Source of the DNA: an uncultured Bacteroidales bacterium
GTDB lineage: Bacteria > Bacteroidota > Bacteroidia > Bacteroidales > Paludibacteraceae
Length of the DNA stretch: 64,000 bases
Direction of reading: 5' to 3'
Assembly (NCBI GenBank): GCA_900319005.1
Contig: ONMV01000001.1
Span: forward strand, 62,001 to 126,000
This document shows positions 1 to 64,000 of the stretch, in pieces (within the stretch, counting starts at the first letter, position 1; every line of letters begins with the position of its first letter). The position numbers were made by a program, and so were the translations under genes. The notes below the pieces were generated by a model. The model was not told the DNA's origin. It worked only from the letters and a program-made list of their open reading frames with translations, and searched no databases.

Positions 1-1607
1 ACCAATCCACCGATGAGTGCCAAAAGAGCTACGGGACTGATGGTACTGATTAATTGTATTTGTGTGCGTTGCTCGTGTGCGCGGCGGTCATTGATAAGGC
101 GCATTGTGACGGTCTTTTCGCGCAGACTGATCAGTCCTTCGCTGTCGGTCATCCATAAGAGGGTATTGACCGCTAAGTCTCTATTGGAGAACTGCATACC
201 GCTGTATCGGTCGTACCCCATCGGAAGAGGTTGGCTGCGTTGGGTCTCGTTCAGTAATATACTACCGCTGCCGATCACCACTTGTCGTGTTTTTACGCTG
301 CTTTTACGAATAGGTTCGTCGCTTTCCACCCCTTCGGGTATCATGCGGTGAGCGTACGCACTGTTAAACTTTCCTTCCAATGATACAGCAACCGGTATGT
401 ATTGGTACTGAAAAGTGTTCAGATCGGGATTGACGTCGCTGAGGTTGACTTCCCCTGGTGTCGCGGTGACTCGGCTGGCGGTGCTGGTAGCTAACAGGAT
501 GCGTTTCTCTATTCCGTCCTCTCCGCCCACGGCATCTATCGGGCAGACGAATGTGCTCATCACTTGTCCTAAACCTTTGGTGATAGGCGAGCCTTCGCTG
601 GTAAGCAACAGAGGAGCAAAAGTCCAAGGCATAGGCTGCAGGTTGGGTTGCTGGGGATCGGTACTCACGTTGACCGGAATGGAGAGACATTGGATATCTT
701 GCACCAAGGCGGAATTGATTCGTACTCCGTAATGGAAAAGCATTTCGGTGAGGCCCAGATCGAGAGCAACGATAGGTGTGAATCCATCCTGTTGCAATAC
801 ATCTTCACTGAATCGTACGCCGTCTAAAGACCATAGAACCGTACCTCCGCGCATGATATACTGGTCGATGATGAACCGCTCGGCATCACTGAATGCAGTC
901 TGCGGACTGATCACTAACACCGCCTTGTATCCGTCTAGCAGATGAATGTTAATCGGTCTTTCGTCTAAGCTCCCTCTATCTACCTGAAAATACTTACTGA
1001 GTGCGGTCATGAGGTCGTAGGTATGAGCCTCATCGGGTTCGTTATGTCCCTCAAGGATAGCTATCCGTGGTGTCTCGGTGCGAGTCAGCCCTTGCAGTGC
1101 CTCCATGAACGCGAACTCGAGCTGCTCTATACTGGCGTTGAGGTTCTCTTCGCCGCTCAGACCGCGCGTGTTCTTTAGCAAGGAAACGACGGTCTGCCGC
1201 CCTTTATAGCACATCAGTGCATAGGGATAGATAGTGGTCTGTGCGGTCTTGCCGTTCTGCTCCCGCTCATGGATGACAATCGGTCGCAGACCTATTTTAT
1301 TAAGGCTGTCCGTCGAAGAGGAAGTTAATTCGTAATTTTTAATTTTTAATTGTCCAAACACTCCCATCTCTGCGAGTGTCTCTTCTGCTGCTTTCTTGAG
1401 CCGTCGAAAACCGGCATTGAGGTCGCCGTCTAGGAGCAACGTCACTTCGACAGGAGAATCGGTCTGCCTGAGAAGGGTTTTGGATGCTTCGCTCAGACTG
1501 TAGTGTTTATCGTCCGTCAGATCCCAACGTACGGGGCGCATTTGCAGCGCTCCGTATAGCAGAAGGATCAGACCTACAATAAATATGTACTGTGCGTTCT
1601 TTCGCAT
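1..1607 (-). CDS. gldG: GldG-like ABC transporter-associated protein, 3' end beyond the window
   Basis: Partial gene; about 535 residues are inside the window and the C-terminus lies off the left edge. The protein begins MRKNAQYIFIVGLILLLYG, with one N-terminal membrane segment (about residues 7-25), then the RWDLTDDKHYSLSEAS stretch typical of the GldG/ABC_transp_aux family, and a long periplasmic region. Family knowledge: GldG works with GldF and GldA in an ABC-type complex linked to gliding motility and type 9 secretion in Bacteroidota. The start ATG (1607-1605) lies 12 bp after the stop of the upstream isomerase gene, so the two are probably co-transcribed. A short 7-bp-period array (1333-1353) sits inside the frame and encodes an LKIKN stretch. 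The sprA gene elsewhere in the window supports a T9SS/gliding context. The last C-terminal membrane segment is presumably outside the window. Confidence 0.85.
   Translation of the reverse strand, partial: MRKNAQYIFIVGLILLLYGALQMRPVRWDLTDDKHYSLSEASKTLLRQTDSPVEVTLLLDGDLNAGFRRLKKAAEETLAEMGVFGQLKIKNYELTSSSTDSLNKIGLRPIVIHEREQNGKTAQTTIYPYALMCYKGRQTVVSLLKNTRGLSGEENLNASIEQLEFAFMEALQGLTRTETPRIAILEGHNEPDEAHTYDLMTALSKYFQVDRGSLDERPINIHLLDGYKAVLVISPQTAFSDAERFIIDQYIMRGGTVLWSLDGVRFSEDVLQQDGFTPIVALDLGLTEMLFHYGVRINSALVQDIQCLSIPVNVSTDPQQPNLQPMPWTFAPLLLTSEGSPITKGLGQVMSTFVCPIDAVGGEDGIEKRILLATSTASRVTATPGEVNLSDVNPDLNTFQYQYIPVAVSLEGKFNSAYAHRMIPEGVESDEPIRKSSVKTRQVVIGSGSILLNETQRSQPLPMGYDRYSGMQFSNRDLAVNTLLWMTDSEGLISLREKTVTMRLINDRRAHEQRTQIQLISTISPVALLALIGGL
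1333..1353. repeat. 7-bp-period array inside gldG
   Basis: Three consecutive 7-bp units (TAATTTT twice, then TAATTGT) lie in frame in gldG and translate to a basic LKIKN linker. The same peptide flavour (ELKIQNS, SKLKIEG) recurs in rimO at similar arrays. Confidence 0.7.
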
Positions 1608-1619
1608 CTCAATTGTCAA

Positions 1620-3410
1620 TTATTTCCTAATCTTCTCCCAAACGTTTTGGTCAATAACTACCGGATATTTGGCGCGTAGTTTTTTGATCCACTCTGCCTC
1701 CAGATAATCCTGATAGTCGGTAGTCACTTTGCCTTTGACGTCTTCCCATGTGGAGGGAGCTTTCAGTTTCTTTCCTACACAAACCACCACAGGGAACTCC
1801 TCGCTCGGGGTGTATTCGGCTTTCTTGAGCTTTAAACCATATTTGTCGATGGCAGCGTTCTTACCTTCTTCCCAAAGTCCCTGCTGCATCTTTACATAAT
1901 TGAGACTGTCGCAGTTAACGCGATGCTGGATATAGCTCTTCACTGAATCCGGCTGTGCGCTCTTGATAATAGCCTGTGCGGCTTTAGCGCTGCTCTTGTC
2001 TTTGCATTGGAGCAGATAACCCTTGAAGTGAGGTTTGTCCCATGTGTAGTTTTTCTTATGAGCAGCGAAAAAAGCCTCAAGACCTGCTGTATCTTTGGCT
2101 GCCTTATCCCATACTTCGCGGAGCGATACTTCAAAGAGCAAGATGCCGTCGTGGTATTCTTGTACGAGGTTCTTCAACTCTGGATATTTTTCCTCTAGGT
2201 GTGCATCGGCATAGGCCTTGACATCGGCATCGCTCATCTGAGCAGGCAAATGGTACTCGGCGCGTGTCTTGCGTGCAAAACTCTTGTCTGCCTCTTTGGC
2301 GCGCTCGTCGCGTTGTACTTGGCGGGCTATCTGGGCGCGCATCGAGTCCAACGGCAGGATGCCACGTTCGCCCTCTTTGAGGATGATATGCCATCCGTAG
2401 TTCGTACGGAAAGGTGCACTGATCTCAGAAGGCTGAAGACCGAAAGCTACATTCTCAAACTCTTTAACCATCATTCCTTTGCCGAACCATCCGAGTTCAC
2501 CTCCTTTGACACTACTGCCGCGGTCGTCCGACTCACGCATTGCTGTCTCAGCGAAGTTGTCTTTGTTCACTACGCGTGCAATGGAGTCTATCAGGGCTTT
2601 CTTGACTGCGTCCAGACTATCCGTCTTCTCGCCGCGGGGCACCATCTTCATGATATGACTCGCTTTGACCTCTTTATGATCGCGCTCTTCCTCTACTAAT
2701 ACAATATGAAAACCATACTGGGTGCGGAAAACCTCGCTGATCTGACCAACAGGCGTGTTATATACGGCCTCTTCCAACGGATAGACGTAACGGAAAGGAG
2801 TGATCCATCCCAGTTCACCACCGCTCTCGCCCACATTGGGGTCGGTGCTTACTTCGCGAGCTACTACATCGAAAGCCTCTACGGGTTGACGTTTCTCTAT
2901 CTCACGCCATTTCCCTTTCACTTTCTTCCTTTCAGTTTTCATCTTGCCGACAGTAACGCGTTCGCGGGCATCGTTGATCAGGGCCAGCACACTGTCCTCC
3001 TCTTGTTTGCTGGCGGTAGGGGGACATTGGATGGCGATATGCGCCGCACGACGATCTTTTGCCATATGACGCCAACTCATCTCAATCAGGCTGTCCATTG
3101 CTGCCTCGTCCTGCAGGTATTTGGGAGTAGCCTGAGCACGATAACCCTTCAACTCTTTACGGAAAGACTCGGTAGTGTCGATTCCCTGACTCTCTGCTTC
3201 TGCTACTTTAAGTTTGAAATTGATGAACATGTCGAGGTACTCGTCCATGGTCTTGGGATCGATAGCGCCCGCTTGGTTGTTCTTCTCATAAATGTACAAA
3301 AACTCCTCTGCACTGATAGCTTTACCATTGATCGTCATCAGTGTCTCACTCTGCGCCCAAACGCTCAGTCCGAAAGTAAGGGCAGCTGCAAATAAAAATG
3401 ATTTTTTCAT
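1620..3410 (-). CDS. Periplasmic peptidyl-prolyl isomerase with two PpiC (parvulin) domains
   Basis: 596 residues with a signal peptide (MKKSFLFAAALTFGLSVWA, cut before QSETL). A first parvulin domain spans about residues 115-243 (the GGELGWITPF and TQYGFHIVLVEE stretches) and a second about 245-345 (KASHIMKM, GGELGWFGKG, TNYGWHIILKEGER), followed by a long C-terminal region of unknown fold. By family this is a SurA/PrsA-like folding helper for exported proteins, probably periplasmic. It sits between the DHH phosphoesterase (20 bp upstream) and gldG (12 bp downstream), consistent with one transcript. Its position beside gldG suggests, as inference only, a role in folding envelope or secretion components. 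No damage is visible. Confidence 0.85.
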   Translation of the reverse strand: MKKSFLFAAALTFGLSVWAQSETLMTINGKAISAEEFLYIYEKNNQAGAIDPKTMDEYLDMFINFKLKVAEAESQGIDTTESFRKELKGYRAQATPKYLQDEAAMDSLIEMSWRHMAKDRRAAHIAIQCPPTASKQEEDSVLALINDARERVTVGKMKTERKKVKGKWREIEKRQPVEAFDVVAREVSTDPNVGESGGELGWITPFRYVYPLEEAVYNTPVGQISEVFRTQYGFHIVLVEEERDHKEVKASHIMKMVPRGEKTDSLDAVKKALIDSIARVVNKDNFAETAMRESDDRGSSVKGGELGWFGKGMMVKEFENVAFGLQPSEISAPFRTNYGWHIILKEGERGILPLDSMRAQIARQVQRDERAKEADKSFARKTRAEYHLPAQMSDADVKAYADAHLEEKYPELKNLVQEYHDGILLFEVSLREVWDKAAKDTAGLEAFFAAHKKNYTWDKPHFKGYLLQCKDKSSAKAAQAIIKSAQPDSVKSYIQHRVNCDSLNYVKMQQGLWEEGKNAAIDKYGLKLKKAEYTPSEEFPVVVCVGKKLKAPSTWEDVKGKVTTDYQDYLEAEWIKKLRAKYPVVIDQNVWEKIRK

Positions 3411-3430
3411 AAATATATAATCTTTAAATC

Positions 3431-4528
3431 TTAAATCTTCAAATAATTTTTGAAACTTTTTTCAAAAAGTGCTACTGCTTGTTCGAGGGTGCCGAATAGT
3501 TCACCTCCCGAAGCATTCATATGTCCTCCCCCGTGGAAAATTTCGGACGCCCATATGTTCACTGGTCGGTCGCCCTGCGAGCGGAAGGATATCCGGATTC
3601 GTGATTTGGGAGTGCCGGGTTTTGGGCGTTCCTCCCGCATATAAACCGAATAAAAGACATCGGCTATCTGTAGCGGCATGTTCACCAAACCCTCCGTATC
3701 GCCTATTTGGTAATGGTATCGCTCCAGTTCATCGGCGCTGAGGGTAATGAGTGCCAGGTGATATTCAGGGTAGATACGCATTTTGCGATACAGCGCATAT
3801 CCGGTCAATCGAACGCGGTCGGTGGAGTATTGGTTAAAGACCGCATTGTAAATCTCATCCTTTTTCACGCCCGCGCGTAAAAGAGCGGCTATGATGTCGT
3901 ATAACTCTGCGCGGGTGGAGTTATAACTGAAATTGCCCGTATCGGTCATCAAACCTGTGTAAATACAGGTTGCAATCTCTTGACTGATGGTAGTCGGCTG
4001 ACAACTCTCGGCGGTTAACAACCCATACATAATCTCGCAACTCGAGCTCGCCTCCGGGTGCGAGTGTATCTCCGACCAGAGCCCATCATCCACTAATCCT
4101 CTCACCCGCTCATCCATAATATGGTGGTCAATGAGTATCTTCGTACAAGGGTTGGCGAGCATTTTTTCGCCCATCGGACCAATCCGTTTAGGGTCGTTGA
4201 AGTCGGTGCAGATGATCAGATCTGCTTCGGCAATCAACCCGTTACAACGCTGCGGCTCTTTTTCATATATCAAAATCTGTGCCGAACCCGGCATCCAGTT
4301 GAAGAATGCCGCAAAAGCATTGGGCACAATGACGTGGACTGTCCTCTCGGCAGGCTCTGCCTGCGGTCCTGCAGCGATAGCGGTCTTGTTGTCACTGAGT
4401 GATGATCTTTTTGCGAAGCGGTCCATCACATAGTGATAGAGTGCCAAACTCGACCCCATGGCATCTCCATCCGGTGCCATGTGGGTAAAAATAACAATAT
4501 GTTTTGCTTTTTCAATGAATTCTTTCAT
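3431..4528 (-). CDS. DHH-family phosphoesterase (NrnA-like)
   Basis: 365 residues. The N-terminal DHH domain shows HMAPDGDAMGSSLAL (about 16-30), a TDFNDPKRIG stretch, and the DHH motif in ILIDHHIMDERV. The C-terminal DHHA1 domain shows FHGGGHMNASGGELFG. The family includes NrnA, which degrades very short RNA oligonucleotides and dephosphorylates pAp in the cytoplasm; the exact substrate here is inferred. Between about residues 37 and 65 there is a low-complexity linker (around AIAAGPQAEPAERT) whose DNA contains a small palindrome (4350-4364) similar to a degraded form of the REP element described below. The gene lies downstream of murG across a 7-bp-repeat spacer and upstream of the isomerase gene. 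Confidence 0.85.
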   Translation of the reverse strand: MKEFIEKAKHIVIFTHMAPDGDAMGSSLALYHYVMDRFAKRSSLSDNKTAIAAGPQAEPAERTVHVIVPNAFAAFFNWMPGSAQILIYEKEPQRCNGLIAEADLIICTDFNDPKRIGPMGEKMLANPCTKILIDHHIMDERVRGLVDDGLWSEIHSHPEASSSCEIMYGLLTAESCQPTTISQEIATCIYTGLMTDTGNFSYNSTRAELYDIIAALLRAGVKKDEIYNAVFNQYSTDRVRLTGYALYRKMRIYPEYHLALITLSADELERYHYQIGDTEGLVNMPLQIADVFYSVYMREERPKPGTPKSRIRISFRSQGDRPVNIWASEIFHGGGHMNASGGELFGTLEQAVALFEKSFKNYLKI

Positions 4529-4541
4529 TTCCTTTCAGTCA

Positions 4542-4604
4542 GGTCATTGGTCGTTGGTCGATGGTCCTTCGTCCTTCTTCCTTTCAATTTTCATTTTTCA
4601 ATTA
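4542..4604. repeat. Nine-unit 7-bp array between murG and the DHH gene
   Basis: Nine consecutive 7-bp units run without a break from GGTCATT through GGTCGTT, GGTCCTT and CTTCCTT to TCAATTT and TCAATTA. The sequence drifts from one motif to another while the 7-bp period holds. The last two units contain the stop codon and last codons of murG. Confidence 0.8.
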
Positions 4605-5667
4605 GTTTCATCACTTCCTCTGCGATGCGTTTGGCGGAGTCTTTCTGCGCCAATTGGAGAATGTTGGTATGTAGTTTCTGCAGTTGTTTCTCGTCCTGGA
4701 GTAGCTGTAGTGCGGTGGGGAGCAGTTTCTCGGAAGCCTCTGCGTCGCGTACCAATACCGCCGCCTCTTTCTTAACCAGCGCCATCGCGTTATGCGTCTG
4801 ATGATCTTCCGCTACGTTAGGCGACGGCACGAGTATCGACGGTTTACCCAAAAGACATAGCTCACTGATGGATGAAGCACCCGCACGCGAGATCACCAAA
4901 TCTGCGTTCGCATATTGGTCGGGCATATCCGAGAGAAAATCATGCACCTCAATGTTGGAGGGGCTGCCCGCTGCTTCCCATGCAGCCTTACAGCGCTCGT
5001 AATAGGTCTTTCCGGTCTGCCAGACAATATGAATAGCGCTGAGCCCTGAAACCTGACTACTGATAGCCCCCATCACCGCCTCATTGATCGTCCGTGCACC
5101 CAGAGACCCGCCGATGATCAAAAGTCTCTTGACTCCTGACTCTTGACTCTTGACTCCGGTCGTCAGGTTTTGCCGAACAGGATTTCCGGTCAGGATAATT
5201 TTCTCGGCGGGGAAGAAACGTTCCATCCCTTCGTACGCTACGCATATCTTCGCAGCTTTGTTCTTGAGGATTTTGTTAGTTACGCCGGCAAAACCGTTTT
5301 GCTCTTGCAGCAGGATTGGTATTCCCATCTGAGATGCTGCCCACATTGCCGCACCGGACGCATAACCGCCGACTCCCACTCCTACGTCCGGACGAAATTC
5401 GCGGATGATACGCTTCACCATACGGATGGATTTGAAGAGGTCAAAAAGCACGGAGATATTCTTCCAAGGCTGCGAACGGTTAAAACCACGTACCGGCAAG
5501 CCGACAATCTCGTAACCCGCTTGAGGTACGCGCTCCATCTCCATGCGACCTAACGCGCCTACAAACAATATCTGCGCTTCCGGATCTAACTCCTTCAACG
5601 CGTTCGCTATACTCACGGCAGGGAAGATATGACCTCCGGTTCCTCCTCCTGAAATAAGATATCTCAT
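4591..5667 (-). CDS. murG: UDP-GlcNAc:lipid I N-acetylglucosaminyltransferase MurG
   Basis: 358 residues, the usual family length. The glycine-rich GGTGGHIFPAVSIA motif is at residues 7-20, the second GVGGYASGAAMWA loop follows, LLIIGGSLGARTIN marks the start of the C-terminal Rossmann domain, and ISRAGASSISELCLLGKPSILVPSP is the donor-binding region (residues around 265-290). MurG adds GlcNAc to lipid I to make lipid II on the inner face of the membrane. It is the first gene of a minus-strand operon with its own promoter at 5703-5734 and is not next to ftsW/murC, unlike many dcw clusters. Residues around 175 (TTGVKSQESGVKRL) are encoded by a four-unit 7-bp array just before the second domain. 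Confidence 0.97.
   Translation of the reverse strand: MRYLISGGGTGGHIFPAVSIANALKELDPEAQILFVGALGRMEMERVPQAGYEIVGLPVRGFNRSQPWKNISVLFDLFKSIRMVKRIIREFRPDVGVGVGGYASGAAMWAASQMGIPILLQEQNGFAGVTNKILKNKAAKICVAYEGMERFFPAEKIILTGNPVRQNLTTGVKSQESGVKRLLIIGGSLGARTINEAVMGAISSQVSGLSAIHIVWQTGKTYYERCKAAWEAAGSPSNIEVHDFLSDMPDQYANADLVISRAGASSISELCLLGKPSILVPSPNVAEDHQTHNAMALVKKEAAVLVRDAEASEKLLPTALQLLQDEKQLQKLHTNILQLAQKDSAKRIAEEVMKLIEK
5129..5156. repeat. 7-bp array inside murG
   Basis: Four consecutive units (TTGACTC, CTGACTC, TTGACTC, TTGACTC on the plus strand) encode the variable interdomain linker of MurG, directly before the conserved LLIIGGSLG strand. Confidence 0.85.
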
Positions 5668-5702
5668 ATATAATTATTATATATAAATTTCAAAATCGGG
5701 CG

Positions 5703-5734
5703 CAAAGGTACAAAAAAATTCTAACATATGCAAA
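5703..5734 (-). promoter_or_regulatory. Bacteroidota promoter of the murG operon
   Basis: On the minus strand TTTG (5734-5731) is followed after 20 bp by TACCTTTG (5710-5703). This matches the known Bacteroidota -33/-7 consensus. It points to murG, 36 bp from the start codon, and is back to back with the DPP III promoter. Confidence 0.85.
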
Positions 5735-5749
5735 TAAAAACGCGAATTA

Positions 5750-5781
5750 TTTGCGTATGTGCAAAAATTGTTGTACCTTTG
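5750..5781 (+). promoter_or_regulatory. Bacteroidota promoter of the DPP III gene
   Basis: TTTG (5750-5753), 20 bp, then TACCTTTG (5774-5781). The box lies inside the longest open frame, so the true start must be the downstream ATG at 5805, which also restores a proper lipoprotein signal. Confidence 0.87.
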
Positions 5782-5804
5782 CAGGCAAATTTATTCTTGA
5801 ATAT

Positions 5805-7811
5805 ATGAAGAAATCAACTTTTTTTCAATTAACAATGATTATTCTTTGGGCGGCACTTGTTTGTGCGTGTCGGCCGAAAGAGCAAAAATTCCAATACAAC
5901 GTGGATAAGTTTTATGACCTGGAAATCCTCCGTTACGATGTACCGGAGTTCGATTCGTTGAGCTTGCAGCAGAAGCAACTGCTCTACTGCTTGACTGAAG
6001 CTGCCCTTTGGGGACGAGACATCCTCTTTGACCAAAACGGCCGTTACAACCTCCGTATTCGTCGTACCTGCGAGGCGCTCTATGCGCAAAAGGACAAAGT
6101 ACAATGTACCGACCAAGATTGGTCCGTCTTCGAGAAATACCTCAAACGCGTCTGGTTCTCCAACGGTATCCATCATCATTATTCCGAGGATAAGTTCCTT
6201 CCGGAATTCACCCAAGAATGGTTCGTTAACGCCTGCGAGAAAGCCGGCGTGACCTACGATCAGGCTATCCTGCCGGTGATGTTCGACCCCGCTGTCATGC
6301 CCAAACGCACTACCGCACAGGACGGCGTGGATCTGGTTCTCAACTCCGCCGGTAACTACTACGGCGAGGGCGTCACCCAAGCCGAAGCGGAAGCATGGTA
6401 CGCTGCTCATAAGGACGACTCACCAGAACCCCTCTGGATCGGTCTCAACTCCCAACTCGTCAAGAACGAGAAAGGCGAAATCGAAGAGCGTGTCTATAAA
6501 GTGGGCGGACTCTACGGTGAGGCACTCGAGCATGTGGTGTATTGGCTGAAAGAGGCGCTTCAATATGCGGAGAACGACCTGCAACGCGAGGTAATCAAGA
6601 AGATGATCTCCTTCAACGAAACGGGTGACCTCAAGACCTTCAATGAATATTGTATCGCGTGGGTGCGCGATCTCGACAGCCGTGTGGACTACGTCAACGG
6701 CTTCACGGAGACCTATTCCGACCCGCTCGGCATCACCGGAACATGGGAGTCTATGGTTAACTTCAAAGACCTCGCGGCTACCAAACGTACCCAACTCATC
6801 TCCGACAACGCCCAGTGGTTTGAGGACCACTCCACCACCGACCCCAAATACAAAAAAGAAGAGGTCAAAGGTGTAACCGCCAAGGTCATCACCGCCGCTA
6901 TCCTTGCCGGCGATTGTTATCCCGCTACGCCCATCGGCATTAACCTGCCGAACGCTAACTGGATCCGCAAAGAGTACGGCTCCAAGTCCGTCACCATTGA
7001 CAACCTCATGCACGCATACAACGAGGCAGCGAAGGGTAACGGCTTCAACGAGGAGTTCATGATCGACGATGAGATCCGCAGCCTCTATGAGAAATACGGA
7101 GCCCTCTGCGGCGACCTGCATACCGACCTTCACGAGTGTGTCGGTCACGGTTCCGGCAAACTCCTGCCGGGTGTGACCAAAGATGCCCTCAAAGAGCACG
7201 CTTCGACCATCGAGGAAGCCCGCGCAGACCTCTTTGGCTTGTATTTCTTGGGCGACCCGAAACTCGTGGAACTCGGTCTCCTGCCCAACGAAGAAGCTTT
7301 CAAAGCCGGTTATTACCAGCAGCAGATGAACGGTCTCATGACCCAACTCGTGCGTATTGAGCCGGGCAAAGACATTGAGGAAGCACATATGCGTAACCGC
7401 CAACTCATCGCCAACTGGGTCTATGAGCACGCGACGAACAAAGAGGTGGAGATCATCGAGCGTGACGGCAAGCACTACCTCCGCATCAACGATTACCAGG
7501 GTCTCCGCCGTCTCTATGGAGAACTCCTCGCAGAGATCCAACGCATCACTTCCGAAGGCGACTACGCTGCCGCCAAAGAGATGGTCGAGAAATACGCCGT
7601 CAAGGTCAACCAAGACCTCCACAAAGAGATTCTTGCCCGTTATCAGAAACTCAATCTTGCGCCCTACAAAGGTTTCGTGAACCCTGTTTACACCGCCGTG
7701 CGCGATGCCGAAGGCAACATCACGGATGTCAAGATCGACTTCACGGAAGGTTATATCGAGCAACACCTCCGTTATTCTCGCGACTATAGTCCGCTGCCAG
7801 ACATCAATTAA
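5805..7811 (+). CDS. Dipeptidyl peptidase III-like metallopeptidase (family M49), lipoprotein
   Basis: 668 residues from the ATG at 5805; an upstream in-frame ATG at 5751 lies within the promoter and is rejected. A signal with lipobox-like LVCAC places the lipidated cysteine at residue 22, so the enzyme is probably anchored in an envelope membrane. The M49 zinc motif HECVGH starts at residue 443 (base 7131), and the second motif EEARAD at residue 470 supplies the third zinc ligand. Bacteroides DPP III shares the shorter HExxGH form. M49 enzymes release dipeptides from the N-terminus of short peptides; the preferred peptide here is unknown. It has its own promoter. A REP-like palindrome lies just after the stop. 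Confidence 0.92.
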   Translation: MKKSTFFQLTMIILWAALVCACRPKEQKFQYNVDKFYDLEILRYDVPEFDSLSLQQKQLLYCLTEAALWGRDILFDQNGRYNLRIRRTCEALYAQKDKVQCTDQDWSVFEKYLKRVWFSNGIHHHYSEDKFLPEFTQEWFVNACEKAGVTYDQAILPVMFDPAVMPKRTTAQDGVDLVLNSAGNYYGEGVTQAEAEAWYAAHKDDSPEPLWIGLNSQLVKNEKGEIEERVYKVGGLYGEALEHVVYWLKEALQYAENDLQREVIKKMISFNETGDLKTFNEYCIAWVRDLDSRVDYVNGFTETYSDPLGITGTWESMVNFKDLAATKRTQLISDNAQWFEDHSTTDPKYKKEEVKGVTAKVITAAILAGDCYPATPIGINLPNANWIRKEYGSKSVTIDNLMHAYNEAAKGNGFNEEFMIDDEIRSLYEKYGALCGDLHTDLHECVGHGSGKLLPGVTKDALKEHASTIEEARADLFGLYFLGDPKLVELGLLPNEEAFKAGYYQQQMNGLMTQLVRIEPGKDIEEAHMRNRQLIANWVYEHATNKEVEIIERDGKHYLRINDYQGLRRLYGELLAEIQRITSEGDYAAAKEMVEKYAVKVNQDLHKEILARYQKLNLAPYKGFVNPVYTAVRDAEGNITDVKIDFTEGYIEQHLRYSRDYSPLPDIN

Positions 7812-7814
7812 TTA

Positions 7815-7840
7815 GTTCAACTCTCGGCATATATGCCGAG
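7815..7840 (+). repeat. REP-like element: tail plus perfect 18-bp palindrome
   Basis: GTTCAACT is followed by the perfect palindrome CTCGGCATATATGCCGAG (7823-7840). The same unit occurs upstream of and inside the RAYT gene near 60.6-61.6 kb. It lies between the DPP III stop and the next start, where it could also act as a terminator-like hairpin. Confidence 0.85.
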
Positions 7841-7868
7841 CAGACAATCCGTTTAATCTGGTTAATTT

Positions 7869-9800
7869 GTGGACCACATTAAACTTCCGATATCAAAATC
7901 TATAGCCAATAGAATCCTTCTATTGCAGGCTATCCATGGAGATCCGCTCATGCGGGTCTCTTCGGATATGCCCGACGACGTCCTCGTCCTCCACGATGCC
8001 TTAGAAAAAATCAGAGATCTATATGGCACCCCAAATGAGTATGCTTCTTACCCCTCTCCCTCCCCCTGTGGGGAGGGTCGGGGTGGGGTTATTCCCTTGA
8101 AAAACTGCGGTACCGCCCTCCGCTTCCTCCAAGTCCACATCGCCAAATGTTATCCCGGTGCACCGATCACCCTTACCGGCGATCCGCGACTCATGGAGCG
8201 CGACGGTAAACCGACGACCCAAACGACCTCTGCCCTCATCCTCCACGGCGAACCCATCCCCGTCACTCCCAACGAATCCCCCTATATCACCATGAGCCGC
8301 CGAATAGCTGAATCTTACAGCGAGCTTCGCGAGCGGTCTTACAGTGAAACGGTCTTACAGCAAAGCGGTCTTACAGCCGAAGGCGGTCTTCTGGAAGCCG
8401 ATTGGTCGGCTGCCAGTTACTGGTATGAGTACATAGCCATCCATGGTGGCGAACTCCTCCTCGAAGGTCTCCGACCCGATTCCCTCCAAGGCGACCGCAT
8501 CGTCGCTGACCTCTACGCAAAATATTTTGGCGTCCAAACGACTTTCACCCCCGAAGGCGCGAAAATCGTCAATCATTCCCATCGTCAATCAATCGTACCT
8601 CGTCAATCGTCAAATCGTCAATTAGAAATCGACTTTTCTAACTGTCCGGATCTCTATCCCGCCATCGCTCTTACCTGTGAACGCCTCGGAATAGAGCTCC
8701 TTGCCACCGGCACCGACCGTCTCCGTTTCAAGGAGTCCGACCGTCTCGAAGCCGTCCGTCTTCACGAAGTCCGCAACGACCACCGTATGGCGATGGCGCT
8801 TTTGGCGGCAGATTTTCCGGTCTCTGAATCCGAACAACGATGTATCAGTAAGAGTTATCCTGAGTTTTCTGATCTTCACTCGGCAACGAGACGGCAACGA
8901 GACGGCAACGACCTACAATGTCCAACTATTGTAGATACAAAAACCATTACCCATATTACCCCTATTCGAGGTGTCAACGATGACAATTTAGGTAAAAAAC
9001 ATGCCCTATCCAAACTCATCCACGCCGCCACGACAGGATACGTCTGGCTCCACGATGACGATGTCATCCTGCCGCCTATCTTACAGGCGCAAGGCGCCGG
9101 TCTTACAACGCAGTGGTCTAACAGCGTAAGCGGTCTAACAGGCGAAGCCGGTCTTGTAATTTTGCCCTTAAAGATGGAAAGCGAAAGCGACAAGCCATCT
9201 TTATTGGAAAAATTACAAATTGCCGAATACGCCGCCATCCAGGAACTAACCATGCGTACGGCGAAAGCCGGACATGCTGTCATGTGTTCGGGCGCGAACC
9301 TCATCGTTCGCCGCGAGGCGTGGCTGGCCTGTGAACCCGATCTTCATCCGGAGATACCTTCCGGCGACGATATGTTCCTCTTGGAAGCCATGAAAAAACG
9401 CGGCTATAAGATCACCGTCATCGACGAACCCGACTTCACCGCCGTCGTTCATCCTGCTCCCACATGGCGTGCTTTCTTCCGCCAGAGAATGCGTTGGGCA
9501 GGCAAAGCACCCAAATACACTGACCCGGATATCCTCCGTTGCGGCGCACTCATCGTAGCCGCTAACCTCCTTCAGCTTCTCTGTCCTCTGATCCTCCTGA
9601 TCAAGTTCCCGATAGAGTACTCTCTCATTCGTCATCGCGAAGCTTTGTACACCGTACACCATACACCATACACCGTACACCATACACCGTACACCATACA
9701 CCATACCCCGTGGTACGTGGCTCTTCTGCTTGAGCTCCTCTATCCCTTCTACATCCTCTTCTCCCTCCTCGGCGGCCTCTTTCGTCAGAAGAAATGGTAA
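7869..9800 (+). CDS. Fusion of a shortened EPSP synthase (AroA) and an N-terminally shortened family 2 glycosyltransferase
   Basis: 643 residues starting with GTG. Residues 1-335 are AroA-like: PISKSIANRILLLQA, NCGTALRFLQ, LTGDPRLMERDGKP, SPYITMS, DWSAASYWYEY, FKESDRLEA, RNDHRMAMALLA and SKSYPEF, in the order of EPSP synthase (shikimate pathway). The stretch normally lying between the ESDR and DHRMAMA motifs is almost absent. From about residue 355 it becomes a GT2: GKKHALSKLI, LHDDDV at 395, a SGDDMF acceptor region, QRMRW at 539, then two membrane segments. The usual GT2 N-terminal nucleotide-binding strand is missing. Several repeat families interrupt the frame. It may be one functional fusion or two decayed genes joined by deletion; AroA activity is doubtful. 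Confidence 0.75.
   Translation: MDHIKLPISKSIANRILLLQAIHGDPLMRVSSDMPDDVLVLHDALEKIRDLYGTPNEYASYPSPSPCGEGRGGVIPLKNCGTALRFLQVHIAKCYPGAPITLTGDPRLMERDGKPTTQTTSALILHGEPIPVTPNESPYITMSRRIAESYSELRERSYSETVLQQSGLTAEGGLLEADWSAASYWYEYIAIHGGELLLEGLRPDSLQGDRIVADLYAKYFGVQTTFTPEGAKIVNHSHRQSIVPRQSSNRQLEIDFSNCPDLYPAIALTCERLGIELLATGTDRLRFKESDRLEAVRLHEVRNDHRMAMALLAADFPVSESEQRCISKSYPEFSDLHSATRRQRDGNDLQCPTIVDTKTITHITPIRGVNDDNLGKKHALSKLIHAATTGYVWLHDDDVILPPILQAQGAGLTTQWSNSVSGLTGEAGLVILPLKMESESDKPSLLEKLQIAEYAAIQELTMRTAKAGHAVMCSGANLIVRREAWLACEPDLHPEIPSGDDMFLLEAMKKRGYKITVIDEPDFTAVVHPAPTWRAFFRQRMRWAGKAPKYTDPDILRCGALIVAANLLQLLCPLILLIKFPIEYSLIRHREALYTVHHTPYTVHHTPYTIHHTPWYVALLLELLYPFYILFSLLGGLFRQKKW
8051..8089. repeat. C/G-rich palindromic insertion inside the aroA part
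   Basis: A CCCTCTCCCTCCCC arm, a short CTGT turn and a GGGGAGGGTCGGGG arm form an imperfect palindrome. It encodes the peptide SPSPCGEGRGGV, which has no counterpart in AroA. Similar C-rich/G-rich palindromes are familiar dispersed elements in many bacteria. Confidence 0.7.
8313..8394. repeat. Degenerate about 16-bp repeat (CTTACAG..CGGT) inside the aroA part
   Basis: Four to five units built on CTTACAG, 6-12 variable bases and CGGT follow one another. A related cluster appears at 9078-9159 in the glycosyltransferase half. Confidence 0.65.
8565..8625. repeat. ATCGTCA-type array, mostly 7-bp period, inside the aroA part
   Basis: Six copies of TCGTCA spaced mainly by 7-8 bp (with two longer gaps) encode a Ser/Gln/Arg-rich insert (SIVPRQSSNRQ) between EPSP synthase motifs. 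Confidence 0.7.
9078..9159. repeat. Second cluster of the CGGTCTTACA-type repeat, in the glycosyltransferase part
   Basis: Units such as CGGTCTTACA, TGGTCTAACA and CGGTCTAACA recur about every 16-18 bp. They match the cluster at 8313-8394 in the aroA half of the same frame. Confidence 0.6.
9647..9709. repeat. Nine-unit GTACACC/ATACACC array inside the glycosyltransferase part
   Basis: Nine exact 7-bp units (GTACACC or ATACACC; the last ATACCCC). Three units equal 21 bp, so the protein shows a 7-residue repeat (YTVHHTP three times, residues about 594-614) between two membrane segments. The same units form the spacer at 10721-10784. Confidence 0.92.
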
Positions 9801-9963
9801 ATGAGATATCTTTTGCTGATAGAGCAAAAAGACACATGTCAGTTTTGGGGGGCTTGGCTTGCAAGAAGAATGAGCATTTGTGTATTATTTTGATGAACTA
9901 TGGACGAAAATTGAGCAAAATTACTTCAATTTGCAAAAAAAAATAAAGTTTTTTGCTCGAAAA
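9801..9963. other. Intergenic stretch before the rpmB promoter
   Basis: No convincing gene. It holds a near-perfect inverted repeat, AATTGAGCAAAATT (about 9909-9922) against AAATTTGCTCAATT (about 9961-9974), whose right arm overlaps the -33 box of the ribosomal promoter. This could be an operator or a structured element. Confidence 0.5.
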
Positions 9964-9995
9964 TTTGCTCAATTCAAAAAAAAGTAGTACCTTTG
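9964..9995 (+). promoter_or_regulatory. Promoter of the rpmB-rpmG operon
   Basis: TTTG (9964-9967), 20 bp, TACCTTTG (9988-9995), 66 bp before the rpmB start. Confidence 0.85.
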
Positions 9996-10061
9996 CGCGA
10001 TTTTTCGTGTTGATATGCGGAGAATCCCCGAATTTGAAATAAATATAAAATATATACAACA

Positions 10062-10298
10062 ATGTCAAAAATTTGTCAAATTACAGGCAAGAAAGCCATG
10101 GGCGGTTGCAACGTTTCGCACTCGAAACGTCACACGAAGCGCAGCTTTGATGTGAACCTTTTCCGCCGCAAGTTCTACTGGGTAGAACAGGATGTATGGA
10201 TCGAGCTGAACGTGAGTGCAGCAGGTCTGAGAACTATTAACAAGATTGGCCTCGACAACGCTTTGAAACAGGCGGCTGAGAAGGGCTATCTCTCTTAA
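10062..10298 (+). CDS. rpmB: 50S ribosomal protein L28
   Basis: 78 residues, the usual length for Bacteroidota. The start [21 protein letters not shown] and the basic NLFRRKFYW stretch are characteristic of L28, a component of the large ribosomal subunit. It heads a short ribosomal operon with rpmG 17 bp downstream and the DUF4295 remnant after that, under the promoter at 9964-9995. No anomalies. Confidence 0.98.
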
Positions 10299-10315
10299 AC
10301 GAAAGGAGTTGAAGT

Positions 10316-10504
10316 ATGGCAAAGAAAAGTAAAGAAGCCCGCGTTCAAGTAATCCTTGAGTGCACAGAGCAAAAAGCCAGCGGAGTTCCCGGAATGTCTC
10401 GTTACATTACCACAAAGAACCGTAAGAATACTCCGGATCGTTTGGAGCTCATGAAGTACAATCCCTATTTGAAGAAATACACTCTTCATAAAGAGATTAA
10501 GTAA
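10316..10504 (+). CDS. rpmG: 50S ribosomal protein L33
   Basis: 62 residues beginning [19 protein letters not shown], with the [24 protein letters not shown] core typical of L33 (split here as [12 protein letters not shown] and LELMKYNP). The cysteine-poor form is usual in this phylum. It is co-transcribed with rpmB, and the DUF4295-type gene begins 29 bp downstream, an order common in Bacteroidota. Confidence 0.98.
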
Positions 10505-10533
10505 TTAACCCCTAATTAGAAAGGCTTAGAACT

Positions 10534-10638
10534 ATGGCAAAGAAAGCGGTCGCAACACTGCAAACCGGTAACTCCGGACGCGCGCACTCTAAGTGCATCA
10601 AGATGGTTAAGCGAGTTCTTCAAGTAATCGTTCCCTAA
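10534..10638 (+). pseudogene. DUF4295-type small ribosomal-operon gene, apparently frameshifted
   Basis: The frame codes for 34 residues (MAKKAVATLQTGNSG, then SKCIKMVKRVLQVIVP). The first two thirds match the approximately 50-residue DUF4295 protein that follows rpmG in Bacteroidota. After KMVK the usual SPKTGAY segment is missing, and after IVP the frame stops early. Removing one C from the CCC run at 10633-10635 would continue the protein as IVPKWEKKFLKEN, which resembles the family's C-terminus. It is therefore either a broken copy, a sequencing error at a homopolymer, or an unusually short variant. Too short to be found by length-limited ORF searches. Confidence 0.6.
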
Positions 10639-10662
10639 ATGGGAAAAGAAGTTTCTTAAAGA

Positions 10663-10698
10663 AAATGACATACAAATTTGTGTATGTCATTTTTTTTT
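10663..10698 (+). terminator. Intrinsic terminator of the ribosomal operon
   Basis: A perfect 12-bp stem, AAATGACATACA (10663-10674) with TGTATGTCATTT (10681-10692), loop AATTTG, followed by a T run. Confidence 0.9.
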
Positions 10699-10708
10699 CG
10701 TACCTTTG
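10677..10708 (+). promoter_or_regulatory. Promoter embedded in the preceding terminator
   Basis: TTTG (10677-10680) lies in the terminator loop; 20 bp later TACCTTTG (10701-10708) follows the T run. It drives the lipid kinase operon. Confidence 0.83.
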
Positions 10709-10720
10709 CACTCGCTTTTT

Positions 10721-10784
10721 GAACACCGTACACCGTACACCGTACACCATACACTATACACCATACACCGTACACCAAAACACC
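10721..10784. repeat. GTACACC/ATACACC array in the leader of the lipid kinase gene
   Basis: Eight 7-bp units and a final 8-bp unit fill the whole 5' leader up to the ATG at 10785. It is the same repeat as inside the glycosyltransferase at 9647-9709. The leader has no obvious purine-rich ribosome binding site. Confidence 0.9.
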
Positions 10785-11708
10785 ATGCTTGGCATCATCA
10801 TCAACCCGAAGTCCGGAAAATCTTATTTCCGCGCGCAGCGTATATATTTATGGAAATTGCTGCGTAAGCGTCATGCGCCGTTTGCGTATTGCGTGACCAA
10901 ATTTGCGGGCCATGCCGTCGAGTTGGCGCGCGAGTTGGTCGAGAAAGGCTATGACGAGATTCTTGTTCTTGGGGGAGATGGTACGCTTTCGGAAGCGATT
11001 AATGGTATCATGCGTGCCAACCTGACGCCTGATCAGCGAGCAATGATACAGGTGGGGATTATGCCGCGAGGTACAGGAAACGACTGGGGACGTTTCTGGG
11101 GACTGAACAAAAAACATAAGGAATCTCTTCACCGCTTTTTCCGCGGACAGGGACATCCGATAGATATAGGTTGCCTCACTTATTGGCGAAACGGGATAGA
11201 GCATCACCGCTATTTCATCAATTCAGTGGGATTTGGTGTGGATTCATTGTGCTGTAAGAAAGCGGAAGTACTGAAGCACCTGATTGGTTCGCATCGTGTG
11301 AATTATGTATTCGGTCTCTTCGCTGCTGTAGCGCAGCATAAAGCGCAGCACATGGTCCTGACGGTGGACGGAAAGGAGGCGGTGGACGATTTATTGTTTA
11401 CGATGAATATCGGAAACGGACCTTTTTCGGGAGGCGGGATACGCCAAAACCCCGAAGCGGATCCTACTGATGGCGTCTTCCATGCGATGTTTGTCAAGAA
11501 ACCCACGTTCCCTCAAATCATTAAAGCGCTACCGAACCTCTTCAACGGTCGTCTGACCGACTTGCCATTCATCTATCCCCTCGTTGGCAAAGAGATAGAG
11601 ATCCGATACCGCAAACATCTTCTTTTTGAAGCAGATGGAATACTCGAAAATATCATCGGGCCTTGCAAAGTGACCTGTATCCATCATGCTCTTCAGTTCC
11701 GTTGTTGA
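10785..11708 (+). CDS. Diacylglycerol/lipid kinase family protein (DagK/YegS-like)
   Basis: 307 residues from the ATG at 10785; a longer open frame upstream runs through the promoter, terminator and repeat array and is rejected. MLGIIINPKSGK is the N-terminal strand, and VLGGDGTLSEAINGI is the GGDGT nucleotide-binding motif (about residues 64-78). GIMPRGTGNDWGR is the PxGTGND loop and LLFTMNIGNGPFSGGG lies in the C-terminal sandwich domain. The family phosphorylates diacylglycerol or related lipids on the cytoplasmic face of the membrane; sphingosine-like substrates are also possible in Bacteroidota. It is the first gene of an operon with three cell-wall-sugar-type genes. Confidence 0.88.
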   Translation: MLGIIINPKSGKSYFRAQRIYLWKLLRKRHAPFAYCVTKFAGHAVELARELVEKGYDEILVLGGDGTLSEAINGIMRANLTPDQRAMIQVGIMPRGTGNDWGRFWGLNKKHKESLHRFFRGQGHPIDIGCLTYWRNGIEHHRYFINSVGFGVDSLCCKKAEVLKHLIGSHRVNYVFGLFAAVAQHKAQHMVLTVDGKEAVDDLLFTMNIGNGPFSGGGIRQNPEADPTDGVFHAMFVKKPTFPQIIKALPNLFNGRLTDLPFIYPLVGKEIEIRYRKHLLFEADGILENIIGPCKVTCIHHALQFRC

Positions 11709-11720
11709 TCCACTTTCCTC

Positions 11721-11755
11721 TTTCACCTTTCAATTTTCAATTTTCAATTTTCATG
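11721..11755. repeat. TTTCAAT array running into a start codon
   Basis: Five 7-bp units (TTTCACC, three TTTCAAT, TTTCATG). The final unit supplies the ATG of the following kinase gene. Confidence 0.9.
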
Positions 11756-12727
11756 AAGCAACAAGGAAGTAATAGAATTTATACCCGCGTGACGGACGAG
11801 AACGGTCGTTCGCTCATTCGCGTGGTGGGTACTAACCGCGACGAGAACCGGGCGTTCATCTACATGGCGCGGCATTTTCATGCGCTCGGATTACCTGTGC
11901 CCGAATTATACGATGTCAGCGAAGATGAGATGAGTTATACCCAGGAGGATCTGGGAGATTTGCTTCTCTTCGATGCCATACGGCATGGACGCGAGACAGG
12001 TGTCTTCTCCGAAGACGAATATACCTTATTAGAACGCACGCTACGCGCCCTCGCACACGTGCAGGTAGAGGGGGCGCGCGATTTCGATTGGAACATCTGT
12101 TTCCCCGTTCCCGCGTTCGACGAGCGGTCCATCCGCTGGGATCTCAATTATTTCAAATACTGCTTCCTCAAAGCTACCAAGATTGAGTTCTCCGAACCTA
12201 AATTGGAAGACGATTTTGACCATTTGGTCTTTACTCTTTTAGCGAGAGAAACGAGCGGTCTTTATTCTTTGAACGAGCAGAGCGAGTGGGCTTTTTTATA
12301 CCGCGATTTCCAAAGCCGAAATGTCATGATTCGTGACGGCCAACCATACTTCATAGATTTTCAGGGAGGTCGTAGAGGTCCCACGCAATACGATGTAGTC
12401 TCTTTCCTATGGCAGGCAAAAGCGAACATCCCACAGACCCTTCGCAACAAACTGATAGATGCTTATTTGGACGAACTCAAAAAACTTCAGCCAAGCTTGG
12501 CTGAATCAGCGTGGCGTGCTGCATTACCGCATTTTGTCTTGTTGCGAACCCTTCAGGTGCTCGGAGCGTATGGTTACAGGGGTTATTTCGAACGTAAACC
12601 CCATTTCCTGGAGTCGATACCATTGGCGCTGAAGAACCTGCATGAACTATTTGAAAAGAACACGGAGTTACAAACCCAATATCCTTATTTATATGCTATC
12701 AGTAACGATTTACTCGTTCTCGTTTAA
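11753..12727 (+). CDS. Phosphotransferase (AmgK-like anomeric sugar kinase, APH fold)
   Basis: 324 residues from the ATG at 11753; the open frame upstream is repeat DNA. APH-fold features are the N-lobe RIYTRVTDENGRSLIRV, the hinge YTQEDLGDLLLFD, the catalytic loop FLYRDFQSRNVMI (D-x-x-x-x-N) and the metal-binding YFIDFQGGRRG. Family knowledge: AmgK phosphorylates MurNAc/GlcNAc at C1 in peptidoglycan recycling. The MurU-like gene two genes downstream supports that role, as inference. Codons for LQPSLAES are made by a perfect 20-bp palindrome at 12486-12505. The end overlaps the RapZ-domain gene by 35 bp in another frame, where related Bacteroidota proteins appear to have the two domains fused. 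Confidence 0.8.
   Translation: MKQQGSNRIYTRVTDENGRSLIRVVGTNRDENRAFIYMARHFHALGLPVPELYDVSEDEMSYTQEDLGDLLLFDAIRHGRETGVFSEDEYTLLERTLRALAHVQVEGARDFDWNICFPVPAFDERSIRWDLNYFKYCFLKATKIEFSEPKLEDDFDHLVFTLLARETSGLYSLNEQSEWAFLYRDFQSRNVMIRDGQPYFIDFQGGRRGPTQYDVVSFLWQAKANIPQTLRNKLIDAYLDELKKLQPSLAESAWRAALPHFVLLRTLQVLGAYGYRGYFERKPHFLESIPLALKNLHELFEKNTELQTQYPYLYAISNDLLVLV
12486..12505. repeat. Perfect 20-bp palindrome inside the kinase gene
   Basis: TTCAGCCAAGCTTGGCTGAA. Its core TCAGCCAA..TTGGCTGA recurs as a second perfect palindrome at 60419-60438, suggesting a dispersed family. Confidence 0.75.
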
Positions 12728-13097
12728 GAAGGGAATCCCGTCCGACGATTCCGGCAATGGAGGCGGTTATGTCTTTGATTGCCGTTCTACGCATAATCCC
12801 GGTAAGTACGATGAATATAAGTCCCTCACGGGACTGGATCAACCTGTGATTGATTTTCTTGAGAAAGACGGTGAGATACTCTCTTTCCTGGAGTCTGTTT
12901 ATAAGCTTGTCGATCATCATGCGGAGCGCTTCATCGAACGTGATTTTACGAACCTCCAGGTAGCGTTTGGTTGTACCGGAGGACAACACCGTTCTGTTTA
13001 TTGCGCAGAGCATCTGGCGCAGCATCTCAAGGAGAAGTACAATATTCGTATTCATCTGATTCATAGAGAAAGGGGGATTGAACGATGGTTGGAGTGA
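12693..13097 (+). CDS. RapZ C-terminal domain-like protein
   Basis: 134 residues from the ATG at 12693; upstream in-frame ATGs lie deeper in the kinase gene. It matches the C-terminal domain of RapZ/YvcJ: YVFDCRSTHNPGKY, a GLDQPVIDFLE stretch, and AFGCTGGQHRSVYCAEHL. In RapZ this domain binds RNA or a small sugar signal (GlcN6P in E. coli); the ATPase half is absent. It overlaps the kinase by 35 bp at its start and the nucleotidyltransferase by 13 bp at its end, so translation is probably coupled. The domain being read in a different frame right where a fusion would be expected could mean a natural split or a frameshift. The specific function is unknown. Confidence 0.8.
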   Translation: MLSVTIYSFSFKKGIPSDDSGNGGGYVFDCRSTHNPGKYDEYKSLTGLDQPVIDFLEKDGEILSFLESVYKLVDHHAERFIERDFTNLQVAFGCTGGQHRSVYCAEHLAQHLKEKYNIRIHLIHRERGIERWLE

Positions 13098-13807
13098 TTT
13101 TTTGTGCCGGTCTGGGTACACGTCTCAAACCGCTTACCGATACGATACCAAAGGCGCTGGTACCTCTTGCGGGAAAGCCCCTCCTTCAATGGCAGGTGGA
13201 GAAACTGCGGGATGCCGGTATAACCGATATCATTGTCAATGTGCATCATTTCCCGGACATGATCATCGATGTCGTCCGCGCTAACGAAGGGTGGGGGAGT
13301 AACATCCTCATTTCCGACGAACGCAATCAACTCCTGGAAACGGGCGGAGGACTGAAGAAAATTATAAATGAACAATTAAAAATTTTCAATAATCCTATTC
13401 TTGCCTGCAACGTGGATATCCTCTCGAATATTGATCTCCGTGCGTTGATCAGCGCCTATGAGCGTACGGGAGTCAGCCAGTTGGTGGTTTCCGACCGTCA
13501 GACCCAACGCTATCTCTGTTTTGACGAGCAGAATCATCTTTGCGGATGGACGAATATCGCTACCGGAGAATTGAAAGGGCGAGACGGATGTCATCTCGCC
13601 TTCAGCGGCATGCAGATACTAAATACCGGGATTCTGTCGCTTTTGAAGGAGATGAAAGAGGATAAATTCTCCCTCATAGATTTCTATTTACGCTACATGC
13701 AGCATATGCCTTTGCACGCCTTCGTACCGACTAATTATCGGATGATGGACGTCGGGAAAATCAACCAAATTGAGGAGGCAGAACGCTTTGCAGAAAATCT
13801 AAAATAA
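13085..13807 (+). CDS. Sugar nucleotidyltransferase (MurU-like)
   Basis: 240 residues. The N-terminal pyrophosphorylase signature is VIFCAGLGTRLKPLTD, with PKALVPLAGKPLLQWQ shortly after, and the metal-binding CNVDILS. MurU makes UDP-MurNAc from MurNAc-1-phosphate in the AmgK/MurU recycling route. The kinase two genes upstream makes that assignment attractive, but a hexose-1-phosphate substrate cannot be excluded. The start lies 13 bp inside the RapZ-domain gene. A short A/T-rich insert around IINEQLKIFNN resembles the repeat-derived linkers seen elsewhere. A hairpin terminator follows at once. Confidence 0.83.
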   Translation: MVGVIFCAGLGTRLKPLTDTIPKALVPLAGKPLLQWQVEKLRDAGITDIIVNVHHFPDMIIDVVRANEGWGSNILISDERNQLLETGGGLKKIINEQLKIFNNPILACNVDILSNIDLRALISAYERTGVSQLVVSDRQTQRYLCFDEQNHLCGWTNIATGELKGRDGCHLAFSGMQILNTGILSLLKEMKEDKFSLIDFYLRYMQHMPLHAFVPTNYRMMDVGKINQIEEAERFAENLK

Positions 13808-13810
13808 AAT

Positions 13811-13838
13811 AAAAGGACACCCGAATGGATGTCCTTTT
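13811..13838. terminator. Bidirectional terminator between the nucleotidyltransferase gene and tRNA-Lys
   Basis: AAAAGGACA (13811-13819) pairs with TGTCCTTTT (13830-13838). T-rich sequence follows on the plus strand, and A/T-rich sequence (TTTTATTTTATTTT) follows on the minus strand, so it can end both converging transcripts. Confidence 0.75.
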
Positions 13839-13839
13839 G

Positions 13840-13912
13840 TGTCCCCCGAGGGACTCGAACCCTCGACCCACTGATTAAGAGTCAGTTGCTCTACCAACTG
13901 AGCTAGGGAGAC
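13840..13912 (-). tRNA. tRNA-Lys (anticodon CTT)
   Basis: A 73-base cloverleaf on the minus strand. The acceptor 5' GTCTCCC pairs with GGGGGAC (one G-U), the D arm contains AGCTCAGTTGGTAGAGC, the anticodon stem-loop ACTGA-CTCTTAA-TCAGT has anticodon CTT, and the T arm contains GGTTCGAGTCC. The discriminator base is A; CCA is not encoded. A promoter is at 13981-14012. The leader between them contains the hairpin GAGTCT/AGACTC. Confidence 0.96.
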
Positions 13913-13980
13913 AGATCGTGTGCAACTCATTGTGCACGAACTGAGTCTCACGAGACTCGATCTTTTTTCAAAAGCGGGTG

Positions 13981-14012
13981 CAAAGGTACTGCTTTTTTTT
14001 GACATGACCAAA
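13981..14012 (-). promoter_or_regulatory. Promoter of tRNA-Lys
   Basis: On the minus strand TTTG (14012-14009), 20 bp, TACCTTTG (13988-13981), 69 bp upstream of the mature tRNA 5' end. Confidence 0.83.
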
Positions 14013-14055
14013 TATTTTGGCAAAAAAATGTCAATAAAATGTCATTTTATCATTT

Positions 14056-14529
14056 TTACGTATGTTTAATAATGTAATAGGGGATATTGAGTGCCTCTAT
14101 TTCTGCTTCATATCGCTGAAAGAGTTCCATTCGGATGGCATCTGAACCATTCGATCGGGCGGGGTCGGGTATCCAAGGCAGATCCGGATAGGTCAGCAGA
14201 TAAGTGTCCATCGGGTACTGCCGGATAGCTTCGTTGAACCATTCAGGAACACACCCGAACGCATAATCAAACCATACTTTTGTCACGATGAGTTCGGTGT
14301 CGAAGAAATAAACGCTGTCGGATGGCTGATTACTGATAGCCGCCAATTCTTCCACTTGATACCTCGCGATGCTGCATAACTCCTCAAAAGTGACGTCAGT
14401 GCTCCCTTTCTGCTCCACGTACGTGCGCGCGTACTCGGGCACGTACGTTCCTTTATACCTGCGCGCGAGGTAACGGGCTAATGAACTCTTACCCGTACTC
14501 TCCGGTCCGATGATGCCTACTTTATACAC
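14056..14529 (-). CDS. NadR-type P-loop kinase (nicotinamide riboside kinase-like)
   Basis: 157 residues. The Walker A motif GPESTGKSSLARYLA is at residues 8-22; VPEYARTYVE, a YFFDTELIVTKVW stretch and a late PDLPWIPDPARSNG loop match the C-terminal kinase domain of NadR, which phosphorylates nicotinamide riboside in NAD salvage. The nucleotidyltransferase half of NadR is missing, as in many Bacteroidota stand-alone versions. It follows sprA after a 7-bp-repeat spacer (14533-14568) and is last in the ruvA-sprA transcript. Function is assigned by family only. Confidence 0.85.
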   Translation of the reverse strand: MYKVGIIGPESTGKSSLARYLARRYKGTYVPEYARTYVEQKGSTDVTFEELCSIARYQVEELAAISNQPSDSVYFFDTELIVTKVWFDYAFGCVPEWFNEAIRQYPMDTYLLTYPDLPWIPDPARSNGSDAIRMELFQRYEAEIEALNIPYYIIKHT

Positions 14530-14532
14530 CCT

Positions 14533-14568
14533 CTCATCCTTTCATCTTTCACCTTTCATCTTTCACCT
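14533..14568. repeat. CTTTCAT/CTTTCAC array between sprA and the NadR-like gene
   Basis: Alternating 7-bp units CTTTCAT and CTTTCAC fill the spacer (five units). Confidence 0.85.
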
Positions 14569-17500
14569 TATCTCGTGAGCATAAGCTTGATGTTCAAGCC
14601 CACGTTGTCAGCCTTAACGGGATAAGAGGACGAGATAAGCGGTGTTGTGCCCTGATGGTCATAGAAGAGCTGAATATTGATCTTCTGGCTCAACACATAG
14701 TCAGCGGAGATCTTGATAGCCAGCACTTTATTACCCGACGAAGCCTGTGACAGACCGCGGTCGTAGTCCATGCTACCTCTCTCCGGCAGAGCGGTCGGGA
14801 TCTTACGGAGAAGCATCTTCACGTCCTTATAGGAGAAATCAACCTGTAACTTGAGGTCATTGCTTACTTTCTTCTCTCCACCGTCTTTGCCTTTACGTAT
14901 GAAATTGAGGTTCTTCACCGTATAACCGGCTCCGACTACGAATTCAGATGTATGACCTTCGGTTAACTGTGCTGAGGTCACGTTCAACGCCAAGTTGCGT
15001 TGTTTGCGGTACTCCGCCTTGAAATTGAGCGAGTTTTTCATCGTCATGTTCAATCCGATGAGCGGTGCAAAAGCCTCAGTCAACGTCACATTGCTGATGT
15101 CATATGCTGAGCTTGGACGAGGTTTGTCGTTCGTCACGTCTCGCACAAAACCGATCATTTTGTTGCTGCCGTCTGCTCCTACCCAGGTTGAATAACTGCC
15201 GAACGACGAGATAGCGTACTTACAAGTGTAAGCGTGCGTCAGGGTGATGGATTTGAAGTGATCTTTCATCCACGGCAGTCGTCCCAGACCATCGTACGTC
15301 ACGGACCAGTTAGGCAGCATTTTGAGGATACCCAAGAATGGATTGAGGCTGATAGACGAAGCGCTGCGACCCGTGTAGGCGGCGAGGAATGCCGGTACAA
15401 GCACATCGGCGGAGTTAGGACTGACCGTTCCGTGTTTGATAGGGTCATATGGTACGCCTTCTGTCAAATGACTCAAGAATCCTGTGGTCGGCATGATGAT
15501 GCCTTCGTATTGACCTTGAACCCGATCGGTCAACTCAATACGGTTCTCCAGAAAACGGTCGTAAGTGCTATTTGCGAAGTTCTCCTCCTGACTGCCAATC
15601 CGACTGAAAGCTGTTCCGATAGCGCATTGTGTGATATTGAACGAGCCTGTTACGTTTTCTTGGAACTGCTCGTAACTATAAATTGTAGAGGTCGATTGTG
15701 CGTAGTAACGCTTACCGGTTAACTGCACTTTGAGTCCCGGAAGCGGTTCGAGTGTCAACTTGATGTCCAGATCCTCTGTATGCGCGCGAGTAGCGGGTTG
15801 AACCACTGAGGTGTCGCCGGATAACCAGCCGTTTTCCTTTGCGCGCTCCAACATATTTCCAGGTATGAAACCGAACGCAAAATCAAAGCCCGGTGCGTAT
15901 CGTCCGTTCACACGTGACTGGCCCATGAATCCTGCCTCCGGAGCAAATCCCGGTAGCGTCATTGAGTTAGTTTCGCGATAAGTGATTTGTAACTTACGAA
16001 GCATCGTACCGAGGTAAGTGAACATATCGCCTGTCACTTGAGCCGGTGTCCGTTTGTTCGGGTCCCGGGTAGTGACGGTGATCGTGGCTACATCGCAATC
16101 CGCTTTCGGTGTGATCGACACTTTGGTGTTGCCTTCGGGACGGAAAGATACCGGTACGCGCTTACCGGTCGAGTCTGCCACACTCACAATCAGCATCTCG
16201 CTATTCAGACGGTGGGTTACTTCGATCGCCTCGCCTTTCTTCAGTGAGGCTGTCTGTGTATAGGTCTTCGGCTTGAACGTGCGTCGGGATCCTCTACCCG
16301 AGTATAGTTGAGTGATTTGTTTCCAGTATTTGGATTTGCCGTACCATGTCTCGAAATTGATACCTCCGTCCACCTGCCAAGTCTGCAACGAACTGACAGT
16401 GTTACCTCTGTTTTCGCCGCTTCCGGTGGAGGCAGCGTTACGAGTCCAGTTATAGTTCGCGTTGTACGATGCGTTCGCCGTGAACGGATCCAGATAAGGG
16501 ATGCGGTTGAACGGCACGTTCCAGCTGGCAGTGAAGACCTGCTGGTAAGCGTATGGCTTGCCGAACCGAGCTAAAGAACGCTGGATAGTATCTTTCCATG
16601 CCGCGTATTTGTCGTGGATGAACTCATCGTCGAAATACTGGCTTTTCAAGATCTCCGGTGTGTACTTACCCTCGTCGATGATGGCGTTCATGGATGATTG
16701 GAAAGTGAACTTCATGTTCTTCGTCAGGTCGTATTTGATGTCCACGTTACGATCCCAAGTGAAGTCCTTGCTATAAGTCAGATCCATCGCTTGAGCGGTT
16801 GCTTCGCCCGCGAGGTCACGCATCTTCATGTGACTGAAAGTACGGTGCATGTTCATGTTGAATGCCCATGATTGCGGCAGGTAATAGAAATTCAACTCCT
16901 TGAGGGCTTTCACTTTCTGTACTTTCTCGACCTTGCTGAACGGCTCCCACGGTTTCGGGTTGAAGTTATACGCGTATTGGAACGAACCCTTATGATCGGT
17001 TGTGTAATTGGTCTCTATCTCCGGCGAACGTTCGGACTGCTTGTTGTAAGAGGCAGATACGGAGAAGTTAGCCGGGTCGATGAACAGGTCGCGTTTCTTT
17101 GTGTAGTGTTGGTCGAGTTTCATGTTCGTGGCAGAGAAAGACAGCGACTCATGTACGGTGTTGGTCATCGCTGCGATTGAATCGCGCTCACGCTTGGTTT
17201 CGTATGTACTCATCGTCTCCGACAACCGCACATCGGTATCCAGAGGGTCGAACTCCGGACTCGTCTTGTCCTTGCTGTACGATACGTACAGCGGTAACTG
17301 GATCTTTGCTTTCTCCGGTAACAGACGACCTGCTTCCAATGCTGCACTGACGGATATCTGGTAGAAATTATCCATGTTGCGGTCCATTACGTTAGCTTCG
17401 ATAGAACCGTAACCTGCCGTTTCCAAGTGTCCTGCTACGTTCACCTGTGCGATGTCACTGATTGCCAGCGATGCGTTCGCTTGTGCGGCTACACCGCCTT

Positions 17501-20500
17501 GCTCGTTGAACTGACTCAAACGTAACTCGTTTACCCATACCTCACCGCCTACTACGCGCTGACCCGTGTTGCGCACACCGATCATGATGCTTGATATATC
17601 TTCCAGCGTCGGGTTTCCGAGAACGGTCACTTTGTTATTTCCGTCGTACTGCTCGTAGCGTTGGGTGTTGCTTACTCCGTCATTGCCTGCACGCCGCGCT
17701 TTGTTACGAGCCGTCTTAGTCTCAGGGAAGATGGAGAGGTTAAAATCGAACATGTTCTCTTTCGGCCAAACGATCTCGCGGTCCGCTTCTGAGTTGTTGT
17801 TATATATTCCCGGAGCGGTCAACTTCAGCGGAATCTCATATTCGTAGTAGTTGTTCTTCAAGTCGCTACCCATTCGGATGAAGCAACTTAACTCCCCGTC
17901 TGCTAATTCCGACCAGTTGGGGTTGTCGGTGGTGAACTGCTCGGCGTGAACAAACATCTGCAATTTTTTGTATTGACGCATGTCATAGCTGACGTTCTTG
18001 TACATTGCGCGTGCGTCGCGCGGACCTATTTTGTTCACGCGCATGGACATCGCCTGCTCGTTCTGCGCGATGAGTTGCGCCTGACCCGGATCGGTCTGAC
18101 GACTCACGCCCGGAGGGAGCACGTAGTTAATCGGCCATCTGGAACTGTTCTCTTCGATGTTCACGGTCTGAATACTCATCGTCGTTGTGTCGGTGATCGG
18201 CAGGCTGGTCGGCTCCAAACTACGCGTGTACTGACGCCATTCACCGCGCACAAGGTCCATCGTCGCAAAACGGAGCACCGTCTCGCGGCTAAAACCGGTC
18301 ATGTACATACGCATGAACCGGATGGATTTCCAGTTACGGATAGAACCCACTTTGGTCACGTTGTCTCCGCGGAGAGGTATCTTGAACTGATACCACGTCA
18401 CATCTACCGTCTGACCATTTCGAAGGGCTACTTTGCTGATTTTCTTCTCGGTGATGTTCTGCCTTCCCACTTCTAACATGTCCGGACGAAGCGACACTTC
18501 GTATTGGAAATAGCGCTCGTACTCATTGAGCGTGTTGTCCTGGTTGATGTCCTCAATATCCGGTTGCAGCGTGGCTGCCGTTCCATAACTTTCCGTCTGC
18601 TGCTCGGTAGCGGGAGAGTTGCCTTGTGTACCGTTATAGTGTTTATAGCGGTCCATGATGCTTACCTCGTCTCGGTCGTAATCCGAGCCGCGGAAGAAAT
18701 GGTAGTTATCGCCCGCAGGGTCATTGAGCGGAGAGTACGAATCCGCCTCCCATTGCTGCTGAACGCTACCGCTCACTTTCATACGCAGCTGATCGATGAA
18801 CTTCTTATAAGCGGGCCATTCTTTCTCTTGATTGTCATTCAGACCATTCAGACCGACATCTTGTCTCACACGCGCACCGCCTTCGTTGCTGAATGCCGTC
18901 GTCGTGCTTGTGGTACGAGGAACTAAACCCCATGGTGTGTTCTCTACACGACCTTGGTCGCTGTCGGAAACAGGCATTCCGTGCTCAAATGCTTTCTTGC
19001 CGTCTCGCAAGATATCTTCGCTCACGTCACCTAAGTTGATGTAAAGTTTGCCGTAGTCCCCAGGCTGCAGGTCGGGGTTCGTCAGGGTCGGATCCATCAG
19101 CCAGAACTGGATGTACTCGATGTTCGCTTTCTCGAAATCCGTATTGTCCAGCCGGCGCATGATTCCACCCCAACGGCTCTTCGGATTGGTCAACTTACCG
19201 TCCGGACCGATCTCATCCGCGCTGATGTTGTATTGTCCGCGCTCTTCGGGGTAATAAGCCAAGTTGAGAACCGGCAGTTTCGTATCCACGTTGCTTGCCT
19301 CCTGACGGTTCGGATACACCTCGTCCTGATAAACGATACGGGTCCTATGGTCACTCAGTGCCTCTAAGTCATTGCGGATGTGAGCAGGTGTGTTCGACTG
19401 CGGATAGCCGAAAATAGGATCCACAGTGTACCATGCCAGATGTGCACGGTTCTTGTTGTACCCGATGGTGTCGCGGGTGATGTTGATGTGCGATTCAGGG
19501 AAGACATCCGGCGTGGAAGCAAGGAACCAGTAACTCGGATAGTGTATGTCGATATTCGTCGTTGTGCTCTCGAAATCATCAATATACGCCGTTCCTGCCG
19601 ATCCCACATCGTTCGTGTGTCCCGGGATGAGGTGTGCAAACTCCGCGTTGATGGCGAAGGTTGAAGGAGCGGTCGCTGTGATCCATGGAATCTTGTCAAT
19701 CGCGTTGGTCAACCATTGCATCTCGGTCTTCCAGCTTCCGTTCAGACCCCAGATCGTATTGGCTAAGGGCTCCGAACCCGTGTTTACTTTAGTGGTCAGC
19801 GGACGTTCACGCATATGCATCACCGTTCCGCCTATCGTCAGGTCTTTGTTGAATTCGTATTCTAAATGCACGCCGAACAAGCTCTTGCGCTGCATTGAGA
19901 AAGTGCTCTGGTTCTCCAACTTTACATCCACGTTCGTACCCGATTCCAAGATAGCTGTGTTCAGAATAGTTACCGTTCCCATCGTGTAGTCGACCGTGTA
20001 ATCGACGTTCTCTATCAGTGTGGCACCCCCTGCAGTCACGGTTACCGAGCCGCGTGGCACGTTCATCGCACCCAAACGGATCTCGCTGCTATTCGTACCT
20101 TTGTACTTACCCGTTAAGCGGAACTTATTCTTCTCCGTCATCTCTTGCGCTACCACGAGCGTTGAGTCGTACAACTCAGGGAAACAGTATTTGTTCACCA
20201 GCCTCTCGTCATCCTCTAATACTTTAGCCAAGTGGTCACCGAACGGTTCCAGCACAGGGAAGATGATCTTTCCGCTACTCGAGAGAATGGTCATGCCTTC
20301 CAGAAAATCGAAACGACCATCAGGGTTGGCGTTGTGCTTCTGATCCAAACGGTCCAGGTTCATCACACGGATGAGCTGTTTGCCGTTAATAGGACCCTCG
20401 TTCAGGTATTGCATGTCCGTTCCGATGGAGTCGTTACGGTAAGTCACGTATAATTCGAACTTCTCCGAATTGATGCTCGTCGCGCCTAACGAGTAGATGT

Positions 20501-22292
20501 TCTTCATCATCAAATCCCATGTGCCGCGACCTTTCACTGTCGGGGCATTCGCGGTGCTTTTCAGCAATTTTAATGCTACCGCAGGCATATTGCCCGAACG
20601 AATACTACTCGAGTCCTGCATCTGGTCTGTCGAGAACTCACCTACCTGATAGATCTGACCGTTATACGAGTACTCGTATGCTACTGCAAGCACCTCGTCC
20701 TGGTTCAGAGCACTCTTGAGCGATATATATCCCAACGCACTATTCAGCGTATATTCGCTGCCGGTCAGTAACCGGGCGGACTCTACTTTCTCGTAGTCCA
20801 CTCCTCCGTTCAGATTTGTTCCGTCCAAGTCAAATATCTGTCCGAGAACCGTGCTCGTTTTATCCAATTGGCGGAACGAGGAGTTTGCCTGCAACTCCGG
20901 ATATAAGCTGTTCGCTTTGTTATCCGGTGCAGCAATCGGCGTACCATTCCAATGTAACTGCGTGTGACGGCTGTTTTCACCAAGGTCCGCAAAAGCCACA
21001 ATATTTCGCGCTTGGTCGTAGTTACCGCGTTTATTGGTGATCCAAACCTCTATCTTGTTGATCGTTACGCCCGAAGAAACATACGGCGCACTCTCCATTG
21101 CTTTCTCATAGTTGTCGCGGAAGAAATGACTCAGGAAGAAATGCCGGTTCTCGTCGTAGTTATCACCCGCGATGTCGAACTTCGTCATCTGTGCACCGCC
21201 CTTGCTGCTCACCGTCTGAGCCTGGCTGTTCTGCTGACTCACCAATGCCTGAATGCGGAACTTACCGAACTTCAGATTGGTCTTGATACCAAACAATGCC
21301 TTACTGCCGCGAATCAGCGAACTCGGAAGGTCCATCGTCACGTTACCCGCCTCGATACTCTGGATGATGTCGTCCTCTTCGCCTTTGTAGTTCAGTTTCA
21401 GGTTCTGTTGGTCGAACGCAAAAGAAGCCTCCGTGTTGTAGGTCAGGTTGAAGTTCAATTTCGTACCCACTTTACCTTGCACGCTCGCTTGGATCTTCTC
21501 ATCAAAGTCAAAAATATTATTGTTTCGCGCGCGAGGGGTCAATGACGGGTTAGCAATGTACTGATGCTTGAATCCGAACATCAGATCCGCGCTTCCTTGC
21601 ATCTTCAACTGCACACCGCCCGGACCGAACACTTTGTCTGCCGGACCGATATTGAATTTCATATCGGTGATGTCGAATTTCTTCTCGTTGTTATGCTCCA
21701 CTTCACCGATTTTCTGCTGCCAGTAGCGGTGCATGATCTGTCGTTCCGCGTATTGGTTGTATTCCTCTTGGGTCAGCATATACGGTGTGGATATCTCCGT
21801 ATTACCCATCTTCGTACGGATGACATATGTACCTGTCTCCGGCTGGTACTCTACGCTCGTCGTCACGTTCTCCGGGTCCTGCAGATCCAACGAAGACACA
21901 GGGCTGGTCAACTCCCCGTAGTTCTGCGCGCCTAACTGCTTAACTCTCGTCGGAGCCCAAAGCACACTGTCCGTGTTCGTCGTCCAATCGGCTACACTCT
22001 CCGGCGTCACGATGTCTCCGCCTTCATCAATCGCTTTCTGACGCTTCGCACGCTCTTCAGCTTTCCGTTTCTTCTCTTCGTCCTGCCTTTTCTTCTCCTC
22101 CGCCAAACGAGCCGCCTCTTCTTCGCGCGCTTTTTTCTCTGCTGCTTTCTGTGCTTTCTCTTCCGCTACCAACTCTTTCAAGGTTTTCGGCCTGCTCTTT
22201 GCGGGCTGCGCAGGATTCTGTGCAGACACCCCTACCGCCATCACCGATAGTAGCACAAACAGAATAATATGTATAAAATTCTTACCTTTCAA
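14568..22292 (-). CDS. sprA: SprA (SOV), outer-membrane translocon protein of the type 9 secretion system
   Basis: 2574 residues, in the size range of SprA. It has a signal peptide (MKGKNFIHIILFVLLSVMAVG, cut near SAQ), then a highly charged Lys/Glu/Arg-rich stretch (about 30-95) and a very long beta-rich body. Segments such as FNLTYNTEASFAFDQQNLK, FAINAEFAHLIPGH and GTAYIDDFEST are recognisable SprA signatures. SprA is the very large outer-membrane barrel through which T9SS cargo leaves. The charged N-terminal insertion seems longer than usual. It lies between ruvA (upstream) and the NadR-type kinase. Candidate cargo in the window are the proteins at 25337, 32385 and 59058 with similar C-terminal tails. 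Confidence 0.95.
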   Translation of the reverse strand: MKGKNFIHIILFVLLSVMAVGVSAQNPAQPAKSRPKTLKELVAEEKAQKAAEKKAREEEAARLAEEKKRQDEEKKRKAEERAKRQKAIDEGGDIVTPESVADWTTNTDSVLWAPTRVKQLGAQNYGELTSPVSSLDLQDPENVTTSVEYQPETGTYVIRTKMGNTEISTPYMLTQEEYNQYAERQIMHRYWQQKIGEVEHNNEKKFDITDMKFNIGPADKVFGPGGVQLKMQGSADLMFGFKHQYIANPSLTPRARNNNIFDFDEKIQASVQGKVGTKLNFNLTYNTEASFAFDQQNLKLNYKGEEDDIIQSIEAGNVTMDLPSSLIRGSKALFGIKTNLKFGKFRIQALVSQQNSQAQTVSSKGGAQMTKFDIAGDNYDENRHFFLSHFFRDNYEKAMESAPYVSSGVTINKIEVWITNKRGNYDQARNIVAFADLGENSRHTQLHWNGTPIAAPDNKANSLYPELQANSSFRQLDKTSTVLGQIFDLDGTNLNGGVDYEKVESARLLTGSEYTLNSALGYISLKSALNQDEVLAVAYEYSYNGQIYQVGEFSTDQMQDSSSIRSGNMPAVALKLLKSTANAPTVKGRGTWDLMMKNIYSLGATSINSEKFELYVTYRNDSIGTDMQYLNEGPINGKQLIRVMNLDRLDQKHNANPDGRFDFLEGMTILSSSGKIIFPVLEPFGDHLAKVLEDDERLVNKYCFPELYDSTLVVAQEMTEKNKFRLTGKYKGTNSSEIRLGAMNVPRGSVTVTAGGATLIENVDYTVDYTMGTVTILNTAILESGTNVDVKLENQSTFSMQRKSLFGVHLEYEFNKDLTIGGTVMHMRERPLTTKVNTGSEPLANTIWGLNGSWKTEMQWLTNAIDKIPWITATAPSTFAINAEFAHLIPGHTNDVGSAGTAYIDDFESTTTNIDIHYPSYWFLASTPDVFPESHINITRDTIGYNKNRAHLAWYTVDPIFGYPQSNTPAHIRNDLEALSDHRTRIVYQDEVYPNRQEASNVDTKLPVLNLAYYPEERGQYNISADEIGPDGKLTNPKSRWGGIMRRLDNTDFEKANIEYIQFWLMDPTLTNPDLQPGDYGKLYINLGDVSEDILRDGKKAFEHGMPVSDSDQGRVENTPWGLVPRTTSTTTAFSNEGGARVRQDVGLNGLNDNQEKEWPAYKKFIDQLRMKVSGSVQQQWEADSYSPLNDPAGDNYHFFRGSDYDRDEVSIMDRYKHYNGTQGNSPATEQQTESYGTAATLQPDIEDINQDNTLNEYERYFQYEVSLRPDMLEVGRQNITEKKISKVALRNGQTVDVTWYQFKIPLRGDNVTKVGSIRNWKSIRFMRMYMTGFSRETVLRFATMDLVRGEWRQYTRSLEPTSLPITDTTTMSIQTVNIEENSSRWPINYVLPPGVSRQTDPGQAQLIAQNEQAMSMRVNKIGPRDARAMYKNVSYDMRQYKKLQMFVHAEQFTTDNPNWSELADGELSCFIRMGSDLKNNYYEYEIPLKLTAPGIYNNNSEADREIVWPKENMFDFNLSIFPETKTARNKARRAGNDGVSNTQRYEQYDGNNKVTVLGNPTLEDISSIMIGVRNTGQRVVGGEVWVNELRLSQFNEQGGVAAQANASLAISDIAQVNVAGHLETAGYGSIEANVMDRNMDNFYQISVSAALEAGRLLPEKAKIQLPLYVSYSKDKTSPEFDPLDTDVRLSETMSTYETKRERDSIAAMTNTVHESLSFSATNMKLDQHYTKKRDLFIDPANFSVSASYNKQSERSPEIETNYTTDHKGSFQYAYNFNPKPWEPFSKVEKVQKVKALKELNFYYLPQSWAFNMNMHRTFSHMKMRDLAGEATAQAMDLTYSKDFTWDRNVDIKYDLTKNMKFTFQSSMNAIIDEGKYTPEILKSQYFDDEFIHDKYAAWKDTIQRSLARFGKPYAYQQVFTASWNVPFNRIPYLDPFTANASYNANYNWTRNAASTGSGENRGNTVSSLQTWQVDGGINFETWYGKSKYWKQITQLYSGRGSRRTFKPKTYTQTASLKKGEAIEVTHRLNSEMLIVSVADSTGKRVPVSFRPEGNTKVSITPKADCDVATITVTTRDPNKRTPAQVTGDMFTYLGTMLRKLQITYRETNSMTLPGFAPEAGFMGQSRVNGRYAPGFDFAFGFIPGNMLERAKENGWLSGDTSVVQPATRAHTEDLDIKLTLEPLPGLKVQLTGKRYYAQSTSTIYSYEQFQENVTGSFNITQCAIGTAFSRIGSQEENFANSTYDRFLENRIELTDRVQGQYEGIIMPTTGFLSHLTEGVPYDPIKHGTVSPNSADVLVPAFLAAYTGRSASSISLNPFLGILKMLPNWSVTYDGLGRLPWMKDHFKSITLTHAYTCKYAISSFGSYSTWVGADGSNKMIGFVRDVTNDKPRPSSAYDISNVTLTEAFAPLIGLNMTMKNSLNFKAEYRKQRNLALNVTSAQLTEGHTSEFVVGAGYTVKNLNFIRKGKDGGEKKVSNDLKLQVDFSYKDVKMLLRKIPTALPERGSMDYDRGLSQASSGNKVLAIKISADYVLSQKINIQLFYDHQGTTPLISSSYPVKADNVGLNIKLMLTR

Positions 22293-22334
22293 TTTTTACC
22301 TTTCAATTTTCACCTTTCATTTTTCACCTTTCAA
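22286..22334. repeat. CTTTCAA/TTTTCAC array between ruvA and sprA
   Basis: Seven units alternate CTTTCAA or CTTTCAT with TTTTTAC or TTTTCAC, covering the ruvA-sprA spacer plus the first codons of sprA and the last codons of ruvA. Confidence 0.85.
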
Positions 22335-22951
22335 AGCATTTTCAATGCCTCACGAATGACGCCTTCCACTTTCATTTGCGGGTTGTTCTTCAGAATCTTA
22401 TCTACCGCCTTGCCGCTTGCAGCAGCTGCAAATCCAAGCATCGTCAGTGCACTAACCGCTTCGGCTTTTACGGGACTTTCTTCTATCTCAAAGAGTTCTG
22501 AGGGCTGATTCTGGTCAGACCCGGCTGATGGCTCTAATTTGATCGCTTTGTCTTTCAGATCCACGATGATGCGTTGAGCGGTTTTGGGCCCCAACCCCTT
22601 CACTTTCGACATTGCTTTCGCGTTGCCCGTTGCAATCAGCGTTCTCAACTCATCCACGTTGAACGCACTCATGATCATCCGTGACGTAGCTGCTCCCACG
22701 CCACTTACGGTCATCAGCATCTCAAATAACTGACGTTCGGCTTTGGTCGCAAAACCGTAGATCTCATGGGTATCTTCACGTATGATCTCGGTGATAAATA
22801 ACTTAACTTCTTCGCCTTTCGCCTCTTCTTTGCCGACCAACGCCGAATAGGTCGGAAGAGTGATGGCTATTCCGTAACCGACGCCAGCAGCTTCTATCAC
22901 AGCTTCCGTCGGGTTCAAATCAGTCAATATGCCTTTTATATATTCTATCAT
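22331..22951 (-). CDS. ruvA: Holliday junction branch migration protein RuvA
   Basis: 206 residues, the typical length. The N-terminal OB domain begins MIEYIKGILTDLNPTEAVIEA. Helix-hairpin-helix motifs include a MTVSGVGAATSRMIMS segment and VKGLGPKTAQRIIVDLKDK, and a C-terminal domain III (EAVSALTMLGF to the end) would contact RuvB. RuvA binds four-way DNA junctions. It has its own promoter (23002-23033) and leads a transcript that also contains sprA and the NadR-type gene, an operon mixing DNA repair and secretion. Confidence 0.97.
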   Translation of the reverse strand: MIEYIKGILTDLNPTEAVIEAAGVGYGIAITLPTYSALVGKEEAKGEEVKLFITEIIREDTHEIYGFATKAERQLFEMLMTVSGVGAATSRMIMSAFNVDELRTLIATGNAKAMSKVKGLGPKTAQRIIVDLKDKAIKLEPSAGSDQNQPSELFEIEESPVKAEAVSALTMLGFAAAASGKAVDKILKNNPQMKVEGVIREALKML

Positions 22952-23001
22952 AATTCACAGCTCTCAATGGTCAGTTTCCCGCGTACACGCGAAAAAGCGT
23001 G

Positions 23002-23033
23002 CAAAGGTACAATTTTTTTTTGATATATGCAAG
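23002..23033 (-). promoter_or_regulatory. Promoter of the ruvA-sprA operon
   Basis: On the minus strand CTTG (23033-23030), 20 bp, TACCTTTG (23009-23002), about 50 bp before the ruvA start. Confidence 0.78.
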
Positions 23034-23249
23034 ACCTTGGTCGCGAAAAATGCATTTTTTATTCGATTTCGCGAGCAAGGTAGAGCAACCGCCCACGATT
23101 TTAGGATCGATCATGTCGAAAAAATTCCGTACCTTTGTCGTCGGAAACGATGGTCTTTGAGATTTTAGAAAAGAAAAAATAATTATCAACTATCAAAAAT
23201 AGCCCATTTTACGAAAAACACAGAAAAAATATATTTTTTTGTTCGTTCA

Positions 23250-23281
23250 CTTGCATGTTTCGATAAAAAGTTGTACCTTTG
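23250..23281 (+). promoter_or_regulatory. Promoter directly before an intrinsic terminator
   Basis: CTTG (23250-23253), 20 bp, TACCTTTG (23274-23281). The first possible transcribed base lies only a few bases before the terminator stem. Confidence 0.72.
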
Positions 23282-23287
23282 CAGCGG

Positions 23288-23319
23288 AATTAAAACGCAT
23301 CTTCGGGTGCGTTTTTTTT
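23288..23319 (+). terminator. UUCG-capped terminator at the start of a leader (possible tiny RNA)
   Basis: AAAACGCATC (23292-23301), loop TTCG, GGTGCGTTTT (23306-23315) and a T run. With the promoter at 23250-23281 this would release an RNA of only about 30-40 bases, or act as a constitutive block on read-through towards the AraC gene. Confidence 0.78.
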
Positions 23320-23432
23320 ATATTTATGTGGAGAAATTGACAGTCAATAGGATCCGATTCGTAAAAATAATGTAATCATACGTAAAAAAATGACTTTTAA
23401 AAGATACTCTGCGTAAAAATCTGCGCGCGCAT

Positions 23433-23464
23433 GTTGGGTAGATGAAGAATTTTTTGTAATTTTG
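23433..23464 (+). promoter_or_regulatory. Promoter of the membrane AraC regulator
   Basis: GTTG (23433-23436), 20 bp, TAATTTTG (23457-23464), 39 bp before the ATG at 23503. Confidence 0.75.
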
Positions 23465-23502
23465 CATGTTTTATTGTTTGGTTGGAAAATTAAGGATAGA
23501 TA

Positions 23503-24711
23503 ATGATGCAAAATGGCAATATTCGTCGTCTGTGGTCTGATTACCAATTGGAAGTTCTTTTCGGCTCGGTGCTGTTGGTGCTGACGGGGCTCAGCTATTG
23601 GCTGGGTACGTTCATTCCGGATTGGTTATTTGAGAACTACATCAATCCGGTAGAGTGTATTGCTACGGTTGCTGTCTGTTTCTTCGGCGCTTTCCTTTTG
23701 TTGTCGCATAAGGAACAAAACGTCATACGCCGGTCGTGGGCGGGAGTGCTGCTTGTATGGGGATGTGTGGATGTACTAACGTTGGGATTGCGGTATCTGC
23801 TGGGTATTAAAGCGATAGGCGGTATGCCGTCTGATCCGCTGTATAATGCCTCGGTGACCTTAGGTAATTTGCTGGCTTTCATGCTCTTTGTCTATCCCAC
23901 TCAGGTGTTGCGCCCGGGGTGGCTCAACTGGAAGCTTGCCGTGCTGTTGCTGCTCCCGATGATCGTGCTGGGGGTGGTCGATTATTTCGTACCGGCGAAT
24001 CTGCTGCATTTCATCATGATTTACCCGGTTATTATTTTCTTTCTGGTCTGCCGGCATATCCGTAAGTACCGTCAATGGTGCGAGGACAATTTCTCCTCGA
24101 TGGAGGATATTGATACCCAATGGATCGTGCGCTATCTGATTATGTTGTTTATCGTTGGGTTGTCGTTCTATTTCATCGTTTTCTGGTACGTCCCGAACCG
24201 GATGTTCACCCAGCAGTGGATGTTCCTCCTTATCTTCGCGTACACTACTGAGCGCGTGTTGTTCCGCCCCGATCCGTGGGAGAAAGTACAGACAGAGACG
24301 GTACAAGATACCAACGATATACCCAGAGACGATGTGCATTGTATCAAGGACGAGGAGATGAATCCGGTCAGTGAAACGTATCGTGCTACCTTGGAGGCTT
24401 GGCTCGAAAAGGAGAAACCGTATCTCAATCCGGATTTCCAGTTAATGGACCTGCGTCAGGTGCTGCCGCTTAACCGCTCTTATCTGAGCCAATTCATCAA
24501 CAAAGAATACGGTTGCACGTTCTACCAATGGGTTAACGGCCTGCGTATCGAAAAAGCGAAGCGCCTTCTGACCGAGCAACCCGAACTCAAAATCCAGGAT
24601 GTCGCGAAACGTTGCGGTTTCTCATCCCGCCAGGTTTTCTCGCGTACGTTCCTTCGTGAGACCGGTCAAATACCCAGCGAATGGATTAGTACCCAAAACA
24701 ACGCCATTTAG
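23503..24711 (+). CDS. AraC-family regulator with a polytopic membrane N-terminus
   Basis: 402 residues. Residues about 15-265 form seven or eight hydrophobic segments (for example VLFGSVLLVLTGLSYWLG, WAGVLLVWGCVDVLTLGL, IVRYLIMLFIVGLSFYFIV). A charged linker follows, then an AraC-type double helix-turn-helix at about 300-395 (VLPLNRSYLSQFINKEYG; VAKRCGFSSRQVFSRTFLRETG). Such proteins probably sense an envelope or extracellular signal and bind DNA while membrane-anchored; the signal is unknown. A second, smaller membrane AraC-type gene follows 118 bp later with its own promoter, and both lie upstream of a large secreted protein gene they may control (inference). Confidence 0.85.
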   Translation: MMQNGNIRRLWSDYQLEVLFGSVLLVLTGLSYWLGTFIPDWLFENYINPVECIATVAVCFFGAFLLLSHKEQNVIRRSWAGVLLVWGCVDVLTLGLRYLLGIKAIGGMPSDPLYNASVTLGNLLAFMLFVYPTQVLRPGWLNWKLAVLLLLPMIVLGVVDYFVPANLLHFIMIYPVIIFFLVCRHIRKYRQWCEDNFSSMEDIDTQWIVRYLIMLFIVGLSFYFIVFWYVPNRMFTQQWMFLLIFAYTTERVLFRPDPWEKVQTETVQDTNDIPRDDVHCIKDEEMNPVSETYRATLEAWLEKEKPYLNPDFQLMDLRQVLPLNRSYLSQFINKEYGCTFYQWVNGLRIEKAKRLLTEQPELKIQDVAKRCGFSSRQVFSRTFLRETGQIPSEWISTQNNAI

Positions 24712-24772
24712 GTAACATTTCGTAAATATTTTGCGCTTTTAGGGAACACTTTGTAAAAAAATGCACGTGCGT

Positions 24773-24804
24773 ATTGCGTACGTGCTTTCTTCTTTATAAT
24801 TTTG
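24773..24804 (+). promoter_or_regulatory. Promoter of the small AraC-type gene and the surface-protein operon
   Basis: ATTG (24773-24776), 20 bp, TAATTTTG (24797-24804), 25 bp before the ATG at 24830. Confidence 0.72.
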
Positions 24805-24829
24805 CAACCGTTTTTAGTGATAGTAAACA

Positions 24830-25306
24830 ATGACGTATCTTTTCATCATTTTGGGAGCCTTGGTTGTTATCGGCTTTAGCGTATCGTTCGGTATGTATCT
24901 CCGCGACAAGCGGAAAAACACATCAATCCCCTTCAAAAGGCGCATCACAGCGCAGGATATCCCTCCCTACGAATTGAGTTCATGGATAGACAATGAGGTG
25001 GCGGCGCGCAAACTGTATAGCAAGACGGATATATCTGCCGCTGAACTGGCTGACGAACTTGGTATCTCGGAGCGGCGTCTGATACATACCATCAATAATG
25101 CATATGGCCGAACCGTTACCGAGTATTTGGAGGACAGACGTATCCAGGCTGCATGCCGGATGTTACGCGAACAACCCGATAGGAGTATAGAAGAGATTGG
25201 CACGGGTGTCGGTATAGCATCGATACCTGCATTTCAGAAATTATTCTTTCGCACGATGGGGCAAACCCCTGAGCAATATCGACAAATGACTAACAAAACT
25301 AATTAA
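24830..25306 (+). CDS. Small AraC-type HTH protein with one N-terminal membrane helix
   Basis: 158 residues. One membrane segment (residues 2-24, LFIILGALVVIGFSVSFGMYL), a basic stretch RDKRKN, then a complete AraC-type DNA-binding domain: ISAAELADELGISERRLIH as the first helix-turn-helix and EEIGTGVGIASIPAFQKLFFRTMGQTPEQY as the second (given here in parts: IEEIGTGVGIAS, FQKLFFRTMGQTPEQY). There is no sensor domain, so it may need a partner, possibly the larger membrane regulator just upstream (inference). The stop is 30 bp before the secreted protein gene, with no separate promoter visible, so the two are probably one transcript. Confidence 0.82.
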   Translation: MTYLFIILGALVVIGFSVSFGMYLRDKRKNTSIPFKRRITAQDIPPYELSSWIDNEVAARKLYSKTDISAAELADELGISERRLIHTINNAYGRTVTEYLEDRRIQAACRMLREQPDRSIEEIGTGVGIASIPAFQKLFFRTMGQTPEQYRQMTNKTN

Positions 25307-25336
25307 CCATATTGTTTAACTAAAAATCAAAAAATT

Positions 25337-28093
25337 ATGAGAAAAAAGATTTTTACATTTCTTCTCGCCCTCGCGGCAAGCGTGGGGATGAGTTGGGCTG
25401 ACACCTATGTAACCATCACCCAAAACGACTTCCCCGAGTCCGGTCATTCTTTCACTAAAGACGGCGTAACCGTTTCGGTTGGCAGTATAGACCGTTGGGA
25501 TGGCCGCCTATTGGGGGGAGGTTCTTTTAGCACTACACTCGGCAACTTTACCCATATTGAAGTAATGGCAGGAGATGTTTGGTCATTAGGCGAAGGTTGG
25601 TCGGGCGATGATGAAAGCCAGATTTGGTCAGGCAATGCTTCCAGCGTATCGTTCAGTGGCGATATTTTGAGTATGGGTCAGGGAATCACTCTCTTGTTTA
25701 CCATTGGAGAGCCCCTACCGACTTACACCGTAGCGCTGAAAGCTGGCACAGCCAATGCCAATAAAGTAACGCTGAGCGCAACTTCTGCTGTAGAAGGCGC
25801 AACCATTACCGTTACTCCGGATGAGGAATACGAGATCACGGCGTTCAAGGCTAAGTACAATACGACGCAAGAAGCCCCATCAACGCTCGATCCCGCGACA
25901 GGTGCATATAGCTTCACGATGCCTGCCTATGCTGTAACCATCGAGGCTACGATTGCTTTAAAGCCGGTTCCGGAGGGAGACATTTACGCAGGCTTCACGC
26001 CAACGGCAGGTTCAGGCGGATTTACCAATGAAGGTTCTGCCAATCTGGTAGATAACAAGTTTACTTCTGGAAATGAAGGTGTGAACTGGACAAAATGGTG
26101 TGCCAACGATGGTCATAAGAGCGTTCCGACGGGCGAGTCGGAGTCTTGCTGGTGGATAGATTTCGAGGCAGATGCAGCCCTTAGTTTAACCGGTTATATC
26201 CTGACTACCGGTAATGACACAGGCAGTGAGCACGGACGCAACCCGAAAAACTGGGTCCTCAAAGCGAAACTCAATGCCGGTGACGAATGGACCACGATCG
26301 CTACTGTGACCAATGATGTCACTATGAAAAATAAAAGTTTCAAAGACTACAAGTTCTTTGTGGATCAATCGGGTACGTACAAATATTTCCGCTTTGAAGT
26401 GTCTGCAAATCAGGGCGCTAATGTAATGCAGCTTTGCGAGTTACGCCTTATCGGTGCCGAACCGGTTGTGGTAACTACCCACACCCTGCAACTCCATGTG
26501 AACGATGCATTGATGGGATCAGTAGCCTTACAGGACCCAAGCATCGACATCATCGACAATGGTGACGGCACATACACCGTTCCGGATGGCGCTTCGGTAA
26601 CACTCAATGCTACCCCGAACGAGGGCTACGAGTTCATCGGATGGAAAGCAAGTAGTTCTATTTGCGACTTTAACGATTGTGAATTCACTGCTCTCCCCAC
26701 CGTTGAAAACCCGCTGACCTTCGACATGTACAATGAAGCAGCTTTCATGGCTGAGTTCGCAGCAGTTGCTCCGCAACCCGAACCGCAACCGGCAGGTGAC
26801 GGTAAACTGACCGGTGCATTCACGATCAATGCAGACGGCGACCAAATTGTATTCTCGCAAGGTAACTTGCAGTACCAGGCATCAACCACCACTTGGCGGT
26901 TTGCTACGAACCAGTACGATATGATTGGCGCAGATAATGCCAATATCTCTGACACGTACACCGGTTGGATTGACCTCTTTGGTTGGGGAACGGGTAACTG
27001 TCCTACCAAAAAAAGCACAGACGACGAAGATTACTCCACGTTTACCGATTGGGGTGTGAATGCTATCAGTAACGGTGGCAACGAAGCCAACCTATGGCGT
27101 ACGCTGACCAGATACGAGTGGAATTACCTCATTAAAACTCGTACAAATGCGGATAATCTTAAAGGTCAAGCCACTGTAGCTGATGTACATGGCTATGTGT
27201 TATTGCCGGATAGTTGGACTCTGCCTGCTGGACTGAGTTTTTCTGCAAGTCCTAATAACTGGACGACAAATGTCTATACCGCAGAACAATGGGCACAGAT
27301 GGAAGCTGCAGGTGCTGTCTTTTTGCCTGCAACGGGCTACCGCAACCCGGATATCGTATATGTTGACGAGAAAGGCTGGTATTGGTCGTCTGATGTTCTC
27401 AACGGTACCGCGGCGTACGATTTCGAATTCACTGAGACCAATTCAAGAGTGTTCGGAAGTCGCCATTACTTCGGTCAGCCTGTCCGTCTGGTAACGGCTT
27501 ATGATGCACCGGCACCGCAACCGGCAGAAGATGTGAACATCACCCCGAACGTAGATCCGGATCATGCAGGTGTTTATTACAGCACGTTCTTTGATAGCGC
27601 GAACAAGTACGCACTGCCCGCAGGCGTAGAGGCATACGTGGCTGACCTGAGCGGTGCTAACCTCTTGCTGACGAAGATTGCAAACGCAGGTCAGACCATC
27701 CCGGCTAACGTAGCCGTTATTCTCAAATCGACCGTTACTCCGTTCACCCTTAGCATCAGCGATGCAGAGGCTGTTACCTTCACGGCGACCAACGACCTGC
27801 AAGGAACAGACGTATCTATCGCTACGCCGGATAACTGCTATGTACTGGCTGGTGAGGATGGCGTAGGATTCTATCACTACACCGCTTCGATGCTCAACCC
27901 GCACAAAGCATATGTCATCTACAGCGGTTCGAACCAAGCTCCGAAACGCATGCCGTTCGTCTTCAATCAGGCTACAGGCGTTGACCAAGTACCAAGTGAC
28001 CAAGTACAAAGTACCAAGATCCTCGAGAACGGCGTCCTCTACATCATCAAGAACGGTGTGAAGTACAACGCACAAGGACAGGTGATCAAATAA
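25337..28093 (+). CDS. Large secreted multi-domain surface protein (F5/8C, repeat and FISUMP-like domains)
   Basis: 918 residues with a signal peptide (MRKKIFTFLLALAASVGMSWA). Domains in order: an N-terminal beta region; a bacterial-repeat-like segment (about 130-210); an F5/8 type C-like carbohydrate-binding domain (about 215-375, with SCWWIDFEADAALSLTGYIL and YKYFRFEVSANQG); a second repeat domain (GYEFIGWKASS); a FISUMP/lectin-like domain (about 490-720, with VFSQGNLQYQASTTTWRF and WIDLFGWGTGNCP); then a beta domain and a tail ILENGVLYIIKNGVKYNAQG that resembles a shortened T9SS sorting end. Just before that tail a 7-bp array encodes VDQVPSDQVQSTK. Probably exported by T9SS to the surface; the ligand is unknown. 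No catalytic motif was seen. Confidence 0.78.
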   Translation: MRKKIFTFLLALAASVGMSWADTYVTITQNDFPESGHSFTKDGVTVSVGSIDRWDGRLLGGGSFSTTLGNFTHIEVMAGDVWSLGEGWSGDDESQIWSGNASSVSFSGDILSMGQGITLLFTIGEPLPTYTVALKAGTANANKVTLSATSAVEGATITVTPDEEYEITAFKAKYNTTQEAPSTLDPATGAYSFTMPAYAVTIEATIALKPVPEGDIYAGFTPTAGSGGFTNEGSANLVDNKFTSGNEGVNWTKWCANDGHKSVPTGESESCWWIDFEADAALSLTGYILTTGNDTGSEHGRNPKNWVLKAKLNAGDEWTTIATVTNDVTMKNKSFKDYKFFVDQSGTYKYFRFEVSANQGANVMQLCELRLIGAEPVVVTTHTLQLHVNDALMGSVALQDPSIDIIDNGDGTYTVPDGASVTLNATPNEGYEFIGWKASSSICDFNDCEFTALPTVENPLTFDMYNEAAFMAEFAAVAPQPEPQPAGDGKLTGAFTINADGDQIVFSQGNLQYQASTTTWRFATNQYDMIGADNANISDTYTGWIDLFGWGTGNCPTKKSTDDEDYSTFTDWGVNAISNGGNEANLWRTLTRYEWNYLIKTRTNADNLKGQATVADVHGYVLLPDSWTLPAGLSFSASPNNWTTNVYTAEQWAQMEAAGAVFLPATGYRNPDIVYVDEKGWYWSSDVLNGTAAYDFEFTETNSRVFGSRHYFGQPVRLVTAYDAPAPQPAEDVNITPNVDPDHAGVYYSTFFDSANKYALPAGVEAYVADLSGANLLLTKIANAGQTIPANVAVILKSTVTPFTLSISDAEAVTFTATNDLQGTDVSIATPDNCYVLAGEDGVGFYHYTASMLNPHKAYVIYSGSNQAPKRMPFVFNQATGVDQVPSDQVQSTKILENGVLYIIKNGVKYNAQGQVIK
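27983..28017. repeat. ACCAAGT/ACAAAGT array before the C-terminal tail of the surface protein
   Basis: Five units (period 7, one of 8) encode the linker between the last globular domain and the sorting-like tail. A similar array lies at the start of the PL9-like gene (about 34480-34510). Confidence 0.8.
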
Positions 28094-28094
28094 A

Positions 28095-28136
28095 TTTGAT
28101 ATTTGATATTTGAAATTTAAAATTTGAGATTTTATG
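28095..28136. repeat. TTTGATA array ending in a start codon
   Basis: Six 7-bp units (TTTGATA twice, TTTGAAA, TTTAAAA, TTTGAGA, TTTTATG) fill the spacer after the surface-protein stop. The last unit contains the ATG of the small peptide gene. Confidence 0.9.
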
Positions 28137-28265
28137 AAACGTACGTATAATCAACCCGCAGTGCAAGTAGCACAGTTCGCATCGATGACGCTTATGCAGG
28201 CAGCCAGCCCGGCTCCCGCAGGCGACCAGATGCCCATCGGCGGTGAAACCGATACGCAGTGGTAA
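28134..28265 (+). CDS. Small peptide of 43 residues, function unknown
   Basis: Starts MKRTYNQPAVQVAQFAS and ends PAGDQMPIGGETDTQW. Bacteroidales genomes often carry such short proteins of the general form MK-x-x-Y-x-x-P-x-x-x-V after surface-protein genes; their role is not known. There is no signal peptide, and the composition (Ala, Pro, Gly-rich middle, acidic end) looks like a leader or precursor rather than an enzyme. It lies 40 bp after the surface-protein gene in a 7-bp repeat leader and is followed by a strong terminator at 28335, so it is likely the last gene of that transcript. No processing enzymes are nearby. Confidence 0.55.
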   Translation: MKRTYNQPAVQVAQFASMTLMQAASPAPAGDQMPIGGETDTQW

Positions 28266-28334
28266 GAGACGTTGTAATGGCGTAATGACAGTATTACGAT
28301 ATTACGGAAACAACGGAAACACCGTAAACAACGG

Positions 28335-28362
28335 AAAAAGTGCTCATAACGAGCACTTTTTT
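28335..28362 (+). terminator. Intrinsic terminator after the surface-protein/small-peptide genes
   Basis: AAAAAGTGCTC (28335-28345), loop ATAAC, GAGCACTTTTTT (28351-28362). Confidence 0.9.
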
Positions 28363-28395
28363 CTTATGTATAACCCAATTAAAAAATAAATCATT

Positions 28396-28455
28396 ATGAC
28401 TAAAAAAAAGAAATCACGTGCAGAGCACAACGCCTGGACTATCGCAACGCCTTGA
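28396..28455 (+). CDS. Possible 19-residue leader peptide overlapping a terminator
   Basis: MTKKKKSRAEHNAWTIATP ends with a TGA inside the loop of the following terminator hairpin. Two copies of CAACGCC (about 28427 and 28445) can compete for GGCGTTG (28460-28466), a layout like transcription attenuation. The downstream gene is now a VirE remnant, so any control role may be lost. Weak: short, and no homolog recognised. Confidence 0.35.
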   Translation: MTKKKKSRAEHNAWTIATP

Positions 28456-28472
28456 TCAGGGCGTTGTTTTTT
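28445..28472 (+). terminator. Terminator with an alternative upstream arm
   Basis: CAACGCC (28445-28451), 8-base loop, GGCGTTG (28460-28466), T run. Confidence 0.75.
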
Positions 28473-28591
28473 CATCTGACAGCCCATGAAAATCATTCAT
28501 TTGGGGATGCCTATGTGTTTTTAGAGAAGATTTTCGGTATTGATGAGCGACAAATACGAAAAATCGTACGGTCGTCGCAAAAAGTGGAACT

Positions 28592-28942
28592 CAGTTCCGC
28601 CGACGCTTCCAGTACTGGTTTGACCTCGAAGACATCGGGACTATCGAGCACCATAACGAGGATTTCCGTGCGCAGGAGAACGAGGAACAACTCCTCGCCG
28701 TCTATTTCGATATCCCCGCCGAGGGTTATGGCACCTTCATGACCACCGCCGAGATCAGCGACAAACTCGTCATCAAAGGCTCCATCAAGAAGCCGATGAG
28801 CATGAGCAGCTTAGGAATGGTGCTCCAGCAGGCAGGTTTCCAGAGCAAGCGGATCGGGAAAAAAGGAACGCGCGGATGGATAGTAAGAGAGAGGGGATTA
28901 GAAGAAGTAAACGCTAATCGCAATATAGAAGGTAGAGGCTGA
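28592..28942 (+). pseudogene. C-terminal remnant of a VirE-family (DUF3874-type) protein
   Basis: One frame reads QFRRRFQYWFDLEDIGTIEH, continues with NEDFRAQENEEQLLAVYF and MTTAEISDKLV, and ends with LGMVLQQAGFQSKRIGKKG and VRERGLEEVNANRN. This follows the C-terminal part of Bacteroidota VirE proteins (a P-loop primase/helicase-like family common on integrative elements), including the small winged-helix-like end. The large ATPase portion is missing. The sequence just upstream (28500-28590) reads YEKSYGRRKKWNS in another frame, so both truncation and a frameshift are likely. Almost certainly non-functional; it marks an old mobile-element insertion. Confidence 0.7.
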
Positions 28943-29037
28943 CGGCTGACAGGCTGACACCCTTTCCCTAAAACTATACACACATACGCGCGTGTGAGAT
29001 TTATAAACAAGGGTGTCAGCCGTCAGCCTGTCAGCCT
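28936..29037. repeat. 102-bp inverted repeat with 27-bp arms made of GGCTGAC units
   Basis: The left arm (28936-28962) and right arm (29011-29037) are near-perfect inverted copies, each built of three GGCTGAC units with 7- or 8-bp spacing and ending in ACACCC. The 48-bp loop contains a second CACA..TGTG palindrome. CTGACGG units also occur in the HU-LysM gene at about 46499-46520. Confidence 0.8.
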
Positions 29038-29042
29038 AAAAA

Positions 29043-29515
29043 GCCGGCATACAATGCCGGAGAATGGACAAAAAGGAGGCGCGGGGCTAAAGACCCGCGA
29101 ACATGACGAAGAAAAGACGTTACGTAGATGTCCGTAATGCGAACGAGATGCGAACGAGAATGAATAATAATTGAAGAATAATGAAAGCAAAACTGATAAC
29201 GCCCATCGAAAGACTAAGAGGGCAATTGAGAAAAGACGGGTATTATTTCCGAATGTACCGAGGGGAACAGATTGTGCAACGCTGCCCGACGAAATGGGAA
29301 GACACCCCGGCACGTAAAGCGGCACGCGAGAAGTTTGTAGAGAGATATGGGAAGAAGAAAGCGCGGAACTAAAGTCCCGCGAACAGGACGAAGAAAACGC
29401 GGGAAAACAGACGAAGAGACACCGGAACGCGGGATAACATCCCGCTAAGAATATAAACAGATGCCGGCATTGAATGCCGGGGAACAGAAGAAAGAAAAAC
29501 CGCGGAATACCGCGG
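29043..29515. repeat. Six short palindromes in 473 bp
   Basis: Palindromes at 29043-29060 (GCCGGCAT..ATGCCGG), 29080-29099 (CGCGGG..CCCGCG), 29362-29381 (CGCGGAACT..AGTCCCGCG), 29429-29445 (GCGGGAT..ATCCCGC), 29463-29480 (GCCGGCAT..ATGCCGG) and 29500-29515 (CCGCGG..CCGCGG). Several are followed by a GAACA or GAAGAA-rich spacer. They flank the small ORF at 29181-29372. Confidence 0.8.
29181..29372 (+). CDS. Small basic protein of unknown function in the decayed mobile region
   Basis: 63 residues (starts MKAKLITPIERLRGQLRK, ends KKKARN), strongly basic, with a YYFRMYRGEQIVQRCPTKW middle. It resembles the 95-residue protein downstream in layout (N-terminal beta part, a GK or RG turn, then an R/K-rich helix with RKAAREKFVERY), so both may belong to one small-protein family found on Bacteroidales mobile elements. 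It is flanked on both sides by palindromes. A coding role is plausible but unproven. Confidence 0.45.
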   Translation: MKAKLITPIERLRGQLRKDGYYFRMYRGEQIVQRCPTKWEDTPARKAAREKFVERYGKKKARN

Positions 29516-29561
29516 GGAACAGAACAAAGTAATAAACCATTAAAAGAAAGGAAAAGGAGAA

Positions 29562-29849
29562 ATGGCAAAGATCACGATGATGTCCGGTATTGCGTCCATA
29601 TCGGGACGGGTAGGGAACTGCTGCTTTCGGACGATGAAGGCGACAGGGAAGGTGTACATGCACCAAGTAAATGTACGAAGGACAAATGTACGATGTACAA
29701 AGGAGCCGAGTGAGGCGATGTTGCGGCAGCGGGCGCGGTTTAGCAAGATCGCCAAGATCGTAAAGCAGATGATGGCGGAGGGCTCCAAGAAAAGCAGAAA
29801 GCAACTATGGAAAATAGCTACGAAAGCGTATGATGAAAAGAATCAGTAA
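29562..29849 (+). CDS. Small basic protein of unknown function, mobile-region type
   Basis: 95 residues, starting MAKITMMSGIASISGRVGN. The pattern of a glycine-rich N-terminus, GKVYM, then a basic helix (LRQRARFSKIAKIVKQMM) recalls small phage or integrative-element proteins of Bacteroidales. A good AAAGGAG-like site (AAAAGGAGAA) stands just before the start. The middle (NVRRTNVRCTKEP) is encoded by ATGTACGA/GATGTAC repeat units, so a 7-bp-type array appears to have entered the frame. Function unknown. Confidence 0.5.
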   Translation: MAKITMMSGIASISGRVGNCCFRTMKATGKVYMHQVNVRRTNVRCTKEPSEAMLRQRARFSKIAKIVKQMMAEGSKKSRKQLWKIATKAYDEKNQ

Positions 29850-29902
29850 AGCCGATCTGGCAGCGCGGCTGGAGCGCGCGTGTGGTGTGTGCGGCTGGCG
29901 CT

Positions 29903-30049
29903 ATGAAAGGGCTGAACACCCTCCTGTACGGATGGAAGAAATTCCGGAAATACGGAGCCAAGTACCGGCATGCGTTGGAGGCGCGCGACTGGCTGTACAT
30001 CACGGAGGTGATGGATCTGAGCGAGTATGCCGGTTGCGATCTGACGTAA
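29903..30049 (+). CDS. Small ORF (48 residues) at the end of the mobile region
   Basis: Frame MKGLNTLLYGWKKFRKYG to LSEYAGCDLT. Its aromatic- and Lys-rich composition looks more protein-like than the overlapping frame from 29830, which turns into low-quality sequence. No homolog recognised and no clear ribosome binding site; it may be a remnant. Confidence 0.35.
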   Translation: MKGLNTLLYGWKKFRKYGAKYRHALEARDWLYITEVMDLSEYAGCDLT

Positions 30050-30082
30050 AAGTCAGCGCAATGAGGTTGGCAAGGCGAAAAA

Positions 30083-30115
30083 GTTGCGCATCTCGCAAAA
30101 AAAGCAGTAATTTTG
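30083..30115 (+). promoter_or_regulatory. Possible promoter facing the inverted-repeat element
   Basis: GTTG (30083-30086), 21 bp, TAATTTTG (30108-30115). It would give a transcript running into the 297-bp element; only a doubtful 36-codon frame follows at 30139. Confidence 0.5.
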
Positions 30116-30262
30116 CATTGGATTTGAGAGATAAGATAATGAGTTTCTTGGGGCGTTTATCGTTTCCTTCTCAGTCCCGGAAACTCAAAAAGGAAGGACT
30201 CTCATCCCACGCGTGTAAACCTAAATCATTAACTATCTTTCCCATGTGATCTTTGATATTTA

Positions 30263-30559
30263 TTGTAACCAAAAACGCGCAACCTGCGTCCGCTTCGTGT
30301 TACTTGCGTACTGGATCGCAATCGCCCATTAGCCGCTTGTAAGCAAGCTTCCAGATGTCTAATGTCCAATTCCGATTCGGCACTTAGTCAAAGACTAACC
30401 GCCGGTTGCTTACAAAAAAACGGGATTTCATCCCTCACAAAAAATCGCTCATTGCAATCGCTTTCAAAAACGATATTACCATCGGACGGATGTAATGAAT
30501 GCTACACCCCGCAGGCGTTTTTGAGAGTGGAGTGCAACGAAACGCGTTTTTGGTTACAA
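30263..30559. mobile_element. 297-bp element with perfect 17-bp terminal inverted repeats (MITE-like)
   Basis: The left end TTGTAACCAAAAACGCG (30263-30279) is exactly complementary to the right end CGCGTTTTTGGTTACAA (30543-30559). Inside, a second inverted pair, TTGTAAGCAA (30337-30346) and TTGCTTACAA (30406-30415), makes a nested hairpin. It has no coding capacity. It looks like a non-autonomous insertion or a large structured RNA or recombination site; no target-site duplication was established. Confidence 0.6.
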
Positions 30560-30636
30560 ATAAAATCACCAACATTCCTCTGGAAACTCGAACTGGAAGC
30601 CTACGAAGGGTAATTGACAATTGACAATTGAAAAAG

Positions 30637-30670
30637 GAAAATCGCTCTCTTTCGGGCGATTTTCTCTTTT
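30637..30670. terminator. Bidirectional terminator after the long minus-strand gene run
   Basis: GAAAATCGC (30637-30645) pairs with GCGATTTTC (30656-30664). T-rich tails stand on both sides (CTTTTTTT on plus; CTTTTT on minus), so it can end the BSPA-side transcript. Confidence 0.75.
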
Positions 30671-30739
30671 TTTCTTGCGCTTTTAAGTCCGTACAAAACT
30701 CCGTAAGCCCTTTGTAAATTGTGAATTGTGAATTGTCAA

Positions 30740-32452
30740 CTATTTACATCCTTTAAAGGCGTTCTTGCCTATCCGGACGGTGGGGGGGAAGAGAGGGGTA
30801 CGCAGATTCTTACACTCCAGGAACGCATCGACACCAATGGATTGGAGGGAATCATTCCATTGCACCTCTCTTAGACTGCGGCACTGACAGAAAGCTCCAT
30901 CCTCGATGGTTTTGAGCCCCGGATTGAGTTTGACGGTTCGCACGCTCACGCATTGAGCGAAAGCCCCTCTGTCCAGCGATTTGAGGGAAGCAGGAAGGGT
31001 GATGTCCTCCAGCAGTTTACATTCCATAAACGCTCCTTCCTCAATCGCGTGAATATGATCGACAAGTGCGATAGAGCGTAGCTGCTGGCAGTTATGGAAA
31101 GCGCGTACACCAATGCGGAAGGTAGAGACGGGGATGTTGATTTTCTCAAGCGCGATACATCCGTCCAGCGCCTCGTCACCGATGGCATAGAGTCCGTCCG
31201 GCAGGTCAATCCGATAGAGACGGCTACATCCCTGAAAAGTCTGCTTTGCCAGAGAATTGATGCCGGCAGGGATAACGACCTTACGCAGAGAGGCACATCC
31301 GGCGAATGCCTGTTCTCCGAGATGGGTGAGGGTAGGCGGCAGTTCGATTGCTTCGAGGGAGGCACATCCGGCGAAGACACCATCATCGATACGGCGCAGA
31401 TGAGCAGGCAGGACGATGGACTTGATGGAGCGGCACATAAGGAAACAAGCACGTTCCAGCACCTCGATAGCATCTCCCAATACCTGCTCTTTAAGGTTTG
31501 TACAACCATAGAAAACACCTGCTCCGAGACGCTGCAAGCCCTTGGGCATGGTAGCGGCTTTGAGCAGACCGCAGTTATAAAACGCAAAATTACCGACCTC
31601 CTTCACGCTCTCGGGAATAAGTACCTCCGTCAGGTTCTCACATTGGTAGAAAGCGGCGGTAGGAATAGCAGTGATGGTAGCAGGAATCGTCACGGACCTG
31701 AGGTTCTTTCGGTTCGCAAACGCCCGCTCAGCAATCAGACGGATAGGAATCTTGTTCTTAAAGATATATTTCGCGGGCAGGTCATTATTGGTAGCGATAA
31801 GGCAATCATCGATGATGAATGCGCCTTTCTTCCATTTCTTCTCGTTGAGATAGATTCCGGAACCCGTGAAAGCTTCCTCTCCGATAGAGGTGACGGAGAG
31901 CGGGATGATGATCTTCTGCAGGTTCTTGCAGTCGCGGAAGGTCTCATGGTCGATGCGGGTGATGTTCTGCAGCAGTTCGACACGTTGGATGGTTTTATTG
32001 CCTTTGAAAGCTCCCGCTGCGATGAGTCTTGCACTCTCCGGTACCACGAACCGCGGTTTGATGGTCTTATCGGTAGCGATGAGGACCGAGTCAATCCACA
32101 GGCAGCCGTTCATCCAGTTCTCTTTATTGAGGTAAATACCCGTACCCTCAAAAGCCGAACGATAGACGCGTTCGATCGTTTTGGGGAGGACGACAGCCGT
32201 CAGGTTCTTGCAGCCCTTGAAGGCATTTTCTCCGACAGCGGTGACGGTATAACGATTCTGCCCCGCAACAATCGTTTCGGGGATGAATAACTCGCCGGAT
32301 GCCTTGGGATTAAGCGTTACTTCCGCCGTGAGACGGTTCTCATTGATGGTGTAATGAACATCCTGATACAGTGCATCTTGTGCGTTAGCGACTAATACGG
32401 CGGCCAGTAACATCAAAGAGCAGGTCGCCCGCTTGAATAAAGAGCATTCCAT
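30740..32452 (-). CDS. BSPA-like leucine-rich repeat secreted protein
   Basis: 570 residues with a signal peptide (CSLMLLAAVLVANAQ). From about residue 60 to the end there are roughly 16-18 repeats of 23-24 residues of the BspA/TpLRR type, such as VGENAFKGCKNLTAVVLPKT, IAAGAFKGNKTIQRVELLQN and IEEGAFMECKLLEDITLPAS. Such proteins are surface or secreted adhesion or sensing modules. There is no clear T9SS tail, and the last repeat (IGKNAFKGCK) ends the protein. Its start lies 68 bp inside the upstream PL9-like gene, an unusually long same-strand overlap, so its translation is probably coupled. Confidence 0.87.
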   Translation of the reverse strand: MECSLFKRATCSLMLLAAVLVANAQDALYQDVHYTINENRLTAEVTLNPKASGELFIPETIVAGQNRYTVTAVGENAFKGCKNLTAVVLPKTIERVYRSAFEGTGIYLNKENWMNGCLWIDSVLIATDKTIKPRFVVPESARLIAAGAFKGNKTIQRVELLQNITRIDHETFRDCKNLQKIIIPLSVTSIGEEAFTGSGIYLNEKKWKKGAFIIDDCLIATNNDLPAKYIFKNKIPIRLIAERAFANRKNLRSVTIPATITAIPTAAFYQCENLTEVLIPESVKEVGNFAFYNCGLLKAATMPKGLQRLGAGVFYGCTNLKEQVLGDAIEVLERACFLMCRSIKSIVLPAHLRRIDDGVFAGCASLEAIELPPTLTHLGEQAFAGCASLRKVVIPAGINSLAKQTFQGCSRLYRIDLPDGLYAIGDEALDGCIALEKINIPVSTFRIGVRAFHNCQQLRSIALVDHIHAIEEGAFMECKLLEDITLPASLKSLDRGAFAQCVSVRTVKLNPGLKTIEDGAFCQCRSLREVQWNDSLQSIGVDAFLECKNLRTPLFPPTVRIGKNAFKGCK

Positions 32453-34529
32453 TGTGTATAAATTTATGATTTATGATTGATGATTGATGATTTTCGATGG
32501 TGTCTATGCCGGTGGGCATATTAACCCCAAGGAGATAGAGGATCGCATTCTCGATGAGTTGTTTGCCGTCCTGCGTGAGGTTTGCGGTGGAGTACTCGCT
32601 GACACCGATCATGACCATGCGTTGCGGCAGAATAGTACCATTACAGTCTGTGCCGGCGGGTATCTCCGCTACCGTCGTATAGGAGAGTTGCGAGATGGGA
32701 GATGCCAACGAAAGGACGCCCTCGGTATTCGTCCAAGCCGAGATAGCAGTGACGGCATTGGTATTGAGGGCAGAGAAGAGGGTCAGTTGTCCGTCTGTGA
32801 CGGTCAGTCCTCTGAAAAGAGGGTGTTCGGGTTCGGAGACGGTGATAGCGAGGTCTTGGGTGTTCACCGCCGTTCCCCATCCCCAAACGCCTGATTTGAG
32901 GAGAAAGGGTTTGAGGAGCACCATCGGTTTGTTATACCCTTTGAGGGGTGCAAAACCTGCAGCACCGCTATTGGGCTTTGAACCAAGCACGATGACCTCA
33001 TACTTGCTGTAATCGACGGTAGCATCGGTAGCATCTGTCACCTCGATAAAGAGGCTGTCATTCGCTCTAAGATGTTTGAGTAGCGCTTTGTCCTCCGCAG
33101 CATTGGCAATGGAGACGAAAGCGATGGCATGGGTGCCTTCGGGTTGCACCTCCGGCACGGTGTCTTCGGGTTCGGGTTGGTGCTCCTCCCCGGGCGTTTC
33201 GAAGCAACCCAAGTCAGGCGCCAGACCGTTATAAGCGAGGTTCACATCGATGCCGGCATCAATCAGCGGAGAGCCTTCCGCCAAGCGGAAGAGCGGTGTC
33301 TCGGTAAGCGAACCGTCCGAGGTGCGATAAGAGAGGAGCATCGTCGTGTCCAGAGACTGAAAATCCTCCTTAGAGAGACTAAAGCCATTCCAGCTGTTAT
33401 GATCTATCGTTACTACCGTTTTCGATTTATAACTATCTTTGTTTTTTCCGTTGAAAGAGATGCAATTCTGAATGGTGTTGGTGCCGTAAGCCTCGGTGAA
33501 ACCATAGTTGACGTCGTTGGCGTACGAGGTGTTGTTATAGATCCACATAGTGCCTCCGTTGTTGTTCTGGTCAAAGCCGCGGGCATTGTTTGCCACCGCG
33601 ATACAATGGTGGATCAGAAGTTTATGGTCAGTGTAACCACCTCCCATCTTAAAGCCGTTTCCGTTTCCCTGACAGGGGTACTTCTCCAAGGTGATCGTGA
33701 TGGTTTTTCCATAGCGGTCGGTCATCTGTGTTCCGACTTTAGAATCAAACCACGCCTTGTCCACGCCTAAGGCACGGGGATTATTGGCCATGTTGTAAAA
33801 AGCAGGTCCGTTCTGATAGCAGACACAATTCTCGATGATGGTATTGGACGAGCTGACACGCTGGAAGAAATCCCAGCCGTCATCGCTGTTACCCCATGCG
33901 CGGCAAGAGATATAATGGTTTCCCGCTCCGGTGAACTGCTTGTCCGCAAAGCCGTCCGCGTTACCACCGAAGTTAGCGACACCTCCGTCACCCGTTGTCT
34001 CATAGTCGAAGTTATCATGACTATCCACATTGAGGATGATGTTGTTTCCGCCCTCTTTCATCTGACATCCCGTGTCCGCAGAACCATAGATATCGAGGTT
34101 CTCAAAGAGGTTATAACTGCCGTAGTTGATGATGTTGTTCTTCCCCGAATAACGGAGCGTCATGTTCTTGAGATGGATATACATGCAAGTGTTCTTGATC
34201 TGCAGTCCTCTCGAACCGTACGCTGTGTTGCGGAAATCGAGGATAGCAGGGTACTTACCGCCCCGCGTGATTCCTTCATAGCCGGAGATGACGATGCGCT
34301 TGGAAGCCGAGCCGACGAGGTTGTTCACATCGGTAGTCATCAGGTTGTATTGCCCGCTGAAGAGGTAGAGTGTGTCTCCCGGGGCCTTCAGTTTATTGAT
34401 TCCCGCTTTGAAAGCGCAAGGGTTATTGAAGGTTCCGTCACCTGTTCCCTCAGGCGAGGCGTAATAGGTCGCAGCGAAGTGACAAAGCGACCAAGTACAA
34501 AGTACCAAAGTGATGAAAAGTTTTTTCAT
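32385..34529 (-). CDS. PL9-like right-handed beta-helix lyase with a ThuA-like C-terminal domain
   Basis: 714 residues with a signal peptide (MKKLFITLVLCTWSLCHFAA). The beta-helix domain, about residues 22-440, carries the hallmark NADGFADKQFTGAGNHY and CRAWGNSDDGWDFFQ of polysaccharide lyase family 9 (pectate lyase type), plus GNGFKMGGGY and ARGFDQNNNGGTMWIYNNT. A Pro/Glu-rich linker follows (about 447-465), then a ThuA-like or DUF-type domain (about 467-680) and a short tail (FIHNGMLFIQAGDLLFDVTG) resembling the shortened T9SS-type ends in the window. Likely secreted, cleaving uronic-acid-containing glycans by beta-elimination; the substrate is unproven. Codons for ENHQSSIINHKF are a 7-bp array (32463-32497). 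Confidence 0.83.
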   Translation of the reverse strand: MKKLFITLVLCTWSLCHFAATYYASPEGTGDGTFNNPCAFKAGINKLKAPGDTLYLFSGQYNLMTTDVNNLVGSASKRIVISGYEGITRGGKYPAILDFRNTAYGSRGLQIKNTCMYIHLKNMTLRYSGKNNIINYGSYNLFENLDIYGSADTGCQMKEGGNNIILNVDSHDNFDYETTGDGGVANFGGNADGFADKQFTGAGNHYISCRAWGNSDDGWDFFQRVSSSNTIIENCVCYQNGPAFYNMANNPRALGVDKAWFDSKVGTQMTDRYGKTITITLEKYPCQGNGNGFKMGGGYTDHKLLIHHCIAVANNARGFDQNNNGGTMWIYNNTSYANDVNYGFTEAYGTNTIQNCISFNGKNKDSYKSKTVVTIDHNSWNGFSLSKEDFQSLDTTMLLSYRTSDGSLTETPLFRLAEGSPLIDAGIDVNLAYNGLAPDLGCFETPGEEHQPEPEDTVPEVQPEGTHAIAFVSIANAAEDKALLKHLRANDSLFIEVTDATDATVDYSKYEVIVLGSKPNSGAAGFAPLKGYNKPMVLLKPFLLKSGVWGWGTAVNTQDLAITVSEPEHPLFRGLTVTDGQLTLFSALNTNAVTAISAWTNTEGVLSLASPISQLSYTTVAEIPAGTDCNGTILPQRMVMIGVSEYSTANLTQDGKQLIENAILYLLGVNMPTGIDTIENHQSSIINHKFIHNGMLFIQAGDLLFDVTGRRISR
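32463..32497. repeat. TTTATGA/TTGATGA array inside the C-terminus of the PL9-like gene
   Basis: Five units just upstream of the BSPA-like start codon and just before the sorting-like tail, coding for ENHQSSIINHKF. Confidence 0.88.
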
Positions 34530-35332
34530 ATAGATTTATTATTTAGTAATCTCAGTATTCTATAAACCGCCAAAATAGCTATCGGCGTCAATGGGTATAG
34601 TGTTCTTCCTGAACAAAGACAATAAGGCACCAGTATAACGAGTGCAAGGCAGTAATAAGCGGCTCTGAACCGGGCTTTGGATGGTTCGTCCGGGATGAGT
34701 TTGCCCATCAGTCCCCATCGATACGAAGGCATAGAGAATCGCTCCAGACCAATCAGCAGCGGATAAGAGACGAACAGTAGTATATAATCGAAGGCACCAT
34801 GCCCGGCAAGGCACATAAAAGGCACAAAACGCGAGAAGACAAGCCATACATAGAGAAATACATTATAGCGGTTTCGCCAACGGTTATAGAGGGCGAAGAG
34901 GACGAGCATTATCACTAGTGATAATGATAGATGTACGATGTACGATGTATGATGTACGGTGGATAGGATACCAAGGCATGCGGCGGCGATGAACAAACGC
35001 GTCGCGAGGATCGTCCATCGATGGGCGAAGAAATAGGCGGTTTGGTCTTCGGTCAAACGCAGAGAGGGATGCTCTTCCCGACGGATAGCAAGGGTGTCGT
35101 TGAAGATATATCCTGTTTCATAAAGCGTGAAAGTAGCAATCAAAACAAGCGTGTATTGGAGCGCAAAAGACCACGCGTCGCCCGTATAGCCCATCGAGGA
35201 ATAGAAAGCCGTAGGGAGGATATACAACAATAACCACGATAATAATTTGGTTATCGAGCGGAGTCGTACGCTATATAAATACGCAAAGGGTATATAAAAA
35301 GCGGCACTAATATTTCTCTCTTCCTGTTTCAA
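34526..35332 (-). CDS. Polytopic membrane protein, possibly UbiA-like
   Basis: 268 residues with about seven hydrophobic segments (for example LLSWLLLYILPTAFYSSMGY, TLVLIATFTLYETGYIFNDT, LSLVIMLVLFALYN, ALVILVPYCLCSG). The IFNDTLAIRREEHPSLRL loop is reminiscent of the first Asp-rich loop of UbiA prenyltransferases, but the second acidic residue group is not evident, so the family is uncertain. Context gives some support: its start overlaps by 26 bp the upstream gene whose C-terminus is an HAD domain, and UbiA and HAD partners are known together in lipid-linked sugar pathways. A 7-bp array (34930-34971) codes for a STVHHTSYIVHLSL stretch before a membrane helix. Confidence 0.5.
   Translation of the reverse strand: MKQEERNISAAFYIPFAYLYSVRLRSITKLLSWLLLYILPTAFYSSMGYTGDAWSFALQYTLVLIATFTLYETGYIFNDTLAIRREEHPSLRLTEDQTAYFFAHRWTILATRLFIAAACLGILSTVHHTSYIVHLSLSLVIMLVLFALYNRWRNRYNVFLYVWLVFSRFVPFMCLAGHGAFDYILLFVSYPLLIGLERFSMPSYRWGLMGKLIPDEPSKARFRAAYYCLALVILVPYCLCSGRTLYPLTPIAILAVYRILRLLNNKSI
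34930..34971. repeat. GATGTAC array inside the membrane protein gene
   Basis: Units GATGTAC, GATGTAC, GATGTAT, GATGTAC, then GGTGGAT and AGGATAC. This is the complementary-strand relative of the GTACACC-type array and encodes VHHTSYIVH, similar to YTVHHTP at 9647-9709. Confidence 0.85.
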
Positions 35333-36953
35333 TAAAGTTGACGTTTACTTCGGGCGGAAGGATTCTCTCCCACCGTGCACGGTTGTTATAAGTAATGATG
35401 GTTGCCTTTTTAGCGCGCCGTATAAGCGGCAGATCGCTCATGTTATCGGTGATGATATCGAAATCCGCATAATGTGTCAATACCTCTTCTTTGTCGGGCG
35501 TAGCATGAAAGGCTTTAGCCCCGATGTATTCAGCAACGGTCTTGGCGATGAGGTCCATCGTTTGGGAGACGAGGATGATGTCTTTCCCCTCTATCATCTG
35601 CCAAACGGGACTGATCTTCCTCGGCAGGAGGTAATCGGTGTAGAACCGTTCCACGCGTGTCTGTTGTTCGGCTAAGGGAAGACGGTTAAATGCACGGATT
35701 GCTCTGCAGCGTACCAGGTCGATGCCGAAAAGTCTATAGATGAGCGAGTTGAACTTATTCCCGCGTATATGCAGGAAGTCATAGGTCGTGTTGGAGTAAA
35801 ACAAGGTCCAACAGATGTCCACCAAGGTCTGGTGTCCTTGATGCATCCCTATCGTCCGGCTCAGAACCTGCTCCATCTGACGAGTCTGGTACTGACGGGA
35901 GAAACGCTTTTGCTCCGCCTGATTGACTGCCTGATGGGTAAAACCATTCGCCTTCCATTCGGCGTATTTATGGAGGATAAATGCCTTGACAGCCTCTTTA
36001 TCGTCTGTAGCGATGCCTGCATTCGTAGCTTTTATCGCCGCAGAAAGCACCCCCTCGTCGTCCGGATAACAAAGAACGGGTTTCTCACAACCCAGTGCCT
36101 CGTAGAACTTGGTGGTCATCATCCCCTTCGCTTCTTTATTCGTCAGAACAATCATGATGGAGGACTGACGAATGAGATCTCCTACCTCGTCGGTGGGAAT
36201 ACCGCCTTGTATAATCTGTAACCGGAGGTCTGGCAGATTTAATTCCTGTACTGCATCTTCGATAGGACGGATGTCTTGAAAATCATACAACTTACCGATA
36301 TACGAAATAAGGAAAGTGTCGCTTTTTATCTCAGACCAATAGAACTGCTTGGCATCGAAACCATTGTAGATGGTGGATGGTGTACGGTGTAGGATGGATG
36401 AGATATACTCTGTATGCCAAGGAGATACCGATGATATAGATGTAGCACGACGAAGAATACTGTTCCGACGTCGGATGTTGGCAGCTCTGTACCATTCACG
36501 GAAAGGTCTCACCCACCATTGACGATGGTGTTGGTACTGTGCGCCGGGCACTTGTTCGTCCAGATCCCGCAGGTCCACATGAAGGGGTATGTTACGCTCG
36601 TTCGCTATGTCCCAAGCTGCGCGCAAAGGAAAGGTGGAGAATGTACAGCAAAGAACCAGATCATAGTTCTTACCTTCTATAGCCTTTCTTACCTTTCGCG
36701 AGAAATAACGGTTACGCCAATCGGTCAGCAGACTCCATACACTCTTCAGTATCCATTCCGCCAAGCTCCGGGTGCGATAGACCTTCACTTCGTGAATCGG
36801 ATAAGTGTGCGCAAAAGGAATCGACTCATACTGCTCCGTATAGAGATCAATCTCCCATCCCTCCTGTGCGAGGTACTCGCAGAGGAACCGTAACCGCGGA
36901 GTGTATGCGGGCGGTGTGAAGGGATCGGACAATATGAGTACGCGGCGGGTCAT
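35307..36953 (-). CDS. Glycosyltransferase (GT4-like) fused to a C-terminal HAD-like domain
   Basis: 548 residues. Residues about 1-370 have a GT4 layout: VLILSDPFTPPAYTPRLRFL, HVDLRDLDEQVPGAQ, ISSVSPWHTEYIS, a donor-site IRQSSIMIVLTNKEAKGM and TKFYEALGCEKPVLCYP. Residues about 375-545 look HAD-like: VDICWTLFYSNTTYDFL (motif I, but with C where the catalytic acid pair expects D), IILVSQTMDLIAKTVAEY (motif II) and FDIITDNMSDLP (motif IV). The HAD half may be a non-hydrolytic or altered enzyme. Related HAD proteins are normally separate. It overlaps by 4 bp the deacetylase gene upstream. A TGGATGG-type 7-bp array encodes LHRTPSTIYNG at the domain hinge. Role in envelope glycan synthesis is inferred. 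Confidence 0.75.
   Translation of the reverse strand: MTRRVLILSDPFTPPAYTPRLRFLCEYLAQEGWEIDLYTEQYESIPFAHTYPIHEVKVYRTRSLAEWILKSVWSLLTDWRNRYFSRKVRKAIEGKNYDLVLCCTFSTFPLRAAWDIANERNIPLHVDLRDLDEQVPGAQYQHHRQWWVRPFREWYRAANIRRRNSILRRATSISSVSPWHTEYISSILHRTPSTIYNGFDAKQFYWSEIKSDTFLISYIGKLYDFQDIRPIEDAVQELNLPDLRLQIIQGGIPTDEVGDLIRQSSIMIVLTNKEAKGMMTTKFYEALGCEKPVLCYPDDEGVLSAAIKATNAGIATDDKEAVKAFILHKYAEWKANGFTHQAVNQAEQKRFSRQYQTRQMEQVLSRTIGMHQGHQTLVDICWTLFYSNTTYDFLHIRGNKFNSLIYRLFGIDLVRCRAIRAFNRLPLAEQQTRVERFYTDYLLPRKISPVWQMIEGKDIILVSQTMDLIAKTVAEYIGAKAFHATPDKEEVLTHYADFDIITDNMSDLPLIRRAKKATIITYNNRARWERILPPEVNVNFIETGREKY
36367..36401. repeat. 7-bp-period array at the hinge of the GT4-HAD gene
   Basis: Five units ending in TGG, GGA or TGA (TAGATGG, TGGATGG, TGTACGG, TGTAGGA, TGGATGA). 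Part of the GT4 interdomain hinge (LHRTPSTIYNG). Confidence 0.6.
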
Positions 36954-38116
36954 GATTGCTGCAAATAGTTGATTATCTGTTGGTACAAAGATGCGTGATA
37001 ACTGTCGTCGGTAAGACGGCTATTATGCCAAAGAAGGCACAAATCACCATGATGCATCTTCACTTTCTCTATCAGTCGTTCGCAGAGGAAAAAGGCTTCC
37101 TCTTCCGTGAGATTCATGTATTGTTCTTCACTCAGTGTGCAATCCATGATGATGAGCGGATGTAAGGTGAGATTCGTCAGTTTATAGGTGGACGGGTTGA
37201 TCCATCGTACGGCTCTTGTGGTCTGCAAACGGAATCCTGCCTGATCGGCAAAACCCATCGTGAAATCATCCGTATAACCGGCTTTGACCATCCGATTCAT
37301 CAATCCGACAGACGAACGCAGATAGTGAGCGCGGAAAAGCGTACTGATGGGTGTCTCGGGCAGTTCCTGATAGTAACTGCCGTGTACCCCGAGTTTGGCT
37401 CCGCTTTTGAGCAGCTTCTCTTGGAGACCTTGGTAATCGCTTCCATTGAGCTTGTACTGGGGGTAGTCAAATCCCTTTCCGCGGGTCTGTTTGACGAAAT
37501 AGATACGCTCGGCTTGGGGCACTTTGGCATCTTGCTCTATCAACCAAGGGAAGGTGTAATACGGATCATTATGAATATCTTTCAGCGCTTCGAATACCGC
37601 TTTCTTTTCGCCCCTTTTGATGCCCCCTAAAGCGGATCGGAGAGACCGATATTTGGTGACTGCATCGATGTCATGGGTGAGGTAGATGTGTCCGAACCCG
37701 GGAGTAGGTAAGGGTAGGTTCAGCGCTTTCATTAACGATCGGGCATATTCATCAAGCAGCGGTATCTGCAGGCGGTTGTTTTGTCCCAAGAGCGAGTACT
37801 TGGCTAAAAATCGATCGTGTTCATCCCGCTCGGTATTGAAAGTCTCTTCGGCGCGAGAGATGAAAAAGAACGTGTTATAGACGATGTCCGTACGAATAAT
37901 GGTTTTACCCTTCGCAGGTTGCTCTGTCTGCAATTTGTTCATGTCCGGCAAAACGATACTGTTTCCTAATCGTCCGTTCGGCACAATCAGGACATCGTGG
38001 TCCTCCAAAGCGGTCAAATCCGCGGTGTACGCCACGCGTTTCGAAGCCTCACTATCCTCGTAGCAAAGCCATGTGAGGATGTAATCGATGATGGTTTGTA
38101 GTTTTTCAGTTTTCAT
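36950..38116 (-). CDS. Polysaccharide deacetylase-family protein
   Basis: 388 residues. The NodB-like domain appears in the second half: IYLTHDIDAVTKYRSL (THD metal-binding start), LGVHGSYYQEL (HGS, metal ligand His), and LTLHPLIIMDCTLS and LLWHNSRLTDD as late motifs. About 140 N-terminal residues of unknown role precede it. In Bacteroidota such proteins stand in capsule and O-antigen clusters and may remove acetyl groups from envelope glycans; here the neighbours (GT4-HAD, WecA, CapD) fit that. It starts 28 bp after the ABC-F gene and overlaps the next gene by 4 bp. Confidence 0.75.
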   Translation of the reverse strand: MKTEKLQTIIDYILTWLCYEDSEASKRVAYTADLTALEDHDVLIVPNGRLGNSIVLPDMNKLQTEQPAKGKTIIRTDIVYNTFFFISRAEETFNTERDEHDRFLAKYSLLGQNNRLQIPLLDEYARSLMKALNLPLPTPGFGHIYLTHDIDAVTKYRSLRSALGGIKRGEKKAVFEALKDIHNDPYYTFPWLIEQDAKVPQAERIYFVKQTRGKGFDYPQYKLNGSDYQGLQEKLLKSGAKLGVHGSYYQELPETPISTLFRAHYLRSSVGLMNRMVKAGYTDDFTMGFADQAGFRLQTTRAVRWINPSTYKLTNLTLHPLIIMDCTLSEEQYMNLTEEEAFFLCERLIEKVKMHHGDLCLLWHNSRLTDDSYHASLYQQIINYLQQS

Positions 38117-38144
38117 ATTAAATTCGGGTGTTTAAGTCAATTTC

Positions 38145-39983
38145 TCAACTCTCACTCAAGATCTCCCACTCATACATCTTCTGCTCTATCTGGTGTTTAA
38201 TTGATTCGTATTTTTGAAAATTCTCCGGAATCTGGTTAGCCGGTTCGGAGAGGATTGTTTCCATCTTAGCTTGTTCCTCTTCGAGTTTAGCTATCTGCTC
38301 TTCGGTCTCGGCGATCTGTTTCTCTTTTTTGCGTCGCTCGGCTGCTGCGGCTTTCTGGGCAGCGTAGTCGAGCTTGGTGTTCGAGGGCTCTATAGTGGTA
38401 GTACCTTGGCTTTGACCGTCGGTTGACCGTCGTTTGACCGTCGTTTGACCGTCGGGATTGGACCGTTCGAGATCCTGAAGAGTTTCAATCTTTTTGGCAC
38501 GGAGGAAATCGTATATTCCGCCGAGGTGCTCTTTGACTCTTCCGCCGCCGAACTCATAGACTTTTTCGACGAGTCCGTTGAGGAAATCTCGGTCGTGCGA
38601 GACGCAGATGACTGTGCCGTTAAAGTCCTGCAGGGCGGCCTTGAGGACATCTTTGGATTGCATGTCGAGGTGGTTGGTAGGCTCATCGAGGATGAGGAGA
38701 TTGCAGGGCTCGAGGAGAAGCCGGATCATTGCCAGTCGGCTTCGTTCGCCTCCGGAGAGCACTTTGACTTTTTTCTCGGACGCTTCGCCGCCAAACATGA
38801 AAGCGCCGAGTATGTCGCGGATCTTTGTACGGATGTCTCCGACGGCAACGTAGTCGATGGTGTCGAAGACAGTGAGGTTCTCATCGAGAAGGGCTGCCTG
38901 GTTCTGGGCGAAATAACCGATCTTGACGTTGTGTCCTATTTTGAAGGTGCCCAAGTAGTCAAGCTGACCCATGATACACTTGACGAGGGTGGATTTACCT
39001 TCTCCGTTCTTGCCCACGAATGCTACTTTCTCGCCTCTTCGGATGGTGAAAGTGACGTCATGGAAGACGTTGTGTTCACCAAAATCCTTTCGCAGGTCTT
39101 CGATGATAAGCGGGAAGTCTCCGCTTCTCGGGGCGGGCGGGAACCGCAGGTTGAGACGCGAAGTGTCTTCCAAATCCACTTCGAGACGTTCCAATTTCTC
39201 CAGTTGTTTGATGCGACTCTGTACTTGGACGGCTTTGGTGGCTTTATATCGGAATCGCTCGATGAAGTCCTCTGTGTCCTGAATCATCTTCTGCTGGTTC
39301 TGATAAGCGCGAACCTGTTGCTCATGGCGCTCTTTGCGGAGCTCCACAAAACGGCTGTAATTGACGTTATAATCATAGATGTGTCCGAGTGTGATCTCTA
39401 TCGTGCGCGTACACACGTTATCTATGAATGCGCGGTCGTGGGAGACCATGAGTACGGAAGAAGGGCTGGTCTTGAGGAAGTCTTCAAGCCATTGAATAGA
39501 CTCGATGTCGAGGTGGTTCGTCGGCTCGTCGAGGAGGAGTAAGTCCGGATGAGACAGGAGGATTTTCGCTAATTCAATACGCATTCTCCATCCGCCGGAG
39601 AACTCCGAGCACGGACGGTCAAAATCTCGTCTCTCAAAACCGAGACCGATCACCGTCCGGTCCATCTCTGCAACAAAGACCGCTTCACTGATAGGATATT
39701 GACCGCTTTGCTGACAGAATACAGACATTACTTCCTCACGTAGCGTGCGGTCATCCTGAAAAAGCATCACTTGCGGCAGATAACCGATCGTCATGTCGGA
39801 CTCCTTGGAGATACGTCCTTCGGTGGGTTGATATTCTCCTGCTATGAGTCGCAGCAGGGTAGTCTTACCTGCTCCGTTCTTGCCCACAAGTGCGATGCGT
39901 TCCTTCCGGTTGATGAGGAACGTGATATCGTCCAGCACAGGTCGGGACGAAAACTCCATGGATATATGTTCAATGCTTAGCAT
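38145..39983 (-). CDS. ABC-F family ATPase (ribosome-associated type)
   Basis: 612 residues with two ABC ATPase domains: Walker A ALVGKNGAGKTTLLRLIAGE (about 33-52), signature CSEFSGGWRMRIELAK, Walker B LLLLDEPTNHLD; then second Walker A AFVGKNGEGKSTLVKCIMG, VLSGGERSRLAM and LLILDEPTNHLD. There is no membrane domain, and the interdomain linker is about 80 residues and charged. The C-terminal extension (about 500-612) contains a coiled coil (AAERRKKEKQIAETEEQIAK), as in Uup-like members. ABC-F proteins act on ribosomes (translation relief or antibiotic resistance). The linker before the coiled coil (DGQTTVKRRSTDGQSQ) is encoded by an about 10-bp repeat (38408-38455). Confidence 0.9.
   Translation of the reverse strand: MLSIEHISMEFSSRPVLDDITFLINRKERIALVGKNGAGKTTLLRLIAGEYQPTEGRISKESDMTIGYLPQVMLFQDDRTLREEVMSVFCQQSGQYPISEAVFVAEMDRTVIGLGFERRDFDRPCSEFSGGWRMRIELAKILLSHPDLLLLDEPTNHLDIESIQWLEDFLKTSPSSVLMVSHDRAFIDNVCTRTIEITLGHIYDYNVNYSRFVELRKERHEQQVRAYQNQQKMIQDTEDFIERFRYKATKAVQVQSRIKQLEKLERLEVDLEDTSRLNLRFPPAPRSGDFPLIIEDLRKDFGEHNVFHDVTFTIRRGEKVAFVGKNGEGKSTLVKCIMGQLDYLGTFKIGHNVKIGYFAQNQAALLDENLTVFDTIDYVAVGDIRTKIRDILGAFMFGGEASEKKVKVLSGGERSRLAMIRLLLEPCNLLILDEPTNHLDMQSKDVLKAALQDFNGTVICVSHDRDFLNGLVEKVYEFGGGRVKEHLGGIYDFLRAKKIETLQDLERSNPDGQTTVKRRSTDGQSQGTTTIEPSNTKLDYAAQKAAAAERRKKEKQIAETEEQIAKLEEEQAKMETILSEPANQIPENFQKYESIKHQIEQKMYEWEILSES
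38408..38455. repeat. TTGACCGTCG tandem repeat inside the ABC-F gene
   Basis: Four near-identical units of about 10 bp (TTGACCGTCG, TTTGACCGTC type) in the linker between the second ATPase domain and the C-terminal coiled coil. Confidence 0.85.
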
Positions 39984-39993
39984 GGGTCAACTC

Positions 39994-41064
39994 TCAACTC
40001 TCAATTAACATCTTCTTATTGATGATCCGCCACAATAGGAGCGTTAGGCATGTAGCAATGGAAAAATCCACCGCCAGCAGTACCCATATATTCCAGTTCC
40101 GTCCGATTATGCCTAAGGCGATGAAGAGCAGGCTCACGCTGAGCAGAACGGAGGTGGTCTGGATATGATTCAGTCCCGTCCGCAGCAACAGATGGTGGAT
40201 GTGGTTCTTATCCGGTTCAAAAGGCGATTTATGCTTTTTGATACGGGTGATACTGACGCGGATGGTGTCGAAGATAGGAACGGTCAGTACACAGATAGCG
40301 ACCGCCGGGGCAGCATTCATATGCATCGTTTCCGGTACAATATGGTACGCATTGATTTCGCAGAAATGGAAGACGAAAGCGGTCAGCAGATAGCCTAAAA
40401 GGAGACTTCCGCTGTCTCCCATGAAGATTTTCTCCCGTTTGCCAAACACATTATAGATAAAGAAAACAATCAGCACGCCTATCATCTCAATCGCGATATA
40501 AGACCACTCGGTCTCGCCTGACAGACTGAAATAGAAAGCGAAGAAAAGACAATAGAGAATACCTAAACCGCTTGCCAAACCGTCTATACCGTCAATGAGA
40601 TTGATGGCATTGATAATTGCCAGAAGGATGAACATCGAAATCAGATAACTGGGGATAATACCCATTTCCTCAATGCCGAACAGTCCATGCAGGTGGGTGA
40701 TCCGTAAGTCCTCAAAGCCGATGAGGGCGATGCCGGCTAATCCTTCGCCTAACAATTTCGCTAACGGACGAAGTACCAATACATCGTCGATAAAACCGAT
40801 TACCATGATGGCAAACAGACCGATCAGGAAGAAATGGTTGTTCTCTACATGGTTGAAAATCAGATAGGTGAGCATAAAACTGAAACAGATGTTCAACCCT
40901 CCTATATTGGGAATAGCCCCCTCATGGCTCATTCGCTTGTTAGGACGCACTACAAAACCTTTTGCTTTTGCTACGCGAACGACAACAGGCATGAACATCA
41001 GTCCCAAAAGGAAACTGACAAGCCCGATCAAATAACTGTGATGTAAAATAAATTCTTGTATCAT
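39994..41064 (-). CDS. Undecaprenyl-phosphate sugar-1-phosphate transferase (WecA/TagO/MraY family)
   Basis: 356 residues with about ten membrane segments. The characteristic cytoplasmic loops are GFIDDVLVLRPLAK (catalytic DD), INLIDGIDGLASGLG, a FGKREKIFMGDSGSLLLGY loop and KNHIHHLLLRTGL (the HxHH loop of the polysaccharide branch rather than MraY). It moves a sugar-1-phosphate, typically GlcNAc-1-P or a derivative, onto undecaprenyl phosphate at the inner membrane, starting O-antigen or capsule units. It overlaps the CapD-like dehydratase gene by 4 bp, so supply of a modified nucleotide sugar and its transfer are coupled genetically. Confidence 0.92.
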   Translation of the reverse strand: MIQEFILHHSYLIGLVSFLLGLMFMPVVVRVAKAKGFVVRPNKRMSHEGAIPNIGGLNICFSFMLTYLIFNHVENNHFFLIGLFAIMVIGFIDDVLVLRPLAKLLGEGLAGIALIGFEDLRITHLHGLFGIEEMGIIPSYLISMFILLAIINAINLIDGIDGLASGLGILYCLFFAFYFSLSGETEWSYIAIEMIGVLIVFFIYNVFGKREKIFMGDSGSLLLGYLLTAFVFHFCEINAYHIVPETMHMNAAPAVAICVLTVPIFDTIRVSITRIKKHKSPFEPDKNHIHHLLLRTGLNHIQTTSVLLSVSLLFIALGIIGRNWNIWVLLAVDFSIATCLTLLLWRIINKKMLIES

Positions 41065-43016
41065 TGTGGATCTAATTGCTCGTAGATAGAGTTCTTACTG
41101 ATATACTCCGGTACGATTTTTTTCATTAGTGTTACGGTGGTGAATGGTTTGTCTAACCGGCTGGTTTCAATCAGTTCATTCACTTGTTGTTCTACTTTCT
41201 CGAACTCAAACTCTCTTACCTTTGCAATCATGATTTTGTTGTTGGAGGTGGGTAAGGTCAGTTCTTTCTGATTGAGCAGTTCTTCGTATAGTTTCTCTCC
41301 GGGCCGGAGACCTGTGAAGACGATAGGAATATCTTTTCCTGGGGTGTATCCGGCGAGCCGGATCATGTTCATCGCAAGGTCAATGATCTTCACGGGTTTA
41401 CCCATATCGAAGACGAAAATCTCCCCTCCGTTCCCCAGTGTGCCGGCTTCCATGACGAGGCAGCAGGCTTCTGGAATGGTCATGAAATAGCGGATGATAT
41501 CCGGATGGGTTACAGTCACCGGTCCTCCGGCGGCTATCTGCTTGCGGAAATAGGGGATGACCGACCCGTTTGAGCCTAATACATTGCCGAAACGGGTGGT
41601 GATGAACTTAGTGCAGTTCTCGTTCTCTGCATGCAGTTTCTTGAAGAGTGACTGCACATAAATCTCCGCGATACGTTTGCTGGCTCCCATGATATTGGTG
41701 GGGTTGACCGCCTTGTCTGTAGAGATCATTACGAAGCGTTGTACCCCATATTTGACTGCCATGTCTGCCATGTTCTTGGTTCCCAGAACATTAGTCTGAA
41801 TAGCCTCGTTGGGGAAACTCTCCATCAGCGGTACATGCTTATAAGCTGCCGCATGATAAACCACATCCGGACGTGTCTCCTTGAAGATCTGTTCGATGCG
41901 TGTACGGTTACGTATATCGGCAATAATAGGTATGAACCTGTTGTCGGGGAATTGTTTTTGGAGGTCGAGCGTCAGGTCGTGCAGCGGACTCTCCGCTATC
42001 TCCAGAAGAATCGTTACCTGTGGCTCGAAACGTTGTACCTGTCGCACTAACTCGCTGCCAATACTGCCCGCCGCTCCGCTGATCAGCACTACTTTCTTTT
42101 GCAGGATCTGCCGCACGTTCTCGGTGTTGATATCTATCTGAGGGCGCTCCAACAGGTCCTCAATATGGATGGAGTCAATCCGCCCGATTCGCTGGGCGTT
42201 GATATCATTCGTGTTGTCAAACTGGGTAAAGTAAGGGGTGGTTAATATCCGGATATTATGGTCAATGAAGACTTGTAGATCCCGGGACGGCTCTATCTCA
42301 CGCATTTTGATGGGCGAGATGATCACATGATGGATGTTTCGTCCTGCCATCCATTCGAAAAGCCGATCGTTGAGATACCGAACCGGTAGTCCCGCTAAAT
42401 CGTAATTCGAGCGTTCATCCTTATCGGCAATAAAACCAATAGGACGATAAGGCGCGTTCTCTGATGAACGTAGCATCTTAGCGATGGCTACGCCCGCAGA
42501 CTGCGTACCATAAATCATTACGCACGGGTTACTCTGGCTATGCGCCAAAAACTCACTCAGCGTCTTCACACTCACGCGAAGGGCAAAGAGCATCACAAAG
42601 GATACCGGTACGTAGATAGCCAGCACGGCGTTGAGAAGAGGATGATGTCCCGTCACAAAATCCATTACGACGTTGAAGAGACCTAAAATGACTCCTACCG
42701 ATATATTAGACAACAATACCTTTGTGGTGTCTATGAAAGTAGAATAGCGCAGGATGCCCGAATAGGTATGAAAAACCCAAAACGAGACCAACTGAAAGAA
42801 CATCACAATCAGGTATTGTGCGCCGATAGGAACCTCTAACTGCGTGATATCCAGATAGTGGAAGAATCCGCTACCGACCCATACACTTGCCCAGAAAGCA
42901 AAACTGCATAATAGCAAATCCATCAGCAACACGCCCCAACGAGGCATATAACTAATCTGCGGAATATGGGAGAAAATATCCGATCGTTTTATTTCGTTTA
43001 AATTGTTGTTTTTCAT
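41061..43016 (-). CDS. Membrane-anchored nucleotide-sugar dehydratase (CapD/FlaA1/PglF type)
   Basis: 651 residues. Four N-terminal membrane segments (about 28-165) and a CoA-binding-like Rossmann domain (PCVMIYGTQSAGVAIAKML) precede the extended SDR domain (about 300-600): VVLISGAAGSIGSELVRQV (GxxGxxG), YHAAAYKHVPLME, MISTDKAVNPTNIMGASKR (catalytic region with the Tyr replaced by Met, as usual in this branch) and FGNVLGSNGSVIPYF. The family makes UDP-4-keto-6-deoxy-GlcNAc-type sugars. Placed directly before the WecA-family gene with 4-bp overlap. The start overlaps the uvrA stop by 4 bp. Confidence 0.92.
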   Translation of the reverse strand: MKNNNLNEIKRSDIFSHIPQISYMPRWGVLLMDLLLCSFAFWASVWVGSGFFHYLDITQLEVPIGAQYLIVMFFQLVSFWVFHTYSGILRYSTFIDTTKVLLSNISVGVILGLFNVVMDFVTGHHPLLNAVLAIYVPVSFVMLFALRVSVKTLSEFLAHSQSNPCVMIYGTQSAGVAIAKMLRSSENAPYRPIGFIADKDERSNYDLAGLPVRYLNDRLFEWMAGRNIHHVIISPIKMREIEPSRDLQVFIDHNIRILTTPYFTQFDNTNDINAQRIGRIDSIHIEDLLERPQIDINTENVRQILQKKVVLISGAAGSIGSELVRQVQRFEPQVTILLEIAESPLHDLTLDLQKQFPDNRFIPIIADIRNRTRIEQIFKETRPDVVYHAAAYKHVPLMESFPNEAIQTNVLGTKNMADMAVKYGVQRFVMISTDKAVNPTNIMGASKRIAEIYVQSLFKKLHAENENCTKFITTRFGNVLGSNGSVIPYFRKQIAAGGPVTVTHPDIIRYFMTIPEACCLVMEAGTLGNGGEIFVFDMGKPVKIIDLAMNMIRLAGYTPGKDIPIVFTGLRPGEKLYEELLNQKELTLPTSNNKIMIAKVREFEFEKVEQQVNELIETSRLDKPFTTVTLMKKIVPEYISKNSIYEQLDPQ

Positions 43017-45760
43017 GACTTCTCTAAAATCTTTTTCAGGTACTTACCTGTGTAACTCTTTTCGCATTGTGCTACCTCTTCGGGCGTACCGGCGCAAACG
43101 ACCTCCCCGCCTTCTTTACCTCCCTCGGGACCTAAGTCAATCACATGGTCGGCAGCCAATATAACTGCAGGGTTATGCTCGATGATGATGACGGTATGTC
43201 CCTTGCTGATGAGCCGGTTTAGCGCTTTCAGCAGCACTTCTACATCGCGGTGATGCAGACCGGTAGTAGGCTCGTCAAAGACAAAAATAGTGGGGGTGTT
43301 CTCCTCTTGTGCCAGGAACGATGCTAATTTGACACGCTGACTCTCGCCGCCCGAGAGCGTGCTGCTGCTCTGACCCAATTGAACGTACCCGATACCTACG
43401 TCCTGCAAGGGTTTGAGCCGCTTGACAATCTTCGCACACTCGGGGTCCTCGCTGAAGAACTCCACCGCCTGATTGACGGTCATGCAGAGGATGTCATAAA
43501 TCGACTTGCCGCGGTAATGAACATCCAGAATATCTTGCTTGAACCGCTTGCCGTGACACTGTTCGCATTCGAGCACCAGATCCGCCATGAACTGCATCTC
43601 GATCGTGATCGTTCCTTCGCCCTCACAGGTCTCGCATCGTCCGCCCGGTGTGTTGAAACTGAAATGTGCGGGCGTCAGACCCAACTGTTTGGATAGCGGC
43701 TGTTCGGCATAGAGACGTCTTATCTCGTCGTACGCCTTGAGGTAGGTCACAGGGTTGCTGCGGCTTGAACGACTCAGCGGATTCTGGTCCACAAACTCGA
43801 TATCCCGCATCAACTGCAGACTACCACGCAAGTGACCGAAATCGCCTGTATGTTCCGCAAATACACCGCCGTAATGTTTCTTAAGGGCAGGGTAGAGCAC
43901 TTTGCTCACCAGCGAACTCTTGCCGCTACCACTCACACCGGTCACTACCGTCATCACATGCAGCGGAAAACGCACCGTGATATGCTTCAGGTTGTTCTCG
44001 CAAGCCCCTTCCACCTCGATATAATTATTCCAATGCCTCCTTTGCGCAGGGATAGCAAACGTGAACATCTCCTCGCGAGGCGTACCTTCATACACCACTT
44101 CGCCACCATGACGACCCGCTTCCGGACCAATCTCGATGATGTGATCTGCGGCAGCGATGATGTCCTCGTCATGCTCCACCACCACGATCGTGTTGCCTAA
44201 ATCCCGTAACTCGCGCAGCACATGAATCAGTCGTTCGGTGTCGCGGGGATGAAGACCGATAGACGGCTCGTCCAGCACGTACAGCGAACCTACCAGGCTG
44301 CTACCTAACGATTTAGCGAGACTGATACGCTGACTCTCACCGCCGGAGAGAGTCGTGCATTGACGGTTGAGCGTCAGATAACTCAGACCCACGTCTTGCA
44401 TGAACTGCAAACGGCTGTTGATCTCCTTCAGAATCATATCTGCCGCTAACTGCTCCGTATTGTTCAATTCAATATGACGGAACCACTCCTGCAGCTCCGA
44501 TAGCGGCATCGTGCAAAGTGTCTGGATGTTCTTGCCGCTCACAAAGACGTACTCCGCCTCTTTGCGCAGATGCAGACCGTGACAAACGGGACAGGTCGTC
44601 TTGCCTTTGTAGCGAGCTAACATCACTTTGTATTGCAGACGGTTGTACTGCTGGCTCTCCAACTCATGGAAGAAGGCGTTCAGTCCCCGGAAATACTCGT
44701 TACCCGTCCAGATCAGATGTTTCTGCTCCTGGGTCAACGCATAGAACGGGGTGTGAATCGGGAAATCAAACTTTCCGGCGTTATATACCAGCTCTTCCTG
44801 CCATTTAGCCATTTTCTCGCTTTGCCAGCAAGCGATCGCTCCTTCGTACACCGATTTCGATTTATCGGGTACTACCAAGTCTTCATCGATACCCATCACA
44901 ACGCCTACACCCTTGCATTCGGGACAGGCTCCTATCGGATTATTGAAGTCGAATAAATGCTCCGTCGGCTCCATGAACGATATACCATCCGCCTCAAACC
45001 GCTCGGTAAAGACTTTTACTCTTGGTACATTGCCTATTTGTACTTGAATCTGACATTCTCCTTGTCCCTCGTAGTATGCCGTCTGGACGCTGTCGGCAAA
45101 GCGGTTACTCGTTGCCTGCTCATGATCCACGATGAGACGGTCCACTAACAAATACGCTTCATGACCTTCTGCTTTCTCCCATGTTTTGTCGTCTAACCGA
45201 ACGGCGTCGCCGTCAATGAAGAGACGGCTGAAACCCTGACTCTGCCAGAATGCCAACTGCTCTTGAAGCGTCCTTCCTTCAGGCACGATAATCGGACTAA
45301 GCAGGTACAGTCGTGTGCCGATGGGTTGTTCCTCCATGTATTGCACGACGTCACGGATGGTGTTTCGCTTTACTTCTTCCCCGCTCACGGGCGAGTAGGT
45401 GTGACCTACGCGCGCATAAAGAAGTTTCAGATAGTCGTATATCTCCGTCACCGTACCTACGGTCGAACGGGGATTCCTGCTTGTCACTTTCTGCTGGATA
45501 GCGATAGCTGGCGGGATGCCTTCTATCTTCTCCACCTCCGGTTTCTGCATTCGTCCCATGAACTGCCGTGCGTAAGCGCTCAGACTCTCCACATAGCGTC
45601 GCTGACCTTCCGCATAAAGCGTGTCAAAAGCCAGCGAACTCTTTCCGCTACCGCTCACGCCGGTTATCACCACCAATTTGTTGCGAGGTATATCTACCGT
45701 CACATGCTTCAAATTGTGTGTCTCCGCCCCTTCAATATGTATAAAATCTTCAACTCTCAA
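43013..45760 (-). CDS. uvrA: Excinuclease ABC subunit A (UvrA)
   Basis: 915 residues. First ATPase: ITGVSGSGKSSLAFDTLYAEGQ (given in part: ITGVSGSGKSSLAFDT) near residue 33, then YARQFMGRMQKPEVE and IEGIPPAIAIQQ; a zinc site CPECKGVG; signature TLSGGESQRISLAKSLGSS. Second ATPase: VVTGVSGSGKSSLVSKVL, zinc site CETCEGEG with CEQCHGKRF, STLSGGESQRVKLA and the Walker B FVFDEPTTGLHHRD. UvrA recognises DNA lesions in nucleotide-excision repair. It lies between the HU-LysM gene and the polysaccharide genes with spacings of 3 bp and a 4-bp overlap. No irregularity. Confidence 0.98.
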   Translation of the reverse strand: MRVEDFIHIEGAETHNLKHVTVDIPRNKLVVITGVSGSGKSSLAFDTLYAEGQRRYVESLSAYARQFMGRMQKPEVEKIEGIPPAIAIQQKVTSRNPRSTVGTVTEIYDYLKLLYARVGHTYSPVSGEEVKRNTIRDVVQYMEEQPIGTRLYLLSPIIVPEGRTLQEQLAFWQSQGFSRLFIDGDAVRLDDKTWEKAEGHEAYLLVDRLIVDHEQATSNRFADSVQTAYYEGQGECQIQVQIGNVPRVKVFTERFEADGISFMEPTEHLFDFNNPIGACPECKGVGVVMGIDEDLVVPDKSKSVYEGAIACWQSEKMAKWQEELVYNAGKFDFPIHTPFYALTQEQKHLIWTGNEYFRGLNAFFHELESQQYNRLQYKVMLARYKGKTTCPVCHGLHLRKEAEYVFVSGKNIQTLCTMPLSELQEWFRHIELNNTEQLAADMILKEINSRLQFMQDVGLSYLTLNRQCTTLSGGESQRISLAKSLGSSLVGSLYVLDEPSIGLHPRDTERLIHVLRELRDLGNTIVVVEHDEDIIAAADHIIEIGPEAGRHGGEVVYEGTPREEMFTFAIPAQRRHWNNYIEVEGACENNLKHITVRFPLHVMTVVTGVSGSGKSSLVSKVLYPALKKHYGGVFAEHTGDFGHLRGSLQLMRDIEFVDQNPLSRSSRSNPVTYLKAYDEIRRLYAEQPLSKQLGLTPAHFSFNTPGGRCETCEGEGTITIEMQFMADLVLECEQCHGKRFKQDILDVHYRGKSIYDILCMTVNQAVEFFSEDPECAKIVKRLKPLQDVGIGYVQLGQSSSTLSGGESQRVKLASFLAQEENTPTIFVFDEPTTGLHHRDVEVLLKALNRLISKGHTVIIIEHNPAVILAADHVIDLGPEGGKEGGEVVCAGTPEEVAQCEKSYTGKYLKKILEKS

Positions 45761-45763
45761 TTC

Positions 45764-46807
45764 TCAATTCCCAATTTTTCTCCTCGCCTCTTCCCGAATT
45801 CGCAGGAATCGTTCATCTGTAGTATCTCGCATGGCTGCGTTCAGTTTGGGAACGCGAATAGGTGTCCCTACAGGAATCAGGCTGGGGTTGGGGAGCTGCT
45901 CTTTGTTGGCAGCATAGATATACGGCCAATAGGCCTTGTCGCCGTAATGTTTCTTGGCTATCCATGCCAATCGACTGCCTTCCGTAATCTCTTCTACCAC
46001 CAGAATCTCATCAAACGTCCATTCTTCCTCCTCCTTTGTACTTTGTACTTCGTCTCTTTGTACTTCGTCCCTTTGTACTTCGTCCCTTTGTACTTTGTTC
46101 TCTACCTTCTCACTTCTAATCTCTTCTCTCGGATTCACCAACTCGTCTATCCATGACCCCAATTGGCTGCGGAAGAAGAAATATCCTCCTAATAGTAGCA
46201 TCAACAAAATCACCACGCAGATCAGCGTATCTCGCATAAAGTGGTATTCTTTCTTCGGTTTCTTCGGTTTCTCCGGCTCCTCCGGTTTCTCTGGTACCTC
46301 CGGTTTCTCCAGTTCAACAACAGGCTCAGGCTCAACCACAGGTTCCGGCTCAACTACTTCCTCCTTTGTCCTTTGTCCATCGTCCTTCGTCCCTTGTACT
46401 TCTTCCTCCTTCATCTGCCCTAACTCCCCCAATATATCTACGATCTCTTCTGCCTGCATCCCGAGTTTCTTCAGCGGGTCAATCGGTTCGTTTGCCTCGC
46501 TGACAGCTGACGGCTGACGACCTTCAACCAGCTCTTTCACACCTGCTTCAGGCACGAAAGCAATCTTGTTATATCCCTCGATTGTTATCTCCTCGCCGGT
46601 AGTCACATTGACGCTCTTACGCGGCGCTACGGCTTGTAACTTGAATGTACCCAAACCGTTCACTCTGACCTGCTTGTCGCTTTTCAGAGCTGCTACCAAC
46701 TGTTCGTTGAATGTGTTCAGAAACGTGTTGGCTTCTTTCTCGCTGACGCCCGCACGAGACGCTAATGTACGTCTTAATTCGGTCCAACTAAGTTTGTTAT
46801 CTCCCAT
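45764..46807 (-). CDS. HU-type DNA-binding domain, membrane helix and LysM domain in one protein
   Basis: 347 residues. Residues 1-90 match HU/IHF (WTELRRTLASRAGVSEKEAN, VRVNGLGTFKLQ). A Glu/Pro-rich linker (about 130-195) is followed by one membrane helix (TLICVVILLMLLLGGYFFF, about 203-221), a second charged linker containing VQRDE repeats, and a LysM-like end (about 270-330: EITEGSRLAWIAKKHYGD, YIYAANKEQL, LIPVGTPIRVP). By topology the HU part would be cytoplasmic and LysM would face peptidoglycan, so it could tether DNA to the wall (inference). Linkers are expanded by CTTTGTA/CTTCGTC-type arrays at 46033-46100 and 46368-46405. It follows a canonical HU gene after 3 bp. Confidence 0.83.
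   Translation of the reverse strand: MGDNKLSWTELRRTLASRAGVSEKEANTFLNTFNEQLVAALKSDKQVRVNGLGTFKLQAVAPRKSVNVTTGEEITIEGYNKIAFVPEAGVKELVEGRQPSAVSEANEPIDPLKKLGMQAEEIVDILGELGQMKEEEVQGTKDDGQRTKEEVVEPEPVVEPEPVVELEKPEVPEKPEEPEKPKKPKKEYHFMRDTLICVVILLMLLLGGYFFFRSQLGSWIDELVNPREEIRSEKVENKVQRDEVQRDEVQRDEVQSTKEEEEWTFDEILVVEEITEGSRLAWIAKKHYGDKAYWPYIYAANKEQLPNPSLIPVGTPIRVPKLNAAMRDTTDERFLRIREEARRKIGN
46033..46100. repeat. ACTTCGT/CCCTTTGT array in the HU-LysM gene
   Basis: About nine units alternate 7 and 8 bp, so two units make 15 bp and the protein repeats VQRDE three times. Related arrays are at about 46368-46405 and in rimO at 47196-47230 and 47826-47864. Confidence 0.88.
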
Positions 46808-46810
46808 CGT

Positions 46811-47089
46811 TTAGATCTTTTTCAGTTCCTCTTTCATGTTTGCTACCGGTCGGAACACTAATTGGCTCTTACTCGGTACAACGCTGCGCTCACCCGTACG
46901 CGGATGAACAATCACGCGTTCCTTGCGTGTTTTCACTTCCAGGGCGCCTAAGCCTTGCATTTGGATAGATTTACCCGCCATCAAGTTTTCGCGAATGATG
47001 GCGTTGGTGGTACTCAGCAGGTGCTCAACGTCTTTTTTCTTCATTCCTGAAGCACCCGCAATCAAACCGATAAAATCTTTCGTTAACAT
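46811..47089 (-). CDS. HU-family DNA-binding protein
   Basis: 92 residues from the ATG at 47089; five extra in-frame residues (MIIID) precede it and overlap repeat DNA, so the shorter start is preferred. Family features: MLTKDFIGLIAGASGMKKKD, then IQMQGLGALEVKTRKER, RTGERSVVPSKSQLVF and the conserved FRPVANMKEELK. HU-type dimers bend and compact DNA. It stands just before the HU-LysM fusion gene (3 bp), so the two HU proteins could form mixed dimers, which is inference. Confidence 0.9.
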   Translation of the reverse strand: MLTKDFIGLIAGASGMKKKDVEHLLSTTNAIIRENLMAGKSIQMQGLGALEVKTRKERVIVHPRTGERSVVPSKSQLVFRPVANMKEELKKI

Positions 47090-47096
47090 ATCTATA

Positions 47097-47127
47097 ATTA
47101 TCAATTCTCAATTTTCAATTCTCAATT
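47097..47127. repeat. TCAATTC/TCAATTT array between rimO and the HU gene
   Basis: Four 7-bp units fill the spacer and cover the rimO stop codon. Confidence 0.85.
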
Positions 47128-48512
47128 ATCTCCTCCCCATACAGGTCAAACTCCTCCGCTTTCGTGATCTTCACATCCACAAACTCACCGATTTGTCCCT
47201 TGTCCTTTGTCCCTTGTCCCTTTGTACTTATCAGGACTTCGCAATCCACCTCCGGACTGTCGTATTGTGTCCTGCCGATGAAATACTCGCCTTCCTCTCG
47301 GTCGATGATCACGCGTTCTCTCTTGCCTACAAACCGCTGCATAAGCTCCCCGCTTATCTCTTGTTGGATTGCCATCAGTTCTGCCGCCCGGGCTTCTTTC
47401 ACCTCTTGAGGCACATCGTCTTTATAATGCCGGTTCGCGTATGTCCCTTCTTCATCCGAATAGGCGAAGCAACCCATTCGGTCAAACCGCATCTCTTTCA
47501 CCCACGCTTTCAGCTCCTCAAAATCTTCCTCCGTCTCTCCGGGGTGTCCCACCAGCAAAGTAGTCCGAATACAAATGCCCGGCACTTTCTCTCTGATCTT
47601 ACGGATCAACGCATCTTGCTCTGCTCGTGTTATATGACGCCGCATCAGTCCTAACATATGATCCGTGCAGTGTTGCAGGGCTATATCGAGATATTTGCAC
47701 ACATTCTTATGCTTCGCCATCACGTCCAGCAATCCTTCCGGAAAATCCGTCGGGTACGCGTAGTGCAGTCGGATCCATTCCACACCCTCTATCTGTGCCA
47801 TTTGGTCTATCAGTTCCGGCAACAAATGCTTCTTTGTACTTTGTACTTTGTCCCTTTGTCCCTTAACTAGATCCAGCCCATAACTACTCAGATCCTGGGC
47901 AATCACATTGAACTCTTTCACGCCTTGTCCGACCAACCATCTTACCTCGTCCAGTATCTCCTCCATCGGTCGGCTGGTATGTCTGCCTGTTATCAATGGT
48001 ATCGCGCAGTACGAACACATACGGTTGCATCCCTCGCTAATCTTCAGATAAGCATAGTGATTCGGTGTCGTCAACTTCCGTTCATACGAACCACATCCTT
48101 CAATTTTTAATTTTGAAATAATCGTTCCCTCGGGATAAGAATTTTGAATTTTTAATTCTTTGGTCAATTCGAGGAAATCGAATTTACCAAAGTAGCTATC
48201 CACCTCCGGCAGTTCTTCTTCCAATTCCGCCCGATACCGTTCGCTCAGGCATCCCATGACGATCAGTTTACGCAGTTTCCCTTTCTTCTTCCTTTCCGCC
48301 ATCTGGAGGATCATGTTGATACTCTCCTCTTTGGCATCGCCGATGAATCCGCACGTGTTAATCACGCACACTTCCCCTTTCGGTTCTTCCGGGTCATGTA
48401 CACACGTCCATCCTGCCGCCTCTAACTGCCGCATCACCCGCTCTGCATCTACCAGATTCTTCGAGCATCCCAACGTTATAAAATCAACTACGCCTTTTTG
48501 CACAATCGTCAA
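47115..48512 (-). CDS. rimO: Ribosomal protein S12 methylthiotransferase RimO
   Basis: 465 residues, about 30 more than typical. The MTTase domain starts VDFITLGCSKNLVDAERVM with Cys at the first 4Fe-4S cluster (also CVINTCGFIGDAKEES and IVMGCLSERY). The radical-SAM motif is SEGCNRMCSYCAIPLITG (CxxxCxxC). A TRAM-like end covers VDVKITKAEEFDLYGEEI. RimO adds a methylthio group to an aspartate of ribosomal protein S12. The extra length comes from repeat-derived inserts: VKGQRDKVQSTKK (47826-47864) and STKGQGTKDKGQ (47196-47230), plus LKIQN/LKIEG linkers around 48105-48160. Confidence 0.95.
   Translation of the reverse strand: MTIVQKGVVDFITLGCSKNLVDAERVMRQLEAAGWTCVHDPEEPKGEVCVINTCGFIGDAKEESINMILQMAERKKKGKLRKLIVMGCLSERYRAELEEELPEVDSYFGKFDFLELTKELKIQNSYPEGTIISKLKIEGCGSYERKLTTPNHYAYLKISEGCNRMCSYCAIPLITGRHTSRPMEEILDEVRWLVGQGVKEFNVIAQDLSSYGLDLVKGQRDKVQSTKKHLLPELIDQMAQIEGVEWIRLHYAYPTDFPEGLLDVMAKHKNVCKYLDIALQHCTDHMLGLMRRHITRAEQDALIRKIREKVPGICIRTTLLVGHPGETEEDFEELKAWVKEMRFDRMGCFAYSDEEGTYANRHYKDDVPQEVKEARAAELMAIQQEISGELMQRFVGKRERVIIDREEGEYFIGRTQYDSPEVDCEVLISTKGQGTKDKGQIGEFVDVKITKAEEFDLYGEEIIEN
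47196..47230. repeat. TTGTCCC-type array inside rimO (TRAM region)
   Basis: Five units of TTGTCCC/TTGTCCT and TTTGTAC encode STKGQGTKDKGQ in a surface loop of the C-terminal domain. Confidence 0.85.
47826..47864. repeat. TTTGTAC/TTTGTCC array inside rimO (radical-SAM domain)
   Basis: Five units, the last one stretched, encode GQRDKVQSTKK between two conserved helices. Confidence 0.85.
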
Positions 48513-48563
48513 TTGTCAATTATCAATTCTCAATTCTCAATTCTCAATTCTCAATCGTCAATT
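48508..48563. repeat. Eight-unit GTCAATT/CTCAATT array between recQ and rimO
   Basis: Units GTCAATT, GTCAATT, ATCAATT, CTCAATT (three times), CTCAATC and GTCAATT run head to tail from the rimO start into the last codons of recQ. The rimO ribosome binding region lies within the array. Confidence 0.92.
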
Positions 48564-50741
48564 CCCAAGGTCGCAATGGAACTTCAGCCTTACCAACCGC
48601 ACATGCATCTCGTCGTAGTAATCCTCGCCTAATTCCTCCATTGCTTTCTTGATGTTATCGTCCTCGGCATTCTTGAAATAGTCGTATATGTCGGCCTCTT
48701 CATCCGGATCCACCACCTCTTTGATGAAGTAATTGATATTGATCTTAGTACCGCTGAAAACGATTGCCTCCAACTCGTCCATCATCTCTTCCATGGACAT
48801 TCCGTTGCTCTCCGCTAGGTCGTCCAGATCCACACGACGGTCGATCGCCTGGATAATCTGTTTCTTGCGGGTACTCTTCTTCGCTACCGTACGGATACGC
48901 ATATCATCCGGTCGGATGATCTCGTTCTCGTCCACGTACTCCTTAATTACGCGCAGGAACTCTTCGCCGTAACGTTTGGCTTTCGCTACACCCACACCCG
49001 GGATCAGCAGTAACTCATCCATCGTGATCGGGTAGGTCGTTGCCATCGCTTCCAGACTCGGATCCTGGAAAATGACGAACGGCGGTACATCGTTCTTTTT
49101 CGCTACTTTGCGACGTATATCCTTCAAGATCGAATACAGCACTTCATCCGCAGCAGCACATGCTACTCCGGCTCCTTCCATGAGGTCTTCGTCTTCGTCG
49201 TGTATCTCTATCGGTACTTCGAATTTACCCGGCTTACGAATGAATTTCGTGCCGTCTTTGGTCAGTTTCAGGTCTCCGTACGAATCCACATCCTTCCGGA
49301 TCATACCTACCAACAGTGCCTGACGAAGGATAGCATGTAAGGTGCTCTCCTCCTCGTCGCTTGCAGCTCCGAAATTCTCCAACTCGTCGTGGTGATAACT
49401 CATCACCTCCGCTGTCTGGTTTCCATGAAGAATATCTACGATATGCTCCGCTTTGTGCTTCTCGTTCACCTGCTGGATCGTCTCCAATGCTAATTGCAGC
49501 AACTCGCTTGCATCCACCTGTTTATAGGTCTTCCGGCAGTTGTCGCAGTTTCCGCAATTCTCCTCTGTGTATTCCTCGCCGAAATAGTGCAGCAGTAGTT
49601 TCCGCCGGCATATCGTGCTCTCCGCATAACTCTGTGTCTCAAATAGCAACTGATTGCCAATACCGATCTCTTTCGGGGTCTTGTCTTTCTGGAATCGTCT
49701 AAGCCGCTCTATGTCGTCCGGACTGTAGAAACACAGACATATGCCTTCACCGCCGTCACGGCCCGCACGGCCCGTCTCCTGATAGTAGCCTTCCAGACTC
49801 TTCGGGATGTCGTAGTGGATTACGAAACGCACGTCCGGCTTGTCGATTCCCATTCCGAAGGCGATTGTTGCTACGATCACCTGCACTTCCTCCATCAGGA
49901 ATGCATCTTGGTTAGCACTTCGCGTAGCAGCGTCCATTCCTGCGTGATAAGGACGGGCGGATATACCGTTCACTTTCAGCACTTCCGCCAAATCTTCCAC
50001 TTCCTTGCGCGCGAGACAATATACTATTCCGCTTTTTCCTTCCATTCCGCGGATGAAACGAACCAGGTCTTTATCTACATCAGCCGTCTTCGGACGTACT
50101 TCGTAATACAGGTTCGGTCTATTGAAACTGCTCTTGAAAACAGTTGCATCCAGCATGCCTAAGTTCTTCTGTATATCTTTCTGCACTTTCGGCGTAGCCG
50201 TGGCTGTCAACGCGATGATCGGCGCCTTGCCGATACGCTGAACCATACTCCGGATCTGACTGTACTCCGGACGGAAATCATGTCCCCATTCTGAGATACA
50301 ATGCGCCTCATCTACGGCGTAAAAACTGATCTTCACGCCTTGCAGGAAGTCCACGTTCTCTGCTTTCTGCAAACTCTCCGGTGCTAAGTACAGCAGTTTC
50401 GTCTTTCCGGCTAATACATCCTCTTTCACCGCTGCAATCTCCGGTCGGCTCAGACTCGAGTTGATGAAGTGTGCCACTCCATCTTCCTCCGAGTAGTTAC
50501 GCATCGCATCTACTTGGTTCTTCATCAGAGCTATCAACGGAGAGATCACGATCGCCATTCCGTCCATGATCAACGATGGTAATTGGAAACAAAGACTCTT
50601 ACCGCCGCCTGTAGGCATCAGTACAAAAGTATCCTTTCCTTCCATCACATTACGGATGATGGCTTCTTGATTCCCTTTGAAGGTGTCAAAACCAAAATAG
50701 GTCTGTAGCGCCTTCACTAATTCCTCATGTGTTACGTTCAT
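48558..50741 (-). CDS. recQ: ATP-dependent DNA helicase RecQ
   Basis: 727 residues from the ATG at 50741. An in-frame ATG 24 bp further upstream lies within the promoter-transcription start region and is rejected. Features: FVLMPTGGGKSLCFQLPSL (Walker A), DEAHCISEWGHDFRPEY (DEAH), VIVATIAFGMGIDKPDVRF, QETGRAGRDG (motif VI), the zinc-binding CRRKLLLHYFGE with CGNCDNC, a winged-helix domain and an HRDC-like region (around 595-670). RecQ unwinds DNA in recombination repair. It heads the 20-kb minus-strand run of genes and has the only good promoter seen there (50763-50794). The last C-terminal codons lie in a repeat array. Confidence 0.97.
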   Translation of the reverse strand: MNVTHEELVKALQTYFGFDTFKGNQEAIIRNVMEGKDTFVLMPTGGGKSLCFQLPSLIMDGMAIVISPLIALMKNQVDAMRNYSEEDGVAHFINSSLSRPEIAAVKEDVLAGKTKLLYLAPESLQKAENVDFLQGVKISFYAVDEAHCISEWGHDFRPEYSQIRSMVQRIGKAPIIALTATATPKVQKDIQKNLGMLDATVFKSSFNRPNLYYEVRPKTADVDKDLVRFIRGMEGKSGIVYCLARKEVEDLAEVLKVNGISARPYHAGMDAATRSANQDAFLMEEVQVIVATIAFGMGIDKPDVRFVIHYDIPKSLEGYYQETGRAGRDGGEGICLCFYSPDDIERLRRFQKDKTPKEIGIGNQLLFETQSYAESTICRRKLLLHYFGEEYTEENCGNCDNCRKTYKQVDASELLQLALETIQQVNEKHKAEHIVDILHGNQTAEVMSYHHDELENFGAASDEEESTLHAILRQALLVGMIRKDVDSYGDLKLTKDGTKFIRKPGKFEVPIEIHDEDEDLMEGAGVACAAADEVLYSILKDIRRKVAKKNDVPPFVIFQDPSLEAMATTYPITMDELLLIPGVGVAKAKRYGEEFLRVIKEYVDENEIIRPDDMRIRTVAKKSTRKKQIIQAIDRRVDLDDLAESNGMSMEEMMDELEAIVFSGTKININYFIKEVVDPDEEADIYDYFKNAEDDNIKKAMEELGEDYYDEMHVRLVRLKFHCDLGN

Positions 50742-50762
50742 ACAAATTTTTGAATTTGGCCG

Positions 50763-50794
50763 CAAAGATACGCATTATTTTTCACATATGCAAG
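50763..50794 (-). promoter_or_regulatory. Promoter of the recQ-led gene run
   Basis: On the minus strand CTTG (50794-50791), 20 bp, TATCTTTG (50770-50763), 22 bp before the preferred recQ start. Confidence 0.77.
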
Positions 50795-50846
50795 TCCTCA
50801 TGCATTTTTTTTCAAAAAAATCCTTTCACTCCCGTCGATTTTCAAA

Positions 50847-50881
50847 GACCAATGACCAACGACAAATGACAAATGACCAAT
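50847..50881. repeat. GACCAAT/GACAAAT array
   Basis: Five exact 7-bp units upstream of recQ. Confidence 0.9.
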
Positions 50882-50904
50882 TACTTCATCCTTCCAATAG
50901 TATG

Positions 50905-50963
50905 CGATTAGTATGTCATCAGTAGGTGATTAGTAGGTTATTAGTAGGTTATTAGTAGGTGAT
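50905..50963. repeat. ATTAGTAGGTT tandem repeat
   Basis: Five to six units of about 11 bp (GATTAGTATGT, GATTAGTAGGTT, ATTAGTAGGTT), the last followed by GATTAACAC. Confidence 0.85.
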
Positions 50964-51045
50964 TAACACGACCATCTCGGGACCAAGTCCCGACATCGTC
51001 CTAACGACGTCCTAATGAGGACCTATTGTTTTTTTATGTTTATAT

Positions 51046-51170
51046 CTGATTATTGATTTGGTCTCGTCAGAGATGAAGATTTGTTCGAGTGAGTCATGGT
51101 AAATGTATTTATGAATGAGTCAGTTGAACAAAGACTTAGAGATTATGCAATAATCTAAATCAATAATCAG
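51046..51170. repeat. 125-bp element with perfect 14-bp inverted ends
   Basis: CTGATTATTGATTT (51046-51059) is exactly complementary to AAATCAATAATCAG (51157-51170). A nested hairpin AGATTAT/ATAATCT lies near the right end. It has no coding capacity. It could be a small MITE or a structured regulatory element upstream of the MFS promoter. Confidence 0.65.
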
Positions 51171-51251
51171 GGTTTTATAGGTTTTTTTCTTTAATCCTAT
51201 ATACCGTTTTTTTGAAAAAAACACAAAAAATGAAAAAAAATACACTTACCT

Positions 51252-51283
51252 CTTGCACAATCAAAAAAAATGTTGTAATTTTG
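51252..51283 (+). promoter_or_regulatory. Promoter of the MFS-lipoprotein-SusCD operon
   Basis: CTTG (51252-51255), 20 bp, TAATTTTG (51276-51283). The 88-bp leader that follows contains two small hairpins (CCGAT/ATCGG and GGCAT/ATGCC). Confidence 0.78.
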
Positions 51284-51371
51284 TGCCCGATTTTAAACAT
51301 CGGCATTTTTAATGCCTGAAAAAAGAACGTTTTAAATAATAAACGAACTTAAGTTTAATAAGGAAAACACT

Positions 51372-52736
51372 ATGCAACAACGTAATTTAACGTTTAGACA
51401 ACTTTTCAATCTGAGCTTCGGCTTCTTTGGAGTACAGATTGCTTATGCGCTTCAGAGCGCGAACATCTCCCGTATTTTTGCTACCTTAGGAGCTGATCCT
51501 CACACCTTGAGTTTCTTCTGGATTCTCCCCCCGCTGATGGGTATGATTGTGCAGCCGTTGGTAGGAAAGTACTCTGACAAGACTTGGAATAGTCTCGGTC
51601 GCCGCAAACCCTACCTGCTCGTAGGCGCGCTCATCGCGGTTGCGGTAATGCTCCTGTTGCCCAACGCCGGGAATTTCACTTTCACCCAGAGCCTCTTCTT
51701 GGGCTTGAACGCTGCCATGTGGTTTGGTCTTTTCAGTCTTATGTTCCTTGATACCTCTATTAATATCGCCATGCAGCCGTTTAAGATGATGGTCGGCGAC
51801 ATGGTCAATGAGGAGCAGAAGGGAACTGCCTATGCTATCCAATCTGCTCTCTGTAACGCCGGTTCGGTGGTAGGCTACCTCTTCCCGATCTTCTTTACTT
51901 GGATTGGTATTGCTAACACAGCCCCGGATGGTGTCATCCCTGATTCCGTCAAATGGTCTTTCTACGCGGGCGCGTTAATCCTTATTCTTTGTTCGCTATA
52001 TACCTTCGCTACAGTCAAAGAACTCAATCCGCAGGAGTACGCTGAGTTCCACGGCATCAAAGAAGAAAATCATAAATCTGAAATCATAAATAATAAATCC
52101 GAAGAGAAGGGCTTCATAGACCTTCTCAAGGACGCTCCCTCCGCTTTCTGGACGGTCGGACTCGTGCAGTTCTTCTGCTGGGCGGCTTTCATGTATATGT
52201 GGACTTATTCGAACGGCGCAATCGCTGCTAACTGTTTCGGTTGGGATGAGTTGGTAGCAAATGCATCGGAAGAGGCATTCCAGATCGCCGGTAACTGGGT
52301 CGGCGTAGTCTTCTGCGTACAGGCGGTCGGCTCGCTTCTCTGGGCGGCTTTCCTGCCCAAACTCGAGCACTGGTTCGGAAATAAAGGCGCTTATGCTATT
52401 TCCCTCATCGTCGGTGCTATCGGCTTCATCTCTATCTATTATGTGCATGACCAATATGCTCTCTGGCTCAGCTATGCTCTCATCGGTGCTGCTTGGGCTG
52501 CTATGCTGGCGTTGCCCTTCACAATCGTGACGAACGCTATCAAAGGTGGAAACATGGGATATTACCTCGGCCTCTTCAACTGCACGATCTGTGTTCCGCA
52601 AATCGTTGCAGCCCTCTGCGGTGGTTTCTTCCTTAAATATATATGCGCGCACGTACAAGCCGGAATGCTCGTCGTTGCGGGAGTCCTTCTCCTCCTCGGC
52701 GCCGCGTCCGTCTTCTTAATCAAGGAGAAAGAATAA
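51372..52736 (+). CDS. MFS sugar transporter (SLC45/sucrose-maltose-type)
   Basis: 454 residues with twelve predicted membrane segments. The N-terminal LSFGFFGVQIAYALQSANIS and the loop VGKYSDKTWNSLGRRKPYLL are typical of the glycoside-transporting MFS branch related to plant sucrose carriers. It probably imports a disaccharide or oligosaccharide across the inner membrane using a cation gradient; the sugar is unknown. As first gene of the plus-strand operon with lipoprotein, SusC and SusD it would supply the inner-membrane step of the PUL. A central cytoplasmic loop (about 233-247, NHKSEIINNKSEEKG) is encoded by AAATCAT/AAATAAT 7-bp units at 52065-52100. Confidence 0.88.
   Translation: MQQRNLTFRQLFNLSFGFFGVQIAYALQSANISRIFATLGADPHTLSFFWILPPLMGMIVQPLVGKYSDKTWNSLGRRKPYLLVGALIAVAVMLLLPNAGNFTFTQSLFLGLNAAMWFGLFSLMFLDTSINIAMQPFKMMVGDMVNEEQKGTAYAIQSALCNAGSVVGYLFPIFFTWIGIANTAPDGVIPDSVKWSFYAGALILILCSLYTFATVKELNPQEYAEFHGIKEENHKSEIINNKSEEKGFIDLLKDAPSAFWTVGLVQFFCWAAFMYMWTYSNGAIAANCFGWDELVANASEEAFQIAGNWVGVVFCVQAVGSLLWAAFLPKLEHWFGNKGAYAISLIVGAIGFISIYYVHDQYALWLSYALIGAAWAAMLALPFTIVTNAIKGGNMGYYLGLFNCTICVPQIVAALCGGFFLKYICAHVQAGMLVVAGVLLLLGAASVFLIKEKE
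52065..52100. repeat. AAATCAT/AAATAAT array in the central loop of the MFS gene
   Basis: Five 7-bp units between the two six-helix halves of the transporter. Confidence 0.85.
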
Positions 52737-52796
52737 TATCGACCATTCTTGGGCGATCAAAACCGAAAAATAATAAACAAACTAAAATATCTATTT

Positions 52797-53927
52797 ATGA
52801 AAAACAAATTATTCAAACTAACGGCTCTATGGATAGTAGTTGTCGGTTTGGCAGGTTGTCAGTCAGATGTTGATGTCTTTGGCATCAGTAATGATTTGGC
52901 TCTTGGTAAAATGCCGGGCTATTACACCTTTACTGAAGTCGATTCTGTTGCGATGACGGTAACGAAAACAGAGTATTATCTGGAAAAAATGAAAGATGGT
53001 ATCGGAAAAGGATATCGCCGTGTAAGTACCTCGGGAATGTGTACCCCGACAGATACTCAGGAACCGATTACATGGAGCGCTGTCATGGCAGAGAATAAAC
53101 TCTCTATGACAACGACGATTGCCTACGAAAATGGTGACACAGAGGTGTTTAAATGGTTGGATGGAGTACTTCAGGAAACAGATGGTTTATCACAGAAAAC
53201 AGCAGGCTCCAGTATTACTTCCCTTATCGATATCTATGATAAGCTTGCTAATACAAAGTTTGAAATATCTCAGAAATCTTATTATCCCCATCCGGATACT
53301 GTTGAATATGTAGCGTGGAAAACAGAGAACGATTTCTTCGCTCCTGAAGATACAGCCGCTCAAAAGGCCGCTTATCTCAATGAGCTGATGCCTTATCTTG
53401 ATACCATCAAATGGTATTTGGGATATGCTGGACAAATCGGTACAGTATATTTGGATTCTGTAACAGGTGAATTGCACAACCTTGTAGTTGTTTCCCCGGA
53501 GCCTTCTAAACGTGGTGCTAACAAGGGTAAACATGGTATTACCCACGTTATCATGATTGATACTCTCCAAACTCGTGTGGATCAAATCAATGACCGTCCG
53601 GCTCAGATGCTCAATAGTACGTTAGCATTTATGCGCGTAGGTGAAACTAACACCGGTTCGTTATTCTATAGCAAGCAAACGTGGACGGAGGAATATTATA
53701 TTGATCCTTCTTCGCCTCAAGCTATTGCTACGGATTCTATGTATTCCTTTGATGCTTCTGCTTGGGCTGTTTCTTCTGTCACAAGTTCGGTTGCTTTTGA
53801 CGTCCTCTTTAAAGGTGTAGAAAATGGTCAAACGCAAGATGCGTTCACAACGATAAATGTCTCTGACTTTAATAAGGAGAAAGGCGAAATGGTTGTGGGA
53901 ACACTTAAATATAAGGTGAAACAATAA
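52797..53927 (+). CDS. Lipoprotein of unknown function in the SusCD operon
   Basis: 376 residues from the ATG at 52797; the longer open frame begins within the spacer and lacks a signal. The lipoprotein signal ends in WIVVVGLAGC with lipid-attachment Cys at 21. The rest is beta-rich with no motif recognised; stretches such as GKMPGYYTFTEVDSV and INDRPAQMLNSTLAFM may help identification. It lies 60 bp after the MFS gene and 12 bp before susC, the place where many PULs have a surface glycan-binding or accessory lipoprotein; that role is only inference. The codon choice is more A/T-rich than upstream genes, as in the rest of this operon. Confidence 0.7.
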   Translation: MKNKLFKLTALWIVVVGLAGCQSDVDVFGISNDLALGKMPGYYTFTEVDSVAMTVTKTEYYLEKMKDGIGKGYRRVSTSGMCTPTDTQEPITWSAVMAENKLSMTTTIAYENGDTEVFKWLDGVLQETDGLSQKTAGSSITSLIDIYDKLANTKFEISQKSYYPHPDTVEYVAWKTENDFFAPEDTAAQKAAYLNELMPYLDTIKWYLGYAGQIGTVYLDSVTGELHNLVVVSPEPSKRGANKGKHGITHVIMIDTLQTRVDQINDRPAQMLNSTLAFMRVGETNTGSLFYSKQTWTEEYYIDPSSPQAIATDSMYSFDASAWAVSSVTSSVAFDVLFKGVENGQTQDAFTTINVSDFNKEKGEMVVGTLKYKVKQ

Positions 53928-53939
53928 TATCTCAATACA

Positions 53940-56900
53940 ATGAAAAACAGTCTCTTTTCATTCCGCGCTGTGTGCATGTCGCTCCTTCTGATGCTTGGTG
54001 TGGCGGCATTTGCCCAGACTACCGTGCAAGGTACGGTTATTGATGCGGCTAACGGTGAACCGATTATCGGTGCATCTATTCTTGAAATAGGTACTACCAA
54101 CGGTACTATCACCGATTTTGATGGTAATTTCGAAATCAAAGTAGCGAACGGAGCTAAACTCGCTATCTCCTACATGGGTTATAAAACCCAGGAGTTGGCA
54201 GCACAACCGAAGATGGCTGTGAAACTGGGCGAAGACTCCGAGTTGCTCGACGAAGTCGTCGTGGTTGGTTATGGTGTCGTTAAGAAACATGACGCTACCG
54301 GTTCTGTAACCGCTATCAAACCCGATGAGATGAATAAAGGTCTTGTTACCAACGCACAAGACATGATTCAAGGTAAGATTGCCGGTGTAAACATTTCTAC
54401 TAATGGCGGTTCGCCGGGTGCTGGAGCAACAATCCGTATCCGTGGTGGTTCATCTCTCTCCGCTTCTAACGACCCGTTAATCGTTATTGATGGTCTTGCT
54501 ATTGATAATAATAGTATGCCGGGAATGTCTAACCCATTAGCTTTGGTTAACCCGTCGGATATTGAGACCTTTACCGTTCTCAAGGATGCTTCCGCTACCG
54601 CTATCTATGGTTCCCGTGCTTCGAACGGTGTCATTATGATTACTACCAAGAAAGGTAAATCCGGACAAAAACTGAAAGTTTCTTACGATGGTAACGTATC
54701 TTTCGGTACTGTCTTGAAACACTTGGATGTCATGACCGGTGATGAACTCCGTGCTTATGCAATGTCTGCCGGACGTGATGAAACTGCGAATGGATACCTC
54801 ATGAATCATAATGTGGATTGGTTCAAAGAGACCTATCGAACTGCTATCTCTACTGACCATAATATCTCTCTTGCAGGTGGCTATAAGGATAAAAACGTGG
54901 ATATGCCTTACCGAGCTTCAGTAGGTTATACCCTCCAAAATGGCGCGGTTAAAGGATCGCAGATGCAACGTGTAACTGGAGCTATCAATCTCAATCCCTC
55001 TTTCTTGGATAACCATCTTTCATTCAACTTTAATGCAAAGGGTATGTATATCCATAATAGATGGGAACCGAGCAATGCAGGTGCTTACCTAAGTCAGGAT
55101 CCTACACAAGCTATCTATTCGACGGATGATTTGACGAATATATACGGAAACTTAATTACAGTACCTGGTTCGACAATTGATAACACCAGCTATATTACTA
55201 AGGAAGAGTTGGATACGCACTGGGGCGGCTATTATCAACCTTTAGGTACAGACCAAACTATTTATGGTCCGTATGATGATCCTGAATGGAGATATAACCT
55301 CAAAGGAGGTGGTAACCCTATCGGTCGTCTGAACCAGCAGTGGAGCGGTTCCGATGCCGGGCAGTTCCTTGGTAACTTGGAAGCAACTTACAAGGTGCAT
55401 AGTTTCGAGGATTTGATGTTCCATGCGAACTTTGGTGCTGATTATACCTATTCGGAGCAAAAGTTCAACAATAACATGATAGGTGCCTCTGACCACTATA
55501 CCGGAAAACAGGGTACTGAAAAGAAGATGAAATATAACCTCCAGTTCAACTGCTATGCGCAATATGCTCATGATTGGGAGAAAGCACAACAGCACTTTGA
55601 TGCAATGGTTGGTTATGAGTGGCAACATTTCTATAATGACTACAATAGTTTTGGAAATGGTATGTGGCCTTTAACTTATAGAGGTACAAGGGGTGTACCG
55701 GGTGAACCCTCAGATCCGTATGTTTCTGTGGGTAGAGGAGAGAACTACTTGGTATCTTTCTTCGGACGTTTGAACTGGATTGGATGGAATCAAATCATGC
55801 TGACTGCTACTCTCCGTGGAGATGGCTCCAGTCGTTTCCCGAAAGATAAACGCTGGGGTGTATTCCCTTCTGTAGCGCTCGGATGGAAAATTAAAGAGTC
55901 CTTCTTAAAAGATGTAAACTGGATTAACGACCTCAAACTCCGTCTCGGCTATGGTATCACCGGTCAGCAGGAGGGAATTGGCGACTTTGATTATCTGCCT
56001 GTTTATAGCGAGGTGGTTGGGCACGTTTCATATTATCCTGTAGGTGGTGAGAATAGTTATGCGAAGGAAAATCACGATGCCGAAAAGGTGGATAAGGTTA
56101 ACGATGGTCAGTACGACCTATATGCTCAAAACCGTCCTCAGGGTTATAATACTGAGTTAACTTGGGAGAAAACAACTACCTACAACGTAGGTCTCGATTA
56201 TGCTTTCCTCAATAATCGTATTTCCGGTTCGTTGGATTATTATTTCCGTAAAACGACTGACCTTTTGAGTAATAAATTGGTGCCACAAGGATCGAACTTC
56301 CAGGCAGAAATTATGTCTAATGTCGGCTCGCTCCAAAACCAAGGTGTTGAGTTCGCTATTAACGCAGTAATCTTGGATTATGGCAAACGCTTCAAATGGG
56401 ATCTCGGCTATAATGTAACATGGAATCAAAATAAGATTATCAAAATCAATGGGGATCAGGATATGATTCCGGGTAATGGAAAAGCAGGTGAGGGTAATGG
56501 TGGAAAAGCGGTTACTATGTATGCTGTAGGTCATCCTACCGATGTGTTCTATCTTTATGAAGCTCGAAAAGGAGTTAAAGAAGATGGCTCATCTTATTGG
56601 TATGTGGTAGATCAACAGAAAGAGGGTGAAGATGGCTTTGGAGAGATCGATGAACGTGATATGGTCTTCAAAAATTGTAGCCCCGTTGCACCTGTAACGA
56701 TGGGCTTACAAATGAAGTTCCAGTTCTATGGTTTCGACCTCGGAATGTCCTTCCGTGCGAATATTGGTAACCATATTTTCAATAATGTCGTTGCTTCCCG
56801 TCTTGCAAATGTAACTGTTGAACAGATATCGAGCAATAAATACTTTTATAACCTCCCAACGGCTGTTCTGGAAACCTATTGGGTGGATGGGTATAAGAAC

Positions 56901-57191
56901 TATATCTATGATCCGACTGGTACAGAAAAGGTACAAGGAGCATATAGTATTACCGATCGCTTCTTGGAGAATGCATCATTCTTCCGTTGTGATAATATTA
57001 CGCTCGGTTATTCATTTAGCAAGGGTAAAGTGTCTGGTCGTGCTTACTGCACCGTATCGAATCCGTTCGTGATTACCAAGTACTCGGGTCTCGATCCGGA
57101 AATCACAATTTATGGTTCTGGTGCAGGTGTAGATAATTCCATCTACCCGCGTTCCATGACGACTGTTCTTGGTATCAACCTTCAATTCTAA
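53940..57191 (+). CDS. SusC/RagA-type TonB-linked outer-membrane transporter
   Basis: 1083 residues. Signal peptide (SLLLMLGVAAFAQ), a carboxypeptidase-regulatory-like domain (about 30-105: VQGTVIDAANGEPIIGAS, ITDFDGNFEI), the TonB box and plug start DEVVVVGYGVVKKHDATGSV, plug motif IRIRGGSSLSASNDPLIVID and ASATAIYGSRASNGVIMITT, then a 22-strand-type beta barrel ending in LGINLQF with terminal Phe. It imports oligosaccharides through the outer membrane together with the SusD partner encoded 28 bp downstream. The substrate cannot be read from sequence; no polysaccharide-degrading enzyme lies in the same operon inside the window. Confidence 0.97.
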   Translation: MKNSLFSFRAVCMSLLLMLGVAAFAQTTVQGTVIDAANGEPIIGASILEIGTTNGTITDFDGNFEIKVANGAKLAISYMGYKTQELAAQPKMAVKLGEDSELLDEVVVVGYGVVKKHDATGSVTAIKPDEMNKGLVTNAQDMIQGKIAGVNISTNGGSPGAGATIRIRGGSSLSASNDPLIVIDGLAIDNNSMPGMSNPLALVNPSDIETFTVLKDASATAIYGSRASNGVIMITTKKGKSGQKLKVSYDGNVSFGTVLKHLDVMTGDELRAYAMSAGRDETANGYLMNHNVDWFKETYRTAISTDHNISLAGGYKDKNVDMPYRASVGYTLQNGAVKGSQMQRVTGAINLNPSFLDNHLSFNFNAKGMYIHNRWEPSNAGAYLSQDPTQAIYSTDDLTNIYGNLITVPGSTIDNTSYITKEELDTHWGGYYQPLGTDQTIYGPYDDPEWRYNLKGGGNPIGRLNQQWSGSDAGQFLGNLEATYKVHSFEDLMFHANFGADYTYSEQKFNNNMIGASDHYTGKQGTEKKMKYNLQFNCYAQYAHDWEKAQQHFDAMVGYEWQHFYNDYNSFGNGMWPLTYRGTRGVPGEPSDPYVSVGRGENYLVSFFGRLNWIGWNQIMLTATLRGDGSSRFPKDKRWGVFPSVALGWKIKESFLKDVNWINDLKLRLGYGITGQQEGIGDFDYLPVYSEVVGHVSYYPVGGENSYAKENHDAEKVDKVNDGQYDLYAQNRPQGYNTELTWEKTTTYNVGLDYAFLNNRISGSLDYYFRKTTDLLSNKLVPQGSNFQAEIMSNVGSLQNQGVEFAINAVILDYGKRFKWDLGYNVTWNQNKIIKINGDQDMIPGNGKAGEGNGGKAVTMYAVGHPTDVFYLYEARKGVKEDGSSYWYVVDQQKEGEDGFGEIDERDMVFKNCSPVAPVTMGLQMKFQFYGFDLGMSFRANIGNHIFNNVVASRLANVTVEQISSNKYFYNLPTAVLETYWVDGYKNYIYDPTGTEKVQGAYSITDRFLENASFFRCDNITLGYSFSKGKVSGRAYCTVSNPFVITKYSGLDPEITIYGSGAGVDNSIYPRSMTTVLGINLQF

Positions 57192-57219
57192 TAACTGATA
57201 ATTGAAAAATACAAGTAAT

Positions 57220-58989
57220 ATGAAACGTTTATTTAATTATGCAGTATTGGCAGCTATTGCACTGGCATTTGCTTCATGTGTAAAAGATTTGGATGCGGAG
57301 CCAATTAATCCGAGCACCAATACCAAATTTAATCAGGATGCCATATTCACTAAATGTTATGCGTGCTTAGGACTAACTGGTATTTCGGCAGAAGATGAGT
57401 CTGATGTAAAAAAAGGAACCATTGATGCAGGAACTACAGGCTTCTACCGTATGACTTGGTATTGTAATGAGTTCCCGACCGATGAAATATGGTGGACATA
57501 TACCGACGAAGAGTCCAAACAGCTTACTAATACCAATTGGACGGGTACGAATAATGGTATTTGGGCTATCTATATCCGCCTGATTCTGGATATCAAATAT
57601 TGTAATCACTATCTGGCGAGAGCATCGCAGAATAACGAAGAAGAGAGATTCCGCTATGCAGAGGTGCGGTTTATCCGTGCATTACATTTCTTCTATCTTA
57701 TGGATATGTATCTTTATTCACCGTTTATTGTAGAAGATAGAAATGTGTCACCGCCTTTTAGATCTCGTCATTTTATGTATGCTTGGTTGGTAAACGAATT
57801 GAAAGAATTGGAGAGTCTGTTGCCGACGCAACGTAGAAACGATTACCGTGTAGATAAGGCGGCTGCACAACTCCTCTTGGCACGTATTTATCTCAATGCC
57901 GATGTGTATAATAAATATAATAAGGATTGGGTCCCGGGCTCTGCTATTGAAGACGCGCTTACAATGGCAAACAAAACTATTGATGAAAACAAGAGTGTAC
58001 ATGACCTCGTGAAAAAAGAGCAGAAGATTACTCATTATGCGGGGACGGATTCATGCTATGTTTATACTGCCTATCAACAACTCTTTATGGGCGATAATAA
58101 CCGTCCGGAAATTATCAAAGAGTCGCTTCTCCAAATTTATCAGGATGGTTTCTATGCGCATAGCTATGCAGGCTCATCTTTCCTTGTTAAAGGTCCCCGT
58201 GATGATGGTATGGTACCTTGCGGTTCTGATGCTGGACTATGGCATGCCATGCGTACTTCCCCAACTATGGTGGATAAGTTTATCAAACTGGAGGGTATTG
58301 GACGCAGTCAGGCACGGAATATGAAATACGATGAGTATAATATGCCGGCTCAATTACATGATGATCGTGCTATCTTATGCTCAAAAACTAATAGTACAAA
58401 TTATTCTTTTGATTTGAAAGGAACTCAAGGTGCTGGCGACCAAAAAAATATGTATGAGTGCTGGGCTCCATTGAAATTCACAGGAGTTTATTCGACTCAT
58501 ATTCCTAAGAGTTCACCTCGTAAAGATACCTCATGGCCTGATACGGATATTCCGCTGCTTCGTATAGCTGAGGCATATCTGATTCGCGGAGAAGCAAAAG
58601 CGCGTAAATCCGGTAACTGGAATGATGCTTTGTCGGACGTAAATATTCTTCGTGAACGCGCAAATGCCAAACCGTTGGATACAATGGACGAAGAGACAAT
58701 GTTGGATGAGTGGAGCCGTGAGTTCTGGTTCGAGGGACGCCGTCGTATGGACCTTATCCGTTTCGGACGTTTCTTTGGTCCCGAGGCGGATGAGCACCAG
58801 TTCCACTGGGAGGGACGTATGTCGAAGGATGATGGAGAGGCAAATTTTGTTGCCGGCACACCAGAGTACATGAACTGGTTCCCTATTCCTTCTGATGATA
58901 AACGTAATAACCCGAATTACAGAACTGATGTTGAGGGTGATCCGGAAAACCCGTACGCTACTCGTGGTGGTGATGGTTATCCTTATTAA
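57220..58989 (+). CDS. SusD/RagB-type surface glycan-binding lipoprotein
   Basis: 589 residues from the ATG at 57220; an upstream TTG at 57202 would add six residues without benefit. Lipoprotein signal AAIALAFASC with Cys at residue 20. SusD features: the early FTKCYACLGLTGIS-like helix region, helical TPR-type repeats (RFIRALHFFYLMDMYLYSPF, KAAAQLLLARIYLNADVY), and the C-terminal IRGEAKARKSGNW, LDEWSREFWFEGRRRMDLIRFG and NWFPIPSDD motifs. It binds glycans on the cell surface and caps the SusC barrel. Confidence 0.97.
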   Translation: MKRLFNYAVLAAIALAFASCVKDLDAEPINPSTNTKFNQDAIFTKCYACLGLTGISAEDESDVKKGTIDAGTTGFYRMTWYCNEFPTDEIWWTYTDEESKQLTNTNWTGTNNGIWAIYIRLILDIKYCNHYLARASQNNEEERFRYAEVRFIRALHFFYLMDMYLYSPFIVEDRNVSPPFRSRHFMYAWLVNELKELESLLPTQRRNDYRVDKAAAQLLLARIYLNADVYNKYNKDWVPGSAIEDALTMANKTIDENKSVHDLVKKEQKITHYAGTDSCYVYTAYQQLFMGDNNRPEIIKESLLQIYQDGFYAHSYAGSSFLVKGPRDDGMVPCGSDAGLWHAMRTSPTMVDKFIKLEGIGRSQARNMKYDEYNMPAQLHDDRAILCSKTNSTNYSFDLKGTQGAGDQKNMYECWAPLKFTGVYSTHIPKSSPRKDTSWPDTDIPLLRIAEAYLIRGEAKARKSGNWNDALSDVNILRERANAKPLDTMDEETMLDEWSREFWFEGRRRMDLIRFGRFFGPEADEHQFHWEGRMSKDDGEANFVAGTPEYMNWFPIPSDDKRNNPNYRTDVEGDPENPYATRGGDGYPY

Positions 58990-59057
58990 TTAGCATACAA
59001 TGAACTAAATATTCATTTTATTAATTAACATTATTAACAATTCAAATCTTTAAAATT

Positions 59058-60401
59058 ATGAAAAAGATTTATGCTTTTTTTGCAGCAGCTATGATGAGCC
59101 TTAGCCTCTTTGCTGCTCCGGAAAATGTTCCTACTTCTGCAGCTTTGGAAGGTGCTGGTTACAATCCGAGTGCAAATGTGGTGCTCTGTCTGTATTTTGA
59201 TTCGGTTCCTTGTAATCCGGTCGTTTTGGCTGGTAACTACGATGCAAATGCAGAATGGAGCTTGGATCCTGAAAAGGCTAAAGTATTCAAAGCTTTAGCT
59301 GGTTTTGAGGGCTGGTACGCTGTTGAGTTCCCTTATAAAGAGGGCGTTATGGCGAAGCCGGTTCAGTTGAAACAAAAAGCAGACGAATCCTATGACATTA
59401 CCTGTTGGGATTTCCAATCCGGTGATCCTAATGCTTGGGTGGCTATGGATGGTTCTTTGGAGGCTAAAATTTCATTAGAGAATGGAAATGAGTCAAAGGT
59501 AGAGTATCCGTCAGTTGGCGCTTATATTTATGAGCTCAAGTATTGGAAAGCTCACAAATCTCCGTGTGTGTATATTCCGAAATATAACTACACAATTTAT
59601 CTCTTCGATCCTGAGTGTGAGTCAAATGACTTTGCACCGGCAATCATTGGTGACTTCGATAGTTGGAAAGGTACTCCGATGAGCAAAACGATATATCAAG
59701 GCGATGAGTGTTACATGTATGTTATTACAGACGAGGCTGATCATAAAATTAAATTTAGAGAGGCTTCTACTAATGATTGGTCGAACCAGTTGCAATGGAA
59801 AGATTCTCTTGGTAACTGGCAAAACTTTGCAGACTATATGTTGCCGAAGGTTGTAACGGGCACAGATACTATTCTTGTATTCGATTACTATGATCCTGAG
59901 CAATTCCGTTATCCGTTGTGCGGTGTTACGTTCCTGAATATTGATATTACTGCTTATCTTCCTGCAGGTGCTCCTGAAGCTGGTGTTGAGTTGATGGGTA
60001 CTTTCGTAGGTGGTGTATGGGATGGAGAGGGTCTGTTGATGGATCTTGATCCGGCTACTGGCGCTTACAAGGCTACTATCCAAGCTGTTGAGATGAGTGA
60101 GTTCAAGTTCCGTGAGCTTGGCAATTGGGGAAACCAAATCCAGGTATCTGAAGATGGTGGTGAGACTTGGAAAGATGCTGATAACTTCAAAGTAGGTGAA
60201 GAAATGGAAGAGGACGGTGGCAAGATGGTTATTAACCTTGTCCTCAGCGATCCGACCGAGTACAAATGGACAATATCTTCTACTGAAGGTATCGAGAACG
60301 TTGTTCTGACTGAGAAGGCTCATAAAGTAGTTGTTGACGGCGTAATCTACATCGTTCGTGACAACAAGATGTTCAACATCCACGGTGCACAAGTTCGCTA
60401 A
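59058..60401 (+). CDS. Secreted protein with SusE/SusF-like binding domains and a sorting-like tail
   Basis: 447 residues with a signal peptide (MKKIYAFFAAAMMSLSLFAA); unlike SusE/SusF there is no lipobox. Three beta-sandwich-like units follow, with phrases typical of starch-binding or CBM-like domains (VVLAGNYDANAEWSLDPEKA; IIGDFDSWKGTPMSKT; VELMGTFVGGVWDGEGLLM). The C-terminal about 40 residues (TEGIENVVLTEKAHKVVVDG, YIVRDNKMFNIHGAQVR) resemble the tail of the 918-residue surface protein at 25337. It is the last gene of the PUL-like operon, 68 bp after susD, before a strong terminator. Glycan binding is inferred from position and layout. Export by T9SS is likely if the tail is a real signal. 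Confidence 0.75.
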   Translation: MKKIYAFFAAAMMSLSLFAAPENVPTSAALEGAGYNPSANVVLCLYFDSVPCNPVVLAGNYDANAEWSLDPEKAKVFKALAGFEGWYAVEFPYKEGVMAKPVQLKQKADESYDITCWDFQSGDPNAWVAMDGSLEAKISLENGNESKVEYPSVGAYIYELKYWKAHKSPCVYIPKYNYTIYLFDPECESNDFAPAIIGDFDSWKGTPMSKTIYQGDECYMYVITDEADHKIKFREASTNDWSNQLQWKDSLGNWQNFADYMLPKVVTGTDTILVFDYYDPEQFRYPLCGVTFLNIDITAYLPAGAPEAGVELMGTFVGGVWDGEGLLMDLDPATGAYKATIQAVEMSEFKFRELGNWGNQIQVSEDGGETWKDADNFKVGEEMEEDGGKMVINLVLSDPTEYKWTISSTEGIENVVLTEKAHKVVVDGVIYIVRDNKMFNIHGAQVR

Positions 60402-60418
60402 TCCGAATCTACCTATCC

Positions 60419-60438
60419 ATCAGCCAATATTGGCTGAT
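60419..60438. repeat. Perfect 20-bp palindrome after the PUL operon
   Basis: ATCAGCCAATATTGGCTGAT shares the arms TCAGCCAA/TTGGCTGA with the palindrome inside the kinase gene at 12486-12505. Confidence 0.75.
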
Positions 60439-60442
60439 AACA

Positions 60443-60478
60443 AAAATAGCTCGGGCAAACGCCCGGGCTATTTTCTTT
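60443..60478 (+). terminator. Intrinsic terminator of the SusCD operon
   Basis: AAAATAGCTCGGGC (60443-60456), loop AAAC, GCCCGGGCTATTTT (60461-60474), one G-T pair, then CTTTCC. Confidence 0.92.
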
Positions 60479-60526
60479 CCTTTTTGTCTAAAATGACCCA
60501 AAATGACCTCTAAAAATCATTTTTTT

Positions 60527-60558
60527 CTTGCATATATGCAAAATTCTTTGTACCTTTG
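60527..60558 (+). promoter_or_regulatory. Promoter of the RAYT gene
   Basis: CTTG (60527-60530), 20 bp, TACCTTTG (60551-60558); two REP-like hairpins lie between it and the gene. Confidence 0.8.
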
Positions 60559-60587
60559 CCGCCGTGAAATGCTTTTCACCTCCTACT

Positions 60588-60638
60588 CTCGGCATACGTG
60601 CCGCTTGATTTTGTTACACTCTCGGCATACATGCCGAG
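60588..60638 (+). repeat. Pair of REP-like elements upstream of the RAYT gene
   Basis: The first, CTCGGCATACGTGCCGCT (60588-60605), is imperfect. The second has the tail GTTACACT (60613-60620) and the palindrome CTCGGCATACATGCCGAG (60621-60638). Both have the tail side on the left, and both would be in the leader of the RAYT transcript. Confidence 0.87.
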
Positions 60639-60654
60639 CTAATACTCTCTTAAA

Positions 60655-61716
60655 ATGGAAAACTCCGTCCCATCCCCTCGAAATAGTCGTCCTCTATCAT
60701 ATTCCCACCGCCGAAGTTCTTTCTGTAATTACAAGGAGCGAGGTATATATCTTTTTACTTTTTGTGTAGAGGGCAGAAAACCATTATTGGGAACTTTGCA
60801 AGGCTCTTCGGCAGAAAAAGCATTCGTACAGCCATCTTCTTTAGGAGAGGAAGTCATTCGTCTGTTATTGGGCATTCCCAAATTCCAGCGGCAAAAAGCA
60901 GAGGAGATCAATCACCTCAAAGGGTGTGATATCAGGCGGGAGATAGATATTTTGGCATATCAACTCATGCCGGATCATCTCCATGTGATCTTATTTGTGA
61001 AAAGAGAGATGGATATTTCCATTGGCGAAGTGTTGCGTGGCTTTATGATTGCCTGTACGAAAGCGTGTTTTTTCCTCGGCATTGCCGAGAGTTCAACAAG
61101 GAAAAAGCCCCTATGGGAGAGAGGTTATCATGATAGAAAACTGACCGCAAAGAACCAGTTGCAATCGATGATGGAATACGTACATGACAACCCGCGCCGC
61201 TTATTCTTAAAACATCAGAATACCGATCTCTTTACCATAAAGCATGCCGTTATGAAAGCGGGGTATGAGTTTGACGCAATAGGAAACATACACTTATTAG
61301 ACAAACCTCTGCACGCGGTGCATGTCCGCAGTCGTTTTAGCCCCGACGCGAGGAATGAATATATGAATAATTGTATTTTAGAGGCACGTGGAGGGAAGAT
61401 TCTGGTAGGCGCTTTTATTAGCGAGTATGAAAAGCAAGTACGGGCGGTTGCTCTTCAAGAGGGCTTGTCCATTATTCAGTTAACATCTTTGCCTTTTTCG
61501 GATTTCTATAAGCCCATGGGTGAATTGTTTGACCTGTGTGCTGAAGGTCGTCTGTTGCTTTTGTCTCCGCTTTCTCTTTCTGCTTCTCCGGATAAAGTTA
61601 AACCCTCGGCATATATGCCGAGAGCTCAACAAAACCCTTATTGGCAGACTCAGAGACGTATCAGCCGAGCTGAGTGTGTCACGCTAAACACTATCGCCGA
61701 GACGATAGCAAATTAG
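60655..61716 (+). CDS. REP-associated tyrosine transposase (RAYT, IS200/Y1-type HUH nuclease)
   Basis: 353 residues. The N-terminal strand GIYLFTFCVEGRKPLLG, then LAYQLMPDHLHVILFV with the HUH-type pair H108 and H110, and a tyrosine in MMEYVHDNPRRLFLK (Y175) as probable catalytic residue. RAYTs cut and rejoin REP palindromes as single strands. The C-terminal about 150 residues (RNEYMNNCILEARGGKILVG, LLLLSPLS) form an extra domain seen in some Bacteroidota members. Two REP-like elements stand in its leader and two lie inside the coding part in opposite orientation (61075-61097, 61605-61630). It is a single-copy, domesticated-looking gene with its own promoter and no flanking insertion-sequence ends. 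Confidence 0.85.
   Translation: MENSVPSPRNSRPLSYSHRRSSFCNYKERGIYLFTFCVEGRKPLLGTLQGSSAEKAFVQPSSLGEEVIRLLLGIPKFQRQKAEEINHLKGCDIRREIDILAYQLMPDHLHVILFVKREMDISIGEVLRGFMIACTKACFFLGIAESSTRKKPLWERGYHDRKLTAKNQLQSMMEYVHDNPRRLFLKHQNTDLFTIKHAVMKAGYEFDAIGNIHLLDKPLHAVHVRSRFSPDARNEYMNNCILEARGGKILVGAFISEYEKQVRAVALQEGLSIIQLTSLPFSDFYKPMGELFDLCAEGRLLLLSPLSLSASPDKVKPSAYMPRAQQNPYWQTQRRISRAECVTLNTIAETIAN
61075..61097 (-). repeat. REP-like element inside the RAYT gene (first)
   Basis: CTCGGCATTGCCGAG (61075-61089) followed by AGTTCAAC. On the minus strand this reads tail GTTGAACT then palindrome, so it is inverted relative to the two upstream copies. Confidence 0.82.
61605..61630 (-). repeat. REP-like element inside the RAYT gene (second)
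   Basis: The palindrome CTCGGCATATATGCCGAG (61605-61622), identical to the copy at 7823-7840, is followed by AGCTCAAC. Encodes PSAYMPRAQQ near the protein's end; inverted orientation. Confidence 0.87.
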
Positions 61717-61795
61717 AATTCATGCTCCCCTGTAATCCTCGAACCCTGCGTAGTGGTAACGATGTGGTAATGTAAATGACGGGTAAATGATTCGT
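61717..61795. other. Short spacer between converging RAYT and GH2 genes
   Basis: 79 bp. I see no clear hairpin terminator or repeat here. Confidence 0.5.
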
Positions 61796-64000
61796 TCACT
61801 CGTTCATTCGAAAAGCTCCCTTTGCTCCCTTCCGGATAATAAACGTGCACTGTCCGGCGAAGGCATGCATCTCAGGGCGTACGAAACTGTCCAAGCAAGT
61901 GGCATCCCCATTAGCTGCCGCTACAAAGCCTTCTCCCTCATAACGGATCAGGTTGTCTGCGAACGGACAGAGGTTGCCCTTTCTATCTACCACCCGTACC
62001 GTCATATAACATAACTCTTCGGGATTCTCACTCTCATTCGCCCAAACGACTTCTAAGTGATGCGGCTTGCCCGCTGTGCGGATTGTTTGTCTGTCGGCAG
62101 GCTTACCGTCCTTGTTGTAGGCTACGACCTCTATTTTTCCTTTCTTATAAGGCACATCGAACCACATCAATCGGTATCGCGGTAAAAGTTCCGGGCGCGG
62201 CGCAGAACCCCATTCGGGAATCTCAAACTCGCCAACTTTCGGCATTGCACTTATGCCCTCGATGATCTCGCCTTTCGCTAATTGCTCCGTCTCTTCAGGC
62301 GTTGCATGACGCAGTTTGCCGTAAGTTTTACCATTCACGAACAGCTCCGCCTCCGGATAGTTGGTATAGCAGAAAACAGGCACTTTGTCGCCTTTCTGCC
62401 AGTTCCAGTGCGGCAGTACATGCAGGGTCGGTTCTTTCGTGTTCCACTGGCTGCGATAGAGCCAGTAACGGTCTTTGGGCAGGGAAGCCAAGTCAATGAT
62501 GCCGAAATAGGAACTATGACTGGGCCAAGCGTCCGTATCGTAGGGAGAAGGCTCACCCAGGTAATCGAATCCCGTCCAAACGAACTGCCCCAGCGTCCAG
62601 GGATAATCGTCTTGCAACTGAAAATCCTGTTCCGGCAGTCCGGACCATGCGCAGTACTCCAGGTCATAACCCGAAGACTGTTGGTCGGCATAGTGTGCGT
62701 CCGGCTGAATAAGGGCAGGGATCTTATAGACACCACGGCTCGAAACAGTAGAAGCCGTCTCGGAACCCAAAATCATTTTCTGCGGCAGATTCTCATACCC
62801 CTCGATATAGCGCCCCGTACGATAATTGAAGCCCGGAATCTCTACCGCTGCTCCAAAACCGTTATGGATGACGTGCATCGCCTGGTCCATGCCGTTCGTC
62901 ACAGGACGGGTGGGGTCGAGCTGATGGAAGAGGTCCTGCAACTTCGTCACGATCTCAATGCCATCCGGCAACACTTGGTTCCATACTTCATTACCGCTGG
63001 ACCACATCATCACAGATGCATTGTTGCGGTATTGCTTCACCATATTCGTGATATCTTTCTGCCACCAGTCGTTGAACTCTTTGTTGTAATCATTCTCCGT
63101 CTTGCCGTGGTTCCATACGTCAAAAGGCTCGATCATCATCATCAATCCCATCTCGTCACAGAGTTCTACGAGTTCCGGTGCGGGCATGTTATGACTCGTT
63201 CGGATGGCATCGCATCCCATCGCCTTGAGCATCGTGAGCTGGTGACGCAGCGCATCTTTATGCACCGCCGCGCCGAGCGGACCTAAGTCATGATGGTTGC
63301 AGACACCCTTGAACTTACGGGTCTCGCCGTTCAACCGAAAACCATACTCCGGCGTATAACTCAGCGAGCGAATACCAAATCGTGTGTTCACTTCATCCAG
63401 AATGTGCCCCTTTCGCATGATGCGCGTGCGTGCGGTATATAAATTCGGTGTCTCGGGACTCCATAGATGCGGATGATGTACCTCCGCTACGCATTGCTGA
63501 CCATCAATGCCGGCAATGAGTTGTCCCTCAAAGAAAATATCGGTATGTACAATCACTCCCTCATTCATTAACTCCTTCATTCCTTCGCTCGTTAACTCTT
63601 CCACACCGTTCTGTACATCCACGGCGATTGTCACCTGTGCAAAATCTTTGCTTACTTTAGGCGTTCGGATGAGCACTCCGAAAGTAGGAATATGAATCGG
63701 ATGGCTCTCCACCAGATGCACGTTTCTGTACAGACCAGCACCCGGATACCATCGGCTTTGCTGAGGTTTGTTCTCTAAATAAACATCGATATCCACGCTG
63801 TCGGAAGTGATTAGATGCGGGAGGATATAACAATCAAAGGTATTATACCCATATGGCCAATAAACCATTTCTTCTCCGTTCACATAGACGTCGGCATGGC
63901 TCATAGCTCCGTCAAAGACGAGAGTGTAAAACTTGTCCTTATTGACTTTGACGCGCGTGCGGTAGTGCCCTTTGCCCATCCATGGCAGACCACCGCTGCG
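61796..64000 (-). CDS. Glycoside hydrolase family 2 enzyme (beta-galactosidase-like), 5' end beyond the window
   Basis: About 735 residues are inside the window and the frame stays open through the right edge (RSGGLPWMGKGHYRTRV), so the N-terminus is missing. Order: GH2 sugar-binding jelly roll (YVNGEEMVYWPYGYNTFD), an immunoglobulin-like domain, and the TIM barrel with IRTSHNMPAPELVELCDEMG, WSSGNEVWNQ (acid/base Glu) and MILGSETASTVSS (nucleophile Glu). GFDYLGEPSPYDT and C-terminal DUF4982-like beta domains follow (PVFCYTNYPEAELFVNG; KKGKIEVVAYNKDGKPA). GH2 enzymes remove terminal beta-linked sugars such as galactose, glucuronate or mannose; the exact sugar is unknown. It may serve the same glycan pathway as the SusCD operon across the RAYT gene (inference). 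Confidence 0.92.
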   Translation of the reverse strand, partial: RSGGLPWMGKGHYRTRVKVNKDKFYTLVFDGAMSHADVYVNGEEMVYWPYGYNTFDCYILPHLITSDSVDIDVYLENKPQQSRWYPGAGLYRNVHLVESHPIHIPTFGVLIRTPKVSKDFAQVTIAVDVQNGVEELTSEGMKELMNEGVIVHTDIFFEGQLIAGIDGQQCVAEVHHPHLWSPETPNLYTARTRIMRKGHILDEVNTRFGIRSLSYTPEYGFRLNGETRKFKGVCNHHDLGPLGAAVHKDALRHQLTMLKAMGCDAIRTSHNMPAPELVELCDEMGLMMMIEPFDVWNHGKTENDYNKEFNDWWQKDITNMVKQYRNNASVMMWSSGNEVWNQVLPDGIEIVTKLQDLFHQLDPTRPVTNGMDQAMHVIHNGFGAAVEIPGFNYRTGRYIEGYENLPQKMILGSETASTVSSRGVYKIPALIQPDAHYADQQSSGYDLEYCAWSGLPEQDFQLQDDYPWTLGQFVWTGFDYLGEPSPYDTDAWPSHSSYFGIIDLASLPKDRYWLYRSQWNTKEPTLHVLPHWNWQKGDKVPVFCYTNYPEAELFVNGKTYGKLRHATPEETEQLAKGEIIEGISAMPKVGEFEIPEWGSAPRPELLPRYRLMWFDVPYKKGKIEVVAYNKDGKPADRQTIRTAGKPHHLEVVWANESENPEELCYMTVRVVDRKGNLCPFADNLIRYEGEGFVAAANGDATCLDSFVRPEMHAFAGQCTFIIRKGAKGAFRMNE

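Follow-up and report, generated by a model that had tools for sequence, protein, structure and literature searches.

Several kinds of heptanucleotide repeat have been described in bacteria. The STRR of heterocystous cyanobacteria are 7-bp tandem repeats with several units and, as far as this general description goes, resemble the arrays reported here. The phase variation of neuO operates through a heptanucleotide repeat. Heptanucleotides are over-represented among the long simple sequence repeats (LSSR) of prokaryotes, for which slippage at a polymerase-sized step was proposed (Mrázek 2007, as cited in PMC4679880 and PMC4692102). Rehm 2015 (PMC4692102) also dealt with this over-representation and with GGGAATC and GGGGA(T/C)T repeats found in Xanthomonas and Nostoc, the repeat lengths differing between Xcc and Xac. 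MacGregor 2015 (PMC4679880) recorded TAACTGA direct repeats in Beggiatoaceae, Cyanobacteria and five Bacteroidetes, including Paludibacter, and proposed a regulatory role for them. Heptanucleotide repeats are already known as a kind. Why they dominate the tandem repeats of certain bacteria has yet to be explained. We examined such repeats in an uncultured gut Bacteroidales bacterium.

The window (the whole 64-kb stretch of DNA analysed) was compared with further sequence from its own genome (G000) and with 24 congeners. New are the lineage, the way units turn over at fixed sites, and the load of arrays within genes. The preliminary description knew of no such repeats in this lineage. Taken broadly this is not supported, since MacGregor covers Bacteroidetes, but our literature searches found no description for these uncultured gut Bacteroidales. 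Heptanucleotide over-representation is common to the LSSR and G000, which has both an excess of tandem heptamers and arrays longer than statistically expected. Unlike the LSSR, the arrays here are short and imperfect, nearly half are intragenic, the units at a site differ between close species, and congeners differ in their preferred step, 7 or 11. The repeats in PMC4692102 and those found here are both genome-wide dialects in which some positions are degenerate (GGGANTN in the former, ARTTGAN in the latter), and both lie closer to the upstream gene. In contrast to those repeats, whose strand shares are about equal and of which 7-11% are intragenic, the arrays of G000 show a strong sense-stop bias, and 87 of 187 are intragenic. 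G-tracts are nearly absent, and the units are not G-quadruplex heptamers: two of 52 unit classes contained three or four successive G on either strand (AAGGGAC and AACCCCT, one array each). The TAACTGA repeats in PMC4679880 also contain stops and mostly lie forward before start codons, but there one unit extends across phyla, whereas here many units turn over among congeners. The corresponding class (AACTGAT) was absent from the 52 unit classes of 115 arrays, and a single TAACTGA was found among the units of one array in G007.

Our detector, which required 12 matches out of 14 at lag 7, recovered 25 separate arrays in the window, and TRF at a score of 30 gave 31 period-7 rows, some of them overlapping (Table 1). 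This agrees with the preliminary description, which had counted more than twenty between and inside genes, and the units it named were all recovered (TTTCAAT, GTACACC and TTTGTAC, and GTCAATT-, GACCAAT- and TTTGATA-type units). Many arrays were indeed intragenic, but some placed inside genes proved to be at their edges, on a stop codon (28092-28125) or at the recQ-rimO junction (48503-48562). The array said to drift through several motifs (4542-4604) exists at 4542-4603, but TRF splits it into three and it may represent neighbouring arrays. Lag-7 runs of at least 10 matches numbered 18 in the window. There were 12 runs of at least 12 matches, whereas ten order-2 and ten order-4 Markov sequences gave 0.0. 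In 464 kb of the same genome (the window and twenty 20-kb stretches) there were 75 runs of at least 10 matches, against 0.4 in order-3 Markov sequences, which bears out the predicted enrichment over shuffled sequence. The window was denser than most of this sample (18 runs, with 57 in the remaining 400 kb). The lag spectrum of the 464 kb had extra peaks at 14, 21 and 28, at 11, 22 and 33, and at 15-16. Steps of 8 bases, 15-base units (7+8) and 11-mers were present, so that the strict 7-bp period claimed earlier does not hold.

Table 1. Period-7 arrays and one truncated element copy in the window
Feature	Position	Strand	Found by
TAATTTT array, spacer	1326..1353		lag-7 detector
Drifting stretch GGTCNTT to TTTCAAT, NrnA-like gene/murG gap and murG 3' end	4542..4603		TRF and detector
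CTCTTGA array within murG	5126..5159		detector
AAAGTAC short array within 686-residue ORF	6089..6109		detector
Truncated copy (left arm, approximate ends) of heptad-armed element, antisense in AroA-like ORF; core 8596-8610	8560..8623	-	
(G/A)TACACC array, 9 units, AroA-like ORF 3' part	9647..9711		detector
(G/A)TACACC array, 8 units, lipid-kinase ORF 5' end	10721..10776		detector
TTTTCAA (TTTCAAT) array, lipid kinase/AmgK-like junction	11720..11753		detector
CTTTCAT/CTTTCAC array, junction 2574-residue ORF/NadR-like gene	14539..14569		detector
ACCTTTC/AATTTTC array, ruvA to 2574-residue ORF gap	22284..22334		TRF only
AAATTTG/ATATTTG (TTTGATA-type) array, stop codon of 918-residue ORF	28092..28125		detector
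AATTGAC (GTCAATT-type) array, spacer	30609..30634		detector
AATTGTG array, LRR gene 3' end	30712..30741		detector
ATTTATG array, Pel9A-like ORF 3' part	32462..32492		detector
GATGTAC array, 268-residue ORF	34930..34958		detector
GATGGTG array, GT4 ORF	36369..36391		detector
TCAACTC (sense GAGTTGA) array, gene junction	39987..40006		detector
TCAATTC (sense GAATTGA) array, HU-gene/uvrA junction	45750..45776		detector
TACTTTG (TTTGTAC) array, HU-domain gene	46032..46053		detector
CTTTGTC array, HU-domain gene	46357..46385		detector
GCTGACG array, HU-domain gene	46499..46521		detector
AATTCTC array, rimO 3' end; codes last residues and stop	47096..47130		detector
TTGTCCC array, rimO C-terminal loop	47193..47222		detector
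TTTGTAC/TTTGTCC array, rimO loop	47830..47856		detector
GAATTTT array, rimO inter-domain linker	48139..48160		detector
AATTGAN x8 (GTCAATT-type) array filling recQ-rimO junction	48503..48562		detector
CAATGAC (GACCAAT-type) array, spacer beside recQ	50843..50884		detector
AAATCAT degenerate array, MFS ORF	52067..52099		TRF only

Across 864 kb (40%) of G000 we found 187 period-7 arrays of up to 65 nt, mostly of 3-5 units and many with mismatches. Arrays were also present in independently assembled relatives, in records of several projects, and the sampled sequence of 22 genomes yielded 372. Five other families, each sampled with 20 kb around rimO (100 kb in all), yielded no period-7 array. Nine of the 25 genomes of the genus, each species represented by one assembly, were array-rich; the density of G018 was taken from 31 kb and that of G010 from 19 kb. 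Some array-poor congeners preferred period 11 over 7. The genus is thus a natural experiment: among close species, some are rich in period 7, some are poor in it and some have more of period 11, and there are hundreds of arrays, many of them at comparable sites.

At orthologous sites, congeners had either other units at lag 7 or a shorter spacer or loop. Arrays with different units in different species were found at the recQ-rimO junction and in the rimO and dxs loops, the dxs repeats being read by eye. The HU-gene/uvrA junction had CTTTCAC units in G015 and TTTTCAG in G007, the HU-domain gene site at 46499-46521 had CTTTCGA/CTTTCCA units in G015 and G003, and the site at the rimO 3' end had GTGCATT units in G021. 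Each distinct middle sequence that could be aligned on both flanks was counted as one homologous stretch, from 32 loci, some of which share one genome. Thirteen of 18 were 9-18 nt shorter at the 39987-40006 junction, and 20 of 26 were shorter by exactly 30 nt at the rimO loop 47830-47856, where all 26 length differences were multiples of 3 and the frame was kept in every homologue. Different units at one site argue against a single conserved binding motif, and these sequence differences point to copying that inherently advances by seven bases, and not to one shared signal. Fast turnover is not true of all arrays, as two species with DXS proteins 87% alike had one dxs array in identical form.

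Arrays within genes are informative in this respect, since selection there would favour other periods. Within ORFs (simple greedy caller, at least 90 codons), period 7 was represented by 51 arrays in G000, against 5 of period 6 and 8 of period 9; the 24 congeners had 59, against 15 and 18. Period 7 thus outnumbers the frame-safe periods, and the step stems from mutation and not from selection. Intragenic array lengths had no peak at 28 or 49 nt, which speaks against whole-unit slippage from one seed followed by a frame filter, and a rule of 3n extra units was discarded.

A total of 100 of the 187 arrays in G000 lay outside ORFs, although ORFs make up 92% of the sequence. Where the stops of an array were confined to one strand, the sense-to-antisense ratio was 49:5 for co-directional spacers and 3:38 for ORFs; in the congeners these ratios were 38:3 and 10:39. 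Much of this strand rule follows from the arrays' position on a stop codon, the same-offset windows at other junctions being already biased towards sense stops (125:37 and 112:41). All three intragenic rimO arrays overlapped segments with pLDDT below 50, as well as alignment gaps relative to PDB 4JC0. We consider a lineage-specific mutational process working in seven-base steps, combined with a filter on survival, to be the best explanation of the arrays and a fairly probable one. The process would add DNA in steps of seven bases, sometimes 8 or 11, and its likeliest motor would be strand slippage or template switching while DNA is synthesised. Arrays would survive in compact operons at the junctions between one gene's stop and the next gene's start, at which a unit carrying the upstream stop codon should harm neither gene, and in insertion-tolerant protein loops, where units would lack sense stops and the total length would be divisible by three. 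Most arrays would then be neutral, with slippage as their motor. The genus also illustrates how uncultured gut bacteria can add sequence to their protein loops and operon spacers.

Unit sequences may also be copied between sites, as implied by species dialects and an amplified heptad-armed element. The main dialect of G000 was ARTTGAN (71 of 187 arrays). Unit choice was not local: arrays formed 243 identical-unit pairs where random heptamers from nearby gave 5.9, and the six most frequent units were roughly 30- to 80-fold above background seeding. With G000 left out, identical-unit pairs within a genome numbered 89, whereas shuffling gave 31 on average and 55 at most. A code of six fixed positions and one free appeared under a simple shuffle (41 arrays against 25.7) and was removed by a null that kept the detection threshold (33 pairs against 29.2 ± 3.9). 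The element, about 135 bp long with inverted ACGATTG-type heptad arms, was found at no fewer than 36 places in G000 and at most 4 in each of the 24 congeners among the candidates scored. These counts favour G000, the model having been built from 12 of its copies, and are lower bounds, as 122 of about 500-3700 first-look candidates per genome were scored. The arm pattern (up to 3 mismatches) was common in other genomes too, with 21 occurrences in G002 and 16 in G021 against 39 in G000. The truncated copy in Table 1 was not among the matches of the model search. REP and ERIC are small intergenic hairpin elements and resemble this element in being dispersed, imperfectly palindromic and located at gene ends; here, in contrast, the arms are tandem heptads and no transposase was linked to the element.

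Local slippage alone is not enough to account for the dialects and the amplified element. Heptad units, alone or as the ends of hairpin elements, may instead have spread from site to site, perhaps by a transposase-like or template-switching route, with slippage only trimming them. We regard this as possible, although not the favoured reading. It is consistent with the dialects, with the copy number of the element in G000 and with a 41-bp imperfect palindrome that was flanked, on one side or both, by AATTGAN-type units at all four of its places. However, 11 of the 187 arrays overlapped the 135-bp element, and most of the listed AATTGAN arrays had no shared flank (the 41-bp palindrome was common to three, and a different flank to two). 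Of the enzymes that might serve such a route, reverse transcriptase (RVT_1) matched in five of 25 genomes and not in G000, and the REP-associated transposase (Y1_Tnp) matched in 11 of 25, rich and poor alike, without tracking array richness. The RAYT-like gene at 60655-61716 was flanked by CTCGGCAT palindromes and by no period-7 array, so that the arrays, unlike the repeats of REP/RAYT systems, are not shared with the flanks of the RAYT gene. More speculatively, and with considerable doubt, a putative active DNA-synthesis activity with a seven-base step may be writing and copying the heptad words of a species into any permissive site, including loops of core enzymes, and may occasionally spawn mobile hairpin elements such as the 135-bp one from arrays; its step length (7 or 11) would be an evolvable species trait.

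In line with MacGregor's proposal for TAACTGA, junction arrays could be regulatory RNA or DNA sites acting in translation or mRNA processing. AATTGAN was in sense orientation at 35:2 in co-directional spacers, often near the next start, and all 13 spacer copies of the 135-bp element were in sense, with their cores 7-35 nt after the upstream stop. We nevertheless consider such a role unlikely, given the sense-stop bias already present at other junctions, the different units of one junction between species and the occurrence of the AATTGAN family deep within ORFs. A conserved RNA structure of the element was rejected, with two-sided change in one of 17 predicted pairs. At gathering scores, tRNA was the only known RNA family in the window. 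Gain and loss of a 7-base unit shifts the frame and could toggle genes, with neuO as a heptanucleotide precedent, but phase variation is very improbable for arrays of mostly 3-5 units, many mismatched, that occur in the housekeeping genes rimO, dxs and birA and leave the frame intact in the rimO loop homologues. Chance or assembly artefact can practically be dismissed: the named relatives sharing sites are metagenome assemblies and G000 is itself incomplete (41 contigs), but Markov sequences and other families lack the excess and the same sites were recovered in records of independent projects.

Two further candidates were tried. Loss of mismatch repair was rejected, as MutS1 was above the cut-off in 24 of 25 genomes and the lone miss is 54% complete. 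The Y-family polymerase domain (IMS) was present in 21 of 25, including all nine rich genomes but also 12 of the 16 poor ones, with too few independent pairs to support it on the tree, which came from a quick search and represents G004 by rimO only. None of the genes tested in the 25 genomes tracked array density convincingly. Some arrays encode peptides inside housekeeping proteins, such as NSQLSI, which calls for caution in annotation.

The preliminary description had reported arrays with a strict 7-base step throughout the window, and the arrays themselves were borne out: TRF returned 31 period-7 rows, and a detector working at lag 7 (12 of 14 matches) recovered 25 separate arrays. The period was also enriched over a sequence model. 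We counted 75 lag-7 runs of at least 10 matches in 464 kb of the same genome (G000; assembly of 2.18 Mb, 41 contigs, 85% complete), against 0.4 in order-3 Markov sequences modelled on the same pieces. The window spans 62001-126000 of C34 in this assembly. At lags 8, 9, 10 and 11 the same threshold was passed by 12, 5, 0 and 22 runs, with excess also at multiples of 7 and 11 and at 15-16. Three consecutive copies of TTTCAAT, with up to 2 mismatches, gave 72 genome matches (overlapping matches inside one array scored separately) against 0 for a reversed control. In 864 kb of G000 we found 187 arrays, the longest of 65 nt.

Mrázek 2007 (as cited in PMC4679880 and PMC4692102) put forward an excess of heptanucleotides and a polymerase-sized step. 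Cases with one unit family are described in Rehm 2015 (PMC4692102) and MacGregor 2015 (PMC4679880), and Huang and Mrázek 2014 (PMC4060949), whose survey spans many phyla, including Bacteroidetes, describe longer-unit repeats as generally normally represented. Among the papers searched, we found no account of arrays in this lineage, nor of unit turnover at fixed sites. The nearest named records were uncultured Bacteroidales or Paludibacteraceae metagenome assemblies, mostly from ruminants where a source was given.

Tandem units of 7 bases disrupt the reading frame, so selection inside genes would be expected to favour steps of 6 or 9. Runs inside ORFs at lags 7, 6 and 9 nevertheless numbered 51, 5 and 8 in G000 and 59, 15 and 18 in its congeners. 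Mixed steps can restore the frame of in-gene arrays: a rimO loop reads 8+8+7+7 nt in its sequence, and a 15-base (7+8) unit was present in ORFs. A clean 3n rule in array lengths was not seen. A mutational seven-base step with a survival filter is the best supported reading of the arrays: steps of seven would arise by mutation and be sieved afterwards. The core of the recurrent 15-bp unit CATTTACCATTTGGT had 12 matches in 864 kb, 9 of them inside ORFs and 7 of those 9 antisense; its complement reads DQMVN.

In G000, 100 of the 187 arrays were not inside an ORF, with ORFs covering 92% of the sequence. Co-directional spacer arrays touched the upstream stop codon in 50 of 75 cases in G000 and in 45 of 64 cases in congeners. 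Among arrays whose stops were confined to a single strand, sense:anti ratios were 49:5 and 38:3 in such spacers, against 3:38 and 10:39 inside ORFs (G000 and congeners, respectively). Control windows at equal offset from other junctions were biased too (125:37 and 112:41), so the strand rule owes much to the position on the stop codon, with a further excess beyond that. As computed from coordinates, the three rimO arrays encode residues ~115-122, 216-225 and 428-437, and in the alignment to PDB 4JC0 there is a gap overlapping each of them. An AlphaFold2 model of RimO (12 sequences, mean pLDDT 71) fell below 50 at 120-142, 205-223 and 430-433, and also at 53-56, 151-178 and 352-358. Recurrent GCATATATGCAAAATTTGTAGTACCTTTGCA strings in upstream regions agree with the TAnnTTTG promoter motif of Bacteroidetes.

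At orthologous sites the units differed. The recQ-rimO junction held eight AATTGAN units in G000, GTCGTTG/A in G015, about six GATTTGT in G005, GTTGATA in the L094 record and an 11-mer in G009; 10 of 26 homologous stretches were 53-65 nt shorter than G000, the spacer nearly gone. Of the 26 stretches compared for the loop of rimO at 47830, 20 were exactly 30 nt shorter than G000, and length differences were multiples of 3 in all 26; the G000 unit recurred in G015, and units of different sequence occupied G006, L081, L089 and L094. In dxs (TIGR00204), five regions varied; the comparison covered 24 members of the genus, every one except G004, and 6 genomes from other families. By eye, at least one held 7- or 8-base repeats with differing units in ten genomes (G000, G001, G002, G003, G006, G007, G014, G015, G018, G022), and loop length was near-constant in the six outgroups. 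One dxs array was letter-for-letter identical in G000 and G015, thus unit turnover is not universal. Two palindrome types, CCCTCCC...GGGAGGG (L060 of G021, L081, L094, L040 of G007, L054 of G026) and GCCGGATRGCATCCGGC (G021, L080, L089), shared the permissive sites of the arrays, namely rimO loops, the recQ-rimO junction and upstream of rimO; some species carried them within the reading frame of rimO.

Units recurred between sites. Among 115 arrays there were 243 identical-unit pairs, against 5.9 for nearby heptamers, and slippage does not explain this recurrence. With G000 excluded, sharing of units was greater inside a genome than across genomes, with 89 within-genome pairs (shuffled mean 31, maximum 55). 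This pattern suggests that unit sequences are also copied between sites. The ARTTGAN family made up 71 of the 187 arrays; its last position was A in 111 units, G in 68, T in 56 and C in 26, and other positions held one base in at least 83%, partly by construction because membership was set on AATTGA. Confinement of within-array variation to one column was no greater than under a fair null. A 41-bp imperfect palindrome, TCTCGCTTTGCTCGAACGATTATTTTCGACAAGCGAAAATC, was flanked on one or both sides by AATTGAN-type units at all 4 of its places.

Array density in the 24 congeners (19-140 kb each) ranged from 0 to 58 per 100 kb. A density of at least 15 was reached by nine of the 25 genomes (G000, G001, G003, G006, G007, G014, G015, G018, G021), all inside one supported clade of 17 in a quick RimO + DXS tree with loop columns removed, on which the rich or poor state requires 5 changes, starred branches forcing at least 3 of them. 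Five other-family genomes (20 kb each) held no arrays; some loci of other Bacteroidota had scattered ones. Period 11 was commoner in some period-7-poor species (G009, G011, G013; 18-25 runs per 100 kb), and lag-11 runs pooled over congeners lay 68 outside ORFs against 14 inside. The 11-bp runs of these three species came from L067, L071, L240, L243, L244, L247, L248 and L268.

A dispersed element of ~135 bp, its arms inverted heptad runs, occupied at least 36 places in G000 (54 strand-wise matches) and overlapped only 11 of the 187 arrays. Congener counts, lower bounds because the number of candidates was capped and the model was built on G000 copies, were at least 4 (G021), 3 (G002), 2 (G001), 1 (G018) and 1 (G009). 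Allowing up to 3 mismatches, the pattern of the left arm matched 39 times in G000, 21 in G002 and 16 in G021, of which 25, 2 and 2 were exact matches. Relatives share the arm-like heptads, and it is in G000 that the complete element has been amplified. All 13 spacer copies with an exact core were in sense, the core 7-35 nt past the upstream stop. At two element sites, 13 of 16 congener rows held 3-53 nt between aligned flanks, some being heptad arrays with different units (G015 AATTGAA, G002 ATTTGAA(G), G018 AGTCGAA); another module occurred once each in G015 (91 nt) and G018 (120 nt), and one element was common to G000 and G002 (94 nt).

As sources of the step, MutS1, a Y-family polymerase, a reverse transcriptase and a Y1 transposase do not account for the arrays. 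A transposase-like gene in the window and its CTCGGCAT palindromes are likely a REP/RAYT pair in Bacteroidales.

Positions of individual features in the window and in sampled loci (L numbers)
Feature	Position	Remark
~135-bp element	window ~8560-8623	cut-down copy
REP-associated tyrosine transposase-like gene	window 60655-61716 (+)	NF047646 60.8 bits, below cut-off 80
CTCGGCAT-type palindromes	window 60588-60603, 60621-60639	before transposase-like gene
CTCGGCAT-type palindromes	window ~61075-61089, ~61605-61622	within transposase-like gene
TCTCGCTTTGCTCGAACGATTATTTTCGACAAGCGAAAATC palindrome	L019:8117, L027:4995, L176:6451, L176:9046	
CATTTACCATTTGGT unit	e.g. L013:5255, L163:8719, L022:8984	G000
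Heptad array	L177:7889-7923	within apparent signal peptide (LLLFSIFSFQFSICQAQS) of 452-residue ORF
GCATATATGCAAAATTTGTAGTACCTTTGCA strings	e.g. L013:7063, L020:6420
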